Positions 1 through 50,797 of a stretch of DNA of 50,797 nucleotides are shown piece by piece. The notes below the pieces were generated by a model. The model was given only the letters and a program-made list of their open reading frames with translations. It was not told the origin of the DNA and made no database searches. The position numbers and the translations under genes were made by a program. Within the stretch, counting starts at the first letter, position 1; every line of letters begins with the position of its first letter. Origin of the DNA: Bacteroidales bacterium (GTDB taxonomy: Bacteria; Bacteroidota; Bacteroidia; Bacteroidales; GCA-2748055); the NCBI GenBank assembly GCA_016936975.1, contig JAFGWU010000026.1:1-50797 (forward strand), read 5' to 3'.

Positions 1-1197
1 GTCGTCGAGATGGGCGGCACCGTGCCAGACCCTGTAGGCTTCGTTGACAAACATGTGGTCCATCTGAACCGGTAAATAGATATCGAGGGACGGCTGCCAG
101 GCATCCGCATAGACATCCGGTCCGATGATAAAAGGATCGGTGCGCGTTCCTTCATATTCGATCAGATAGGTTCCCTCCTCCGAGATTTCAGAGAAATCAA
201 AAACAACATATTGGTAACGGAGGAAATCCCCCCAAAAGTCAGCCTTTTTATCCAGTACAGTCCGGCAGGCACCATCCGTTGAGATCCGGACCAAACGCGC
301 ATGCCCTTTACTGCTGCTGTTCCTGTCGAGTTCGATGACGGCCCTTTTTTGCTGTACGGGGTGGTAACCGGCCTGCGAGTGGGAGATGACCGGCGGGCGC
401 TCCCATCCCTGAATGGTGTTTGCTTGTATCACCCATTCAACAACGGTTCCTTTCTCCCCGGAAGGGACATTGCTTCGCAGAACATACCATCCGTTCTGTG
501 CCAGGTTCCTTCCGTCAAAAAGGTGCATTTCCCCTTTCAGGCTTTCAACGGTGATCTGTCTCTCAGGATCTCCCGGGGCGAGGACCAGTTTTTTGCCTGA
601 AGCGATGGGCAGGGGCCAGATTTTTCCGGCCGGCATGTTTTGCATGGGGCCCCCGGGGTAGAGGGGGAACACCCCGTTGTGGTTGTCCATCGTGTAGGTT
701 TTCCTGAAGTAGGCGGCAGGAAGGAATTCCAGGTTAAAGCCCGCTTTCCCTTCGAGGGATTCGGGCAGGGGCTCTTCAAGGATCACCTTTATCCGTAATG
801 TATTGCCCGAGGCTTCTCCCCTGATGCGATAGCGGAGAGAAGGATCCCTGTAAAAAAGGGAGACTTCAATAGCTTCTTCTTCCCGGATGATGTTCCTTTC
901 TGACAGTCCGGGAATCGGGTCCCACTGGCCGGGGGTGGGCTCCAGCCTGAGATCGCCGTTGGTGGCTGTCCGGACCCCGTGATGAATGATTTCAATCCCG
1001 CTCTTCTTCTCATCGCCGAACGGACCGCTGTAACAGTTGTCAAAAACCAGGTAGTTGATGCCTGTCGCCTCAAAATAACCCGTTTCACTCAGCGACAGAT
1101 CATCACCTGGATCCCCTGATCCGGTGCAATTAAACAATAAGAAGATAGACAGTAATATATATGCTGCGCTGCTTTTGAAAAAACCGGATGGATTCAT
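1..1197 (-). CDS. GH9 family endoglucanase-type lipoprotein, C-terminus cut by window edge
   Basis: This frame stays open from the ATG at 1195-1197 to the left window edge, giving about 399 residues of an unfinished protein. It starts with a lipoprotein signal ending in the lipobox LLFNC, so the mature protein should be lipid-anchored. A beta-rich region of about 250 residues follows. Next comes a cellulase N-terminal Ig-like segment (AGYHPVQQKRAVIELDRN), then the entry of a GH9 catalytic domain (DHMFVNEAYRVWHGAAHLDD). GH9 enzymes hydrolyse internal beta-1,4-glucosidic bonds by inversion. The catalytic aspartates and glutamate lie outside the window, so activity cannot be judged here. The gene is divergent from the symporter at 1505, and the 307-bp gap between them carries a 13-bp inverted repeat. 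Family call is good; substrate is inferred. Confidence 0.8.
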   Translation of the reverse strand, partial: MNPSGFFKSSAAYILLSIFLLFNCTGSGDPGDDLSLSETGYFEATGINYLVFDNCYSGPFGDEKKSGIEIIHHGVRTATNGDLRLEPTPGQWDPIPGLSERNIIREEEAIEVSLFYRDPSLRYRIRGEASGNTLRIKVILEEPLPESLEGKAGFNLEFLPAAYFRKTYTMDNHNGVFPLYPGGPMQNMPAGKIWPLPIASGKKLVLAPGDPERQITVESLKGEMHLFDGRNLAQNGWYVLRSNVPSGEKGTVVEWVIQANTIQGWERPPVISHSQAGYHPVQQKRAVIELDRNSSSKGHARLVRISTDGACRTVLDKKADFWGDFLRYQYVVFDFSEISEEGTYLIEYEGTRTDPFIIGPDVYADAWQPSLDIYLPVQMDHMFVNEAYRVWHGAAHLDD

Positions 1198-1504
1198 TTT
1201 GCGGATTGTTTAGGATAATTATTAAGGATGATGGAATATATCTGCATAGTGGATGGTACAGCCTATCAAATGTATAAAATATTGTTGGGATTTCGAATCA
1301 ACGGGCAGCCTGTTCCTGCTTCATCCGGGATTTTTTTACCCCAGTTGTCAAATCGCATTTTTTCACAGGCGGTGCCCGATTGGACAACTCCTTCCGCCTA
1401 TGGTGCAACGGATGATAAATCGCCGGCTTGCCGCCCTTCATTTTGCAAGATAAATTAATTACATTTAAACTCTGTTATCAAAATAACTCAAATTATTCCA
1501 AAAC
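1198..1504. other. Divergent intergenic region with an inverted repeat
   Basis: This 307-bp gap separates the start codons of the GH9 gene and the symporter, so it should hold both promoters. It contains the inverted repeat at 1343-1389 and becomes AT-rich from about 1440. A partial Bacteroidota-type -7 match, TACATTTA at 1461-1468, has a TTTG only 14 nt upstream (1443-1446), closer than the usual spacing, so I do not call a promoter. A 76-codon reading frame here (1228-1458) looks spurious. Confidence 0.6.
1343..1389. promoter_or_regulatory. Inverted repeat, possible operator between GH9 and symporter
   Basis: The left arm AGTTGTCAAATCG (1343-1355) is the reverse complement of the right arm CGATTGGACAACT (1377-1389) at 12 of 13 positions. 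The spacer is 21 bp. It lies near the middle of a divergent intergenic region, where a regulator could control both genes. An RNA hairpin in one 5' leader is the alternative reading. Confidence 0.4.
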
Positions 1505-3349
1505 GTGAAACTCACACTCCCTGACATTTTGATCATCTGTGCTTACCTGACCTCGACCATTGTGATTGGTTTGGTCCTCAAAAAAAGGGCACAACAGGAT
1601 AAAACTGCCTACATGCTTGGCGGGCACAAGTTACCCTGGTATATGCTGGGGCTCTCCAATGCATCTGGCATGTTCGACATATCGGGCACCATGTGGCTGG
1701 TCACCCTGGCGTTTGTATACGGATTGAAGAGCATCTGGATCCCCTGGTTATGGCCGGTATTCAACCAGATATTCCTGATGGTGTTCCTCTCCATATGGCT
1801 GCGCCGCTCCAACGCCACCACCGGTGCCGAATGGATCACCACACGGTTTGGGGCGGGAAAGGAAGGGCGCCTGTCGCACGGCATTGTGGTGGTTTTCGCG
1901 CTCATCAGCTGTCTGGGTTTCCTGGCCTATGGCTTTATCGGCCTGGGGAAATTCGTTGAGATATTTATCCCGTGGGAGGTGATTTCACCTTACATCCCCT
2001 TTGATGTGCCGCCGGAGTATGTGGCCCATGTTTACGGCATCGTATTCACACTTTTCGCGATGTTCTACGCCATCCTCGGGGGGATGACCAGCATTGTGTG
2101 GGCCGATGTGGTGCAGTATACCATTATGACTGTTTCAGCCGTGGTGATCGGGATCATTGCGATGAAGGCGCTTTCCCTGCATCCCCTGGTTGTGCCGGAA
2201 GGATGGATGAACCCGTTCTTCGGCGCGAGGCTGGACCTGGACTGGACCGGGATCATCGATGAGGTGAATGAGAAGATCGCCAGCGACGGCTACTCTCTTT
2301 TCAGCATATTTTTTACCATGATGCTTTTCAAGGGGATCCTGGTCAGTGCCGCCGGACCAGCACCGAACTACGACATGCAGAAAATTCTCTCCTCCCGCTC
2401 CCCGAAGGAGGCGGCCAAGATGTCGGGTTTTGTTTCCGTGGTTCTGATGCCCTCCAGGTATTTCATGATTGCCGGTTTCGCCGTGCTCGGACTGCTGTTT
2501 TACGACCGGCTCGACCTGGTGGTGGGGAACAGGATTGATTTCGAGCAGATCCTCCCTTCAGCCATCAGTGAATTTGCCCCGGTGGGACTGATGGGGCTGC
2601 TGCTGGCCGGATTGCTGGCAGCATTCATGTCGACCTTCGCGGGCACACTGAATGCGGCACAGGCTTACCTGGTGAATGACATTTATATTAAATATTTGAA
2701 ACCGACCGCCGGCGGGAAGGAGGTCAGCCGGGTCAGCTATATCACCGGTATTCTGGTTGTGGCCGTCAGCATTGTGTTCGGGATTTTTGCCCTGGATGTG
2801 AACAGCATCCTGCAATGGATCGTCTCCGCGCTGTGGGGGAGCTATGTGGCCTCCAATGTGCTCAAGTGGTACTGGTGGCGGTTCAACGGTTCGGGTTTCT
2901 TCTGGGGGATGGTTGCCGGAATCGTGCCGGCCCTCATTTTCCCTTATGTGTTCGATACCCTCGATCTCTACTATTTCCCCCTGATCCTGGTGATTTCCAT
3001 TGCCGGCTGCATTATCGGAACCTATGCGGCCCCGCCTACCAACGAGGAAACCCTGAAGAATTTTTACCGGAGCGTCCGGCCATGGGGTTTCTGGAAGCCT
3101 GTTCACGATAAGGTGGTGGCAGAAGACCCCGGGTTCAGGAAGAATACCGATTTCTGGAGGGACATGTTCAATGTGGTATTGGGAACGATCGCCCAGACCG
3201 CCCTGGTTATTTTCCCTATTTATATTGTGCTGAAGAAAATGGTTCCGCTTACCGTATCCATTGCCATTATTGTGGTATGCTTCATCATCATGAAGAAAAC
3301 CTGGTGGGACAGGCTTCCGGATGAGAAGCCGGAGCAAAAGCCGCTATAA
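1505..3349 (+). CDS. SSS-family sodium:solute symporter, probable disaccharide importer
   Basis: This 614-residue polytopic membrane protein belongs to the solute:sodium symporter (SSS) family. It has many hydrophobic segments beginning at residue 7. The loop after the first helix (TAYMLGGHKLPWYMLGLS) and the following SGMFDISGTMWL segment match the start of SSS transporters. The start is GTG at 1505, which gives a normal family N-terminus (MKLTLPDILIICAYLTSTI). The C-terminus extends past the core with a cytoplasmic linker and two more helices. The epimerase begins 32 bp downstream, followed by the GH130 phosphorylase. A symporter, an epimerase and mannosylglucose phosphorylase also occur together in the known Bacteroides fragilis mannan operon, so mannobiose and related beta-1,4-disaccharides are the likely cargo. 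The cargo is inferred from context. Confidence 0.85.
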   Translation: MKLTLPDILIICAYLTSTIVIGLVLKKRAQQDKTAYMLGGHKLPWYMLGLSNASGMFDISGTMWLVTLAFVYGLKSIWIPWLWPVFNQIFLMVFLSIWLRRSNATTGAEWITTRFGAGKEGRLSHGIVVVFALISCLGFLAYGFIGLGKFVEIFIPWEVISPYIPFDVPPEYVAHVYGIVFTLFAMFYAILGGMTSIVWADVVQYTIMTVSAVVIGIIAMKALSLHPLVVPEGWMNPFFGARLDLDWTGIIDEVNEKIASDGYSLFSIFFTMMLFKGILVSAAGPAPNYDMQKILSSRSPKEAAKMSGFVSVVLMPSRYFMIAGFAVLGLLFYDRLDLVVGNRIDFEQILPSAISEFAPVGLMGLLLAGLLAAFMSTFAGTLNAAQAYLVNDIYIKYLKPTAGGKEVSRVSYITGILVVAVSIVFGIFALDVNSILQWIVSALWGSYVASNVLKWYWWRFNGSGFFWGMVAGIVPALIFPYVFDTLDLYYFPLILVISIAGCIIGTYAAPPTNEETLKNFYRSVRPWGFWKPVHDKVVAEDPGFRKNTDFWRDMFNVVLGTIAQTALVIFPIYIVLKKMVPLTVSIAIIVVCFIIMKKTWWDRLPDEKPEQKPL

Positions 3350-3381
3350 ATCTATTCAGTTGACAGTGTGATTAAAAGATC

Positions 3382-4605
3382 ATGGGACCCGATACGCTTC
3401 TTCGATGGAAAAATGAATTGGAACAGGAACTCCTGGGGAACATCCTGCCATTCTGGATGGAATATACCCCGGATCATACGCATGGGGGATTTGTTGGCCG
3501 GGTTTCGCATCTGAACCAGGTTGACGGGAGAGCGGACAAGGGTGCCGTCATGCATGCCCGCATCCTCTGGGCCTTTGCCGCTGCATTCCGGATAAAGCAA
3601 CATACACCCTACCTGGATATGGCCGGCAGGACCCACGATTATATACGGGATTTTTTCATGGACCGGGATTATGGCGGGGTTTACTGGACACTCAATTACC
3701 GGGGAGAACCTTCTGTAATGCGCAAACAGGTATATGCAATTGCTTTCACCCTGTATGCCCTTTCGGAATACTACCGGATTACCGGAAATAAGGAAGCTCT
3801 CCGGTCTGCCGTCCGGCTGTTCAATGAGATTGAAACCCATGCATTCGACCGGGAGCGGAACGGGTATACGGAGGCACTGTCCAGGGAGTGGAAACGGATC
3901 GACGATGTGCGCCTCAGCGGGAAGGATGCCAATTACCGCAAAACGATGAACACCCATCTTCATCTCCTGGAAGCTTATACCAACCTTTACAGGGTATGGA
4001 AAGATCCGGATTTGCACCGGGCCCTGGAGAATATCATCATTCTTTTCATCGAGAAGTTTATCGATCCGGAAACATGGCATCTCAATCTCTTCTATGATGA
4101 GGAGTGGAACAACCACACCTCCTTCATTTCCTTCGGGCATGATATCGAGTGCTCATGGCTCCTGCATGAAGCGGCAGAGGTTCTGGGGAACCGTGAGCTG
4201 ACGGAAAGGAGTGCCGGGATTTCCGTAAAAATGGCCCGTCAAAACTTTCAGGGACTGGATGGAAACAGAGGATTATCCTATGAATTGTTTCCCGGAACGG
4301 GAAGGCTGGACAGTGAAAAGCACTGGTGGGTGCAGGCGGAAGCGATGGTAGGTTACATTCGCGCGTACCTGCTTTCGGGCGAAACAGAATTTCTGGAGAA
4401 ATCGCTGGGGATCTGGCAATTCACCAGGGATAATCTAATCGACCGGACCAACGGGGAGTGGTTCTGGAGCGTCGACCGGAACGGGAACCCCGATACCGCC
4501 CGGGAAAAGGCCGGTCTGTGGAAATGCCCCTATCACAACAGCCGGGCCTGCATGGAGGGTATCCAATGCATTGAAACAATCCTGGCCGGTCAGGGCAGGT
4601 CATAA
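3382..4605 (+). CDS. Cellobiose/mannobiose 2-epimerase (AGE superfamily)
   Basis: This 407-residue protein matches cellobiose 2-epimerase in length and motifs. The enzyme converts the reducing-end glucose of beta-1,4-disaccharides to mannose and back; with mannobiose it makes mannosylglucose. Visible signatures are HARILWAF (Arg60), NTHLHLLEAYTNLY (His192/His194), SFGHDIECSWLL (His253), HWWVQAEA and CPYHNSRACME (His385). These supply the substrate-binding arginine and catalytic histidines expected of the (alpha/alpha)6 barrel family. No signal peptide is present, so it should act in the cytoplasm. It sits between the symporter and the GH130 phosphorylase, which consumes mannosylglucose, and that favours mannobiose as the physiological substrate. 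A general N-acylglucosamine 2-epimerase is less likely given the CPYHN and HDIE motifs. Confidence 0.9.
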   Translation: MGPDTLLRWKNELEQELLGNILPFWMEYTPDHTHGGFVGRVSHLNQVDGRADKGAVMHARILWAFAAAFRIKQHTPYLDMAGRTHDYIRDFFMDRDYGGVYWTLNYRGEPSVMRKQVYAIAFTLYALSEYYRITGNKEALRSAVRLFNEIETHAFDRERNGYTEALSREWKRIDDVRLSGKDANYRKTMNTHLHLLEAYTNLYRVWKDPDLHRALENIIILFIEKFIDPETWHLNLFYDEEWNNHTSFISFGHDIECSWLLHEAAEVLGNRELTERSAGISVKMARQNFQGLDGNRGLSYELFPGTGRLDSEKHWWVQAEAMVGYIRAYLLSGETEFLEKSLGIWQFTRDNLIDRTNGEWFWSVDRNGNPDTAREKAGLWKCPYHNSRACMEGIQCIETILAGQGRS

Positions 4606-4631
4606 AAAAAAAGCTTTTTTAAACGTTTTAA
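4606..4631 (+). promoter_or_regulatory. AT-rich palindromes between epimerase and GH130 genes
   Basis: The short gap holds two palindromes: AAAAAAGCTTTTTT (4607-4620) directly followed by AAACGTTT (4621-4628), which ends next to the GH130 start codon at 4632. The second has a central CG, as do LacI-type operators. A weak hairpin that modulates translation of the phosphorylase is also possible. It lacks the GC-rich stem of an intrinsic terminator. Confidence 0.25.
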
Positions 4632-5816
4632 ATGAACAGGAACGATTTTAAGGAACGCATGGATTTTATCCGGAAGGAGCATGAAGCCCTGCTTTCGCGG
4701 AAGAATGAAAGACTTTTCAGTGTGAACGGGATATACAACCGTTACAGGTTCCCGATCCTGACCAGGGATCATGTGCCGTTGGAGTGGCGGTTCGATTTCA
4801 ATCCGGAGACCAATCCCCGCTTTATGGAACGGAACGGCTTCAATGCCACGTTCAATGCCGGGGCCATCAAATGGAACGGGAAGTACCTGGTGGTGGTCCG
4901 TACGGAGGGGAACGACCGGAAATCGTTCTTCGCTGTGGCGGAGAGTCCTGACGGGATCAATCATTTCAGGTTCCGGGATCATCCCGTGACCATGCCCGAA
5001 ACCGGCATGCCCGATACCAATGTGTATGATATCAGGCTGACCGCACATGAGGATGGATATATTTACGGGGTGTTCTGTACGGAACGAAAGGACCCGGATG
5101 CTCCTCCCGGTGACACCAGCAGTGCCGTGGCTGCCGCGGGGATTGCCCGCACCAGGGATATGGAAATGTGGGAACGCCTGCCCGACCTGGTAACTTCCGG
5201 CGGACAGCAGCGGAACGTGGTTCTGCACCCGGAATTCATCAACGGGCAGTATGCCTTTTATACCCGTCCGCAGGATGGCTTTATTGAAACCGGGAGGGGA
5301 GGGGGCATCGCCTTTGGATTATCCGAAAGCATTGTCAGTGCAGAGGTTAAAGAGGAGAAGATTATCGATCCGAAAGAATACCATACCATTTACGAAGTGA
5401 AGAACGGCCTCGGTCCCCCGCCCATAAAGACCCCTGAAGGATGGCTGCATCTTGCTCACGGTGTCCGCAATACGGCGGCCGGCCTCAGGTATACCCTCTA
5501 CATGTTCATGACCGCCCTCGACGATCCATCCCGGGTAATCCATAAACCGCACGGGCACTTCATGGCTCCGCTGAATGAAGAACGGGTCGGGGATGTTTCC
5601 AATGTCCTGTTCAGCAACGGTTGGATTGCCGATGAAGACGGAACGGTTTTCATCTATTACGCCTCTTCCGATACGCGGCTGCATGTGGCCACATCCTCGG
5701 TCGAGCAGCTGCTCGATTATTGCTTGAACACGCCTGAAGACGGCCTTCGGTCCGCGGCATCGGTACAGATCGTTAACCGGTTGATTGGTCAGAATATCAG
5801 GTACACCGGGAAATGA
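4632..5816 (+). CDS. GH130 4-O-beta-D-mannosyl-D-glucose phosphorylase
   Basis: At 394 residues the protein matches GH130 mannosylglucose phosphorylases (EC 2.4.1.281). These cleave Man-beta-1,4-Glc with phosphate to alpha-mannose 1-phosphate and glucose. The motif TNVYDIRLT places the proton-donor aspartate at residue 133. Other family stretches are [20 protein letters not shown] (residues 66-85), [20 protein letters not shown] and GGGIAFGLS. No signal peptide is seen, so the enzyme is cytoplasmic. It follows the epimerase by 26 bp and is probably co-transcribed with it and the symporter. This reproduces the mannan catabolic logic described in Bacteroides fragilis: mannobiose is epimerised, then phosphorolysed. 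The end converges on the GH94 gene 57 bp away. Other GH130 subfamilies act on mannan oligosaccharides or N-glycan cores, but the whole-length resemblance favours the mannosylglucose type. Confidence 0.9.
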
Positions 5817-5873
5817 GAAAGAAGGCAGTCCCGGGACGGCTTATCATGCAGTGATACGCGCATTTTCAGGGGA

Positions 5874-8318
5874 TCAGGAAACAATTCCCAGGATCACCTT
5901 CACATGTTGTTTGGTCCCTTTTTCACAGATGGGAACCAGCGTGCTGTCCAGCTTCTTCCCGTTCAGCCGGATCTCCCTGATCCCGGTCGATACATGGTCG
6001 GGATTGCTGACCTCAATCCGGTATTCGGCATCCCTGAAGCGGCGGATAACGGTGTATCCGTCCCACTCCTCCGGAATGACCGGGTTGATGAGGAGCCCGT
6101 CATAATGGGCCCGTATACCCAGGATATATTGCGTGATGGCATAGAAGTTCCAGGCTGCCGTGCCGGTCAGCCAGCTGTTTTTGGCTTCTCCGGGCCTGTG
6201 GGCATCTTTGCCGGCAATCATCTGGGCATATACATAGGGTTCTGTACGGTGCAGATCACTGATCTCCTCCAGGTAGGGGGGACAGATCTTCCTGAAATAC
6301 TCCCAGGCGGCATTCCCGTTGCCTGTCATGGTCTCGGCAATCATGATCCACGGATTGTTATGGCAGAAGACCCCGGCATTTTCCTTATACCCTTCCGGGT
6401 AGGAACTGATTTCGCCGTACCTGACGATATAGCGGGTGAAGGCAGGGTTGTTCAATACGATCCCCCAGGGGCAGTCGAGCCGCTCTTTCACCGAATCCAG
6501 CGCCTTCCTGGCCCGCCCGTCTTCCAGTCCGATTCCCGCCATAATGCAAAAGCCCTGGGATTCAATAAATATCTTTCCGTCATCACACATATCACTTCCC
6601 ACTTTTTCCCCGAAATGATCGTAGGCCCTCACGAACCATGCTCCATCCCAGCCGTGCAGGTCAACGGACCGCTTCATCTCTGCAATATGACCGGCGGCCC
6701 GGTCCGCCTCCTCCAGCATGCCAAGTCTTCGGCACAGATCTTCATAAACACCCCCGTAAAGGACGAACATGCCGGCAATAAATACCGACTCCGCAATGCC
6801 TCCTTCCCTGTTCTCGGTCGTCTGGAACGATTCTCCCGGGGTTTCTGAGAAACAGTTCAGGTTCAGGCAGTCGTTCCAGTCGGCGCGCCCGATCAATGGG
6901 AGACGATGGGGACCCAGGTTGTGGATCACATGGTCAAATGAGCGTTTAAGATGTTCGAAAAGAGTGGCCCGGTTGGACGGGTCGTTGTCGAATGGCACCA
7001 TCTCATTCAGGATATCCCAGTCACCTGTCTCCCGGATGTATTCATCGGTTGACAGGATCAGCCAGAGGGGATCATCATTGAAATTGCTGCCAATGGCGTC
7101 ATTCCCCCTTTTAGTCAGGGGCTGATACTGGTGGTAGGCGCTTCCGTCCGCGAACTGGGTGGAGGCGATGTCGATAATCCGTTCCCTGGCACGCCCGGGG
7201 ATCTGATGGACAAAACCGATCAGGTCCTGGTTTGAGTCCCTGAAGCCCATTCCGCGGCCAATACCCGATTCGAAATAGGAGGCGCTCCTGCTGAAGTTGA
7301 AAGTGACCATGCACTGGTACTGGTTCCAGACATTCACCGAACGCATCAGCCTCTCATCGGGATGGTCCAGGCAAAAGACCGAGAGCAGTCCGTCCCAGAA
7401 CATTTTCAGTCCGGCAAATGCCCGGTCCACATCCTCCGGGGAACGGAACTGTTTCATCATCGCTTCGGCGGGCGCCTTGTTAATGACCTGGTGCGCGGAA
7501 AACTTCCGGTCTTCGGGGACCTCTACATATCCAAGGATGAACACCAGCTGTTTTTCCGAACCGGGTTCAAGCTCAATCTTAAGATGGTGGGAGGCTATGG
7601 GGGACCATCCGTGGGCATGGGAGTTGCGGGACCGGCATTCGGATACGGCATCGGGAAGGTCAAACCCGTTGTACAGTCCCAGGAAGGATTCCCGGTCGGT
7701 ATCAAACCCATCGATGGATTCATTGACCGTGTAAAAGGCATAATGGTTACGCCGTTCCCGGAACTCGGTCTTGTTATAGATCGTGGAACCGGAAATCTCT
7801 ACCTCGCCCGTCGAAAAATTTCTCTGGAAGTTTGCGGCATCGTCGAGGGCATCCCAGAGGCACCACTCCACAAAAGAGAAGAGTGAGAACGACCGCTTCC
7901 GGTCGCTTTTATTGGTCAGCCTGACGCTCTGCACCTCTCCTTTGAATCCGGGAGGGACCATATAGAGCACCTCTGCCTCCAGGCGGTCAACCGCTCCCCG
8001 GATGATGCTGTAACCGAGCCCGTGCCGGCATTCATAATGATCGAGCGCTGTTTTCACCGGCTTCCATCCGGGGGACCATATTTTTCCGTTTTCATTGATA
8101 TAAAAATATTTCCCGCCATCATCTGCAGGCACATTATTATAACGGTAACGGGTGATGCGTCTCAGCCGGGCATCCCTGAAGAAGCTGTAGCCGCCGCCCG
8201 TGTTGGAGAGAATGGAAAAAAAATCCTCATGGCCCAGGTAATTGATCCAGGGATAGGGGGTCTGAGGTGTGGTAATCACATATTCCCTGCGACGGTCGTC
8301 GAATTGTCCGAATTTCAT
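5874..8318 (-). CDS. GH94 cellobiose phosphorylase
   Basis: This 814-residue protein has the full length and motifs of cellobiose phosphorylase (EC 2.4.1.20), which converts cellobiose and phosphate to alpha-glucose 1-phosphate and glucose. The N-terminal beta-sandwich carries [40 protein letters not shown] and [14 protein letters not shown]. The (alpha/alpha)6 catalytic domain shows MGFRDSNQD (about residues 357-365), [14 protein letters not shown] and the catalytic region [11 protein letters not shown] (residues 477-487), with the catalytic aspartate in DWND. There is no signal peptide, so it should be cytoplasmic. It lies 32 bp downstream of the GH2 gene on the same strand and is probably co-transcribed. 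It complements the convergent epimerase-GH130 set, so cellobiose and mannobiose both end as sugar 1-phosphates. Cellodextrin or laminaribiose phosphorylases are alternatives, but the N-terminal match favours cellobiose. Confidence 0.92.
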
Positions 8319-8350
8319 GAATTGGTATAAGATTTAATTTAAGATGTATA

Positions 8351-10771
8351 TTATTTGCACTTCAGTTTTAATGAAGCGGATTCAAGTCCTTCAGATTCTG
8401 CTTTCAGGAGCAGGGTACCCGGTTCTTTGCCGGATTTGATTACGGCCAGGCAGAGTCCGTTGAATGCCTTTCTCTGTTCAGCCTTGAAAGACTCCAGGCT
8501 GGTCTGCGAACCGTTATCCACCCCGATGATCTCCCCGGGTCCTTCAAGTCGGAAGGATACGGTGTTATCAGCATCAGGGACCGTGAGCCCATTTTCGTCC
8601 ACGATTTCGACGGTAATAAAGGAGAGATCCCTGCCACCGGCATCCAGTTTCTCCCTGTCGGCGGTAAGCCGGATGCTGGCGGGCGGGCCGGTGGTTTCAA
8701 CCACGGAGATCAGTTCCTTATCCTGGTAAATTCCTTTTGCCTCAAGCTTTCCTGGTGTCCAGGGCACCCTCCATTGCATGTGCAGGGAACCCCCTTCTTT
8801 GGTTTTGACGCCAAGGGATCCCCCGTTCAGGAACAGCTCCACCTCGTCACAGCAGGTGTAGGTCCAGAGGTCCACGGTATCCCCCGGGTTCCAGTTCCAG
8901 TGGGGAAAGAGGTGAAGAACCGGCTGGCCGGTCCATTCACTCTGGTACAGATAAAAGGCATCTTTCGGGAATCCGGCCAGGTCAATGATCCCGAAGTAAC
9001 TGCTCCTGGAGGGCCACCAGTAGGGGGTTGGCTCACCCAGGTAGTCGAAGCCGGTCCAGACAAACATGCCGGAAACAAAATCGTTCCCGTTCATGGTGAT
9101 GAGGGCTTGCTCATGGGTGGATCCCCACGGCACATGGCAGTTATCGTAGGCTGAACAGGTCTGATCGGCATTCACGGGAGTGAAAGCACTGTCCCATCGA
9201 ACCGGCCAGACCCGGACCAGGTCGGAGGGCATATCATAGGAACCCCGGGTGGCCAGTGCAGAGGTTGTTTCGGAAGCAATAAAAGGCTGCCCGGGAAAAT
9301 CGGCGGGTACGTTCCTGAAGTTCCCGAGGTGGTAGTTATAACCGATCACATCGAGCGCCCCGGATTGGATGATGGTATTATTCGGAGAGGCTTCATTGCA
9401 TCCGGAGGTGATCGGGCGGGTGTCGTCCAGTTCCCTGACAATCGCAGCCAGTTCCCGCGCCATTTCTGTTCCTGTTGAATCCCACTGTTCGATGATTTCG
9501 TTGCCAATGCTCCACAGGATAACGGAGGGATGGTTCCTGTCGCGCAGTATGTGATCCCTCAGGTCCCGCTCGTGCCACTTATCCCAGTGAAGATGGTAAT
9601 CGTATCGTGTTTTCCTTATTTTCCACATGTCAAACGTCTCGTCCATTACCAGGAACCCCATGCGGTCGCACAGATCCAGCAGATGGGGGGAAGGGGGATT
9701 ATGGGAGGTCCGGATGGCATTACAACCCATCTGCCTGAGCATCTCAAGCTGTCTTTCAATGGCACGCGGATAAGCTGCGGCACCCAGGCATCCCAGGTCG
9801 TGGTGGTTGCATACCCCCTTCAGCTTCAGGGGCGTTCCGTTAAGATAAAACCCGGTTTCCGCATCGAATACGAAATCGCGAATTCCGAAAGGGGTCTCCA
9901 CACGGTCCACCAGGCGGCCGGCGGAATGGATTTCGGTGACCAGGCAATAGAGTGTCGGGTCCTCCGTGGACCAGAGCAGCGGATCGGTAACCGTGAGTTT
10001 CTGAACGGCTTTTGTTTTTCCGTCCGCCTCCAGGGGATAATCGTCCGATGATTCAGCAATCCGCCTCCCGCCTGCATCCCGGATGGTTGAAGTGAGGGTG
10101 GCATCGACGTGCTCTCCGTTTCTGTTTATGATTTCTGTACTGACTTTTACCACGGCAGATTCATCTGAAACTTCCGGGGTGGTCACAAAAATCCCCCACG
10201 GGTCCACGTGGACACGGCCGGTGATAACCAGCCTTACATCGCGGTAAATACCGGATCCCGAGTACCAGCGGGAATTGGGCTGCAGGGAGTTATCCACCTT
10301 AACCGCAATGACGTTCTGTTCCCTTCCCTGGTTCAGGAACGGGGTGAGCTCATAGCGGAAAGAGATGTAACCGTAGGGGCGATCGCCCAGCCGGTGCCCG
10401 TTTATCCACACCTCACTGTTCTGGTAGACACCGTCAAATTCAATAAAAACAAGTTTCCCGGAGCTGTTCTCAGGAAGATTGAAAGATTTCCGGTACCAGC
10501 CGGTTCCTCCCGGAAGGGCCCCTCCTCCCGGCGTGGCAGGATGATTGGGACTGAAATCTCCTTCAATGCTCCAGTCGTGCGGAAGGTCAATCCGGCGCCA
10601 GGAGGCATCGTCGTATTCTCCTGCAGAGGCATCGATGGTATCGCTGAGCATGAAAAGCCAGCCGTCGTTGAAGAGGCTGGTTGTGCGGGGGGATTGTTTT
10701 TCGGTCGTACATGACATCATGACCAGGAGGAGACAAAACATCCCGATCGGCAGGTTCAGGCGGATTTTCAT
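8351..10771 (-). CDS. GH2 exo-beta-glycosidase lipoprotein (beta-galactosidase/beta-mannosidase type)
   Basis: The 806-residue protein starts with a lipoprotein signal whose lipobox VMMSC places the lipidated cysteine at residue 21. The GH2 architecture is clear. A sugar-binding jelly roll covers about residues 30-185 (LPHDWSIEGDF, GGTGWYRKSF, WYSGSGIYRDV), then an Ig-like domain, then a TIM barrel with RTSHNPPSP and VMDETFDMW. Acid/base Glu425 lies in SIGNEI and nucleophile Glu501 in FIASETTS. Beta-sandwich domains follow, including a DUF4982-like segment after residue 620 and an Ig-like C-terminus. The domain order resembles beta-galactosidases of this family. In this locus removal of galactose side chains or of terminal beta-mannose or beta-glucose are all possible. 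It probably faces the periplasm or cell surface, and GH94 follows it by 32 bp. Confidence 0.82.
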   Translation of the reverse strand: MKIRLNLPIGMFCLLLVMMSCTTEKQSPRTTSLFNDGWLFMLSDTIDASAGEYDDASWRRIDLPHDWSIEGDFSPNHPATPGGGALPGGTGWYRKSFNLPENSSGKLVFIEFDGVYQNSEVWINGHRLGDRPYGYISFRYELTPFLNQGREQNVIAVKVDNSLQPNSRWYSGSGIYRDVRLVITGRVHVDPWGIFVTTPEVSDESAVVKVSTEIINRNGEHVDATLTSTIRDAGGRRIAESSDDYPLEADGKTKAVQKLTVTDPLLWSTEDPTLYCLVTEIHSAGRLVDRVETPFGIRDFVFDAETGFYLNGTPLKLKGVCNHHDLGCLGAAAYPRAIERQLEMLRQMGCNAIRTSHNPPSPHLLDLCDRMGFLVMDETFDMWKIRKTRYDYHLHWDKWHERDLRDHILRDRNHPSVILWSIGNEIIEQWDSTGTEMARELAAIVRELDDTRPITSGCNEASPNNTIIQSGALDVIGYNYHLGNFRNVPADFPGQPFIASETTSALATRGSYDMPSDLVRVWPVRWDSAFTPVNADQTCSAYDNCHVPWGSTHEQALITMNGNDFVSGMFVWTGFDYLGEPTPYWWPSRSSYFGIIDLAGFPKDAFYLYQSEWTGQPVLHLFPHWNWNPGDTVDLWTYTCCDEVELFLNGGSLGVKTKEGGSLHMQWRVPWTPGKLEAKGIYQDKELISVVETTGPPASIRLTADREKLDAGGRDLSFITVEIVDENGLTVPDADNTVSFRLEGPGEIIGVDNGSQTSLESFKAEQRKAFNGLCLAVIKSGKEPGTLLLKAESEGLESASLKLKCK

Positions 10772-10786
10772 TTAAGTGTTTTTTGG

Positions 10787-10819
10787 TTTGTAAAAGAAAA
10801 ATAATGAGTTATAAATTTA
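10787..10819 (+). promoter_or_regulatory. Candidate Bacteroidota promoter for the GH5 gene at 10853
   Basis: TTTG at 10787-10790 and TAAATTTA at 10812-10819 are separated by 21 nt. This resembles the Bacteroidota housekeeping promoter (TTTG, about 19-21 nt, TAnnTTTG) with one mismatch in the -7 box. It lies 33 nt upstream of the GH5 start codon in a strongly AT-rich divergent gap. In such sequence, chance matches are common. Confidence 0.35.
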
Positions 10820-10852
10820 TTTATAATTTTAAGCTTTTAAAATAACAACTCA

Positions 10853-11872
10853 ATGAAAAAAAATCTGATGATCCTGGTTTGGCTGATACCGGCCTTTTTT
10901 ATGAATCCGATTACTATGTTGTCTCAGGAAGAAAACACAATGGAAGGGATATGGACTGAGGGGAACAGATTCGTCAAAGAATCGGGGGAAACCATCCTCT
11001 TTCAGGGGGTGAACTTTTCCGATCCCCATGTACTCGACAGCAAAGGGAGGTGGACCAGGGCCCATTTTGAGGAGGCTCAGAAGTGGGGATCCAATATTAT
11101 ACGTTTACCGGTTCACCCCTGGGCATGGCGCGAAAGGGGTGAAGAAAGTTACCTGGAATTGCTGGATCGCGGTGTGGAATGGGCGCGTGAGCTCGGGCTC
11201 TATATCATTCTCGACTGGCACTCCATCGGGAACCTGAAGGAGGAGAAGTTTCAGAACAAGGGGTATATCACCACGCTGGAAGAAACCAAAAATTTCTGGC
11301 GTGCCGTATCGGGGCGGTACGCGGGTGAGCCGGCCGTTGCCATGTACGAACTCTTCAACGAACCGACCATCACCGGGGAGCGGTTCGGGGAGATGACCTG
11401 GGCGGAGTGGAAAGCAATGAATGAGGAGATGATCCGCCTCATCAGGGAGCATCATCCCCGGGCGGTCATCCTGGTGACGGGATTCGACTGGGGTTATGAT
11501 CTGACCCCGGTCCGGACGGATCCTTTCGATGAACCGGGAATCGCCTACGTGAGCCATCCCTATCCGCAGAAGCGGGAAGCGCCGTGGGAAGAAAAATGGG
11601 AGCAGGACTGGGGCTTTGTTGCAGAGGACTACGCTTTAATCCTGACCGAAATCGGGTTTGCCCTGGCCGATGAGAAAGGGGTCCATGTGCCGGTTACGGG
11701 AGATGAAACTTACGGGAGGGCCATTGTGGACTATGCTGCAGGAAAAGGAATTTCCTGGGTGGTATGGTGTTTCGATCCCGATTGGGCGCCCTTCATGTTT
11801 ACCGACTGGAACTACACTCCCACGCGTCAGGGTGTGTTCTTCAAAGAGGTGATGACCGGCGGGGGGAATTAA
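10853..11872 (+). CDS. Secreted GH5 family glycoside hydrolase
   Basis: This 339-residue protein has an N-terminal signal peptide (hydrophobic residues 5-23) and a single GH5 catalytic domain. Visible landmarks are FQGVNFSDPH, NIIRLPVHPWAW, YIILDWHSIG, the acid/base Glu170 in ELFNEP, VSHPYP and the nucleophile Glu266 in LTEIGF, with WVVWCFDPDW near the end. GH5 enzymes retain configuration and include endo-beta-1,4-glucanases and endo-beta-mannanases; I cannot assign the subfamily by eye. There is no lipobox, CBM or sorting domain, so it is probably periplasmic or freely secreted. It is divergent from the GH2-GH94 pair and ends 8 bp from the convergent RraA-like gene. A role on glucan or glucomannan oligosaccharides fits the neighbours. 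Confidence 0.85.
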   Translation: MKKNLMILVWLIPAFFMNPITMLSQEENTMEGIWTEGNRFVKESGETILFQGVNFSDPHVLDSKGRWTRAHFEEAQKWGSNIIRLPVHPWAWRERGEESYLELLDRGVEWARELGLYIILDWHSIGNLKEEKFQNKGYITTLEETKNFWRAVSGRYAGEPAVAMYELFNEPTITGERFGEMTWAEWKAMNEEMIRLIREHHPRAVILVTGFDWGYDLTPVRTDPFDEPGIAYVSHPYPQKREAPWEEKWEQDWGFVAEDYALILTEIGFALADEKGVHVPVTGDETYGRAIVDYAAGKGISWVVWCFDPDWAPFMFTDWNYTPTRQGVFFKEVMTGGGN

Positions 11873-11880
11873 CCTTGTAC

Positions 11881-12711
11881 CTATTTTACGGTCTGATCCA
11901 GCGGCATTCCCAGTTTCTCATAGAGTCCTCTCCGGGCGGATTTGTCACCGTCGAGCACTTTGCGGGCATAACCCGCCACTTCCACGGCCACTTTCCTGGG
12001 GACCACAATGACCCCATCGCCGTCGGCGACCACCACATCGCCCGGACAGACCAGGACCCCGCCTATGGAAACGGGACGGTTGACCGATTCCAGTTCGTTC
12101 CGGCCGGGACGGATCCCCCTTCCCTTTTTTCTCAGATAGAGAGGGACCCGCTCCAGTCCCACCTCATCGGTATCCCTGGCAGAGGCATCGGTTACCACCC
12201 CAACCGCTCCATGGTCCTTCCAGTTCAGGATGTTGTTTGAACCAATGGACCCGATGTCCTTCTCCTCCACATCGTCGATTACAATGACCACCCCTTTGTG
12301 GATAAGAGGAACGAATGCTTCCGGTGAGAAGTTCCCGTAGAAATGGCCTTCCCACCCGGAGAAATCCTCGCCCGGTTCAGGCCGGTCGGATTTCTGGGTG
12401 GGTACATAGCGGGCTGTGAGGGCCACCCCCCTGATGATGTGTGACAGGGATTGGTAATCGATCCAGGCAGGGTGAATGGCTGGGTCAACCAGACCGGTAT
12501 TCGGAAGACCCGCACGGTCCATCCCGTCGGAAACATCGGCTACCCGGAGCCCTTCGTAAAGCCTGAGCAATTCAAGATCTTCGGCTTCCGTGTACCACCT
12601 GCTCTCAATAAAGTTATATCCGCAATCTAGCGTATCCGGTGCTGCATTCTGGGCCAAACCGTTCATCATTGCGAGAAATGCTAAAAGTGCTGTCAGGAAA
12701 GATGTTTTCAT
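11881..12711 (-). CDS. RraA-like aldolase-family protein with signal peptide
   Basis: This 276-residue protein carries an N-terminal signal peptide (hydrophobic residues 4-20, then AQN) before an RraA / class II HMG-aldolase-like fold. Family marks are RVADVSDGMDRAG (residues 56-68), the metal/substrate-site stretch HGAVGVVTDASARD with Arg179-Asp180, and GDVVVADGDGVIVVP (residues 224-238). Characterised relatives are metal-dependent 4-hydroxy-4-methyl-2-oxoglutarate/oxaloacetate lyases, or the RNase E inhibitor RraA. The RNase role makes no sense for an exported protein. The Arg-Asp pair is kept, so catalysis is plausible, but the substrate is unknown. It stands alone, convergent with the GH5 gene and divergent from the large T9SS protein. 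Export is the odd feature. Confidence 0.78.
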   Translation of the reverse strand: MKTSFLTALLAFLAMMNGLAQNAAPDTLDCGYNFIESRWYTEAEDLELLRLYEGLRVADVSDGMDRAGLPNTGLVDPAIHPAWIDYQSLSHIIRGVALTARYVPTQKSDRPEPGEDFSGWEGHFYGNFSPEAFVPLIHKGVVIVIDDVEEKDIGSIGSNNILNWKDHGAVGVVTDASARDTDEVGLERVPLYLRKKGRGIRPGRNELESVNRPVSIGGVLVCPGDVVVADGDGVIVVPRKVAVEVAGYARKVLDGDKSARRGLYEKLGMPLDQTVK

Positions 12712-12864
12712 AAAAAATAATATTTATTATTCAAGATAGGTTAATTTTTTAGCGCATGCTTAAAATCTTCCGCAAATTTTTCGTTCAGCTTGAAAAATTT
12801 TTCTAAATTGCCCTTCACACTTAAAAATTCTTAATCTACTAATCGTCTAACTAAAACTACAGCT
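12712..12864. promoter_or_regulatory. Divergent gap with perfect AT-rich inverted repeat
   Basis: AAATTTTTC (12774-12782) and GAAAAATTT (12792-12800) form a perfect 9-bp inverted repeat with a 9-nt spacer. It is almost equidistant from the RraA-like start codon (12711) and the T9SS protein start (12865). It may be an operator or an AT-rich promoter element. The low sequence complexity lowers confidence. Confidence 0.3.
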
Positions 12865-15800
12865 ATGAGGTTAAAACTACTTTTTCTAATGCTTTTTGTA
12901 TCCGGAGGCCTGCTGATGGCCCAGGATACGATTAAAACCCTGATCATTACCGAGGCAAAGCTCGACAGGGCCGAACAATCCTACGCGGAGATCACCAATG
13001 TGGGGACCGAAGCGGTAAACCTGTCAAATTTTGAATTCGGAAGAATCAGTCCGTGGAACGGTCTGGAAGATCCAAATGTGGAAGATCGTCTCTGGCCGGT
13101 TTATTGCCCCCAGCCCAATAACCAGGTCATTGTAAGATTACCTGACGTGACGCTGGCTCCGGGGGAATCCTACGTGATTGCCGCCGTGTCGGATTACACG
13201 GAGGAAGCGTATGCCCGGGATGTGGATAAAATGGGTTATTCACTTGACTGGACGGATTATTTCGTGAATCCCAGGATGATGAAGCTGATCGACCTGGAAG
13301 TGCATATCAAGGAATCAAAAACAGGCGATCCGACGGACAGCATTTCACAGAGCTCCAACCGGCTTCTCAACTATCCCTCTGTAATGGAAACATGGAATGG
13401 CCGGGATGTATGGTACATCCGCCATCATATCTCCGCAACGGACTCCGCCGTGGTCGACCAGGTCGGGGGAACAGTGATTGACGCTGACAATACTTTTCCG
13501 GACGGAGGCCGTCATGCTGTGGCCGGTGTTCCGGCAGCCACCAATACCTGTTACCTGATCAGAAAGCACAGCGTAACACAGGGGAACCTGACTTTTGTTC
13601 AGGGAGTGGATATCACCGATTCGGAATGGATCCCCATTCCTTTTCTCTTCAGGGATAATTACCAGGAGCGCTACCGCGGTCCGCTCTGGACGGTGGGTAA
13701 CCATGTGAATGCCACACTGGATGAGAGTACCCTGGTCTCTGACAACCCGGAAATCGATGTGGATTTTGCCCAGAAGATCCTTACGGTACCCTGGGGCATC
13801 CGGAACAACGATTCCATCATGTACCAGTTCCATTATGTCCCCGGTCTGGCCTGGCATTACGATTATGCAGAATCCCATGAGGATTCGGCTTTCTCCTCGA
13901 TCAGAACCGGCGATGTCCTTACCGTGTATGCCTGCGGCAATACCCTGCAGACAGGAGTTTTTGCCCTTCAGGTACTGCCCCCGGCCGACAATGAGGCCAG
14001 GGTGGTTCCCAAATATCCCCTCAATGGGGATGGATTTTATGAGAATGTATTATTCACGGTGTATGAGGTAACGGATGGAGATCCGGTAATTGATACCATC
14101 AGCGAAGTTCCGTTTGCCTGCCGGGTGGACTCTCTCATGAAATACCTGGAACTGCCGCCCAACGCCTTCGGCTGGGAGATCGTCTGGGTCGACGGAACCG
14201 AACGGGTGGATCTGAAATATGGCGACCTGCTTAGAATCACGGCAGGTGACGGCTCCACTGTAAAGGATTATTTCCTTAAGGTACAGGATTACAGGCCGTC
14301 GAGGCAGGCCGATATGAGCTCCATCACCTGGCCCGATATTCCGGACTGGCTGAGGGGACTGTATGGATGGACCGGGGATACCATCCCCAATTTCAGCCGG
14401 GGTGTGACCAATTATATCGTTGAGTTACCGGCGGATGTTTCGGGGATACCCGGACTGGTCGGGAAGACACTGGACGAGAACGCCAAACTGGAAGTCACCC
14501 GGGCAACCAGTCTTTCCGGTTCCGGAGCCAGCCGGACAGTAACTTTTAAGAGCATAGCCGAGAACACCACCACCACCAAGGAGTATACCGTTCAGCTCAA
14601 CAAGCAGAAAAGGCCGGATGATATTCAGCCATGGGCCGCAGAGCCGTTTATTTCCCAATTTGTATGGCAGGAGCAGTGGGCGAATGCATTCATGGAGGTC
14701 TGCAACCCTGGTACGGAGATCATTGATATGAGCCATTACATGTTTTTCTTCGGCTACAATGATAATCCCGCCAATGCCATATTGGGTGCCTCCGGGGCAG
14801 GGGATTACGGTAGCCGCTACAACAAGTATATTCCCGGCAGGATATGGCCCGATACGGCAGTTTGGGAAGCCGATCCGGGCAAGTGCATCGTGGATGGGAC
14901 CGTCAGCACCATTGTGTACCCGGGAGAGGTATTTGTGCTGACAGACATTCGTGGCTGGGGTATTGCTTATGGCGGAGGCGGATTCGGAGAAGGCAACTGG
15001 CCGGCCGAGAACGTCGGTGATGTTCACTTCGGCAAAAACTGTCCCTGGGAGTCTCCGCCCAATAACTGGAGTGCCCTGCAGCAATGGTCAGGTGCCCGGT
15101 ACTATCTCTACAAGATTGTCGGGGAAGGCGGCGACTCGGTGCGGAACGGTACCAAAGCGGCCAATGATCCCGATGACTTTATGTTGATTGATGTCCTAGG
15201 TGCTCCCGGAGATGCCGCAATGGTAATTGGTGGCCGGGCCATTCAACAACTTGAAGGATATACCCGGAAGCCACAATATTACCAGGGAAAACCCGGTATT
15301 GGAGAATCGTTTGGTACCGATGCCGAGAGCAGTGAATGGACGATGGTGAACAGGGATTATTTCAACTCCATCAATGTTTGGTGGCCCATGGATATTCTGA
15401 GGGTGACCGACGGGATAGGCTCGCACTTCATGTTTGAAGTGACGGTCTACAAATCAACGGTTTCCTCCCTGGTATATAAAGTTACGGAAGGATTCTCGAT
15501 GGATGAGGAGATCAGGGGTGCCACAACGGGTACGACCGTTAATCAGTTCCTGGGCAACATCGATAAGGCCGATGAGGGACAAACCCTCATCTTTAAATCC
15601 GGCGGAAATGAAATCACCGGGGATGCCGTTCTCACACACGGCGATTCGCTGGTGGTCATCAGTGCGGATCAGAACAATACCAGCAGGTATTTCATCGAAG
15701 TTACCGACCAGGGTCTGAGCGATGATGCGGTACTGGTATCAACCGAGTATACCATCACCCTGGATCCGGCAACGGTCGGAGGATTTGACCTGGGGACCAC

Positions 15801-16785
15801 CCTGAAGGATGTGATCGAAGGCGTTACGGTACCGGCAGGTGCCGCTATGAATGTGATTGATGCGGATGATGCTTACGTGGCTACGAAAACGATCAACCTG
15901 CTTGATACAACCTACGTGGATGTTCTGGCTACCGCCGATATATTCTTTGAGGTGATTGCCGAAGACGGGGAGACAAAAATCACATACCAGCTCAAGCCGA
16001 ATGGTTCAGCTTCAGATGCCTATGTTACTTCCATCATCTACGAGGTGGATCAGGACCGTTTGCTTATCAAGAATATCCCGATGGGAACGGCCGTCAGCAA
16101 ATTCTTCATGAACCTTGTTCCTGCCGAAGGAGCATCCATTGTGCTGCTGGATAAGATGGGCCATGAACGGGCGCTGGGAGCCGTGGTCAGGGATGACAGG
16201 CTGATTGTTACGGCTGCCGATGGTGTTACAACCAACACCTACTATCTGACCCTGCTGGATGAACCGGCCAATTACCTGGCCTATGTGGTTTCCGATGTCT
16301 ATATCGTAGACCAGGAGGCTATGGAAATTTCCGGTTCCGCCGTGACCGGTGCGGTGAATGTCGGCGATTTCATGGGTAACCTGACGCCTGCCGAGGGCGC
16401 AACGATGGAGACGCAGAATGAAACAGGAACAGCCAAGCTGAATACCGATTTGCTCGCTGATAACGATGTTCTGCAGGTAACTGCAGGTAACGGTATCAAC
16501 ATGGTTGTATACTCGATAATTCTTGACCATACCGGAATGAAAGAATCTGCTGCCGACGGCGTTAGGATTTATCCGAACCCGGGCAACGGACAGTTCTTTA
16601 TCGAGGGTGCCGAAACAGGTACGAGGGTGACCGTATACAACACCGTTGGTGTGGCCGTTAAGAGTATGATTATGTACTCCGGAACGGAAATCCTCTCATT
16701 GGATGATCAGCCCGACGGACTCTACTTCTTTACCATCGCTGATGGTGAAAAGGTGATTGGCCGTTACAAGGTCATCAAGAAATAA
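12865..16785 (+). CDS. Large T9SS-exported surface protein with lamin-tail and repeated beta-sandwich modules
   Basis: This 1306-residue protein has a signal peptide (residues 1-19) and ends in a type IX secretion sorting domain (about residues 1232-1306: RIYPNPGNGQFFIEG, VYNTVGVAV, GLYFFTI, KVIKK), so it should be displayed or released outside the cell. A lamin-tail-like domain starts near residue 25 (IITEAKLDRAEQSYAEITNVG). A second lies near residue 597 (QWANAFMEVCNPG, then WPDTAVW and PGEVFVLTDI). At least four modules of about 87-98 residues start near residues 856, 953, 1051 and 1138, and earlier copies can be discerned around 381 and 515. Each contains a pattern like GD.L.VTAADG....Y.L. 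No catalytic motif is recognised. Its place among secreted GHs suggests an adhesin or glycan-binding scaffold, which is inference. Confidence 0.8.
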   Translation: MRLKLLFLMLFVSGGLLMAQDTIKTLIITEAKLDRAEQSYAEITNVGTEAVNLSNFEFGRISPWNGLEDPNVEDRLWPVYCPQPNNQVIVRLPDVTLAPGESYVIAAVSDYTEEAYARDVDKMGYSLDWTDYFVNPRMMKLIDLEVHIKESKTGDPTDSISQSSNRLLNYPSVMETWNGRDVWYIRHHISATDSAVVDQVGGTVIDADNTFPDGGRHAVAGVPAATNTCYLIRKHSVTQGNLTFVQGVDITDSEWIPIPFLFRDNYQERYRGPLWTVGNHVNATLDESTLVSDNPEIDVDFAQKILTVPWGIRNNDSIMYQFHYVPGLAWHYDYAESHEDSAFSSIRTGDVLTVYACGNTLQTGVFALQVLPPADNEARVVPKYPLNGDGFYENVLFTVYEVTDGDPVIDTISEVPFACRVDSLMKYLELPPNAFGWEIVWVDGTERVDLKYGDLLRITAGDGSTVKDYFLKVQDYRPSRQADMSSITWPDIPDWLRGLYGWTGDTIPNFSRGVTNYIVELPADVSGIPGLVGKTLDENAKLEVTRATSLSGSGASRTVTFKSIAENTTTTKEYTVQLNKQKRPDDIQPWAAEPFISQFVWQEQWANAFMEVCNPGTEIIDMSHYMFFFGYNDNPANAILGASGAGDYGSRYNKYIPGRIWPDTAVWEADPGKCIVDGTVSTIVYPGEVFVLTDIRGWGIAYGGGGFGEGNWPAENVGDVHFGKNCPWESPPNNWSALQQWSGARYYLYKIVGEGGDSVRNGTKAANDPDDFMLIDVLGAPGDAAMVIGGRAIQQLEGYTRKPQYYQGKPGIGESFGTDAESSEWTMVNRDYFNSINVWWPMDILRVTDGIGSHFMFEVTVYKSTVSSLVYKVTEGFSMDEEIRGATTGTTVNQFLGNIDKADEGQTLIFKSGGNEITGDAVLTHGDSLVVISADQNNTSRYFIEVTDQGLSDDAVLVSTEYTITLDPATVGGFDLGTTLKDVIEGVTVPAGAAMNVIDADDAYVATKTINLLDTTYVDVLATADIFFEVIAEDGETKITYQLKPNGSASDAYVTSIIYEVDQDRLLIKNIPMGTAVSKFFMNLVPAEGASIVLLDKMGHERALGAVVRDDRLIVTAADGVTTNTYYLTLLDEPANYLAYVVSDVYIVDQEAMEISGSAVTGAVNVGDFMGNLTPAEGATMETQNETGTAKLNTDLLADNDVLQVTAGNGINMVVYSIILDHTGMKESAADGVRIYPNPGNGQFFIEGAETGTRVTVYNTVGVAVKSMIMYSGTEILSLDDQPDGLYFFTIADGEKVIGRYKVIKK

Positions 16786-16806
16786 ACCCTCATCTAAACA
16801 TTTGAC

Positions 16807-16839
16807 AGTAAGAGCCTGGAAACAGGCTCTTACTTTTTA
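16807..16839 (+). terminator. Strong intrinsic terminator after the T9SS surface protein
   Basis: AGTAAGAGCCTG (16807-16818) and CAGGCTCTTACT (16823-16834) form a perfect 12-bp stem closed by a GAAA tetraloop and followed by further T residues to 16838. It is 22 bp past the stop codon of the surface protein and about 20 bp before the next gene. The GH5-CBM6 gene must therefore be read by partial read-through or from its own signals. Confidence 0.9.
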
Positions 16840-16857
16840 TATTAATTGAACACAGGA

Positions 16858-18885
16858 ATGTACAACCGATCTATAATTGTGCGGAGAAAGATATGCTTAC
16901 TGCTTGGTTTTCTGATTTTGGCTACAGGGGATTTGAACGCACAGATAACACCGCATCAGGCTGCTGAGCTGATGCGGAAGGGAATCAATCTCGGGAATAC
17001 ACTGGAACCCCCTGACGAAGGCGGATGGAACAATCCCCCGGCCCAGGAATACTATTTCGACCTATACAAACAGGCCGGATTCGACGTCGTGAGAATTCCG
17101 GTCAGGTGGGATGAGCATACCGGTTACAATGCTCCCTATACGGTCGAAAAAGCCTGGATGGATCGTGTGGAGCATGTGGTGGACTGGGGACTGGAACGGG
17201 ACCTTTTTATCGTGCTGAATACCCACCATGAAGAGTGGATCAAGGCCAATTATTCCAACCCGGAATACCGGGCACGGTTCGACAGCATCTGGTCCCAGAT
17301 AGCTTTCAGGTTCAGGGATAAATCCGAAAAGCTGATTTTCGAAATCATCAATGAACCTTACGGACTCACCCAGTCCCAGAATAATGAACTGCACCAGCGG
17401 GTGCTTTCCATTATCCGGAAAACCAATCCGGTGAGGCTGGTGGTCATACAGGGCCACCGGTGGGGCGGATCGGATGAATTGATCACCATGGCCGTCCCGG
17501 AAGATGATTACCTGATCGGTTCGTTTCACTCCTATGATCCCTGGCCCTTCGGACTCGAAGGAACCGGGTCGTTCGGTCCGGCCGAGATAGTCGCCTTACA
17601 GGAAAAATTCTCCTCGGTGAAGGCCTGGTCGGATCAACATAACATCCCTGTGCTCCTGGGCGAGTTTGGATGCCACAGGGATGCGGATTATAATCTTCGC
17701 ATGAAGCATTACAAGACTTATGCGGATCTTTCGGCAACCCACGGTTTCATTCCCTGTGCATGGGATGACGGCGGGAATTTCCGGATCATGGAACGACAGT
17801 CCGCCGGCTGGAATGAAATAAAGGATATCCTGGTTCATTCGCCCCTGAATGCACCCGCTAACCCGAAATGTTCCATTGTCCGGGATACAGTCATCCAGCT
17901 TCAATGGTCCAACCTGACCAATGACCACGACAGCATTGTTATTGAAAGAAGGGTATCCCTCTCCGGATTCACAAAATATGCCGACCTCTCACCGGATGCC
18001 AATACCTTCCTGGATGAGAACCAGGTTGCCAACCGCTATTATTATTACCGGGTTATTGCGACTTATATCGACAGCATCTCACTCTATTCCTACCCGGTAA
18101 GAATTTTCCTGGAGGAGTATATACCCGGGGAACGGGGATACTACCTGGGAAGCCCCCTGGATATTCCGGGTGTCATTGAAGCGGAATATTTTGATCTCGG
18201 CGGGGAGGGGATTGCCTATCACGATACGGATCCGCTCAATATGGCTAATGGACTCAGGACAGATGAGGCGGTCGATATTTACAAAATTTCGGACGGGATC
18301 TATTATATCGGTAACGCCTTTCCGGGGGAATGGGTTGAGTATTCAGTGGAGGTCGAAAGAGCAGGGAAATATGACCTGGACATTTACCTCTCGGCCCTCC
18401 TGGATGGGGGCCAGTTTCGGGTCGATGTCGGGGAAACCCGGTCGGATACGCTTGAATCGATCAGTTCGGGAAGCTGGCTTCAGGCCGTTCCCGTAACAGC
18501 CAGCATGAATCTGGAAGCAGGAGAACAGGTCATGAGATTCAGTGTGATCAGTGAACCGCAGTTCCAGATCGACCGGTTTGAATTCAGATTGAACACGGTC
18601 TCCACAGGTCCGCCTGAACCGGCCCATGATGAAATGTCCGTCTTCCGGGATCTCAGGGGGGATATCGTTATCCGTCTCTCCCCATCATCAAAGGCCTCGG
18701 GTATTGGGATCTACAGTTTATCGGGGTGCCTGGTAAAACGTATGAATATGGTTCCGGGAGGGTCGGTTTGCCTCGGACCTTCGGAACTGCCACCGGGAAT
18801 CTATATCGTCAAAGCGGTTGGGAAGGGTATAAACAGTAAGGTTATTCCCTTGTTCTCAAAGATTCTTATCAATCAAAATAGTTGA
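16858..18885 (+). CDS. T9SS-exported GH5 endoglucanase-type enzyme with CBM6
   Basis: I start at the ATG at 16858; a TTG four codons upstream (16846) is possible but unneeded. The 675-residue protein has a signal peptide ending near NAQ. A GH5 catalytic domain follows with INLGNTLEPP, VVRIPVRWDEH, VLNTHHEEW, acid/base Glu166 in EIINEP, FHSYDPW and nucleophile Glu269 in LLGEFG. Next comes a fibronectin-III-like linker (about 332-420), a family 6 carbohydrate-binding module (about 437-577: VIEAEYFDLGG, GEWVEYSVEV, FQIDRFEF) and a T9SS sorting domain (about 593-675). The domain order fits a surface enzyme that binds and cuts insoluble or long beta-glucans. A strong terminator precedes it. Its last 17 bp overlap the convergent SusD gene. 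Exact linkage specificity is not readable. Confidence 0.9.
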   Translation: MYNRSIIVRRKICLLLGFLILATGDLNAQITPHQAAELMRKGINLGNTLEPPDEGGWNNPPAQEYYFDLYKQAGFDVVRIPVRWDEHTGYNAPYTVEKAWMDRVEHVVDWGLERDLFIVLNTHHEEWIKANYSNPEYRARFDSIWSQIAFRFRDKSEKLIFEIINEPYGLTQSQNNELHQRVLSIIRKTNPVRLVVIQGHRWGGSDELITMAVPEDDYLIGSFHSYDPWPFGLEGTGSFGPAEIVALQEKFSSVKAWSDQHNIPVLLGEFGCHRDADYNLRMKHYKTYADLSATHGFIPCAWDDGGNFRIMERQSAGWNEIKDILVHSPLNAPANPKCSIVRDTVIQLQWSNLTNDHDSIVIERRVSLSGFTKYADLSPDANTFLDENQVANRYYYYRVIATYIDSISLYSYPVRIFLEEYIPGERGYYLGSPLDIPGVIEAEYFDLGGEGIAYHDTDPLNMANGLRTDEAVDIYKISDGIYYIGNAFPGEWVEYSVEVERAGKYDLDIYLSALLDGGQFRVDVGETRSDTLESISSGSWLQAVPVTASMNLEAGEQVMRFSVISEPQFQIDRFEFRLNTVSTGPPEPAHDEMSVFRDLRGDIVIRLSPSSKASGIGIYSLSGCLVKRMNMVPGGSVCLGPSELPPGIYIVKAVGKGINSKVIPLFSKILINQNS

Positions 18886-20731
18886 TGTACCAGTTGTTTT
18901 CATCCAGAAGGAAGTTATACATCTCCTCCCGTTTTCCGGCCGGGAATTTCGATGATACGATTTCTGCAAGAAATGATGGATCGTTCCGGCGTTTGGCAAC
19001 GCGCATCAGGTCGTAGAACCGCTCCCCTTCAAAAGCCAGTTCCCGCGCCTTCTCATGGAGAATCTGCTCCTCCAGGTACTCCTGTTTGCCAATGAAATTA
19101 CCGGTCAGGTCGATGTAACCGGTGATCTTGTTGGTGAAAGGGTCATGGAGATAATTGATATTGGCCACAGAAATTTTATCGCTGGTTCCGCTCAGGCCCA
19201 CCCTTCCGCGTATGCCTATCTCCGGCCTGCTGGCAACCTGACCGTAATAGATGCTCCCGTCATTCACCAGGCCCAGTGATGCGTCGATATTTTCCTTGAT
19301 GATGCCGTTCTGGTCATACCTCCAGTAGACAAAAATTTCGGCCATGTAGAGGTGGATTCCCCCTGCCCGGTAAATGATGTAATTGGCATCATGGCTGTAA
19401 CGGTTCTTGCCCACGGAATACTTATATACAATCGTATCCATATTCTCCATGATGATTCTTGAACTGCGGTCGTCCCCATCTCTCCTGAGCATAATCATAT
19501 TTTCGTACTCTTCGCTGGTGATGCTGACCCCGTTTTTCCTGGCATAAAGGAAAGAGGCCCCGATGCCCCGGTAGAAATCCGAGGGGATGCCCGGGAAAGC
19601 CATCCTGGTTTTTGAAGGATTGACATTATCGTACAGATATACCTGGTTTCTGAAGACCGATTCCCATTTCAGGATCGCCTGGTAGGTCGGTTTGAGCATG
19701 TACTGATTGGGGATCCAGGGTTCAAAGAGTTCCTGGAACCGGTTCTGCTGGAAGTAGGTTTTGCTGAACCAGATGGTATAGATATGCTCTTTGTTGTCGA
19801 TATCCGAGAAAATGTTTGCCCACCCTCCGTAACTGAAGCTGTTGGTAACATGGTACCGATAGGTTTCGGAGGTATTGCGCATAATGATCCCGAAATGGCG
19901 GGCCGCCCGGACCAGGTCTCCCTGGGTCAGGTACATATGACCGAGCAGGGCGTGCAGGGCCCAGTCGTTCCATATGGTAATTTCCCAGGTTACATCGTTA
20001 TTGTCGATATAGTGATTGACCCCGACTGCTTTCACATCGTTTTCAAGCTGGTTTATGAAATGATCCAGCACCAGGTCCAGGTCGTAATACCGTTTTTCCA
20101 GCTCGAACGGCTCATTGAGAAGGGTGTCGTTCTGATATCCATCCCTGTTGAATATGATATGGACGCTGTCGGTGTAGGTGCCGGGGGATTCCACGTATTC
20201 CTCTATCTCTTCTATAGTGGTGAGGGATTCATGGATATAGGGGATTTTCCCATAGATCCTGACCGCATTGAAATAGGCCCAGGCCCTCATGCACAATGCC
20301 TCTCCGTAAAGCCTGTCGTAATTGGTGATGGGACTCTCCGGATCCAGGATTTCCGGATGCTCGGTTTCCAGTACGTGAATGAAGTTATTGCAGGCTGCAA
20401 TGAGCTTGAAGAAGTTGGTGGGAGATGCATACCGGTTGGTCCTGGAGGGATTGAAATTGTATATCTCAACAAGATCGGCATCGGCATTCGGAGTGATTTC
20501 CAGCAGGTCCCCGCGCAGTTCTCCGAGCACCAGTAACTGTTCGACCAGGTCCTGTTGCAGGCCGTACAATCCCATTTCGATCGACCGGTATTCGTACCAG
20601 TCATCGTATAGCTTATCCTCCGTGATGGCAAGTTCCTGTTCGGGATTCATGAATTTTTCGCATGACGGAAAAAACAGGAGTGCCGCTGAAAAGGTTAACA
20701 GCCAGGAACCGTATATCAGAAATTGCTTCAT
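18869..20731 (-). CDS. SusD/RagB-like outer-membrane glycan-binding lipoprotein (pair 2)
   Basis: This 620-residue lipoprotein has a signal ending in FFPSC, followed by the SusD-family start (EKFMNPEQELAITEDKLY). TPR-like helices and the family C-terminus are visible: LEEQILHEKARELAFEGERFYDLMR, then NNWYINYFD. SusD proteins cap the SusC barrel on the cell surface and capture glycans. It is the last gene of the seven-gene FAS1-SusCD operon, 20 bp after its SusC partner. It is longer than the SusD of pair 1 (494 residues), so the two pairs probably handle different ligands. The 3' end overlaps the convergent GH5-CBM6 gene by 17 bp. Confidence 0.93.
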   Translation of the reverse strand: MKQFLIYGSWLLTFSAALLFFPSCEKFMNPEQELAITEDKLYDDWYEYRSIEMGLYGLQQDLVEQLLVLGELRGDLLEITPNADADLVEIYNFNPSRTNRYASPTNFFKLIAACNNFIHVLETEHPEILDPESPITNYDRLYGEALCMRAWAYFNAVRIYGKIPYIHESLTTIEEIEEYVESPGTYTDSVHIIFNRDGYQNDTLLNEPFELEKRYYDLDLVLDHFINQLENDVKAVGVNHYIDNNDVTWEITIWNDWALHALLGHMYLTQGDLVRAARHFGIIMRNTSETYRYHVTNSFSYGGWANIFSDIDNKEHIYTIWFSKTYFQQNRFQELFEPWIPNQYMLKPTYQAILKWESVFRNQVYLYDNVNPSKTRMAFPGIPSDFYRGIGASFLYARKNGVSITSEEYENMIMLRRDGDDRSSRIIMENMDTIVYKYSVGKNRYSHDANYIIYRAGGIHLYMAEIFVYWRYDQNGIIKENIDASLGLVNDGSIYYGQVASRPEIGIRGRVGLSGTSDKISVANINYLHDPFTNKITGYIDLTGNFIGKQEYLEEQILHEKARELAFEGERFYDLMRVAKRRNDPSFLAEIVSSKFPAGKREEMYNFLLDENNWYINYFD

Positions 20732-20751
20732 GGTTTATCTCTTTAAATTCC

Positions 20752-23700
20752 TTATAATCCTAAATTGATCCCGAGGATAAATTGCCGCGGAATCGGGGTT
20801 AATCCGTAATCCACCCCCTGGTAAAACTGGGAGAAGGAAGATGAAAATTCCGGATCGTATCCCAGGTAATTCGTAAGGGTCAGTATATTATTGGCTGAAA
20901 CATAAAACTCGGCACTCTTGAACACCTGGATCCGGGATGGGAGCCTGTAGCTCAGCTTCACAAACTTCATCCTGAGAAAGGAGCCATCTTCAATCCAGCG
21001 GGAGGAAAAACTGGCGTTCCCGGCCGGATCGTTCCACAGCGCCCTGGGCACATCCGTTTCCTGCCCCTCATACTGCCACCTCCTGAGCACATGGGTGCTC
21101 TGGTTTTCCAGTCCCGACATTTTTTCGTTTTGCGAACGGACATAGTTGAATACTTCATGGCCGTATATAAACTGCAGGGAAGCACTCAGGGTGAATCCTT
21201 TATAGGAGAATGCATTGAATATTCCACCGTAATAATCTGGCATGGGAGACCCGATAATGGTTTTGTCGAATTCATCGATCACATGATCGGGAACGCCTCC
21301 GGGTCCTGAGATATCTTCAAAGATGGCATCCCCTGCACCGAACGGAATTCCCCTGGCATTCACCAGCCCTGCGGCGGCGGCTTCTTCCTGCGTTGAGAAG
21401 ACCCCTTTAAATTCAAGTCCGTAGAAGCTGTGTGCCGGGGAGCCGACCTGGTTGATCTTTTCAGCACCGGGAATGGCATATACCATCCGGTCTGTTTTAA
21501 GATAGGTCACCTCGTTCGCTACAGATGAAAGATAGATATTGAGGTCCCATTTGAAATCCCGGAGGTCAACCAGCCTGGCAAATGTTCCGACCTCCCAGCC
21601 CCTGTTTTGCATGCTTCCCCCGTTCTCGATGATATATTCATAACCCAGGTAGGATTCCACGGGGGTATAGATAATCATGTCGTTGGTTGTGGCTATAAAG
21701 TAATCCACATCCAGTCTCACCCTGTTCCCGAGAAAAGCCAGGTTCAATCCCCAGTCCAGCGTGGTTACCTTTTCATAGGTCAGCCTTTCATTGGGAATAA
21801 GTGCCGGGTAGAGGCCCACCGTTTCCCTGAATTTCACCGGTGCATAGTAATTGGTGGCGGTGGATTCTCCGAAATCGTCATTCCCTGTTTGTCCGGCCGT
21901 AAACCGCAGTCTGAAATCTTCCAGCCATTCCAGGTTTTTGAAAAACCCTTCATTGGATACCCGCCAGGCGACTCCCCCGGAATAGAAGAGTCCGTATGGC
22001 ACATTTCCCAGCATCAGGGTGTTGTCCGCAAATTTTCCTATCCGGGAGGAACCATCGAGCATCACGCTGGCATTGAGGAAATATTTATCCCGGAAGGTAT
22101 AGGTAAGATGTTCATACAGGGAGGTCCAGTTCCAGATCCTGTTGTCGCCGCCAATTTCTCTCAGATTGGACTGACCATCCTGCAAATCCCTGTATTCATC
22201 ATTCTCATGTGCATTTTTTGTAAGTCCCCAGTCCATCTGGTACCTGTTGTTCATCAGATATAAACCGGTGTTGGATGATAAACGGTGGCTGGTTCCGAAA
22301 AAGCGGTTAAATCTCAGATAGGTATTATTGTACAATGAAGTCAGATCGTTATTCATTCCCTTGGAAACATTGAAAGCCTCCTGGTCATAATAGAGTTCCA
22401 TACCCCGGTTGGGTTGAAATATCCGCTCTTTAAGAACATCATAATTAAAGCTGAACTTACTGACTACCGAAAGGCTCCTGTTGATGGTTCCCTCCAGGCC
22501 CAGGCTTGCAATAAAGCTGTAATTGTTATTATAGGCCTCATAATTTTCAATGGTAGCCAGCGGATTGCTGATCCCGATCTCATCGACCTCCGACAGGATG
22601 AAGGTTTCCCGGCCCTCCACGTCATACTGGTAGGGGTTCAGCAGGGGAGATTTTGCCAGGCTGGTGAGAATCGGACTGGTTTCCCTGACGACGGCTGACT
22701 CCTTGAGCCTTGAATTATTGTAATTAAGGGATACGCCCGCGTCCATCTTCAGCCAGGTGAAAATATTCAAACGGCTGATAAAGCGAAGGTTATATCCCTG
22801 GTAGCCGGTGTTCTTAATGGTGCCGTCACTGTTAAGATAGCCGAACGACAAACCGTAACGGGCAATTTCATCGCCACCCTTTACCTTGATGTTCAGGTCA
22901 TACAGCAAACCGTTATTGAATATCAGTTTCTGCCAGTAGGTGTCGTGCAGGTAATTGATATAGCCCTCCTCATCGGGTTCAAGGAAGAGGTTGGGATACA
23001 GCTCCCTGATATCCTCCTCGATCGCTCCGGAGGAGAAGAGCACTTCATTAATCAGGGTTTTATGCTGCCCTGCATTCAGCTGGGGTATCAGATTGGACGG
23101 AGCGAGTGAATAGCCGGTCCGGAGGTTCACTTCAATGGAGGTTTGTGTGACACTCGGGTCGAGGGTTTCAACCAGTATAATCCCGTTGGATCCCCTGGAA
23201 CCGAATACCGATCCGACGGCCGGATCCTTATATATATATGTTTTGGATATGTCAAACGGATTGACTCCCATCAGGGCATTGTACTCATACCCGGCGAGGT
23301 TCGAACCGAAAATGCCGTGGGAGACAATGGGGATACCATCCACGAAATAGACAGGCTGGTTGGAGGCATGCAGAGACCTGACTCCCCTGAGCGTGGTTGC
23401 GGCGCCGCTCCCGGGCATTCCGGAACTGTTTACCACATGCATCCCGGTTATTTTACCCTGCATATACTGGTCGAGGGAAAGCGAAGAGGTCTGATACATA
23501 TCATCGGTGACCAGTTCGGAGAATGCAGGCACGATATCCTTCCTGGGAAGCTGTCGTGCAACCAGGCTGACAGGATCATCTCCCGACAGCAAATCCACCG
23601 GGGTAAGGGTTATTACCAGGGTATCCCTCCGGTTCAGGTAAACTCTCCTGACTTTGTAGCCGGCAGCCGGGGAGATGATCAGCCACTCTTCACCGGTGGT

Positions 23701-23931
23701 ACCGGAAAGGGTGAAAGTTCCGTCCTCGCCTGTTAAGACCGGCATCATGGAAGATTCCTCGATGCTGACCGAAACATTGGGGAGCGGGTCATTACTGCCC
23801 GATTTTACCACGCCGGAGATCATTCCCGGATCCTGGGCCCGTATCTGAAGAATCCCGAAAGCAAAAATAATGGAAGACAGGATTAGCTTCCTGAACCGCT
23901 CCGATGCCGATATCCTTACAACCTGTTTCAT
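20752..23931 (-). CDS. SusC/RagA-like TonB-dependent transporter (pair 2)
   Basis: The 1059-residue protein has a signal peptide, then a carboxypeptidase-regulatory-like beta domain (about residues 36-115: MISGVVKSGSNDPLPNVSV). The plug follows, with LDQYMQGKITGMHVVNSSG, TTLRGVRSL and YFVDGIPI, then a long 22-strand-type barrel ending in FILGINLGL. SusC proteins import oligosaccharides across the outer membrane using TonB energy and a SusD lid. It follows a FAS1 lipoprotein by 18 bp and precedes its SusD by 20 bp. The plug segment after the regulatory-like domain (TPVDLLSGDDPVSLVARQLP) looks less typical than in pair 1, where a clear LEEVTITAKS stretch is present. Confidence 0.93.
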   Translation of the reverse strand: MKQVVRISASERFRKLILSSIIFAFGILQIRAQDPGMISGVVKSGSNDPLPNVSVSIEESSMMPVLTGEDGTFTLSGTTGEEWLIISPAAGYKVRRVYLNRRDTLVITLTPVDLLSGDDPVSLVARQLPRKDIVPAFSELVTDDMYQTSSLSLDQYMQGKITGMHVVNSSGMPGSGAATTLRGVRSLHASNQPVYFVDGIPIVSHGIFGSNLAGYEYNALMGVNPFDISKTYIYKDPAVGSVFGSRGSNGIILVETLDPSVTQTSIEVNLRTGYSLAPSNLIPQLNAGQHKTLINEVLFSSGAIEEDIRELYPNLFLEPDEEGYINYLHDTYWQKLIFNNGLLYDLNIKVKGGDEIARYGLSFGYLNSDGTIKNTGYQGYNLRFISRLNIFTWLKMDAGVSLNYNNSRLKESAVVRETSPILTSLAKSPLLNPYQYDVEGRETFILSEVDEIGISNPLATIENYEAYNNNYSFIASLGLEGTINRSLSVVSKFSFNYDVLKERIFQPNRGMELYYDQEAFNVSKGMNNDLTSLYNNTYLRFNRFFGTSHRLSSNTGLYLMNNRYQMDWGLTKNAHENDEYRDLQDGQSNLREIGGDNRIWNWTSLYEHLTYTFRDKYFLNASVMLDGSSRIGKFADNTLMLGNVPYGLFYSGGVAWRVSNEGFFKNLEWLEDFRLRFTAGQTGNDDFGESTATNYYAPVKFRETVGLYPALIPNERLTYEKVTTLDWGLNLAFLGNRVRLDVDYFIATTNDMIIYTPVESYLGYEYIIENGGSMQNRGWEVGTFARLVDLRDFKWDLNIYLSSVANEVTYLKTDRMVYAIPGAEKINQVGSPAHSFYGLEFKGVFSTQEEAAAAGLVNARGIPFGAGDAIFEDISGPGGVPDHVIDEFDKTIIGSPMPDYYGGIFNAFSYKGFTLSASLQFIYGHEVFNYVRSQNEKMSGLENQSTHVLRRWQYEGQETDVPRALWNDPAGNASFSSRWIEDGSFLRMKFVKLSYRLPSRIQVFKSAEFYVSANNILTLTNYLGYDPEFSSSFSQFYQGVDYGLTPIPRQFILGINLGL

Positions 23932-23949
23932 TTAATCCGGTTTTAATTT

Positions 23950-25506
23950 TTAATCATTGAAAGGAAAGAATTCAATATAATCGATCACCAATCCCTCTTT
24001 AATCACATTGATTGCATCACCCGGTGAGGGGCCTTTATAATCAAACCGGATCATGGTCTGACCGTAGTCCAGTTTGTGTTCAATCCAGCAGTCGAACCGG
24101 TTATACCCCCCTTCTCCGCGGTAGGCCCCCTGGTACACGCTCCACCAGACTTCCCGGTTGCGGACGTAATCATAATAATCCATGGTCATCACCAGCTCAT
24201 CGTTCACATAGATATCATAGACGCCTCCTGTATACATGTTCGTCCGGACCACCATCAGGTATTTTCTCGGGAACAGGTTCTCCACATTAAACTCCAGGCT
24301 ATACGTACCGTCGTAGCCTTCGGTGAAGAGCACCCTTACCGTGGAATCGTTTGATGCTTTGGGAAGATATTCCCTGAAAGGAGGAAAGGATGCATCACTG
24401 GTAACGGTTGCCTTGTCCGGGTCCCATGAAAACTTGTTGAGACCGGTTCTGAGGAGTAACCATTCAGCTTCAAACCTGTAGGAGGTTGTATAAAGGGTAT
24501 CGGGAATATGAAATTCCTCGTAGTTATAGGCATATCCATTGCTGCACAGGATTTTATTGGCCGGCATATAATCGATGACCACGCTGTCACCCAGGATATT
24601 CTTCATTTTAAGGGTGTCCTTGTGTGCGGGCAGGATAAATTCATGTTCCTCAATCATGTTCTCAAAGACACCATGCTCGAGCAGGAAAGGAATCAGTACT
24701 TCGTTTTGCCAGACAAGCGGGATATCGGTATGGTCCTGGTAAACATCACCGAGCGCATCCGCCATCTCATCGAGTGCGGCATTGTAGTCATCTTCCAGGG
24801 GAAAAACGACGGTTGCAGTCTGGAACCGGAACTCTTCACTGACCGGAAAGAACTCATCCTCGAATTCATTAAACCTGATGGCAACCGTGTCGTAGATGGT
24901 GTTGCCGAATTCATCAAATCCCAGGGGACGGCTTTTCGTTTTATCTAGGATGATGGAATCCTTGCTGTCGATGTAATTTTTAAGAACCGGGTTATTGATG
25001 GCGTAATATTCATAAAGGTTCGGCCTGGGTAAAGCCACGCGATCCATGATAAAGAATTTTCCGTTTCTGTACAACGGGCTTTCATAGGTCAGCTCTATGC
25101 CGTCGAGGGTGCTGCCGGCCGAGGTTCGCTCAAACAATGCAAATTTTTCACTGAAGGTCTGGATCTTCCTTTTCCCGTTTATATTCATCGATTGAATAAA
25201 ATGGAGGGAGATATGGTAATCAATTATGGAGCGGGTTACGGTTCCTGTGTCCAGAAGATTGTTGAAGGCCTCATCAGCAGGGATAAAAAGGGTATAGGGA
25301 TCATCCCCGAGAAAGAGGGTATCGTATTTGAAATCTTTGATATATCCCGCAAACAGGGAGAGATTTTCATCCTTCTGGATGACATCCCAGATGTTCAGGT
25401 CCACGGTCTCGGGCTGATCATAATAATGCGCATCCCAATCCTTCCTTTCACAACTGAACAGCAGGAAGGAGAATATTAAAATTATTGCAACGATTCTTGA
25501 ATCCAT
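23950..25506 (-). CDS. FAS1-domain lipoprotein with C-terminal CBM-like beta-sandwich (518 aa)
   Basis: A lipoprotein signal ends in LLFSC (lipid Cys19). A first fasciclin (FAS1) domain covers about residues 38-160 (NIWDVIQKDENLSLFAGYI, DPYTLFIPADEAFNNLL). A second, more divergent one covers about 165-345. The last 145 residues lack FAS1 features and read as a beta-sandwich: GTYSLEFNVENL, GGVYDIYVNDELVMTMD, FDCWIEHKL, then VIDYIEFFP. That ending resembles family 6/35-type carbohydrate-binding modules, such as the RFEF ending in the GH5-CBM6 of this window. In position it replaces the SusE/SusF-type glycan-binding lipoproteins of classical loci. It lies 11 bp after another FAS1 gene and 18 bp before SusC of pair 2. 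Glycan binding is inference. Confidence 0.8.
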   Translation of the reverse strand: MDSRIVAIILIFSFLLFSCERKDWDAHYYDQPETVDLNIWDVIQKDENLSLFAGYIKDFKYDTLFLGDDPYTLFIPADEAFNNLLDTGTVTRSIIDYHISLHFIQSMNINGKRKIQTFSEKFALFERTSAGSTLDGIELTYESPLYRNGKFFIMDRVALPRPNLYEYYAINNPVLKNYIDSKDSIILDKTKSRPLGFDEFGNTIYDTVAIRFNEFEDEFFPVSEEFRFQTATVVFPLEDDYNAALDEMADALGDVYQDHTDIPLVWQNEVLIPFLLEHGVFENMIEEHEFILPAHKDTLKMKNILGDSVVIDYMPANKILCSNGYAYNYEEFHIPDTLYTTSYRFEAEWLLLRTGLNKFSWDPDKATVTSDASFPPFREYLPKASNDSTVRVLFTEGYDGTYSLEFNVENLFPRKYLMVVRTNMYTGGVYDIYVNDELVMTMDYYDYVRNREVWWSVYQGAYRGEGGYNRFDCWIEHKLDYGQTMIRFDYKGPSPGDAINVIKEGLVIDYIEFFPFND

Positions 25507-25517
25507 CTTTTCAATTT

Positions 25518-27083
25518 TTAATTGGGTTCGAACCTGATGTAATCCCAGTTGAGTTCACCCGGAATCAAAGACCTGACTTCAATGATATGCTCTGTGTATT
25601 CCATGAAGGTGATATCTCCGAGTTCAATCTGTGCAAATGGATTTCCCGGACTTCCTCCCGTTGAGAGGTCAACCAGTCCTCCGAATTTTTTACCATCGAT
25701 AAAGACTTCAACCAGGGCATTCTCTGAACTGTAGGCTTCTGCACCGAACAGGACCGTATAGGTTCCCTGCACAATTTTCGGGCTCAGATAGGAGATCGAA
25801 AAGTCTCCGTCGAGAAATAGATAGTCCTGGCTCCATGCCGGATGATTTTCGCTGGCTTCCTTGACATAAAAAAGATCCGGTCCTGTCCAGGTGATATATT
25901 GAAGTGCGGATGGGTCCTCGATGAGATATTCTCCCGGTTCTTCACCCAGCTCCCTGAAGAGCGGTTCCTCCAGGAACTGGAAAGTCTGGATCTGCCTTGA
26001 CGGATTAACCTGCCGGAGGATCTGATCGATCATATGAATGGCACCGCTTCGGGTGATGATATTGCTTTGATCGTAGTAAAATCCCACATAATCCACGATG
26101 GTGGTATCCGGTCCGTTTATGATCGTGTCGAATACCTGTTTCCCTTTATTGATAAGAATGTCGAGCCCGATACCATCAATATTTAACGGGATGTTGGAAT
26201 GGGTGCTGTAATTGGTGCTGACATCCGCAAAATCATCCAGGAACCAAATATCTGAAAGTGCATGGTAGGTTATGAAATTATTGAGGGGATTGGTTTCACT
26301 GGTATAGTCATTCTGGCCGGGACTGATGAGTAAAGCCAGGTCATCGAGGGTATTCATGCCGCACCTCTGAAAAACCGAATCATGCTCAAGAAAAAGTGTA
26401 AAAGGCTTTTCAGCAGATTCCTCATCCTTCGAATCCAGGTTGAACAGAAATTGCAGTCCGGTTACGTCCACTGCCGATTTGAAAATTGAGTACCCGGGAT
26501 GATCCACCAGCCAGTCATATGTAGTGTAGGTAACCGGGTTCAGGGCAACGCTGATCACATGTACATATCCGTTCGATGTTTCGATATTGGGTTTGATGAC
26601 GGGTGACAGGTTATTTATTTTAAAATAGGAGGTGTCGGGTTCCGTCACAAAACTAACGGTGAGGATATCTTCTGAAAGGGTTCTTTCGGGCAGGGCCCCG
26701 AAAGGAAAGTCATCTGTACTGATTCCGCTGTTGACGACGTGATAACGGCTGAGCGTAGAGACGTAGGCATCATCGGCAATCAGATCCTCGAGGGAAGAAT
26801 AGGTTTTACTCTCCTGGATGAAGCGTTCCACTGCCTGATTGGTTGGCAGGAAGAGGGTATATTCCAGGTTATCCGGGTTGTATGCTCCCACGGTTTTATC
26901 GATGCCTCCCGCTTCCAGGATTTTCAGGAAGAGGGAGAACTCCTCAGGATTTTCCTGTACATAATCCAGGATGGTCATATCGATCATATCCTCAAAGCCG
27001 GCTTCAACCGGGGTCGGTTCACAGCTTCTGATTCCGGCCATTAAAACACTCAATCCTGTCAGGGTAATCAATATCTTTTTCAT
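25518..27083 (-). CDS. FAS1-domain lipoprotein with C-terminal CBM-like beta-sandwich (521 aa)
   Basis: The signal ends in AGIRSC, giving a probable lipid-anchored Cys21. FAS1 domain 1 (about residues 34-180) shows TILDYVQENPEEFSLFLKIL, YTLFLPTNQAVERFI and a YHVV strand. FAS1 domain 2 (about 185-375) shows FTLFLEHDSVFQRCG, LNNFITYHAL and GAIHMIDQIL. The remaining 135 residues form a separate beta-rich unit with GTYTVLFGAEAYSSENALVE, FIDGKKFGGLVDL and a final LNWDYIRFEPN. That ending is close to the VIDYIEFFP ending of the next gene. The gene starts 2 bp after the SusD stop of pair 1, so the two are tightly coupled. Together the two FAS1 lipoproteins bridge the SusCD pairs. Adhesion or glycan capture at the surface is the likely role. 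Confidence 0.8.
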   Translation of the reverse strand: MKKILITLTGLSVLMAGIRSCEPTPVEAGFEDMIDMTILDYVQENPEEFSLFLKILEAGGIDKTVGAYNPDNLEYTLFLPTNQAVERFIQESKTYSSLEDLIADDAYVSTLSRYHVVNSGISTDDFPFGALPERTLSEDILTVSFVTEPDTSYFKINNLSPVIKPNIETSNGYVHVISVALNPVTYTTYDWLVDHPGYSIFKSAVDVTGLQFLFNLDSKDEESAEKPFTLFLEHDSVFQRCGMNTLDDLALLISPGQNDYTSETNPLNNFITYHALSDIWFLDDFADVSTNYSTHSNIPLNIDGIGLDILINKGKQVFDTIINGPDTTIVDYVGFYYDQSNIITRSGAIHMIDQILRQVNPSRQIQTFQFLEEPLFRELGEEPGEYLIEDPSALQYITWTGPDLFYVKEASENHPAWSQDYLFLDGDFSISYLSPKIVQGTYTVLFGAEAYSSENALVEVFIDGKKFGGLVDLSTGGSPGNPFAQIELGDITFMEYTEHIIEVRSLIPGELNWDYIRFEPN

Positions 27084-27085
27084 TA

Positions 27086-28570
27086 TTAGAAAATGTAATA
27101 AGGGTTCTGCACGAGGTTGGGGTTCCGTTCTATTTCAGATTCCGCGATAGGCAAATACCAGCCCAGGGGATTAGTCAGCTTTGTGGCGATGATACGTTTC
27201 TGGGTGGATGGTACGTTCGATACGATGATCTCGATCAGCTGGCTTTTCCGGCTGTAATCGTTTCTTCTTCCCATCCTGACCAGGTCGAACCAGCGTTTTC
27301 CCTCAAAAGCCAGTTCGAGTGCCCGTTCCTGCAGGATGGCATCTTCATAGGCCGTGGGGGAATCCGGCAGGACCAGGGACGTTACATCGGCCCTCTTCCG
27401 GATATCATTAATGATTTCCAGTGCCTCTGCGTACCTTCCCAGCTGGGAAAGGGCTTCAGCCTTCATAAGCAGAACATCGGCCAGGCGGTAAACAATCCAG
27501 TTACAACTGTTCTGGATGGATCCGGACCGCACATCCGTTTTATTCCGCCCGACATACTTCCAGATGATATAGTCATCTTCAGCCACTTTTCTGATCGACC
27601 CGTCCTGACCACGGACAAATTCCTTTGCGAACTCCACCCCGAACATCTCAATGGCTTTCTGGCTCGGATCATAACTGTAACTGAACCGCTGGGTCATCCC
27701 GTAAAGGCTGTTGGACTGATTCAGGTTATCGTTGAACTGGAATTCAAAAATTCCCTCCAGTGAATTACCCGGATAAAACAGTTCAAACCATCTTGCGGAT
27801 GGCAACAATAAATATTGATCACTGGCTTCTATTCTTTCGACACAGGTGATGACATCCTCGTATTCAAACAGCCAGAGGGCTATATCTGCCATCAGGGCAT
27901 CAATGGCCGCCTTGGTTGCCCGGCCTCTGATCTCATCCAGGGTCTGGTAACCGTCGGTGGTGGCATATTTCCTGGCTTCTTCGAGGTCGATCAGGAGAAG
28001 CCTGAGCAACTCTTCCCCATCCATTTTTCCAGGGTACACCTCTGTATCATCCGTTTCTGTGGGTTCCGTGACATAGGGGACATCCTTAAAGATTCTTACC
28101 AGGTAGAAATAGGCGAGACTGCGCAGGAATGTGGCTTCAGACAGATAGCTCTTCAGCTGGTAATCGGTAAAGGTGTTGTCGATCTTCCTCACCAGGGGGG
28201 CATTTTTGATAACCTCATTGCAGTAATTGATGACCTGGTAAAACGACGACCAGTTACACAGCCAGTTGTCGGGGTAAATGTTACTTTCTGCGACCATTCT
28301 TTCGCCTGGTTCGCCTGACCCCAGGTTCACATCTCCGACAACCATGTCGGCCCTGAGCTCCCCATACCGGAACAACATGTCGTCCATGGATGCCATGGAT
28401 AAATAGGCTCCCATCACAACGGTCTGAACATCCTCTTTGGTTTTCCAGAATTCCTGTCGGATCAAACCCTGAGGGGGGATCAGTTCCAGCCACTCGTTGC
28501 AGGCTGCCAGCAGGGAGAAGGCAAACAGGAGCAGGATGGTTCTAGTGCGATATTTCATGTCTCTTTTCAT
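27086..28570 (-). CDS. SusD/RagB-like outer-membrane glycan-binding lipoprotein (pair 1)
   Basis: This 494-residue protein has a lipoprotein signal ending in LLAAC, followed by NEWLELIPPQGLIRQEFWKTKEDV, a typical SusD start. The mid-region has LRSLAYFYLVRIFKDVPYVTEP. The family C-terminus is complete: LADVLLMKAEALSQLGRYAEALEIINDIR, LQERALELAFEGKRWFDLVRMGR and LGWYLPIAESEIERNPNLVQNP. It binds glycan over the SusC barrel encoded 14 bp upstream. The downstream FAS1 gene starts 2 bp after its stop. Either ATG, at 28570 or four codons later, could be the start; both keep the signal peptide. Confidence 0.95.
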   Translation of the reverse strand: MKRDMKYRTRTILLLFAFSLLAACNEWLELIPPQGLIRQEFWKTKEDVQTVVMGAYLSMASMDDMLFRYGELRADMVVGDVNLGSGEPGERMVAESNIYPDNWLCNWSSFYQVINYCNEVIKNAPLVRKIDNTFTDYQLKSYLSEATFLRSLAYFYLVRIFKDVPYVTEPTETDDTEVYPGKMDGEELLRLLLIDLEEARKYATTDGYQTLDEIRGRATKAAIDALMADIALWLFEYEDVITCVERIEASDQYLLLPSARWFELFYPGNSLEGIFEFQFNDNLNQSNSLYGMTQRFSYSYDPSQKAIEMFGVEFAKEFVRGQDGSIRKVAEDDYIIWKYVGRNKTDVRSGSIQNSCNWIVYRLADVLLMKAEALSQLGRYAEALEIINDIRKRADVTSLVLPDSPTAYEDAILQERALELAFEGKRWFDLVRMGRRNDYSRKSQLIEIIVSNVPSTQKRIIATKLTNPLGWYLPIAESEIERNPNLVQNPYYIF

Positions 28571-28584
28571 TAATAGCTTAAATA

Positions 28585-31500
28585 TTAGAATCCTACGGCA
28601 ATACTCAGGGTAAGAATTTTAGGCGGCGGGGTGTTGGCGCGGTCCACCCCGATCCAGAAAGGATTGGAAGCATCCTGTCCGACCTCGGGATCCTGTCCGG
28701 AATAATTGGTGATGGTCAGGATTTTTCGGGCACTGAATGCAAGATCCACCGACCGGAGGTTCAACCGGTCGCACCAGTCCTTCCGCAGCCTGTAGCCCAC
28801 TTTCAGGTTAATCAGGCGAAGGTAATCCCCCGGTTCCACGTACCGGTCGGATCCCAGGTTGTTGGCGGGATGGTACATATAGGCTTTGGGTAGTAAGCCT
28901 TCTTCATCCTGGCCCTGGACACGCCACCGGCTCAGAACAGCCTTACTCTGGTTATTGCGGTTGTTCATTCCTTCGGTATCGATAGCCACCTGGTTCACTA
29001 TATCGAACCCCAGCCTGTAGTGGAAGCTGCAGCTCAGATCAAAATTCCTGTAACTCATATTGGTCCCAAATCCCCCGATAAAATCGGGATTGGAGTCCCC
29101 GATAAACACCACATCGTTCAGGTCGATTTTCCCATCATGGTTGATATCTTCATATTTTGCATCTCCGCCCCTGAAAATATAGGTTCCCAGGTAGCTCATG
29201 GGCAACGGGTTTCCTTCATTGTCGCGGATCAGATTGCCGTTGGCATCCCTGGCCATGGCATCTGCGTCGGTAGGGTAGACCCCGAGGTACCTGAAGCCGA
29301 AAAATGAGCCGATCGGCTCGCCCTCGAGCACGCGCAGCGGGAACTGACCGTTACCGATGGAGGTGGAGCGTTCCGTATTGAAATTATCGGGCAGGCTGAC
29401 GAATGAATTGATATTCTGGGAGGTGTTCAGGCTTACCGACCATTTGAAAAAGTCTCCCCGGATGATTTTTACGTCCATCATCACTTCCCATCCCTTATTT
29501 TCCAGGGCACCGCCATTGAAGAACGCAAAATTACCGTAACCGGAGGAGGTGGGGATATTATAAGGATTGAACAACAGATCGGTGGTCAGCTTCTGGTAGA
29601 TATCCCCTTCAATAAATACCCTGTAATCGAAAAGGTTCATTTCGATTCCAATGTCATAGGATGACTGGGATTCCCATTTAAGGTTATCGAGCTGTACACT
29701 CTGGGGAGCGATGGCAGGATAAATCATATAACTTCCGTTTCCGGTGGCTACGTAAGAGGCAAAACGGGCATAGGCATCTGTGGGCTTCCTGCCTGAGATG
29801 CCCCAGCTGAATCTCAGCATGCTCTCGTCAATATACTTTTTAAAGGGTTGCATGAAAGGTTCGCTGGTGAAGCGCCATCCAAGGGATATCCCGGGGAACA
29901 GCCCCCAGCGGTGATTGGTTCCGAAAACAGAGGCAGCATCGGCCCTGAGGGTGGATTGCAACAGGTATTTATCCTTGTACTTGTAGTTAATATTGACCAG
30001 GCCTCCCAGGTCTCTCGTTTCCCCCGAGCCGGTACCGATCCAGTTGATCTGTCCGTCTATGGCCGGATCCTGGATATCGACGCTGGGAATTTTGTTGCTC
30101 TGAAGATTCATCCATTCCCACCGGTTCTGTGTGGTGATCCATGTCATTGCCCCGGTAAGGGTATGGTTTTCATTTCTGAAAGGGGAATCAAAGGCAAGCT
30201 GGGTCTCTGTCCGGATACCCGATTCAATGTTGTTGCTCTCCTCCGCCTTGTTGACGGTCCACGCCAGCCAGTCGGTTCCCAGTGCATTGTAAGGCAGATA
30301 ATTCTGTGTTTTGTAACCTTTATACTGGAAAGAAACGGTTTCATTAATGGTAAGCCAGTCGGTGAGGTTATACCGGAGCCTGAAGGTGTTCTGCAGGTAG
30401 TTTTCATGCCGGTGGTTCTTATCCAGATTGGCTACCGCCACCGGGTTGAAGTAATCGCTTCCGTTTCCCTGGTAACTGTTTATGGGTGTAAAATATTCAC
30501 CGGTTGGATTGCCGTAGGCGTCATACTCCCAGATGCTCATGTTGGGTGCCTTGATCATGGCCATTGATCTGACATTTCTGTTGTTGATATTCACATGCCC
30601 GTTGGTGTTGTTGTTTGTATAATTGAACTGGATCATGAATATCAGCTTTCTGGAAAGATAATAATCCAGGTTAACGCGGGTGGAGATCCTTTTTGAATCG
30701 GTATTGATGGTGGTCCCCCCTTCGTCGATATAACTGAAAGAGGTGAAATACCTTGTTTTTTGTCCTCCCCCGGCAATTTTGAAATAGTGGTCGTGGGTAA
30801 AGGCATTCTGGGTGATCTCATCCAGCCAGTCGGTGTTGGCAGAATAGTTATAAAAGTCGTAGTAGTCGCGGTCGTAGGCAATTTCCGGGGGGATGTCGAA
30901 AACGCCGTAGGCATTGTGCCACTCCTCCAGCTGCAGCATAATATACTCGTCGCCGTTCAGCATCGGGATAGCGGGGGGCTGGATGTTAAGACTTGGCTTA
31001 TACTGGTAGTCAAACTGCACCTTCCCCAGTCTCCCGGCATGGGTTTCAATCAGCAGCACACCGTCGGCACCGTCGGCACCCCATACCGCTGTTGATGCGG
31101 CATCCTTGAGGATTTCGATCGATTTGATGTCCTGTACGGCAATATTGACCAGGTTGCTGAGGTCTTCGGTATCGGCGGAACTGAGATCAATATTGTCCCG
31201 GTTTACACGGAACTGCGGAACCCCATCCACAACGATCAGGGGCTGACTGTTTCCCATTGAACTCAGACCCCTTATGACCAGCTGGGAACCGGAGCCGGGG
31301 TCCCCCGAAGCAATGATATCCAGTCCGCTAACCTTTCCCTGGAGGGCATCGGTGGCAGAAAGGACCCCTGAGTTCTGCATGTCAATCAGGTCGATCTTAA
31401 CAGTGGAGGAAGCATTATCCCGTTCATCGATATTGGTGAGGCTGAACCGGGATTGCGACTTTGCAGTGATGGTGACCTCCTCCAACTCCACATTGGTCGG

Positions 31501-31809
31501 ATTCAGCTCGATGGACAGGACCTTTGTGGGATCGGGGGTGATTTCCCGGGTGTCGTAACCAATCACACTTACCTTCAGGGTGTGATCAATGTTTTTCATT
31601 TCGAGAACAAAGTCGCCGTTCACATCGGAAATGGTTCCGTTGATGATCCGGTTCTCATCGTCATACTCAATGATGTTTGCCCCGATAACCGCAGTTTTAT
31701 CCCCGCTGTCGGTGATCCTTCCCCTGATGATTCTGTTCTGCTGCGAAAAGGCATCACCGGCATTGAAGAGGATCAGTGCAAGCAAAATGGCTGTTATGGT
31801 TTTTTTCAT
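28585..31809 (-). CDS. SusC/RagA-like TonB-dependent transporter (pair 1)
   Basis: I start at the ATG at 31809 (MKKTITAILLALILFNAG); an in-frame GTG five codons upstream (31824) is also open. After the signal peptide comes a carboxypeptidase-regulatory-like domain (IIRGRITDSGDKTAVIGANI) and a LEEVTITAKS stretch. The plug carries ALQGKVSGLDIIASGDPGSG, LVIRGLSSMGNSQP and IVVDGVP, and the barrel ends in ILTLSIAVGF. The length (about 1074 residues) and motifs are standard SusC. It imports oligosaccharides with the SusD encoded 14 bp downstream. A four-FAS1 lipoprotein gene ends 24 bp upstream. It differs clearly from SusC of pair 2 (1059 residues) in plug and loops, so this is not a recent duplication. 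Confidence 0.95.
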   Translation of the reverse strand: MKKTITAILLALILFNAGDAFSQQNRIIRGRITDSGDKTAVIGANIIEYDDENRIINGTISDVNGDFVLEMKNIDHTLKVSVIGYDTREITPDPTKVLSIELNPTNVELEEVTITAKSQSRFSLTNIDERDNASSTVKIDLIDMQNSGVLSATDALQGKVSGLDIIASGDPGSGSQLVIRGLSSMGNSQPLIVVDGVPQFRVNRDNIDLSSADTEDLSNLVNIAVQDIKSIEILKDAASTAVWGADGADGVLLIETHAGRLGKVQFDYQYKPSLNIQPPAIPMLNGDEYIMLQLEEWHNAYGVFDIPPEIAYDRDYYDFYNYSANTDWLDEITQNAFTHDHYFKIAGGGQKTRYFTSFSYIDEGGTTINTDSKRISTRVNLDYYLSRKLIFMIQFNYTNNNTNGHVNINNRNVRSMAMIKAPNMSIWEYDAYGNPTGEYFTPINSYQGNGSDYFNPVAVANLDKNHRHENYLQNTFRLRYNLTDWLTINETVSFQYKGYKTQNYLPYNALGTDWLAWTVNKAEESNNIESGIRTETQLAFDSPFRNENHTLTGAMTWITTQNRWEWMNLQSNKIPSVDIQDPAIDGQINWIGTGSGETRDLGGLVNINYKYKDKYLLQSTLRADAASVFGTNHRWGLFPGISLGWRFTSEPFMQPFKKYIDESMLRFSWGISGRKPTDAYARFASYVATGNGSYMIYPAIAPQSVQLDNLKWESQSSYDIGIEMNLFDYRVFIEGDIYQKLTTDLLFNPYNIPTSSGYGNFAFFNGGALENKGWEVMMDVKIIRGDFFKWSVSLNTSQNINSFVSLPDNFNTERSTSIGNGQFPLRVLEGEPIGSFFGFRYLGVYPTDADAMARDANGNLIRDNEGNPLPMSYLGTYIFRGGDAKYEDINHDGKIDLNDVVFIGDSNPDFIGGFGTNMSYRNFDLSCSFHYRLGFDIVNQVAIDTEGMNNRNNQSKAVLSRWRVQGQDEEGLLPKAYMYHPANNLGSDRYVEPGDYLRLINLKVGYRLRKDWCDRLNLRSVDLAFSARKILTITNYSGQDPEVGQDASNPFWIGVDRANTPPPKILTLSIAVGF

Positions 31810-31833
31810 GGTAAATAGGTTCACCTTGAATAT

Positions 31834-34134
31834 TTAATTTGTATTCAGTTCATCAAAGTCCAGGACGCGGTTGATCTTATGAAGAACCCCGGTTGAAATG
31901 TAATTCTTGAAAATATCGTTGGTCTCCCCGATATCCCGTCCTGTAATGATATTGGAGACATCGGTTTCGTCAACAGTGGTATAGATTCCGCCCTCCTTGT
32001 CCTGAATGGAAATGGATCCGTATCCGGGTTGGATATAGATATTTGAATAAATGGTGGTGAAAGGAGTGGATCGCTCATCCCGCCGGGTTGTTTTATAATA
32101 ACCGGCAGGCTGACTGCCATCGGTGAAGATGAGCGCACCCTGTATAAAATGCAGTCTCAGGAGGTCCTGCAGTTTCTTTGTATCCAGGGTATCAGCCCGG
32201 AAGGCTGTAAGTGCCGAATCAGAGGGGATAAGCACTGTATACTCTTCATTTTCCGAAAGGAACGGAAACCGCAGCGTAAACTCATTGGCAAGACCCGCCT
32301 TGAGCAGGAGGCTGTGAAATCCCGGAAAATCACTGCGAATCTTCTGGTAAATATCCAGGGCCGAAAAGCTGAACCAGTTCTCGATTTCATAGGTACTTCC
32401 GTTATCGGCCCCGGTGGTTATCGGAACAGGGTAGTTCGGCCTGGTTTCGAGACCCTGGTAACCGACGGTTGTGGTAGCTGTTCCGCTGACCTCACCCGTT
32501 TCATGATTGATGATGATAAAATTGCCTGCCAGGTTCCTGATAAACTCCTTCTGGCAGAGCCCGGTAGGCAATCCGACGCCGATATGATTCATCAGCAGGA
32601 TCCTGAGGTCGTTTTTATCCAGCCGGTATTCCCTGACCGATCCTTCGGAAATCTGGAACAACGAAAAGTTTCCCGAAGTGTATAACAGGGAAGAATCCTG
32701 TGCAGTATTGGCATTCGACTCAACATACAGCAAAAAATTTGTATTCTCTCTTTTCAGGGCCGACAGAAGCCCCGCCTCTTCAATCGCATACATGGTTTTG
32801 GAATAACCCCGCAGGAGGTAGACCGGGCCGGCCACACTGTTGAATACCCTCGGAACGATGGTTTTGCTGACCCCGATAAAGGTGCTGTTGCTTCCGTATT
32901 GTTTATCGAGAATGTCTGAAGGATCCACCCGGATCAGATCCATTTCTCCGTTGTAAAATCCGGTTTCCAGATCGGTTTTATAAATGGGATTCGGTGACAT
33001 GTGGGTGTTCACGAGGATCCGGATAATGTTTTTGGGGGTGGCACTCAGGGTGTTCCATTTTGTGGGACCGACAAAATATTCGTTCCAGAATTCATTGAAA
33101 GCTTCGTCGGTAGGGGCAATCAGGCCATGGTGATAGCGTATGGTAACATTCCCGGGCAGTCCGAAGGTCCCGGTCGGGGGTCTGGTCTGCTCATTCAGGA
33201 TGTTAAAGGCCAGTTGGGGATAGTTGATATCAAACAGGGAATCGACCTCCAATCCCTGGTCGGCCCCCGGTTGATCAAAGGTCTTGTCTTCGTTGTATTC
33301 AAATTCGGGGAAGAAATTCACCATATTCAGGAAACTGGCATAGGAACGGCCGCCAGGATCCGATTCCAGCCACTGGAAGGCGTTGGGCATCGGTTCAACA
33401 ACCCGGTCGATCAGATATATGAATCCGTTCTCAGCGAATATCTCGTCCCCCAGGATTTTTCCGCCGGCAAAGAAAATATCCCCCGGATTTTCAATGGGCC
33501 GGTCAAAGTAGAACGTATAATCATCGGTGGTCAGATCATAAATATTGAAATACTCCTTGAAAAAAATGGGGACATATTTTCTTGAATCGGTTGCAATGAT
33601 ACGATGCAGGTCAGACTCCAGGGTATCCACCACTTTTATCGACCTGTCGGGATTTTGCAACACTCCCACTTTCCTGTTGTTCTCAAGGTACAATGTCTGT
33701 CTTTTGAATCCCCTTGGTTTGTTGTTGGTCCGGTCCAGTGAATCGATCCAACCGTACACATCCAGTGTGCGGAGCTGAATTTTGGTCCACGGATTCTGTA
33801 CAATATGGTATTTAACGATCTTATTCAATTCAGGCAACGGTATATCTTCGACAGCATCGTACGATGGCTGGGACTGAAGATACAGGGCGAATGCCTCATT
33901 GGTCGGGGCAAAAACCGTATAGCTTCCCGATGTGTTGATTATGGTATCGTAACCGGTCCGTTCGAGGCAGAGCGCAAATGTGGAAAGGTCGGGCAGTTCC
34001 AGTATCTGGGAATAGATCTTCCCCGCCAGCCAGTCGGGCCTGGCATATTTATCCTCGTCCCTGAGCTCGGGATTGCACCCTGCAAAACATATGATCACGA
34101 TTGCCAGAGGGGCAAGCAGTCTGTTGAGTGTCAT
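31834..34134 (-). CDS. Multi-FAS1-domain surface lipoprotein (766 aa), first gene of the FAS1-SusCD operon
   Basis: A lipoprotein signal ends in CFAGC (lipid Cys20). Four fasciclin-like units can be traced. Unit 1 is around residues 40-255 (YTVFAPTNEAFALYLQS, IVKYHIVQNP, NGFIYLIDRVV). Unit 2 is around 260-450 (HGLIAPTDEAFNEFW). Unit 3 is around 455-590 (FLLYVESNANT, RILLMNHIGVG). Unit 4 is around 600-760 (YTVLIPSDSALTAFRADT, LLRLHFIQGALI, GVLHKINRVLDF). Unlike the other two FAS1 proteins it ends directly after the last FAS1 unit. FAS1 domains usually mediate adhesion to proteins or sugars. As the promoter-proximal gene it should be the most abundant product of the operon. No enzymatic motif is seen. 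Confidence 0.82.
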   Translation of the reverse strand: MTLNRLLAPLAIVIICFAGCNPELRDEDKYARPDWLAGKIYSQILELPDLSTFALCLERTGYDTIINTSGSYTVFAPTNEAFALYLQSQPSYDAVEDIPLPELNKIVKYHIVQNPWTKIQLRTLDVYGWIDSLDRTNNKPRGFKRQTLYLENNRKVGVLQNPDRSIKVVDTLESDLHRIIATDSRKYVPIFFKEYFNIYDLTTDDYTFYFDRPIENPGDIFFAGGKILGDEIFAENGFIYLIDRVVEPMPNAFQWLESDPGGRSYASFLNMVNFFPEFEYNEDKTFDQPGADQGLEVDSLFDINYPQLAFNILNEQTRPPTGTFGLPGNVTIRYHHGLIAPTDEAFNEFWNEYFVGPTKWNTLSATPKNIIRILVNTHMSPNPIYKTDLETGFYNGEMDLIRVDPSDILDKQYGSNSTFIGVSKTIVPRVFNSVAGPVYLLRGYSKTMYAIEEAGLLSALKRENTNFLLYVESNANTAQDSSLLYTSGNFSLFQISEGSVREYRLDKNDLRILLMNHIGVGLPTGLCQKEFIRNLAGNFIIINHETGEVSGTATTTVGYQGLETRPNYPVPITTGADNGSTYEIENWFSFSALDIYQKIRSDFPGFHSLLLKAGLANEFTLRFPFLSENEEYTVLIPSDSALTAFRADTLDTKKLQDLLRLHFIQGALIFTDGSQPAGYYKTTRRDERSTPFTTIYSNIYIQPGYGSISIQDKEGGIYTTVDETDVSNIITGRDIGETNDIFKNYISTGVLHKINRVLDFDELNTN

Positions 34135-34350
34135 TTTTGTCAGTTAGTTAGGTTACCTTAACTTATGAAATTCGGAACCGGGCCAGTTGCTTTTTACAGG
34201 CAGGATTTTGATATGGTTTCTTTCATAAGAATGAACGCATCATTACTGGGTTAAATATAAAAAAATGTTTGGAATCCCGGACATCTCCCAAACGCTTTTT
34301 GGTTTATTACCGGATGGTTCAATCGGTATCGGAAATATGGAGACGCTTTT
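34135..34350. other. Upstream region of the FAS1-SusCD operon
   Basis: This 216-bp gap lies between the operon's first start codon and the stop of the small lipoprotein gene, so it should carry the operon promoter on the minus strand. The segment is AT-rich around 34250-34268 and contains TATATTTA (minus strand, 34259-34252), a one-mismatch -7 box. The nearest upstream TTTG is 29 nt away, too far for a confident call. A small AGGT-T-ACCT palindrome lies at 34150-34158, near the start codon. Confidence 0.35.
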
Positions 34351-34584
34351 TTACCTCCTGCGCTGTTTCCTCAGGTAACGCTTATTTTGTTTGGCCCACC
34401 GGTCGTAGGATGCACCCCCTTTGTATTTGCCCTTGTTCCTCGAATATTCCGATTTATCCTGCAGCATGTAGTTTTGCCTCTGGGCCTCAATGGTGGCATT
34501 TCTGGTTGTGCCGCAGGAGGAGAGTGCGACAAGGAGCAGAAGGGTAAATGAAAGGATAGGAAGGATGTACCTGGTTCTGATCAT
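34351..34584 (-). CDS. Small basic lipoprotein, unknown function
   Basis: This 77-residue protein has a clear lipoprotein signal (hydrophobic residues 8-22, lipobox ALSSC). A short, very basic tail follows, rich in Lys, Arg and Tyr, ending KQNKRYLRKQRRR. The length and lipobox make it a credible gene. I do not recognise a family. The basic tail could contact peptidoglycan, lipopolysaccharide phosphates or nucleic acid. It stands alone, divergent from the aldo/keto reductase gene, with a 157-bp gap in which no clear promoter is seen. Confidence 0.6.
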   Translation of the reverse strand: MIRTRYILPILSFTLLLLVALSSCGTTRNATIEAQRQNYMLQDKSEYSRNKGKYKGGASYDRWAKQNKRYLRKQRRR

Positions 34585-34741
34585 GATTGAAAGTATTTAT
34601 CAGTCTGTGTAACGGTCTGTTTTTCGTTATACGTACAGAGGCATAAAAGGTTTTGGGGTTCCGGAATTTGGGACGCTCAAAAGCTTATGGATTTTTCAAG
34701 GCTTTATTATATATTTATACGTTGCTTAAAAACTTTCAATC

Positions 34742-35788
34742 ATGAAACAGCATTCAGATAACTCCAGGCGGGAATTTCTCAGAAAATTAATAGCGGGTAC
34801 CTCGATGATGAGCATTGCTCCGGCCCTGGGGACCCTGCAATCCTGCACGGGGAAAGGATCCCTGAAAGTATTACCCATGCGGCCCTTCGGTAAGACCGGG
34901 GAGATGGTCGGTATATACAGTCTCGGCGCTCAGGCCACGGTGGAACAGGTGGGGATGAGGGATCGGGCGATTGAAATTGTCAATCGCTGCCTTGACCTGG
35001 GAATAAACTATATAGATACTTCTGCCTGGTATGGTATGGACGGGAACAGCAGTCAGGGGGATCACCTGAGAGGGATCAGCGAGCGGCATGTCGGGGAGGT
35101 GATGAGAACGCGGCGCAAAGAGGTGTTCCTGGCCACAAAAACACATGATCGCAGTTACGACGGCGCCATGCGGCATCTCGAGAGTTCCCTGAAAAACCTG
35201 CAGACCGATGTGATCGATCTATGGCAGATCCACAATATCCGTGGTGGGGGAAATGAGGATATCGACCGGATCTTTGCAGAGGACGGAGTCATTAAAGCCA
35301 TGGAAAAAGCCAGGGAGGAAAAAACGGTGCGTTTCCTGGGTATAACCGGCCATGCCGATCCCGCACCCATGAAAGAACTAATCGATCGCTACCCGTTCGA
35401 TGCGGTCCTGATGGCCCTCAATGCAGCGGACAAGCATCATAATTCCTATATTGAAAAACTCCTTCCGACCGCTGTGGAGAAAGAGATGGGCATCATCGGG
35501 ATGAAAATACCCTCCCGCGACCGGATCTTTTCAAACGGAGGAATCATTACCATGAAGGAAGCCATGAGCTATACCCTCAGCCTCCCGGTCAGCACCATTA
35601 TCATCGGACTTGATAACCTTGCTGAACTGGAAGAGAATATAAAAATCGCCCGGGAATTTGAGCCGTTGACGGAGGATGAGATGCTGGCCATCGAAGATAA
35701 GGTAAAACCCCACTATGAGCATTTGCTTTTTTACAAGGGACTTTCCGACTGGCCGGAGGAGTGGTCGGGTAACAATGTGCCGGAATAG
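34742..35788 (+). CDS. Aldo/keto reductase with Tat-type signal
   Basis: This 348-residue protein begins with a twin-arginine signal (SRREFLRKL, residues 8-16), then a hydrophobic stretch and LQSC at residues 32-35, which could be a lipobox. The remainder is an NAD(P)H-dependent aldo/keto reductase (beta/alpha)8 barrel. The catalytic tetrad is visible: Asp92 and Tyr97 in YIDTSAWYG, Lys133 in LATKTHD and His164 in WQIHN. A Tat signal suggests export in folded form, possibly with cofactor bound, to the periplasm. The PLDc_N peptide gene starts 47 bp downstream. The substrate is unknown; small aldehydes or sugar carbonyls are typical for the family. Similar Tat-signal AKRs are common in Bacteroidota. 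Confidence 0.88.
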   Translation: MKQHSDNSRREFLRKLIAGTSMMSIAPALGTLQSCTGKGSLKVLPMRPFGKTGEMVGIYSLGAQATVEQVGMRDRAIEIVNRCLDLGINYIDTSAWYGMDGNSSQGDHLRGISERHVGEVMRTRRKEVFLATKTHDRSYDGAMRHLESSLKNLQTDVIDLWQIHNIRGGGNEDIDRIFAEDGVIKAMEKAREEKTVRFLGITGHADPAPMKELIDRYPFDAVLMALNAADKHHNSYIEKLLPTAVEKEMGIIGMKIPSRDRIFSNGGIITMKEAMSYTLSLPVSTIIIGLDNLAELEENIKIAREFEPLTEDEMLAIEDKVKPHYEHLLFYKGLSDWPEEWSGNNVPE

Positions 35789-35835
35789 ATATACATTATG
35801 CTTGCTTTAAGATCTGAACTTTAACACCTCAATTC

Positions 35836-36048
35836 ATGATAACCGGGACTATAGCGTATATAGGGATCCTCACCATGGTGGCCATTGCATTTTTTATTCT
35901 GTTTATCCCCTTGATCGCACTGGTGGATATCCTCACCTCCCGCTTCGAAGGGAATGATAAATTAGTATGGGTGCTGGTGGTTCTCTTTTTCCCGTTCATA
36001 GGGGCATTGCTCTATTTTGCAATCGGCAGGCAACGAAAAATCGGATAG
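35836..36048 (+). CDS. PLDc_N-type small membrane protein
   Basis: The 70-residue peptide has two membrane helices (about residues 4-29 and 43-64) separated by a short polar loop (SRFEGNDKL), and ends in a basic tail (GRQRKIG). The pattern DILTSRFEGNDKLVWVLVV with FFPFIGALLYF matches the phospholipase D N-terminal membrane domain that often stands alone as a small protein in Bacteroidota. There is no PLD catalytic HKD motif. It lies between the AKR and AsmA-like genes on the same strand, with gaps of 47 and 74 bp. Function is unknown; a membrane-stress or envelope role is possible. Confidence 0.75.
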   Translation: MITGTIAYIGILTMVAIAFFILFIPLIALVDILTSRFEGNDKLVWVLVVLFFPFIGALLYFAIGRQRKIG

Positions 36049-36122
36049 GAATTATTTTCATGACCCCCGCAAATCAAATGCGCATGAATACAACGGATAC
36101 GGGTCTCAAACATTCATGACCC

Positions 36123-38294
36123 ATGAAAAGAGTTATTGGCGGAATAGTGCTCGGAATCTTCCTGCTCCTGGTCCTGGCCCTGGCCATGCTCCCGGGGATT
36201 GTGAGGCGGTATACGGAGAAACACAGTCCGGAACTTGTTGGGCGGCAGCTGGAGATTGAAAAACTGAGGGTGAACCTCTTCACAGGAACAGTGAGGGTGG
36301 TGGATTTCACATTGTACGAAGCAAACGAAAGAGACCCGTTTGTTTCCTTCGACACCCTGCTTGTCCGTATAAAACCTTTGCGTCTCCTCAGGGATGAATT
36401 TATCATGCGGCGCTTCTACCTGGGAGGACTCCAGGCAACGGTGATTCATTATGATTCCACCTTTAACTTTACAGATCTGATCGAATACCACACCGGCGGG
36501 GAGAAACATGATTCAGTACCGGAAGACACCCTTAAAGGGAGGAACCTTAAATATCACCTCTCGGATATTGAAATGTCTGATGCCTGCTTTATATATGAGA
36601 ACAGAACGGTCGGCGATACCGTGATCCTTGAACACCTGGCATTCTACCTGCCTTATTTCGGATGGAACCAGGAAGAGCGATGTGAAGCAGGACTCCGTTT
36701 CACACTGAATGAGGAGGGCACCTTTGAAACTGCAGTGAAGATTGATCCCGCCGGCGGCGCTTTTGATGCACGACTGGCCGTTCAGAACCTTTATCTTGAC
36801 GGCTTCAGCAAGTACCTGGCTGAATTTACCGGGATACAATCGGTTAGCGGGATCTTTAACACCTCGGTAGAGATCCGGGGCAAACTCAGTGAGGCAGAAC
36901 GTTCGGTGGTTTCCGGGAATTTGGAAGTCAGGGATCTCTGCCTGAAGGACGGGCAGGATCTGGCGTTCCTCAAAGCCGGATCCATCCTGACAAACCTCAG
37001 GGAGGTTGATCCGTTCAATGCGCGCTTCCTGGTGGACTCAGTTGCGCTGGTGGATCCTTATATCTATTTTGAACTGAAGGATTCGACCAATAATTTCACG
37101 GAACTGTTCAGGACCAGAACAGATGAACCCGATTCGACCGGTATGAAGGAAACCAAACCGGATACCCTTCAAAAGGAACCGGCAAAAAATTTATACTATG
37201 CCATAAACAGCTTCAGAATCGAAAACGGCACGATCGACTACAGGGACCACATTACCGATGAAGCCTTCGATTACCATCTGAGCGATCTTGAAATCAGCTC
37301 CGATTCCATCACCGCCGGCTCAGACCGGTTAACCATATTTGCTTCGATGCTCCTGAATGAAAGGGGAAAGTTACTGGCTGAAGCAGCATTTAATCCGCTT
37401 CAGATGGGTGATATCGTGCTTGATTTTTCAATAACCGATTTTCATCTGAGCGATCTCAATATCTATTCGAGCTACTTTACCGGATTTCCTGTTTTATATG
37501 GTGATATGGTCTACAGGGGGCATACAGAACTGGTCAACCAGGAGCTGAAGAGTGACAACAGGCTGGTGCTGAACCATGTTGAACTGGGAGAGAAATCGGG
37601 AGGTTTGCAGGATATCCCGCTGAAATTTGCCCTTTTCATTCTGAAAGACCGTAACGGGGTAATCGACCTGGATATACCCGTCAGGGGGAGCATTGCCGAT
37701 CCGACCGTTGATGTGTGGGACCTCGTATGGAACACCTTGAAGAACCTAATCATCAAAGTGGCCGCCGCGCCCTATGATTTCCTGGCTGCTGCGATTGGGG
37801 TGGATCCGGAAAAACTCCAGGCTATTACATACAATTACCTGGATACCCTTCTAACGGAAGAGAGGCAGAATCAACTGGATCTGTTAATGGAACTGGAGAA
37901 TGCAAAAGAAGGCCTGGAGATTAAGCTGGTCTATTATAATGATCTTGAAAAGGAGAGCGGGCATATTGCCGTTGCAGAAGCCGGTAAACAATACAGGAAC
38001 GAAACCGGGAAGGATTATCAAAGAGACGGAGCCGGATTTGAAAACTATCTGCGGTTGAAAACGGGGATCGACTCCCTGGATGTCGTTGAGGTCAGCAGAT
38101 CACTTATTTTGAAGGAGACGCTCGATTCCCTGGCCCTGGAGATTTCACGGAGCCGTCTGCAGGGAATCGAACATTATCTGAAAGTCTCCGGCGACCCGAC
38201 GCAGATTGAAACGGTGGGTTATAATCCAAAGTCCCCTGCCAATGTCGGCAGCCTGCCACGGTTTGAAGTGAAATACTCTATGAGCGAGCAATAG
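36123..38294 (+). CDS. AsmA-like / DUF748 envelope protein
   Basis: This 723-residue protein has an N-terminal membrane anchor (about residues 4-26) and a long beta-rich body typical of AsmA/DUF748 proteins. Marks include LEIEKLRVNLFTGTVRVVDF near the start, repeated NLEV/YHLSDLEI segments, IDLDIPVRGSIADPTVDVWD (about residues 513-532) and a helical C-terminal region. AsmA-like proteins form periplasmic bridges thought to carry phospholipids between membranes. The nearby MlaEFD set concerns the same process, though it is 5.5 kb away on the other strand. The last 17 bp overlap the end of the convergent racemase gene. Family call is firm, cargo inferred. Confidence 0.8.
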   Translation: MKRVIGGIVLGIFLLLVLALAMLPGIVRRYTEKHSPELVGRQLEIEKLRVNLFTGTVRVVDFTLYEANERDPFVSFDTLLVRIKPLRLLRDEFIMRRFYLGGLQATVIHYDSTFNFTDLIEYHTGGEKHDSVPEDTLKGRNLKYHLSDIEMSDACFIYENRTVGDTVILEHLAFYLPYFGWNQEERCEAGLRFTLNEEGTFETAVKIDPAGGAFDARLAVQNLYLDGFSKYLAEFTGIQSVSGIFNTSVEIRGKLSEAERSVVSGNLEVRDLCLKDGQDLAFLKAGSILTNLREVDPFNARFLVDSVALVDPYIYFELKDSTNNFTELFRTRTDEPDSTGMKETKPDTLQKEPAKNLYYAINSFRIENGTIDYRDHITDEAFDYHLSDLEISSDSITAGSDRLTIFASMLLNERGKLLAEAAFNPLQMGDIVLDFSITDFHLSDLNIYSSYFTGFPVLYGDMVYRGHTELVNQELKSDNRLVLNHVELGEKSGGLQDIPLKFALFILKDRNGVIDLDIPVRGSIADPTVDVWDLVWNTLKNLIIKVAAAPYDFLAAAIGVDPEKLQAITYNYLDTLLTEERQNQLDLLMELENAKEGLEIKLVYYNDLEKESGHIAVAEAGKQYRNETGKDYQRDGAGFENYLRLKTGIDSLDVVEVSRSLILKETLDSLALEISRSRLQGIEHYLKVSGDPTQIETVGYNPKSPANVGSLPRFEVKYSMSEQ

Positions 38295-39369
38295 GCTGGC
38301 CCTTGATTCTCTTTTCGATGTATCGCGAATTGATGACCCTTAAGGTGCCCATATAATCCAGGCTGAACTCAAGCAGGTCGCCGGTGCGGTAATGCTGTCT
38401 GTTTTCACCCAGGTCAACGACAAACATGTCTGAGCTGGCTCCGACAAGTTTAATATCCGGGTCAGCCGGCACAATATGATTCTCCTCAACATCCAGTAGT
38501 CCGATATCAATAATGGCCCTGCAGGAGGTCTCCCCGATACGCTTCTCATCAAAATCGAACGATTCGCCTTCCACGTTGGTACCAAGCTCCCCGATTGGCA
38601 CAACCGGTTTTTCAATCAGTTCAATAATTTCAGAATAGAGCCTGAATACATCGGAATGCATATGTTTCAGAGTGGTATTGTTATAAAGATCGGTTCCCAG
38701 GAAGAGCGTCTCACCCACACGGAAATGGTTGATGCCCCCGGGTACAAGGTTTTTAAAAAGCAGAGGTATGGTGACGGAGGAACCGCCCGAGACCAGGGAG
38801 ATCTGCCTGTCGAACCGGGCTTCCACAAGCTGCTCATACAGGCATAGCTGGATCAGTTTATCGTGGTTCGGGAGCACGCCGTACAGGCATGATAAATTCG
38901 TACCGATACCGACCACCTCTATGTTTTTAAGCCTGAATACTTCGGCATAAAAAGAGATGAAATTTTCACCCATAATTCCTTCCCTGAGCTCCCCCAGTTC
39001 AATCATGATGATAATTTTGTGAACCTTGCCTTGTCGTCCGGCCTCTTCCGACATCAGCCGGATGGTTTCAATCCCTGTATTCATGCTGATATCGGCATAG
39101 GCAACCACACTTTTAACCGATCTTCGGGCAGGCGGTTTGATATAGATTGTTTCAATATCGGGACGGATGCCTTTTATGACCTTCAGGTTTGAAATCCGCG
39201 AATCACATATCTGTGAGATGTTAAGCTTCAGCAATTCCTTCAGGTAATCCCTGTTTCCGCAGAGCAATTTGGAAACCACCGACCACTTTATACGATGTTT
39301 CTTGAAAAGGTCGTCAAGATATCTGAAATTCGATTTCAGTTTTTTAATGTCAAATGTCACATATGCCAT
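38278..39369 (-). CDS. PLP-dependent alanine/ornithine racemase family enzyme
   Basis: The 363-residue protein resembles ornithine racemase across its length. The PLP-binding lysine is Lys34 in VVSKLLCGN. Other matching segments are CDSRISNLK, MIELGELREGIMGE, GIGTNLSCLYGVLPN, VSGGSSVTIPLLF, INHFRVGETLFLGTD, VPIGELGTN and IKLVGASSDMFVVDL. It should interconvert L- and D-forms of an amino acid in the cytoplasm. Ornithine is the best guess by resemblance, but alanine or others are possible. It is the last gene of a GNAT - SSS symporter - racemase operon, 34 bp after the symporter. No downstream D-ornithine aminomutase genes are present, so the classical ornithine fermentation route is not evident here. 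Confidence 0.82.
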   Translation of the reverse strand: MAYVTFDIKKLKSNFRYLDDLFKKHRIKWSVVSKLLCGNRDYLKELLKLNISQICDSRISNLKVIKGIRPDIETIYIKPPARRSVKSVVAYADISMNTGIETIRLMSEEAGRQGKVHKIIIMIELGELREGIMGENFISFYAEVFRLKNIEVVGIGTNLSCLYGVLPNHDKLIQLCLYEQLVEARFDRQISLVSGGSSVTIPLLFKNLVPGGINHFRVGETLFLGTDLYNNTTLKHMHSDVFRLYSEIIELIEKPVVPIGELGTNVEGESFDFDEKRIGETSCRAIIDIGLLDVEENHIVPADPDIKLVGASSDMFVVDLGENRQHYRTGDLLEFSLDYMGTLRVINSRYIEKRIKGQPIARS

Positions 39370-39403
39370 GATACAAATCTTTTAAAGCAACACGATCCAT
39401 ATT

Positions 39404-40876
39404 TTAAGTCTCATCCTCCTTTTTTCTTCTTCTGCAAAGGATATGGACCATAAAATAGATTACAGCCGCTGCACTGATTCCGAAAATATTGGCATCAAGG
39501 TTAAACGGGAGTTTTGTATCTGCAATAACCAGGGCAATGGTGGTGGTGCCGCCTGTAATCATCGCAGAAATAGCGGCAACGGCGTTCGGGCGTTTTCCGA
39601 AAAGAGCCGCAAGGATGGGCACAAAAAGGCCGGAAACCATAAATGCATACGAGTAAAGCATCAGCTCCAGGACATTCGTCATAAAGGAAGCCAGAAGCAG
39701 AGCCAGCACACCGATACTGAGCGTGATGATCTGGGACACACGCAGCTGAGCCTTCCTGGTTTGCTTGAACGGAATGAACTTATTCAGGATATCCGTTTGA
39801 ACATTTCCGGAGGCTGCCATCAGGCAGCTGTCGGCTGTGGAGAGGATGGCAGAAAAATAGGAGGACAGCATCAGTCCCGTCAGGCCGACCGGCAGAACGG
39901 TGTTCAGCAGGACCGGAAGGCCCATTTCCGCATCGAAACCGCTGCCCGGTTTATATCCCAGCTCTGCAAACATACCGTTTTCGAACGCCACCCTGGAGAA
40001 CATACCCAGGGTGACGCCCATAAATGCCATCAGCGGCCATTCAAACAAACCGGCAATGAACCATGCCCGCTGTGCCCTCTTTTTACTTCTGGATGCATAG
40101 ATCCGCTGGTAGAGGGTCATTCCCACGAACCATATCGGGATGATGGTCACGGCCCAGTTCAGCAGTTTCTGCCATGTTACATTGGTCAGGGTAAGGAACT
40201 CATGCCCGATGGTGGCCTTTATGGTTTCCATGCCGCCTATGGCGACATAGCCAAGAGGAATACCAATGCCTATCAATCCGGTCATGAGGATGATCCACTG
40301 AATGGTATCCGTGTAGATTACGGCCTTTAATCCGCCTATGCCTGTGTAAATCACGGCCACCGCCCCCATGATCACCAGGGCAGTCATGAGGTCGATCTCT
40401 GCGAAGGTGGCCGATGCCAGCTTGGCGCCGGCCAGCAACTGCGAGCTGGTGAAACCTGTATACCCTATGGCCGAAATGATGCCGGCAATCAGGGCCACTT
40501 TCCCGTTGTAATAATGTTCAAAAACCTGTGGGAAGGTAAAGAACTCATGCCTGTCGGATAGTTTGCTGATGACGGGGATTAACAGGACGGCACTCAGCCA
40601 GGCGCCGACCAGTCCCGTAAACAGCATCCATGATCCGGAGAGGCCAATCATGTACCCCAATCCGCCCAGGCCGATTGAAAAGCCGCCCCCGACATCGGTA
40701 GCAACAACCGAAAGGCCGATATGCCAGCTTCCAAGAGAACGGCCGCCGACGTAGTAATCTTCCACATTTTTGTTTTTTCGGAAAAAATAGACGCCTACTC
40801 CCAGCATTAATAAGAAGTAGATGATGAAGATCAGGATATCGATGATGCTCATGAGGCCTTGTTTTCCGGCGGACAT
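39404..40876 (-). CDS. SSS-family sodium:solute symporter
   Basis: This 490-residue polytopic protein shows SSS features: DYYVGGRSLGSWHIGLSVVATDVGGG after the first helix, SQLLAGAKLASATF, and LSSYFSAILSTADSCLMAASGNV in the C-terminal half. That last segment matches the sodium-site helix with adjacent serines. The start could be the ATG at 40876 or the one eight codons on (40852); the latter puts the first helix at the very N-terminus, as is common. The racemase 34 bp downstream and the GNAT enzyme 58 bp upstream suggest that it carries an amino acid or amine rather than a sugar. It differs clearly from the symporter at 1505, lacking the long C-terminal extension. Confidence 0.85.
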   Translation of the reverse strand: MSAGKQGLMSIIDILIFIIYFLLMLGVGVYFFRKNKNVEDYYVGGRSLGSWHIGLSVVATDVGGGFSIGLGGLGYMIGLSGSWMLFTGLVGAWLSAVLLIPVISKLSDRHEFFTFPQVFEHYYNGKVALIAGIISAIGYTGFTSSQLLAGAKLASATFAEIDLMTALVIMGAVAVIYTGIGGLKAVIYTDTIQWIILMTGLIGIGIPLGYVAIGGMETIKATIGHEFLTLTNVTWQKLLNWAVTIIPIWFVGMTLYQRIYASRSKKRAQRAWFIAGLFEWPLMAFMGVTLGMFSRVAFENGMFAELGYKPGSGFDAEMGLPVLLNTVLPVGLTGLMLSSYFSAILSTADSCLMAASGNVQTDILNKFIPFKQTRKAQLRVSQIITLSIGVLALLLASFMTNVLELMLYSYAFMVSGLFVPILAALFGKRPNAVAAISAMITGGTTTIALVIADTKLPFNLDANIFGISAAAVIYFMVHILCRRRKKEDET

Positions 40877-40934
40877 AGGACACGGTGGTTATGAAGACAA
40901 CCTGATCCGGCCGTCAATACCGGGGATACACTTA

Positions 40935-41384
40935 TCAGTTTGATTGTTTGGCGTAACGCATTTCGAGGTACTTATTGGTAAAACCGATTTTCTCATACAG
41001 ATAACGGGCTGGATTGTCGTGTTCGACATGCAGTGCCACGTTCCCATCGGCCAGTCCAATCGATTTTTTCATCAGGTATTTACCGATTCCCTGTCCCCGT
41101 AAATCTTTATGAGTGGCGATATAAACCAGTATATTTTCAGGAATATAACCCTTCATCCCCGTTTTGTTCATAACCACCGCACCGGATATGCCCGATTCTT
41201 CATAGGAGATCAGTAAAAAGCCGCCATAGGAGGGGATTTCCTGTATCGCATAATCAACGGCCCGTTCAATGTCGCGTTTCAGGTCACCATATTGCTCCAG
41301 GTGGGTGAAGAGAAAATCCACAATTTCACGTTTCTCAGTTTTATCGGGTTTGCTGCCGGCGTCAAAAATCTTGGTTTTAATCAT
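40935..41384 (-). CDS. GNAT-family N-acetyltransferase
   Basis: The 149-residue protein carries the GNAT acetyl-CoA motif RGQGIGKYLM with the preceding beta-strand (LVYIATHKD), and the closing family motif (HVEHDNPARYLYEKIGF). It should transfer an acetyl group to an amine in the cytoplasm. It is the first gene of the operon leading to the symporter and racemase. A plausible reading is acetylation of the imported or racemised amino acid, for protection or detoxification. Substrate cannot be read from the sequence. Confidence 0.82.
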   Translation of the reverse strand: MIKTKIFDAGSKPDKTEKREIVDFLFTHLEQYGDLKRDIERAVDYAIQEIPSYGGFLLISYEESGISGAVVMNKTGMKGYIPENILVYIATHKDLRGQGIGKYLMKKSIGLADGNVALHVEHDNPARYLYEKIGFTNKYLEMRYAKQSN

Positions 41385-41658
41385 AAAAAAGGTCTCTATT
41401 TCAGTTAAAAAATGTACATAGGCTCCTTGTATTAAAGCATAATAATCCAGAAATGCAAATTTTTTTTACCAACGGACGGAATCATTGGTCTGCCTTCCCA
41501 ACCTTTCCGAAAAAGGAGGCCATGAGGATTCCCGGCCGGTAATCTTCAATAATGTTTATTTATGAACCTTTCAAAATTCTGCAGAATCCTTAAATTTAGA
41601 CTTTGAACTTCTATTCTCTGATACTCATATTTAAAACGAATACCTAAATCCAGATATC

Positions 41659-43833
41659 ATGAAAACACATGCTCCATTTAAATGTCTATGCGGAATATTT
41701 CTTCTATCCGTATTTCTGTTTTCCGGCAGTTTTGTCATTGTGAGTGCCCAGCCGGCATCCGGCTTTAATTTTCAGGCCGTGGCAAGGGATGAGGCCGGGG
41801 GTCTTATTAAAAACACTGGCCTGGCGGTTACCGTCGGCATCCGGGTCGGGTCCGGAACCGGAGACCTGGTGTGGGAGGAAACCCACAACGTAACAACAAA
41901 TGATTTCGGGCTTATCAGCCTGGTGGTCTGCGGCGATCCGGGACTGAAGACGGGAGGTTCCGCCGAAACGCCTGCCGGCATATCGTGGAGCAGTGCAGAG
42001 CATTTTATTGTGCTGGCCATTCATACGGGCAACCGGGAGATAGTCCTGGAGCCCCAGCCGCTCAGACCGGTACCCTATTCTCTATCCATAACGGGACCCT
42101 CACCGACGGTGCCTGCATTGTCGGTTCAGAGCAATAACCCCCGCCCGGAAGGGGAGGCCCTGTTCCAGGTAAAGCGTTATGACGGTTCTGTGGCGTTTGC
42201 CGTCTATGAGGATATGGTGTGGGTCTATGTCGACACGGTGGAGAACAAAGGTGTGAAGGGCGGATTTGCTGTTGGCGGCTATCGCAAAGATACGAAAGGG
42301 GAAGGACCGGACTACATGCGGATCACCCCCGACAGTATCCGATTTTATTTCGAAGAGGATGCATTGCCCGGAAAGGGAGTTAAGGGCGGATTTGCTGTAG
42401 GCGGTTACAGGACGGACACCAAGGGGGAAGCCGTGGATTACATGCAGCTCACTTCCGAAAGCATCCAATTTAATATCGACCAGGATACCGTTTCCGGAAA
42501 GGGGGTTAAGGGCGGATTTGCCGTGGGAGGCTATACGCAGGGGAAAGGCATTACCAGGGATTTCCTCCGGCTGACGCCCGAGAATTTTTTTATCGGTGAT
42601 AGTGCCGGGGCAAATAATACAACCGGAATTTACAATATATTCCTGGGCTACAAAACCGGGGCAAAAAATACCGAAGGTTATCAAAACACTTTTTTGGGGT
42701 ACGAGGCAGGTTATTCCAATGTGGGGACAAATGCTCCGGGAACTTTTGCACTCGGAACCCGGAATTGTTACATTGGATTCATGGCAGGAAAACAGGGCAG
42801 GGATGGAGCATTTAATACCCTGATAGGATCAGAAGCGGGATTGAATAATAACGGTTCCTTTAATACCTTCATAGGTTCAGCGGCAGGGGTGAACAATACG
42901 GAAGGCGGGTATAATGCCTTTATTGGAACATGTGCGGGAGCGAACAATCTTACCGGGGCTCAAAATATTTTTCTGGGTCACAATGCAGGATTAAGCAATG
43001 TGAATGGAGCGGAAAATATAGCGATTGGCACCGTGGCCGGCGCCTGTTTCAAGTCGGGAGTAAAAAATATTGTGATCGGCCCGGGTGCCGGTTCCGGTAA
43101 GGTTTATGAAGAGGACGGGACCGGGAACCGAAACGTGATCATCGGGGATGAAGCCGGGAAATATACCAGGCATGGTTCGAATAATGTCATTATTGGTGCC
43201 GGGGCAGCTTCTCAGTCTATAGAAGGAGCAGGGACCGGGACTTCCAATGTGATCATCGGCTTCGAGGCCGGAGCGGAGGCGGTTAACAGCTCCAATAATA
43301 TCTTCATCGGCAACCGGGCAGGAGTCAAGGAGAAAGAATCCAACAAACTTTATATTTCAAACTCGGAAACGCTTCAACCTTTAATATGGGGGGATTTTGA
43401 GATGAAACAGATGGTCATTAACGGCAACGGTCAGGATAATGTCATTGATCAGACTTTTTATGTGAACGGATCGGCAGGAGGCGTTGAGCCATGGATCAAT
43501 GAAAGCGATGCGCGGTTTAAAAAAGATATTGTCCCGATTGAGAATGCCCTGGATAAGGTGGAGGCGCTGGAAGGGGTTTATTTCACATGGAAAGATGAAT
43601 CGGATCATAAAAAGGGCCGGCAGATGGGGTTCATTGCCCAGCAGGCGGAAGCCGTGATTCCGGAGGCGGTCAGTTACAACGGAAACTACTACGGTATGCA
43701 GTATGCCCCCATAACCGCTTTGCTGGTACAGGCCATCAAGGAACAACAGGAACTGATAGACCTGAAGGAGTCTGAGATCCGATCCCTGGAGGAGCGGATT
43801 GCACGGCTGGAGAAGCTGGTTCTTCAGCAGTGA
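41659..43833 (+). CDS. Secreted fibre-like protein with 42-aa repeats and S74 intramolecular chaperone
   Basis: This 724-residue protein has a signal peptide (hydrophobic residues 11-30). A beta-domain follows, then three copies of a 42-residue repeat, each with KGVKGGFAVGGY. The central region (about residues 312-565) has short repeats of the form N-x-F-I-G-x-x-A-G, as in trimeric beta-roll heads. The C-terminus is an S74 chaperone of endosialidase: Ser616 and Lys621 in ESDARFKKDI match the self-cleaving dyad, with FIAQQAEAVIPEAV and a final leucine-rich coiled coil. It probably folds as a trimer whose chaperone is cut off after assembly. No T9SS sorting domain is visible. Its stop codon directly abuts the convergent mlaD-like stop. 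A surface adhesin is the best guess. Confidence 0.85.
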   Translation: MKTHAPFKCLCGIFLLSVFLFSGSFVIVSAQPASGFNFQAVARDEAGGLIKNTGLAVTVGIRVGSGTGDLVWEETHNVTTNDFGLISLVVCGDPGLKTGGSAETPAGISWSSAEHFIVLAIHTGNREIVLEPQPLRPVPYSLSITGPSPTVPALSVQSNNPRPEGEALFQVKRYDGSVAFAVYEDMVWVYVDTVENKGVKGGFAVGGYRKDTKGEGPDYMRITPDSIRFYFEEDALPGKGVKGGFAVGGYRTDTKGEAVDYMQLTSESIQFNIDQDTVSGKGVKGGFAVGGYTQGKGITRDFLRLTPENFFIGDSAGANNTTGIYNIFLGYKTGAKNTEGYQNTFLGYEAGYSNVGTNAPGTFALGTRNCYIGFMAGKQGRDGAFNTLIGSEAGLNNNGSFNTFIGSAAGVNNTEGGYNAFIGTCAGANNLTGAQNIFLGHNAGLSNVNGAENIAIGTVAGACFKSGVKNIVIGPGAGSGKVYEEDGTGNRNVIIGDEAGKYTRHGSNNVIIGAGAASQSIEGAGTGTSNVIIGFEAGAEAVNSSNNIFIGNRAGVKEKESNKLYISNSETLQPLIWGDFEMKQMVINGNGQDNVIDQTFYVNGSAGGVEPWINESDARFKKDIVPIENALDKVEALEGVYFTWKDESDHKKGRQMGFIAQQAEAVIPEAVSYNGNYYGMQYAPITALLVQAIKEQQELIDLKESEIRSLEERIARLEKLVLQQ
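42247..42624 (+). repeat. Three tandem 126-bp (42-codon) coding repeats
   Basis: Copies begin at 42247, 42373 and 42499, an exact 126-bp period. Each opens with codons for KGVKGGFAVGGY; the DNA differs mainly at synonymous sites, for example gtgaag/gttaag and gctgtt/gctgta/gccgtg. The third copy is altered after the opening motif. Kept protein with drifted codons points to selection on the protein rather than recent duplication. Confidence 0.9.
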
Positions 43834-44880
43834 TCAATCCTTTCTTTTATCTTCATCCTTTGAGAACATCCGGATGAGCCCGCTTTCCCGGATGGCCTCC
43901 GCTGCCCGGGTAACTTCATCGACACCCGCGTTCATGCGGTTGAGGAATATTTCAAGGGAGTCGGCGAACGTGGGATCATTGATGAGCATGTTCAGGGCAC
44001 TGCTGTCGTTGTTGAGCCGAGCGGTGAGCTCCATCAGGTTGTAGGTGGTATATTCAAGGTTTTTACTGCTGCGGTAGAGGTAATCGTTGAGGATTGTATC
44101 GGTAAACAGCGTGCCGATAATGCCCTCTCCCTCATTGATCTTTTTCGTAATCTCCGTGATGTTCGATGCGATCCGGTCGATGTTTCTCCCGGCGGAGTCT
44201 ATTTCAGCGGAGAGAAGTGTATCGCCGAATAATTTTCCGACGATTCCCTGGCCCTTTTTCACCTTTTCGGATATCTCGATCAGGTTCCGGGTGATCTCCG
44301 TCACGTTTCTGCTGGATGCATCCAGGTTACCCGTAAAGGTGGTGTCGGTGAATATCTTTCCAAATATGCCGTCACCACGGTTGATTTTCTGTGTGATGGA
44401 GATCAGTTCACCGGTAACCACCGTGATGTTTTCACTCGATTGTTTCACCTCCTGCATGATATCATCCATGTCGACCTGCTCAATGGTTTGCAGGGTGTCG
44501 AAATCATGTACCGGCAGGCTATGCATGGTGCCAGGAAGGATCATCACCACCTTGCTGCCCATGAGACCTTCGTTCACTATGGTCGCCCGGGAATCCTTTT
44601 TTACAAATTTTACCAGTTCCTTATCGATGTTCATTTGGACATGCACCCTGTTATCGCTGAGGAAACCAAGCGAGTTTACCGTCCCGATGTCAATACCCGA
44701 CAGCCGGACCCTGTCACCCTCGCGCAGTCCCTTCACATCCTGAAAGATGGCAGATATCTGGTATGCCGAACCGAAAAGATTCTCCTTTTTGCCGACCAGG
44801 TAGATTGCTACGATAAAAATCGTCAGTCCGAGGATGACAAAAAGGCCTACGATAACGGATCTTTTTTGTTTATGATTCAT
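43834..44880 (-). CDS. mlaD: MlaD-like MCE-domain lipid transport protein
   Basis: The 348-residue protein has one N-terminal membrane anchor (residues 8-29) and an MCE domain (about 37-117: YQISAIFQDVKGLREGDRVRLSG split around VKGL, with VGTV-type IDIGTVNSL). The rest is a helical tail built from four copies of a 41-residue unit starting at residues 171, 212, 253 and 294, with G-I-x-G-K/T-L/I-F and N-x-x-E-I motifs. MCE proteins bind phospholipid and form ring or tunnel structures between membranes. It is the last gene of the MlaE-MlaF-MlaD set, 13 bp after MlaF, and should be the inner-membrane-anchored substrate-binding part. Its end abuts the S74 protein gene. Confidence 0.9.
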   Translation of the reverse strand: MNHKQKRSVIVGLFVILGLTIFIVAIYLVGKKENLFGSAYQISAIFQDVKGLREGDRVRLSGIDIGTVNSLGFLSDNRVHVQMNIDKELVKFVKKDSRATIVNEGLMGSKVVMILPGTMHSLPVHDFDTLQTIEQVDMDDIMQEVKQSSENITVVTGELISITQKINRGDGIFGKIFTDTTFTGNLDASSRNVTEITRNLIEISEKVKKGQGIVGKLFGDTLLSAEIDSAGRNIDRIASNITEITKKINEGEGIIGTLFTDTILNDYLYRSSKNLEYTTYNLMELTARLNNDSSALNMLINDPTFADSLEIFLNRMNAGVDEVTRAAEAIRESGLIRMFSKDEDKRKD

Positions 44881-44893
44881 GGCTCAGATTAGG

Positions 44894-45634
44894 TTATCGG
44901 AAGAACAGCCTGACCCTCTCTTCCGGATGATTTTTAAGTTCATTAAATGGTCCCTCCCCGATAATGGTTCCGTCGGACAAAACCAGCAGGCGGTCCCCGG
45001 TTAATTCGGCACATTTGATGTCGTGGGTGATGATGATGGCCGATGTACGGTACGTCTCCCTGATTTTAAGGATCAGTTCAATGATTGCCTCACCGGTAAA
45101 CGGATCCAGTCCGGTGGTGGGTTCATCATAAATGATCAGCTCAGGCGAGCGCATAAGGGTTCTGGCGAGCCCGGCACGTTTCTTCATGCCGCCCGAAAGT
45201 TCCGCGGGCATTTTATCAATCGCTTCTTTCAGGCCGACATTCTCCAAATTATGCTCTGCAAGGTCCTGCAGTTCCTTCTCAGACAGCTTTTTCAGAGTCG
45301 GATTTCTCCGTGACGGGAAAAGCAGGTTCTCCCTGATGGTCATTGAATCATACAATGCACCTTCCTGGAACAGGTACCCGGTACGATGGCGAACCGCGGC
45401 CAGTTCAATTTCACTGCAGGAACCGATATCGGTTCCGAAAAGATGGATCGACCCGGAGTCAGCCTCCATGAGTTTTACCACGCATTTCATAATAACCGAT
45501 TTCCCGCTCCCCGATTTTCCAAGCACAACCAGGTGCTCTCCCCTGAAAAGGGAAAGGCTGACGCCCCGGATCACCGTCACGCCGTCAAATGATTTAACCA
45601 GGTTTTCAATATGCAATATCCGTTCCCTGTCCAT
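44894..45634 (-). CDS. mlaF: MlaF-like ABC transporter ATPase
   Basis: The 246-residue ATPase has Walker A GKSGSGKS (residues 39-46), Q-loop Gln90, signature LSGGM (146-150), Walker B LIIYDE with Asp170/Glu171 and a switch histidine in IITHD. The wording DEPTTGLDPFTGEAI is typical of MlaF/Mkl-type lipid transporters. It powers movement of phospholipids with the MlaE permease and MlaD. Its start codon overlaps the MlaE stop by one base (TAATG), which implies translational coupling. Confidence 0.93.
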   Translation of the reverse strand: MDRERILHIENLVKSFDGVTVIRGVSLSLFRGEHLVVLGKSGSGKSVIMKCVVKLMEADSGSIHLFGTDIGSCSEIELAAVRHRTGYLFQEGALYDSMTIRENLLFPSRRNPTLKKLSEKELQDLAEHNLENVGLKEAIDKMPAELSGGMKKRAGLARTLMRSPELIIYDEPTTGLDPFTGEAIIELILKIRETYRTSAIIITHDIKCAELTGDRLLVLSDGTIIGEGPFNELKNHPEERVRLFFR

Positions 45635-46410
45635 TATATTCCCAGTATAAGTTCGGTCAGCTGCACGGCGATCAGGTCGATCAGGAATATAACCAGCGAG
45701 GAGGCAACGACGGCTGTGTTGGCTGAGCGGCCCACCCCTTCCGTTCCCTTATCGGAATAGTATCCCGTATAACTGCTGATGATGCCGATGAAAAATCCGA
45801 AAAAGAGGGTTTTAATCGTGGCGGGAAATATATCACTGAAAAAGAAATCCGAGAATGCACGGCTGTAAAACAGCTGAAATGATATGTTGCTGTAAGCCTT
45901 TAAACCTATAAAGGACCCGATGAATGAGAGAAAATCACCATAAAACACAAGGAGGGGCAGCATGAAGGTGGTGGCCGATACCCTGGTTACCACGAGGAAC
46001 TTGAAAGGATTGGTGGCCGATACCTCCATCGCATCAATCTGATCGGTGACCCGCATGGAAGCCAGTTCCGCCCCGATTCCGGAGCCCACCTTCCCGGCGA
46101 AAAGTAACGCGAAAATCACCGGCCCCAGTTCGGTTACGATGGAGATGAACACCATGTTCGGCAGCCAGGCCTCTGCGCCCAGATCGGCCAGGATGGGACG
46201 GATCTGCAGGGAGATGACCAGTCCCAAAATGATGGCCGTGATACTGATCAGGAGCAACGACTGGTACCCGGTCCGGAAACATTGGTTGATGAATTCCCGT
46301 GTTTCGAAGGGACGCCTGAACAGGTGTCTGAAGAATAATCCTGTAAACCGGATTATCCCTGCGATATCGGAAAAAAAACGTCCAATTTTTTCTGGCAGGA
46401 ATGTCATCAT
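45634..46410 (-). CDS. mlaE: MlaE-like lipid ABC transporter permease
   Basis: This 258-residue inner-membrane protein matches the MlaE permease family. It has an amphipathic N-terminus (FRRPFETREFINQCFRTG), five to six membrane helices, and the conserved block TELGPVIFALLFAGKVGSGIGAELASMRVTDQIDAMEV, here read in parts: ELGPVIFALLFAGKVGSG then AELASMRVTDQIDAMEV. The C-terminus has GVGRSANTAVVASS. It forms the membrane channel of the phospholipid transporter with MlaF and MlaD, whose genes follow directly. No genes for periplasmic MlaC or outer-membrane MlaA are nearby, which is usual in Bacteroidota. Confidence 0.92.
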   Translation of the reverse strand: MMTFLPEKIGRFFSDIAGIIRFTGLFFRHLFRRPFETREFINQCFRTGYQSLLLISITAIILGLVISLQIRPILADLGAEAWLPNMVFISIVTELGPVIFALLFAGKVGSGIGAELASMRVTDQIDAMEVSATNPFKFLVVTRVSATTFMLPLLVFYGDFLSFIGSFIGLKAYSNISFQLFYSRAFSDFFFSDIFPATIKTLFFGFFIGIISSYTGYYSDKGTEGVGRSANTAVVASSLVIFLIDLIAVQLTELILGI

Positions 46411-46461
46411 GTGGTTCTCCTCAGATTATCCCGGCTTCAGAGATACTCCCAGGGGTCTTCG

Positions 46462-46992
46462 TTAACCGGTTTTTTTCAGGATCCTGAGCCTGTAAGCGGT
46501 GTAAAGGGAGGCCACCCCGAACAGCAGTGCAAAAATGCCCAGGACAATCCCGATGGCAGCCTGTCCGCGCAGAGGTCTGGCCAGCAGGAACAATCCCAGC
46601 AGGATAATCAGCACATTACGGATGATGGCCATGCCTGTAAGGGGTTCTTTGGTTTTGAACAGAAGCCAGAGGTTGAACAAACCGACCAGAATGGCGAAGA
46701 TCCCGAGAATCAGTACAAAGGCTCCCGCGATCAGTCCGGGGAAAAAGGTAAACACAATTCCTATCCCCGCATAGAGCAGGGCCATGAAGGGAATGACCTC
46801 GCCGGAATGGTTTTTCTGGCTGTAGTGACTGATGAACAGGAAAATCCCGCCTGCCAGGGAGAGAATTCCAAGCAGACGGGTGAGCACCTTCAGGGTGATT
46901 TCAGGGTTGACCAGGATAAAGATCCCGAAACCGAGCATCAAAAGACCCTGCAATAACATCATCCAGGGAGTGGTGCGGATAAATAAATTCAT
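46462..46992 (-). CDS. DUF308/HdeD-type membrane protein
   Basis: The 176-residue protein has six predicted membrane helices arranged as three hairpins, with LLQGLLMLGFGIFILVNPE at the start and repeated ILGIFA(I/L)L(V/F)G segments. This internal repetition is typical of HdeD/DUF308 proteins, which in enterobacteria are linked to acid stress resistance. The gene lies 11 bp after the coiled-coil protein gene and 51 bp before mlaE on the same strand, so the five genes could form one envelope operon. Molecular function is unknown. Confidence 0.78.
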   Translation of the reverse strand: MNLFIRTTPWMMLLQGLLMLGFGIFILVNPEITLKVLTRLLGILSLAGGIFLFISHYSQKNHSGEVIPFMALLYAGIGIVFTFFPGLIAGAFVLILGIFAILVGLFNLWLLFKTKEPLTGMAIIRNVLIILLGLFLLARPLRGQAAIGIVLGIFALLFGVASLYTAYRLRILKKTG

Positions 46993-47003
46993 GGTAAGGC
47001 GGG

Positions 47004-47438
47004 TTAATTGTCCTCAGAAACTTTCAGGATCTCCTCGTCGAGGTCCTCCATCTCCTTTAAAAGGGAGGCAATTTCTTTCCCGCTGTGGAAATCGGGAGGC
47101 AAATTATTCTCGTTGTTTTTCAGGGCGAGGTAATACTGCATTCCGAGCTGAGCGGCGATTTTTTTCTTCTCCTCGTTCAGCTTCGAGATCTCCAGCTTGT
47201 CGCGCAGTTTCTCCGCCTCTTCCTGTGCCTTGTTGACGGCATCCTTTGTAAGCTCCTTCCCTTTCTTGAAGAGGTCTTCTGAGCGGTCCTTTATTTTCCC
47301 GAAAATAACTTCGGAATAGGAAGAAATTTTCGATCCCAACTCGCGGGCCTCTTCGCCGACCTTGCGGGCTCCTTCACTGATATTGTCCCTGGTATCATCC
47401 CAAAATTTGGAATCCTTTTCTGAATCTGATTTTGTCAT
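47004..47438 (-). CDS. Highly charged amphipathic coiled-coil protein, unknown function
   Basis: This 144-residue soluble protein has no signal peptide or membrane helix. Residues 10-100 are Lys/Glu/Asp-rich with helical heptad-like spacing (ARKVGEEARELGSKI, EDLFKKGKELTKDAVNKAQEEAEKL), reminiscent of LEA-type or apolipoprotein-like helices. The C-terminal part (about 105-140: GMQYYLALKNNENNLPPDF, LLKEMEDLDEEIL) looks like a small helical domain. It leads the probable operon with the DUF308 and MlaEFD genes. A membrane-surface or stress-protection role is possible but not shown. Confidence 0.6.
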   Translation of the reverse strand: MTKSDSEKDSKFWDDTRDNISEGARKVGEEARELGSKISSYSEVIFGKIKDRSEDLFKKGKELTKDAVNKAQEEAEKLRDKLEISKLNEEKKKIAAQLGMQYYLALKNNENNLPPDFHSGKEIASLLKEMEDLDEEILKVSEDN

Positions 47439-47742
47439 AGCATTAAATTATTAAAAGTTATATATCGAAAAGTATAATATTTTTTCAGTGAAGCTTAAAT
47501 TTTTAGGCGGAAAAGCATAAAAATTTTGAGCCTCACGATTAGGTGCCGGGACGCACTGTTAAAAGATACGGAAAATTCCGGAATTCAGCAAAAAAGGGTT
47601 CCCGGTTTACAGTTCCCGGTTTGCCTATCGGTTCCATAGCCTTATGATTAATGGGTATATCAATCGGTAATCGCGCAATCATTGTGCGAAAAAAAAGCAG
47701 GTTCGGAATTCATAGCGCGGATGAAGATTTATAGCGTAATGC
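47439..47742. other. Intergenic region with duplicated short motif, no gene
   Basis: The 304-bp gap lies between the stop of the SDR gene and the start of the coiled-coil protein gene, both on the minus strand. It contains two copies of GTTCCCGGTTT at 47598-47608 and 47612-47622, related to sequence on the other side of the SDR gene. It also has an AT-rich stretch at 47440-47525 that probably holds the promoter of the envelope operon. A small hairpin at 47672-47688 lacks a T-run on the useful side. No reading frame is credible. Confidence 0.55.
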
Positions 47743-48561
47743 TCACCCCGATGTTTGGAGTGATGTCCCTTTTCCCATATTCAGGATTTCATCCCGCGGA
47801 ATGATGCGGCGGAGCGGAAGCCTGAACCAGAAGGAGGTGTCCCTGTTCAGGAAAAAACTGAGGCGGTTCCAGAAGCCCGGGATAATAAGCCGTTCCCCGG
47901 CAAGCATTCCCCTGATGGCTTGCTCCGCAATTTTCCGGGGCACCATGGCAATCATGGGATTGAAGACGTAAGGATCATCCAGAAGCTGGAATTCCTGGCG
48001 GGTTTTTACATGGGTCGGGTGTAGGACACTGACAATTACCCCGGTATCCTTCAACTCCTCGTCCAGCTCCTTGGAGAAGGCATACATTTCGGAGATGGTT
48101 TCGGAATTGGCCGGGGAAGATTCTTTTGTCCTGTAGGGTACCGGGACCACATTCTGAATATAGGCAACGGGCCATCTGACCAGTTCGGGAAGGAGCAACC
48201 AGGTTATCATTGCGAGGGATTGAAACCGTTTGCCGTAGTCCAGCTCATGCGGGATGCAGACACAATCTTTTTTCTCATCCGACCATTCGCAGATAATGTT
48301 ATTGATCAGTGCGCGTATCTTAAAGTGGCTTTTAATATCTGAAATGAGTTTCATAATATCGTCACGGTTGCCGAGATTCAGCTTATAGGCCTGGACATCC
48401 ACATTTTTGCCGAGCTGTAATCCGATGGCGAAACGCTGCAGATCGATTTTTGAAATGGAAATCAGGATCAGGTTACATCCCCTGCCGGCCACTTCGCGGG
48501 CCAGTGCACGCCCCAGCTTTCCTTCGGCTCCGAGTATGACGGTGTAATGATTGGTCATCAA
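47743..48561 (-). CDS. Short-chain dehydrogenase/reductase (SDR) family protein with atypical active site
   Basis: The 272-residue protein has an N-terminal Rossmann motif GAEGKLGRA (residues 11-19), the LNLGNRDDI segment after strand 3, LINNI after strand 4 and a Tyr160-x-x-x-Lys164 pair in YAFSK. The usual serine at the end of strand 5 is not evident: the strand reads YIQNVVPVPY and the nearest serines are at 148-149, nearer the Tyr than usual. The C-terminus (ERLIIPGFWNRLSFFLN) resembles DltE-like SDRs, with an amphipathic, membrane-hugging end. Function is unknown; lipid or ketone reduction is possible. Either of two adjacent ATGs may start it. Related short repeats flank the gene. Confidence 0.72.
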   Translation of the reverse strand: MMTNHYTVILGAEGKLGRALAREVAGRGCNLILISISKIDLQRFAIGLQLGKNVDVQAYKLNLGNRDDIMKLISDIKSHFKIRALINNIICEWSDEKKDCVCIPHELDYGKRFQSLAMITWLLLPELVRWPVAYIQNVVPVPYRTKESSPANSETISEMYAFSKELDEELKDTGVIVSVLHPTHVKTRQEFQLLDDPYVFNPMIAMVPRKIAEQAIRGMLAGERLIIPGFWNRLSFFLNRDTSFWFRLPLRRIIPRDEILNMGKGTSLQTSG

Positions 48562-48862
48562 AAGTGAGAATATTTCTTTTTATAAAGAGACAAAAATTAG
48601 GCCAGAATGGATGCGTCAAACCGATAAAATTTTTGTTAAAAAATTAACAATCTATGAACAAACCGGGAGGGGATCGCACCGCTCAATTTTTTTCACATCT
48701 CAATGCTCAAATGACAGTTCCCGGTTCTCCGGTTTCAGGGTTCGTGGTACAGGCTCCGTGGTACAGGCTCCGTGGTACAGGCTCCGTACTTCATTTAGAT
48801 GAGAAAATTGCTAAAAATCGTTGATCTTCCACGCCCGGCATGGTGTGGCTACTTTTAAATTT
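48562..48862. other. Intergenic region with 14-bp tandem repeats, no gene
   Basis: The 301-bp gap between the SDR start and the Gfo/Idh stop carries the tandem repeat at 48743-48787, preceded by ACAGTTCCCGGTT at 48714-48726, which also occurs at 47609-47621 across the SDR gene. The part near 48570-48660 is AT-rich and likely contains the SDR promoter. No terminator or reading frame is supported. Confidence 0.55.
48743..48787. repeat. 14-bp tandem repeat, three full copies
   Basis: CGTGGTACAGGCTC occurs three times head to tail at 48743-48756, 48757-48770 and 48771-48784, followed by a 3-bp start of a fourth copy. The copies are identical, so the array is recent or kept homogeneous by slippage. 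It is not CRISPR-like, because there are no spacers. Confidence 0.95.
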
Positions 48863-49864
48863 TTACTTTACCACCTCCTCCATCACCCGGCTGGTTACCG
48901 AAGCACTCATCCCGGTTGAGGGGCATCTTCCTGCGCCCCGCAGTTCGGCCACGATACTCCGGATATGCGGCATCTGGATATGCAGGGGCTGTTCCGTTCC
49001 GATGGTTTTCTGTTCACCGCCGATCTCAAGAATAACAGGTTCAAAACTGAAGATGGAAAAGAGGAGACTCCCCCTGTCGCCCGTAACATAAACACGATCC
49101 TTTGCCCGGGCTTCAGGCACCACGAAACTCCAGTTGCCGGTCATGAGAACAGGCGCGTCATATTCATGCCGGCCGGGGAGGGTCAGTTCTGCCGTGATGG
49201 TATCTTCCGGCCCGTAAAGCTTGCCGAGGTTGGCTTTAGAACCTTTCACAGACAGCGGATCCCCGAACAGGTAAAAGATGATGTCCAGGGTGTGGCACCC
49301 CATGTCGTGAAAGTACCCTCCTCCGGATATTTCCGGGATAACGCGCCAGGGCAGTTGGTCCCGGTTAAAATCATCCGGACGGGCAGGGAAATGTTGGTCG
49401 GTATGAAGGGTAAGGATCTGTCCCAGGGATCCCGAATCGAGGATCTCCTTCACCTTCAGGAAATATTCAAGCGAACGGCGGTAATAAGCCACAAACACCG
49501 GCACCCCATTTTTTTCCGCTGCCTCATTGATGATCATGCACTCCCTGTAGGTACGCGCCATCGGCTTTTCAATATAGACCGGTTTTCCCGCTTCGATGAC
49601 CTTAAGTGCATACTCCATATGCGACCCCGGAGGGGTGGCGATATATACCGCATTGACCTCCGGATCGGCAATCAAATCCATGGGATCCTCAAACCACCGG
49701 TCGATGCCGTTCTGTGCCGCATACGCCTTTGCTTTTCCGGGAGTGCGGCCAGCCACTGCCACCAGCCGGGAATGTTCAATCTTATTGAATGAAGGGGCGC
49801 TCTTTTTCCGGGTGACGTCCCCGACACCGATCATCCCCCATTGAACTGCTTCCAGGGCTTTCAT
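48863..49864 (-). CDS. Gfo/Idh/MocA family oxidoreductase
   Basis: This 333-residue protein has an N-terminal NAD(P)-binding domain with GMIGVGDVTRKKS, VYIATPPGSH and the EKP motif in YIEKPMARTY, where the lysine is catalytic. The C-terminal alpha/beta domain has GGGYFHDMGCHTLDIIFYLFG, which supplies the usual active-site Asp and His. No signal peptide is seen, so it is cytoplasmic. Its ATG overlaps the GH43 stop as ATGA (49861-49864), so the two are translationally coupled. It probably oxidises or reduces a sugar or sugar acid released by the GH43 enzyme. The precise substrate is unknown. Confidence 0.88.
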   Translation of the reverse strand: MKALEAVQWGMIGVGDVTRKKSAPSFNKIEHSRLVAVAGRTPGKAKAYAAQNGIDRWFEDPMDLIADPEVNAVYIATPPGSHMEYALKVIEAGKPVYIEKPMARTYRECMIINEAAEKNGVPVFVAYYRRSLEYFLKVKEILDSGSLGQILTLHTDQHFPARPDDFNRDQLPWRVIPEISGGGYFHDMGCHTLDIIFYLFGDPLSVKGSKANLGKLYGPEDTITAELTLPGRHEYDAPVLMTGNWSFVVPEARAKDRVYVTGDRGSLLFSIFSFEPVILEIGGEQKTIGTEQPLHIQMPHIRSIVAELRGAGRCPSTGMSASVTSRVMEEVVK

Positions 49865-50797
49865 GGCTCAATCCTGAACCAGTCAAAGTCGGCATACCCC
49901 TTATCGTTTGTCGGTTGCCTGCTCGCGGCGAACAAACCGACCTTCGCACCAATCCATCTTCCGGGTTTTGCCGCAAAAACGGTTTTCAGTTCCCTGAATC
50001 TCTTTCCGTCGGTACTGTAACTGAAGGTACATTTCGCCTCCGGTTCCACAGTCACTCTCAGATACACCTCCTGTGAGCTGAGCGGAACGGTTTCAAGCAG
50101 AGACTCCTCATTACCGTTCATGGCATTTTTGCAGACGAAATGACCGATTTTAAGTTCCTCTTTTTCCCGGAAAACCGAGATATGGGAATAGTCCTCACCC
50201 ATGATGATCAGGCCGGCCTGATCGCCGTTAAGGTGATTATGGAACGTGAGTTTTGTGGTGGCTGAAAATGCCGGTGCAGGCATTTTCTGGAGGAAGAGGT
50301 GCGGGGTGGTCCATAAATTCACATGATCCTCCGGCAGCAGCATGCAATAGAGCCTCATGAATCCCAGAGGGCCCGAGTTGAACATCCATTCGGGCTCGGG
50401 ATTGGCGTGCCATTGCCATTGAAGGCCGGTAACCGTGGAGTTGAATTCGTCGGATGTCTGAGGCACGGCAGGTACCGGTTTGGCAGATACAGCAGGCTTT
50501 CTGAAGGTTTCAACCGGTTCCCCGATGCCGTCGCTGTTGCGGTCGATACCCATCAGCGGCCAGTCGTCCTTCCAGTTGACCGGCTGCAGGTGGACGATCC
50601 TGCCGTATGCCTCCCGGTCCTGGAAATGGACGAACCACGATTCGCCGCTTTCAAGCTCCACCCAGCCTCCCTGGTGGGGTCCGTTGATATCGGTATTGCC
50701 CTGGTGCAGGACCACCTTCTCCTCGTAGGGACCGAACACCTGTTTCGACCGCAGGATGATCTGCCACCCGGTGCTGACGCCGCCGGCCGGAGCAAAA
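49861..50797 (-). CDS. GH43 family glycosidase, N-terminus cut by window edge
   Basis: The frame is open to the right window edge, leaving about 312 residues. The visible start, GGVSTGWQIILRSKQVFGPYE, is the late part of a GH43 five-bladed propeller, followed by QGGWVELESGESWFVHFQD and YGRIVHLQPVNWKDDWPLMG. From about position 50400 down, a concanavalin-like C-terminal domain (GH43_C2 type) follows, with DEFNSTVTGLQWQWHANPEP near its start, GLIIMGEDYSHI, FSYSTDGKRF and a final YADFDWFRIEP. GH43 enzymes with this layout are beta-xylosidases or alpha-arabinofuranosidases. The catalytic residues and signal sequence are outside the window. It is translationally coupled to the Gfo/Idh/MocA gene and belongs to a further degradation locus beyond the edge. 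Confidence 0.85.
   Translation of the reverse strand, partial: FAPAGGVSTGWQIILRSKQVFGPYEEKVVLHQGNTDINGPHQGGWVELESGESWFVHFQDREAYGRIVHLQPVNWKDDWPLMGIDRNSDGIGEPVETFRKPAVSAKPVPAVPQTSDEFNSTVTGLQWQWHANPEPEWMFNSGPLGFMRLYCMLLPEDHVNLWTTPHLFLQKMPAPAFSATTKLTFHNHLNGDQAGLIIMGEDYSHISVFREKEELKIGHFVCKNAMNGNEESLLETVPLSSQEVYLRVTVEPEAKCTFSYSTDGKRFRELKTVFAAKPGRWIGAKVGLFAASRQPTNDKGYADFDWFRIEP

Follow-up and report, generated by a model that had tools for sequence, protein, structure and literature searches.

What is made by a row of genes in which three fasciclin-domain (FAS1) lipoproteins alternate with two pairs of SusC/SusD importer proteins? The question is raised by positions 18869-34134 of the window, by which we mean the whole stretch of 50,797 nucleotides analysed here, a contig of a Bacteroidales bacterium (JAFGWU010000026.1). 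In the ORF list of the window this interval is filled by seven open reading frames, all on the minus strand. We interpret them as a conserved seven-gene block, predicted to be a single operon and likely to encode an outer-membrane glycan-uptake machine. On the sequence evidence described below, we put the probability of this interpretation at about three in four.

The first gene, g1 (31834..34134), is predicted to encode a lipoprotein of 766 amino acids with four FAS1 domains (PF02469 above cut-off; hhalign). It is followed by g2 (28585..31824, 1079 aa), a SusC/RagA TonB-linked outer-membrane protein (Plug, CarbopepD_reg_2, TIGR04056) belonging to the clade that we call SusC1, and by g3 (27086..28570, 494 aa; PF07980, PF14322), the SusD1 lipoprotein, presumed to be the partner of SusC1. 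Two further predicted lipoproteins, g4 (25518..27083, 521 aa) and g5 (23950..25506, 518 aa), each contain, by structural model and hhalign, two FAS1 domains and a C-terminal sandwich, CBM35/CBM6-like in g4 and CBM-like in g5. The block ends with g6 (20752..23931, 1059 aa; Plug, TIGR04056), which falls in the SusC2 clade, the sister type of SusC1, and with g7 (18869..20731, 620 aa; PF07980, PF14322), the SusD2 lipoprotein and presumed partner of SusC2. The order can be written as FAS1x4 - SusC - SusD - FAS1x2+CBM-like - FAS1x2+CBM-like - SusC - SusD.

From g1 to g7 the intergenic gaps are 9, 14, 2, 11, 18 and 20 bp. The gene g2 was called from a GTG; an ATG lies five codons downstream, is perhaps the true start, and would make the g1-g2 gap 24 bp. 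The earlier note had described seven minus-strand genes with gaps of about 2-24 bp, which is what we found, the 24 bp being obtained only from the ATG of g2. A promoter and terminator scan was uninformative (25 against 21.5 in shuffled sequence, sd 5.2, and 21 against 15.8, sd 3.5).

The Pfam scan also agreed with the earlier description of three FAS1 lipoproteins interleaved with two SusCD pairs: it identified three fasciclin proteins, two SusC proteins (TonB plug, carboxypeptidase-regulatory-like domain) and two SusD proteins, and no glycoside hydrolase in any of the seven proteins of the block. The fasciclin proteins exceed the PF02469 cut-off of 22 with 95.7, 82.7 and 30.8 bits, and g2 and g6 score 674.7 and 578.9 bits against the RagA/SusC cut-off of 368.25 (NCBIfam TIGR04056). 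With cut-offs of 23.1 (PF07980) and 27 (PF14322), g3 reaches 134.8 and 47.2 bits, and g7 passes both with 36.9 and 29.5 bits. NCBIfam gave no name for g1, g4 or g5 at E≤1e-5.

The number of FAS1 domains had been put at four, one and one. Profile-profile comparison confirmed the four of g1 (residues 49-248, 325-428, 443-590 and 602-759; hhalign probabilities 96-99.6) and revealed two each, not one, in g4 and g5. The best fold matches of the FAS1 parts are periostin and TGFBIp. Because sequence searches of single C-termini for CBM families were weak, structural models of g4 and g5 were used. In the models each protein has two FAS1 domains followed by a CBM35/CBM6-like sandwich, spanning residues about 360-521 in g4 and about 339-518 in g5, and the C-terminal domain of both has a fold of the CBM35/CBM6 type. 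By sequence, CBM_35_2 was touched by two of 46 g4 proteins (E≤0.1; best E 0.065) and CBM64 by one, and no CBM family was detected in the 46 g5 proteins. The Pfam family DUF5108 is matched in 14 of the 46 g4 proteins. In g1, g4 and g5 no SusE/SusF Pfam family was matched, Fasciclin being the sole match at E≤0.001.

A loose lipobox-like pattern is present within 70 residues in 43/46 g1, 41/46 g4 and 46/46 g5 orthologs, and a stricter pattern in 32, 26 and 25 of the 46, respectively. In the eight positions after the lipobox the mean number of acidic residues is 2.47 for g1, 2.65 for g4 and 2.52 for g5, compared with 1.81 for SusD1 and 2.22 for SusD2. As a weak test with no computed background, lipobox and acidic residues together fit the predicted location of g1, g4 and g5 as surface lipoproteins.

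The glycan-binding role of g4 and g5 is a prediction from the likeness of fold in the models. The CBM-like ends appear to be the likelier glycan binders and the FAS1 domains the likelier spacers. The proposal that FAS1 lipoproteins stand in for the usual surface glycan-binding proteins is supported by these ends and by the counterpart BT4167 discussed below, whereas the idea that adhesive FAS1 units themselves form the binding part is not.

Our literature background is drawn from excerpts (PMC10199937, PMC10434189, PMC8002723, PMC13088901, PMC3243724, PMC11784079, PMC7618045); among them is a description of SusCD importers as dimeric, each with a lid and assisted by lipoproteins. In the mechanism that we propose, g4 and g5 would be surface lipoproteins that catch a polysaccharide chain with the CBM35/CBM6-like cap, presented on two FAS1 domains. 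The g1 protein, which has four FAS1 domains but lacks the cap, would serve as scaffold or spacer. The captured chain would be cut by surface enzymes encoded beside the block, not inside it. SusC1 and SusC2 would then receive the oligosaccharides from their SusD lids and import them using TonB energy.

The genome from which the window comes (3.48 Mb in 102 contigs, 89.9% complete) contains five more blocks of the same order, on contigs C34, C41, C54, C72 and C97. The C34 block has six genes, one middle FAS1 gene being absent, and the other four have seven; on C41, C54 and C97 the examined stretch stops inside SusD2. Identity among the six blocks is 20-40%, except for C41 and C97 (50-71%), so that the duplications are mostly old. 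The best match of a SusC1 among the copies is always a SusC1 and that of a SusC2 always a SusC2. The g5 and SusD2 genes diverge fast, and some of them find their closest counterpart at another FAS1 or SusD position, or find none. The SusC2 profile has 36 matches in the genome, counted as about 32 SusC-like frames, and 12 of these belong to the six blocks, as do 27 of the 30 FAS1 matches. The other three FAS1 matches lie at L006 4187-4921 and on C19 and C4 of the same genome, two of them at contig ends.

A FAS1 model found matches in 22 of 41 genomes (the window's genome and 40 relatives): in the window's own genome, in 18 of 24 others of its family, and in 3 of 16 from other families of the order. 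We then used our own profiles for SusC1, SusC2, SusD1, SusD2 and FAS1 on 20-kb stretches. For named genomes the probe was a SusC1 alignment made from the cassettes, devoid of any FAS1 sequence, and the best 80 of at least 599 matching stretches were kept. Among these 80, a FAS1 gene is directly upstream in 41 of the 42 loci with SusC1 identity of ≥30%, and the 42nd stops at a contig edge. Below 30% identity (38 loci) there was one full six-gene block (L115), and three loci had a short SusC-SusD-FAS1 form; in the remaining 34, no FAS1 was detected by profile among the three preceding and the four following genes.

An oddity of this one lineage was considered and rejected, because the order recurs in several families of Bacteroidota. 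Six carry it, as the earlier note's expectation of a recurrent FAS1-SusCD order requires: Flavobacteriaceae, Chitinophagaceae, Sphingobacteriaceae (in the six-gene form), Marinilabiliaceae, Prevotellaceae and Bacteroidaceae. Among the hosts are Algibacter, Salegentibacter, Flavobacterium, Chitinophaga, Thermoflavifilum, Geofilum, Prevotella and Paraprevotella; the six-gene form was met in Sphingobacterium and Parapedobacter. The cassette is patchily distributed, frequent in certain families but rare across most of the genomes sampled. At E≤1e-20 the g4 protein was found in 215/301 genomes of one family (f18) and in 11/80 genomes of one genus (g23). The broader g4 profile (A9, E≤1e-40) matched at least 10 of 395 genomes sampled phylum-wide, the window's own included, a lower bound as at most three candidates per genome were scored. 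The narrow profile (A3, E≤0.001) matched 174 of the 395, and among the matches listed most were partial FAS1 hits, with full-length ones in seven genomes besides the window's.

Two variants deserve description. The three-gene SusC-SusD-FAS1 form (L117, L119 and L120, 10001 onward) occurs in Sphingobacterium and Gramella, and its SusC branches outside the SusC1/SusC2 pair; it may be left over from a stage that preceded the duplication. The g4 and g5 profiles match its FAS1 proteins weakly, and the profiles of the g4/g5 CBM-like ends do not match them. In a six-gene clade (L047, L048, L115, L121) SusC2 is shorter and is followed in 4/4 loci by a gene for 631-649 aa; in L047 this gene and the next one (421 aa) encode BNR-repeat, sialidase-like proteins.

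How far the seven genes form one unit was assessed in 73 loci whose SusC1 is immediately preceded by FAS1, reduced to 72 by dropping one duplicate (L041 = L116). SusC1 and SusC2 occur in one run in 62 of the 72, and in L093 SusC2 follows past a spurious ORF; the other nine loci stop at an edge. Both SusC types are thus present in 63/63 uncut loci. All seven genes are present in 46 blocks, although the end of the stretch cuts SusD2 in 22 of them and g1 in one; L085 and L091, whose g5 was at first unlabelled and only later matched by the g5 profile, are outside this set. No pair of the 46 blocks exceeds 90% identity in SusC1. The 276 gaps in these blocks have a median of 14 bp, and 263 of them are ≤60 bp.

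In a SusC tree of 84 chosen rows, SusC1 (31) and SusC2 (31) were united with 99% SH-aLRT, each formed a supported group of its own, and both stood apart from ordinary SusC; the tree was made by a quick method with midpoint root and no bootstrap, and its deep order is only partly resolved. SusC1 and SusC2 are, as judged from this tree, sister types. Their branching is largely mirrored (window-L061, L001-L063, L003-Geofilum, L005-Prevotella/Bacteroidaceae), with some differences, for example in the placement of L081. Distances between blocks computed from SusC1 correlate with those computed from each of the six other genes, with r from 0.80 (SusD1) to 0.955 (g1), and with r 0.95 for SusC2. None of 2000 permutations reached the observed correlations, to which the common descent of the hosts contributes. 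The nearest block agrees between SusC1 and another gene in 26-31 of the 46 cases, which means that the co-divergence is strong, not perfect.

These data bear on how the two SusCD pairs are related in function. They may be two independent importers of different oligosaccharides that share an operon for regulation, each FAS1 protein being tied to one pair and no joint complex being formed. The divergence of SusC1 and SusC2 into sister types speaks for this, and the six-gene variant reads as FAS1-SusC-SusD twice, as separate units would. Against it stand the presence of both types in every uncut locus, the largely mirrored trees and the correlation of SusC1 with SusC2 distances, and we consider it a serious contender with somewhat less than an even chance. 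Our more ambitious proposal, tentative and rather doubtful as a whole, is that SusC1-SusD1 and SusC2-SusD2 form an obligate heterodimer instead of a SusCD homodimer, with the three FAS1 lipoproteins on top. One barrel would serve for loading or selection of chain ends and the other for bulk import; the two pairs would stem from one duplication and have been kept together, and the whole would represent a phylum-wide class whose block was copied intact and re-aimed through the adjoining enzymes.

The likely substrate of the glycan-uptake machine was approached through the neighbouring genes. A GH5 enzyme with a CBM6 (16846..18885, plus strand; PF00150, PF03422), whose best PDB match is endoglucanase H, is convergent with g7 and overlaps its end. 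Farther away are a 1306-aa protein with a type IX secretion tail (12865..16785, plus strand; Por_Secre_tail), a cellobiose phosphorylase (GH94; 5874..8318, minus strand; 3qde, 1271.7 bits) and, identified by domain and PDB matches, a cellobiose-2-epimerase-like protein with a 4-O-beta-mannosyl-glucose phosphorylase (GH130; 3382..5816, plus strand). The GH130 protein is close to the 4-O-beta-mannosyl-glucose phosphorylase 3was (E 7.5e-184), and the epimerase-like protein scores below the NCBIfam cut-off. A second GH5 and a GH2 are encoded further along the window. The locus is therefore a PUL in the sense of susCD beside CAZymes, with GH5-CBM6 adjoining and GH5, GH2, GH94 and GH130 beyond, all carbohydrate enzymes of the window being encoded in transcription units other than the block.

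Elsewhere in the window, three consecutive MlaD-, ABC ATPase- and MlaE-like genes (43834-46410) probably form a lipid transport set, and a 724-aa protein (41659-43833) carries an intramolecular chaperone tail of the endosialidase type (Peptidase_S74).

The GH5-CBM6, the other GH5, the two phosphorylases and the epimerase point to fragments of beta-1,4-glucan or glucomannan, beta-1,4-gluco(manno)oligosaccharides, as the likely cargo of the window copy. When 33 stretches around copies in the window's genome and its relatives were compared, homologs of the 1306-aa protein were found in seven (30-63% identity), of GH5-CBM6 in four, of GH94 in one, of the second GH5 likewise in one, and of GH130 and the epimerase in none. 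The rarity of GH130, the epimerase, GH94 and the second GH5 indicates that these genes do not regularly accompany the cassette, and no conserved neighbourhood backs the mannan part of the substrate assignment. The placing of the window's enzymes in other transcription units also counts against the assignment. Other copies adjoin other enzymes, rhamnogalacturonan lyases in Bacteroides and GH115, GH2 or acetylesterases elsewhere, and some have no CAZyme directly adjoining (for example, with TPR, MFS or semialdehyde dehydrogenase neighbours). A guess from protein lengths that ECF sigma/anti-sigma genes lie upstream was discarded, since Pfam identified cyclophilin, phytase-like, sulfatase, GH43 and cupin proteins. 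Upstream in L081 is a hybrid two-component regulator, and the large neighbour in L110 is a CheB/CheR fusion with kinase domains.

The Bacteroides copies connect the block with a studied system. For rhamnogalacturonan I (RG-I) in B. thetaiotaomicron, the excerpted text of a review states that the surface glycan-binding protein (SGBP) BT4167 binds, BT4170 cuts, and BT4164/65 and BT4168/69 import; the PUL is given as BT4145-83, and a listing of BT4164-69, likewise excerpted, includes a DUF5108 protein. An excerpted later table has the PUL with BT_4163-65 as substrate unknown. In genus g23 we examined 13 of 15 g4 matches, from nine genomes, those of G777 and G791 being left out; the block was present in 13/13 loci, with broken frames in two. 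L183 and L184 are two cassettes on one contig (G778, C78) with several broken frames, which may come either from decay or from sequencing error. In four of the 11 unbroken loci the g5 position was unlabelled by profile, and Pfam recognises FAS1 in two of these. The g5 protein of L185 is identical to a record from Bacteroides sp. 224, and the gene that comes next after SusD2 in this locus encodes a Pel9A-like lyase carrying the domain 'Rhamnogalacturonan lyase BT_4170-like, C-terminal' (PF16380, E 6e-57); the gene order beside a BT_4170-like lyase is matched in this one Bacteroides copy, not in the window copy. After the G751 block comes a family 11 RG lyase, with GH106 further on. No RG lyase, GH28 or GH106 was found among the 19 flanking window proteins scanned.

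From the roles given in the review, the DUF5108 listing and the lyase of L185, we infer that g1-g7 correspond to BT4163-BT4169, a link made of gene order and Pfam names in which g5 is the positional counterpart of BT4167. One member of the cassette has thus probably been studied already, under another name, in a well-studied RG-I PUL. The RG-I core resembles the block in its two SusC/D pairs and in an SGBP numbered between them, but its pectin enzymes differ from the beta-1,4-glucan/mannan enzymes of the window. The literature excerpts neither use the name FAS1 for its proteins nor mention a wider family, and records from Bacteroides relatives bear the names 'fasciclin domain' or 'hypothetical protein'. 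No description of a FAS1-SusCD family was found among the literature matches listed, mostly outside subscription journals. The earlier view of the system as under-described therefore holds for the family, but less so for the one member that is probably part of the RG-I PUL.

Other known systems are more distant. The SusC1 profile finds its best PDB hit in the SusC homolog 8aa4, which we take to be that of the dextran utilisome. The levan and dextran utilisomes of B. thetaiotaomicron share with the block the combination of SusC/SusD and surface glycan-binding lipoproteins. As described in the excerpts, they are built from a dimer of a single SusCD pair together with a surface hydrolase and an SGBP, whereas the block encodes two types of SusCD and three FAS1 proteins and lacks a hydrolase. 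The starch Sus is an outer-membrane importer pair with the accessory surface lipoproteins SusE/SusF; it is like the block in having both in one gene set, and unlike it in that the accessory proteins of the block are FAS1 proteins. A FAS1 gene inside a PUL is also found in Gramella portivictoriae, where, in the excerpt of PMC4891872, a cellulose/hemicellulose-like PUL comprises a 'FAS1 domain protein', GH5, GH9, GH26, SusD, a GlcNAc-2-epimerase and a symporter. The Gramella locus of our own set (L119) is of the three-gene form, unlike the seven-gene block.

Two further readings fare worse. The FAS1 lipoproteins could be mainly adhesins for fibres, host or biofilm that adjoin the SusCD pairs for convenience, since animal FAS1 domains act in adhesion and the closest folds are periostin and TGFBIp; the lock-step divergence of the FAS1 genes with SusC, the CBM-like ends of g4 and g5 and the role in RG-I binding that a review reports for BT4167 make this improbable. 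Import of peptides, glycoproteins or other non-glycan cargo is very improbable: membership in SusC/RagA leaves the cargo unfixed, and RagA, of the peptide importer RagAB, is among the solved relatives, but CAZymes adjoin many of the copies examined and the window encodes enzymes for beta-1,4-glucan/mannan breakdown.

The block is a FAS1-based, twin-SusCD form of a known kind of uptake system, and it is real, recurrent and orderly. The range of plant and algal polysaccharides on which Bacteroidota can feed, whether in guts, soils or seas, is decided by their SusCD systems. If our reading of the block as a glycan-uptake machine is true, there would be a recognisable class of SusCD systems in which surface binding is carried on FAS1 and not on SusE/F-like proteins, and in which two importer types are linked, raising the question of why SusC1 and SusC2 always co-occur. 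By our own count, more than one third of all SusC-like frames in the window's genome would belong to this class. It would suggest a testable role for proteins whose present label is 'fasciclin domain' or 'hypothetical protein', and RG-I uptake by B. thetaiotaomicron would serve as a model for many further loci.
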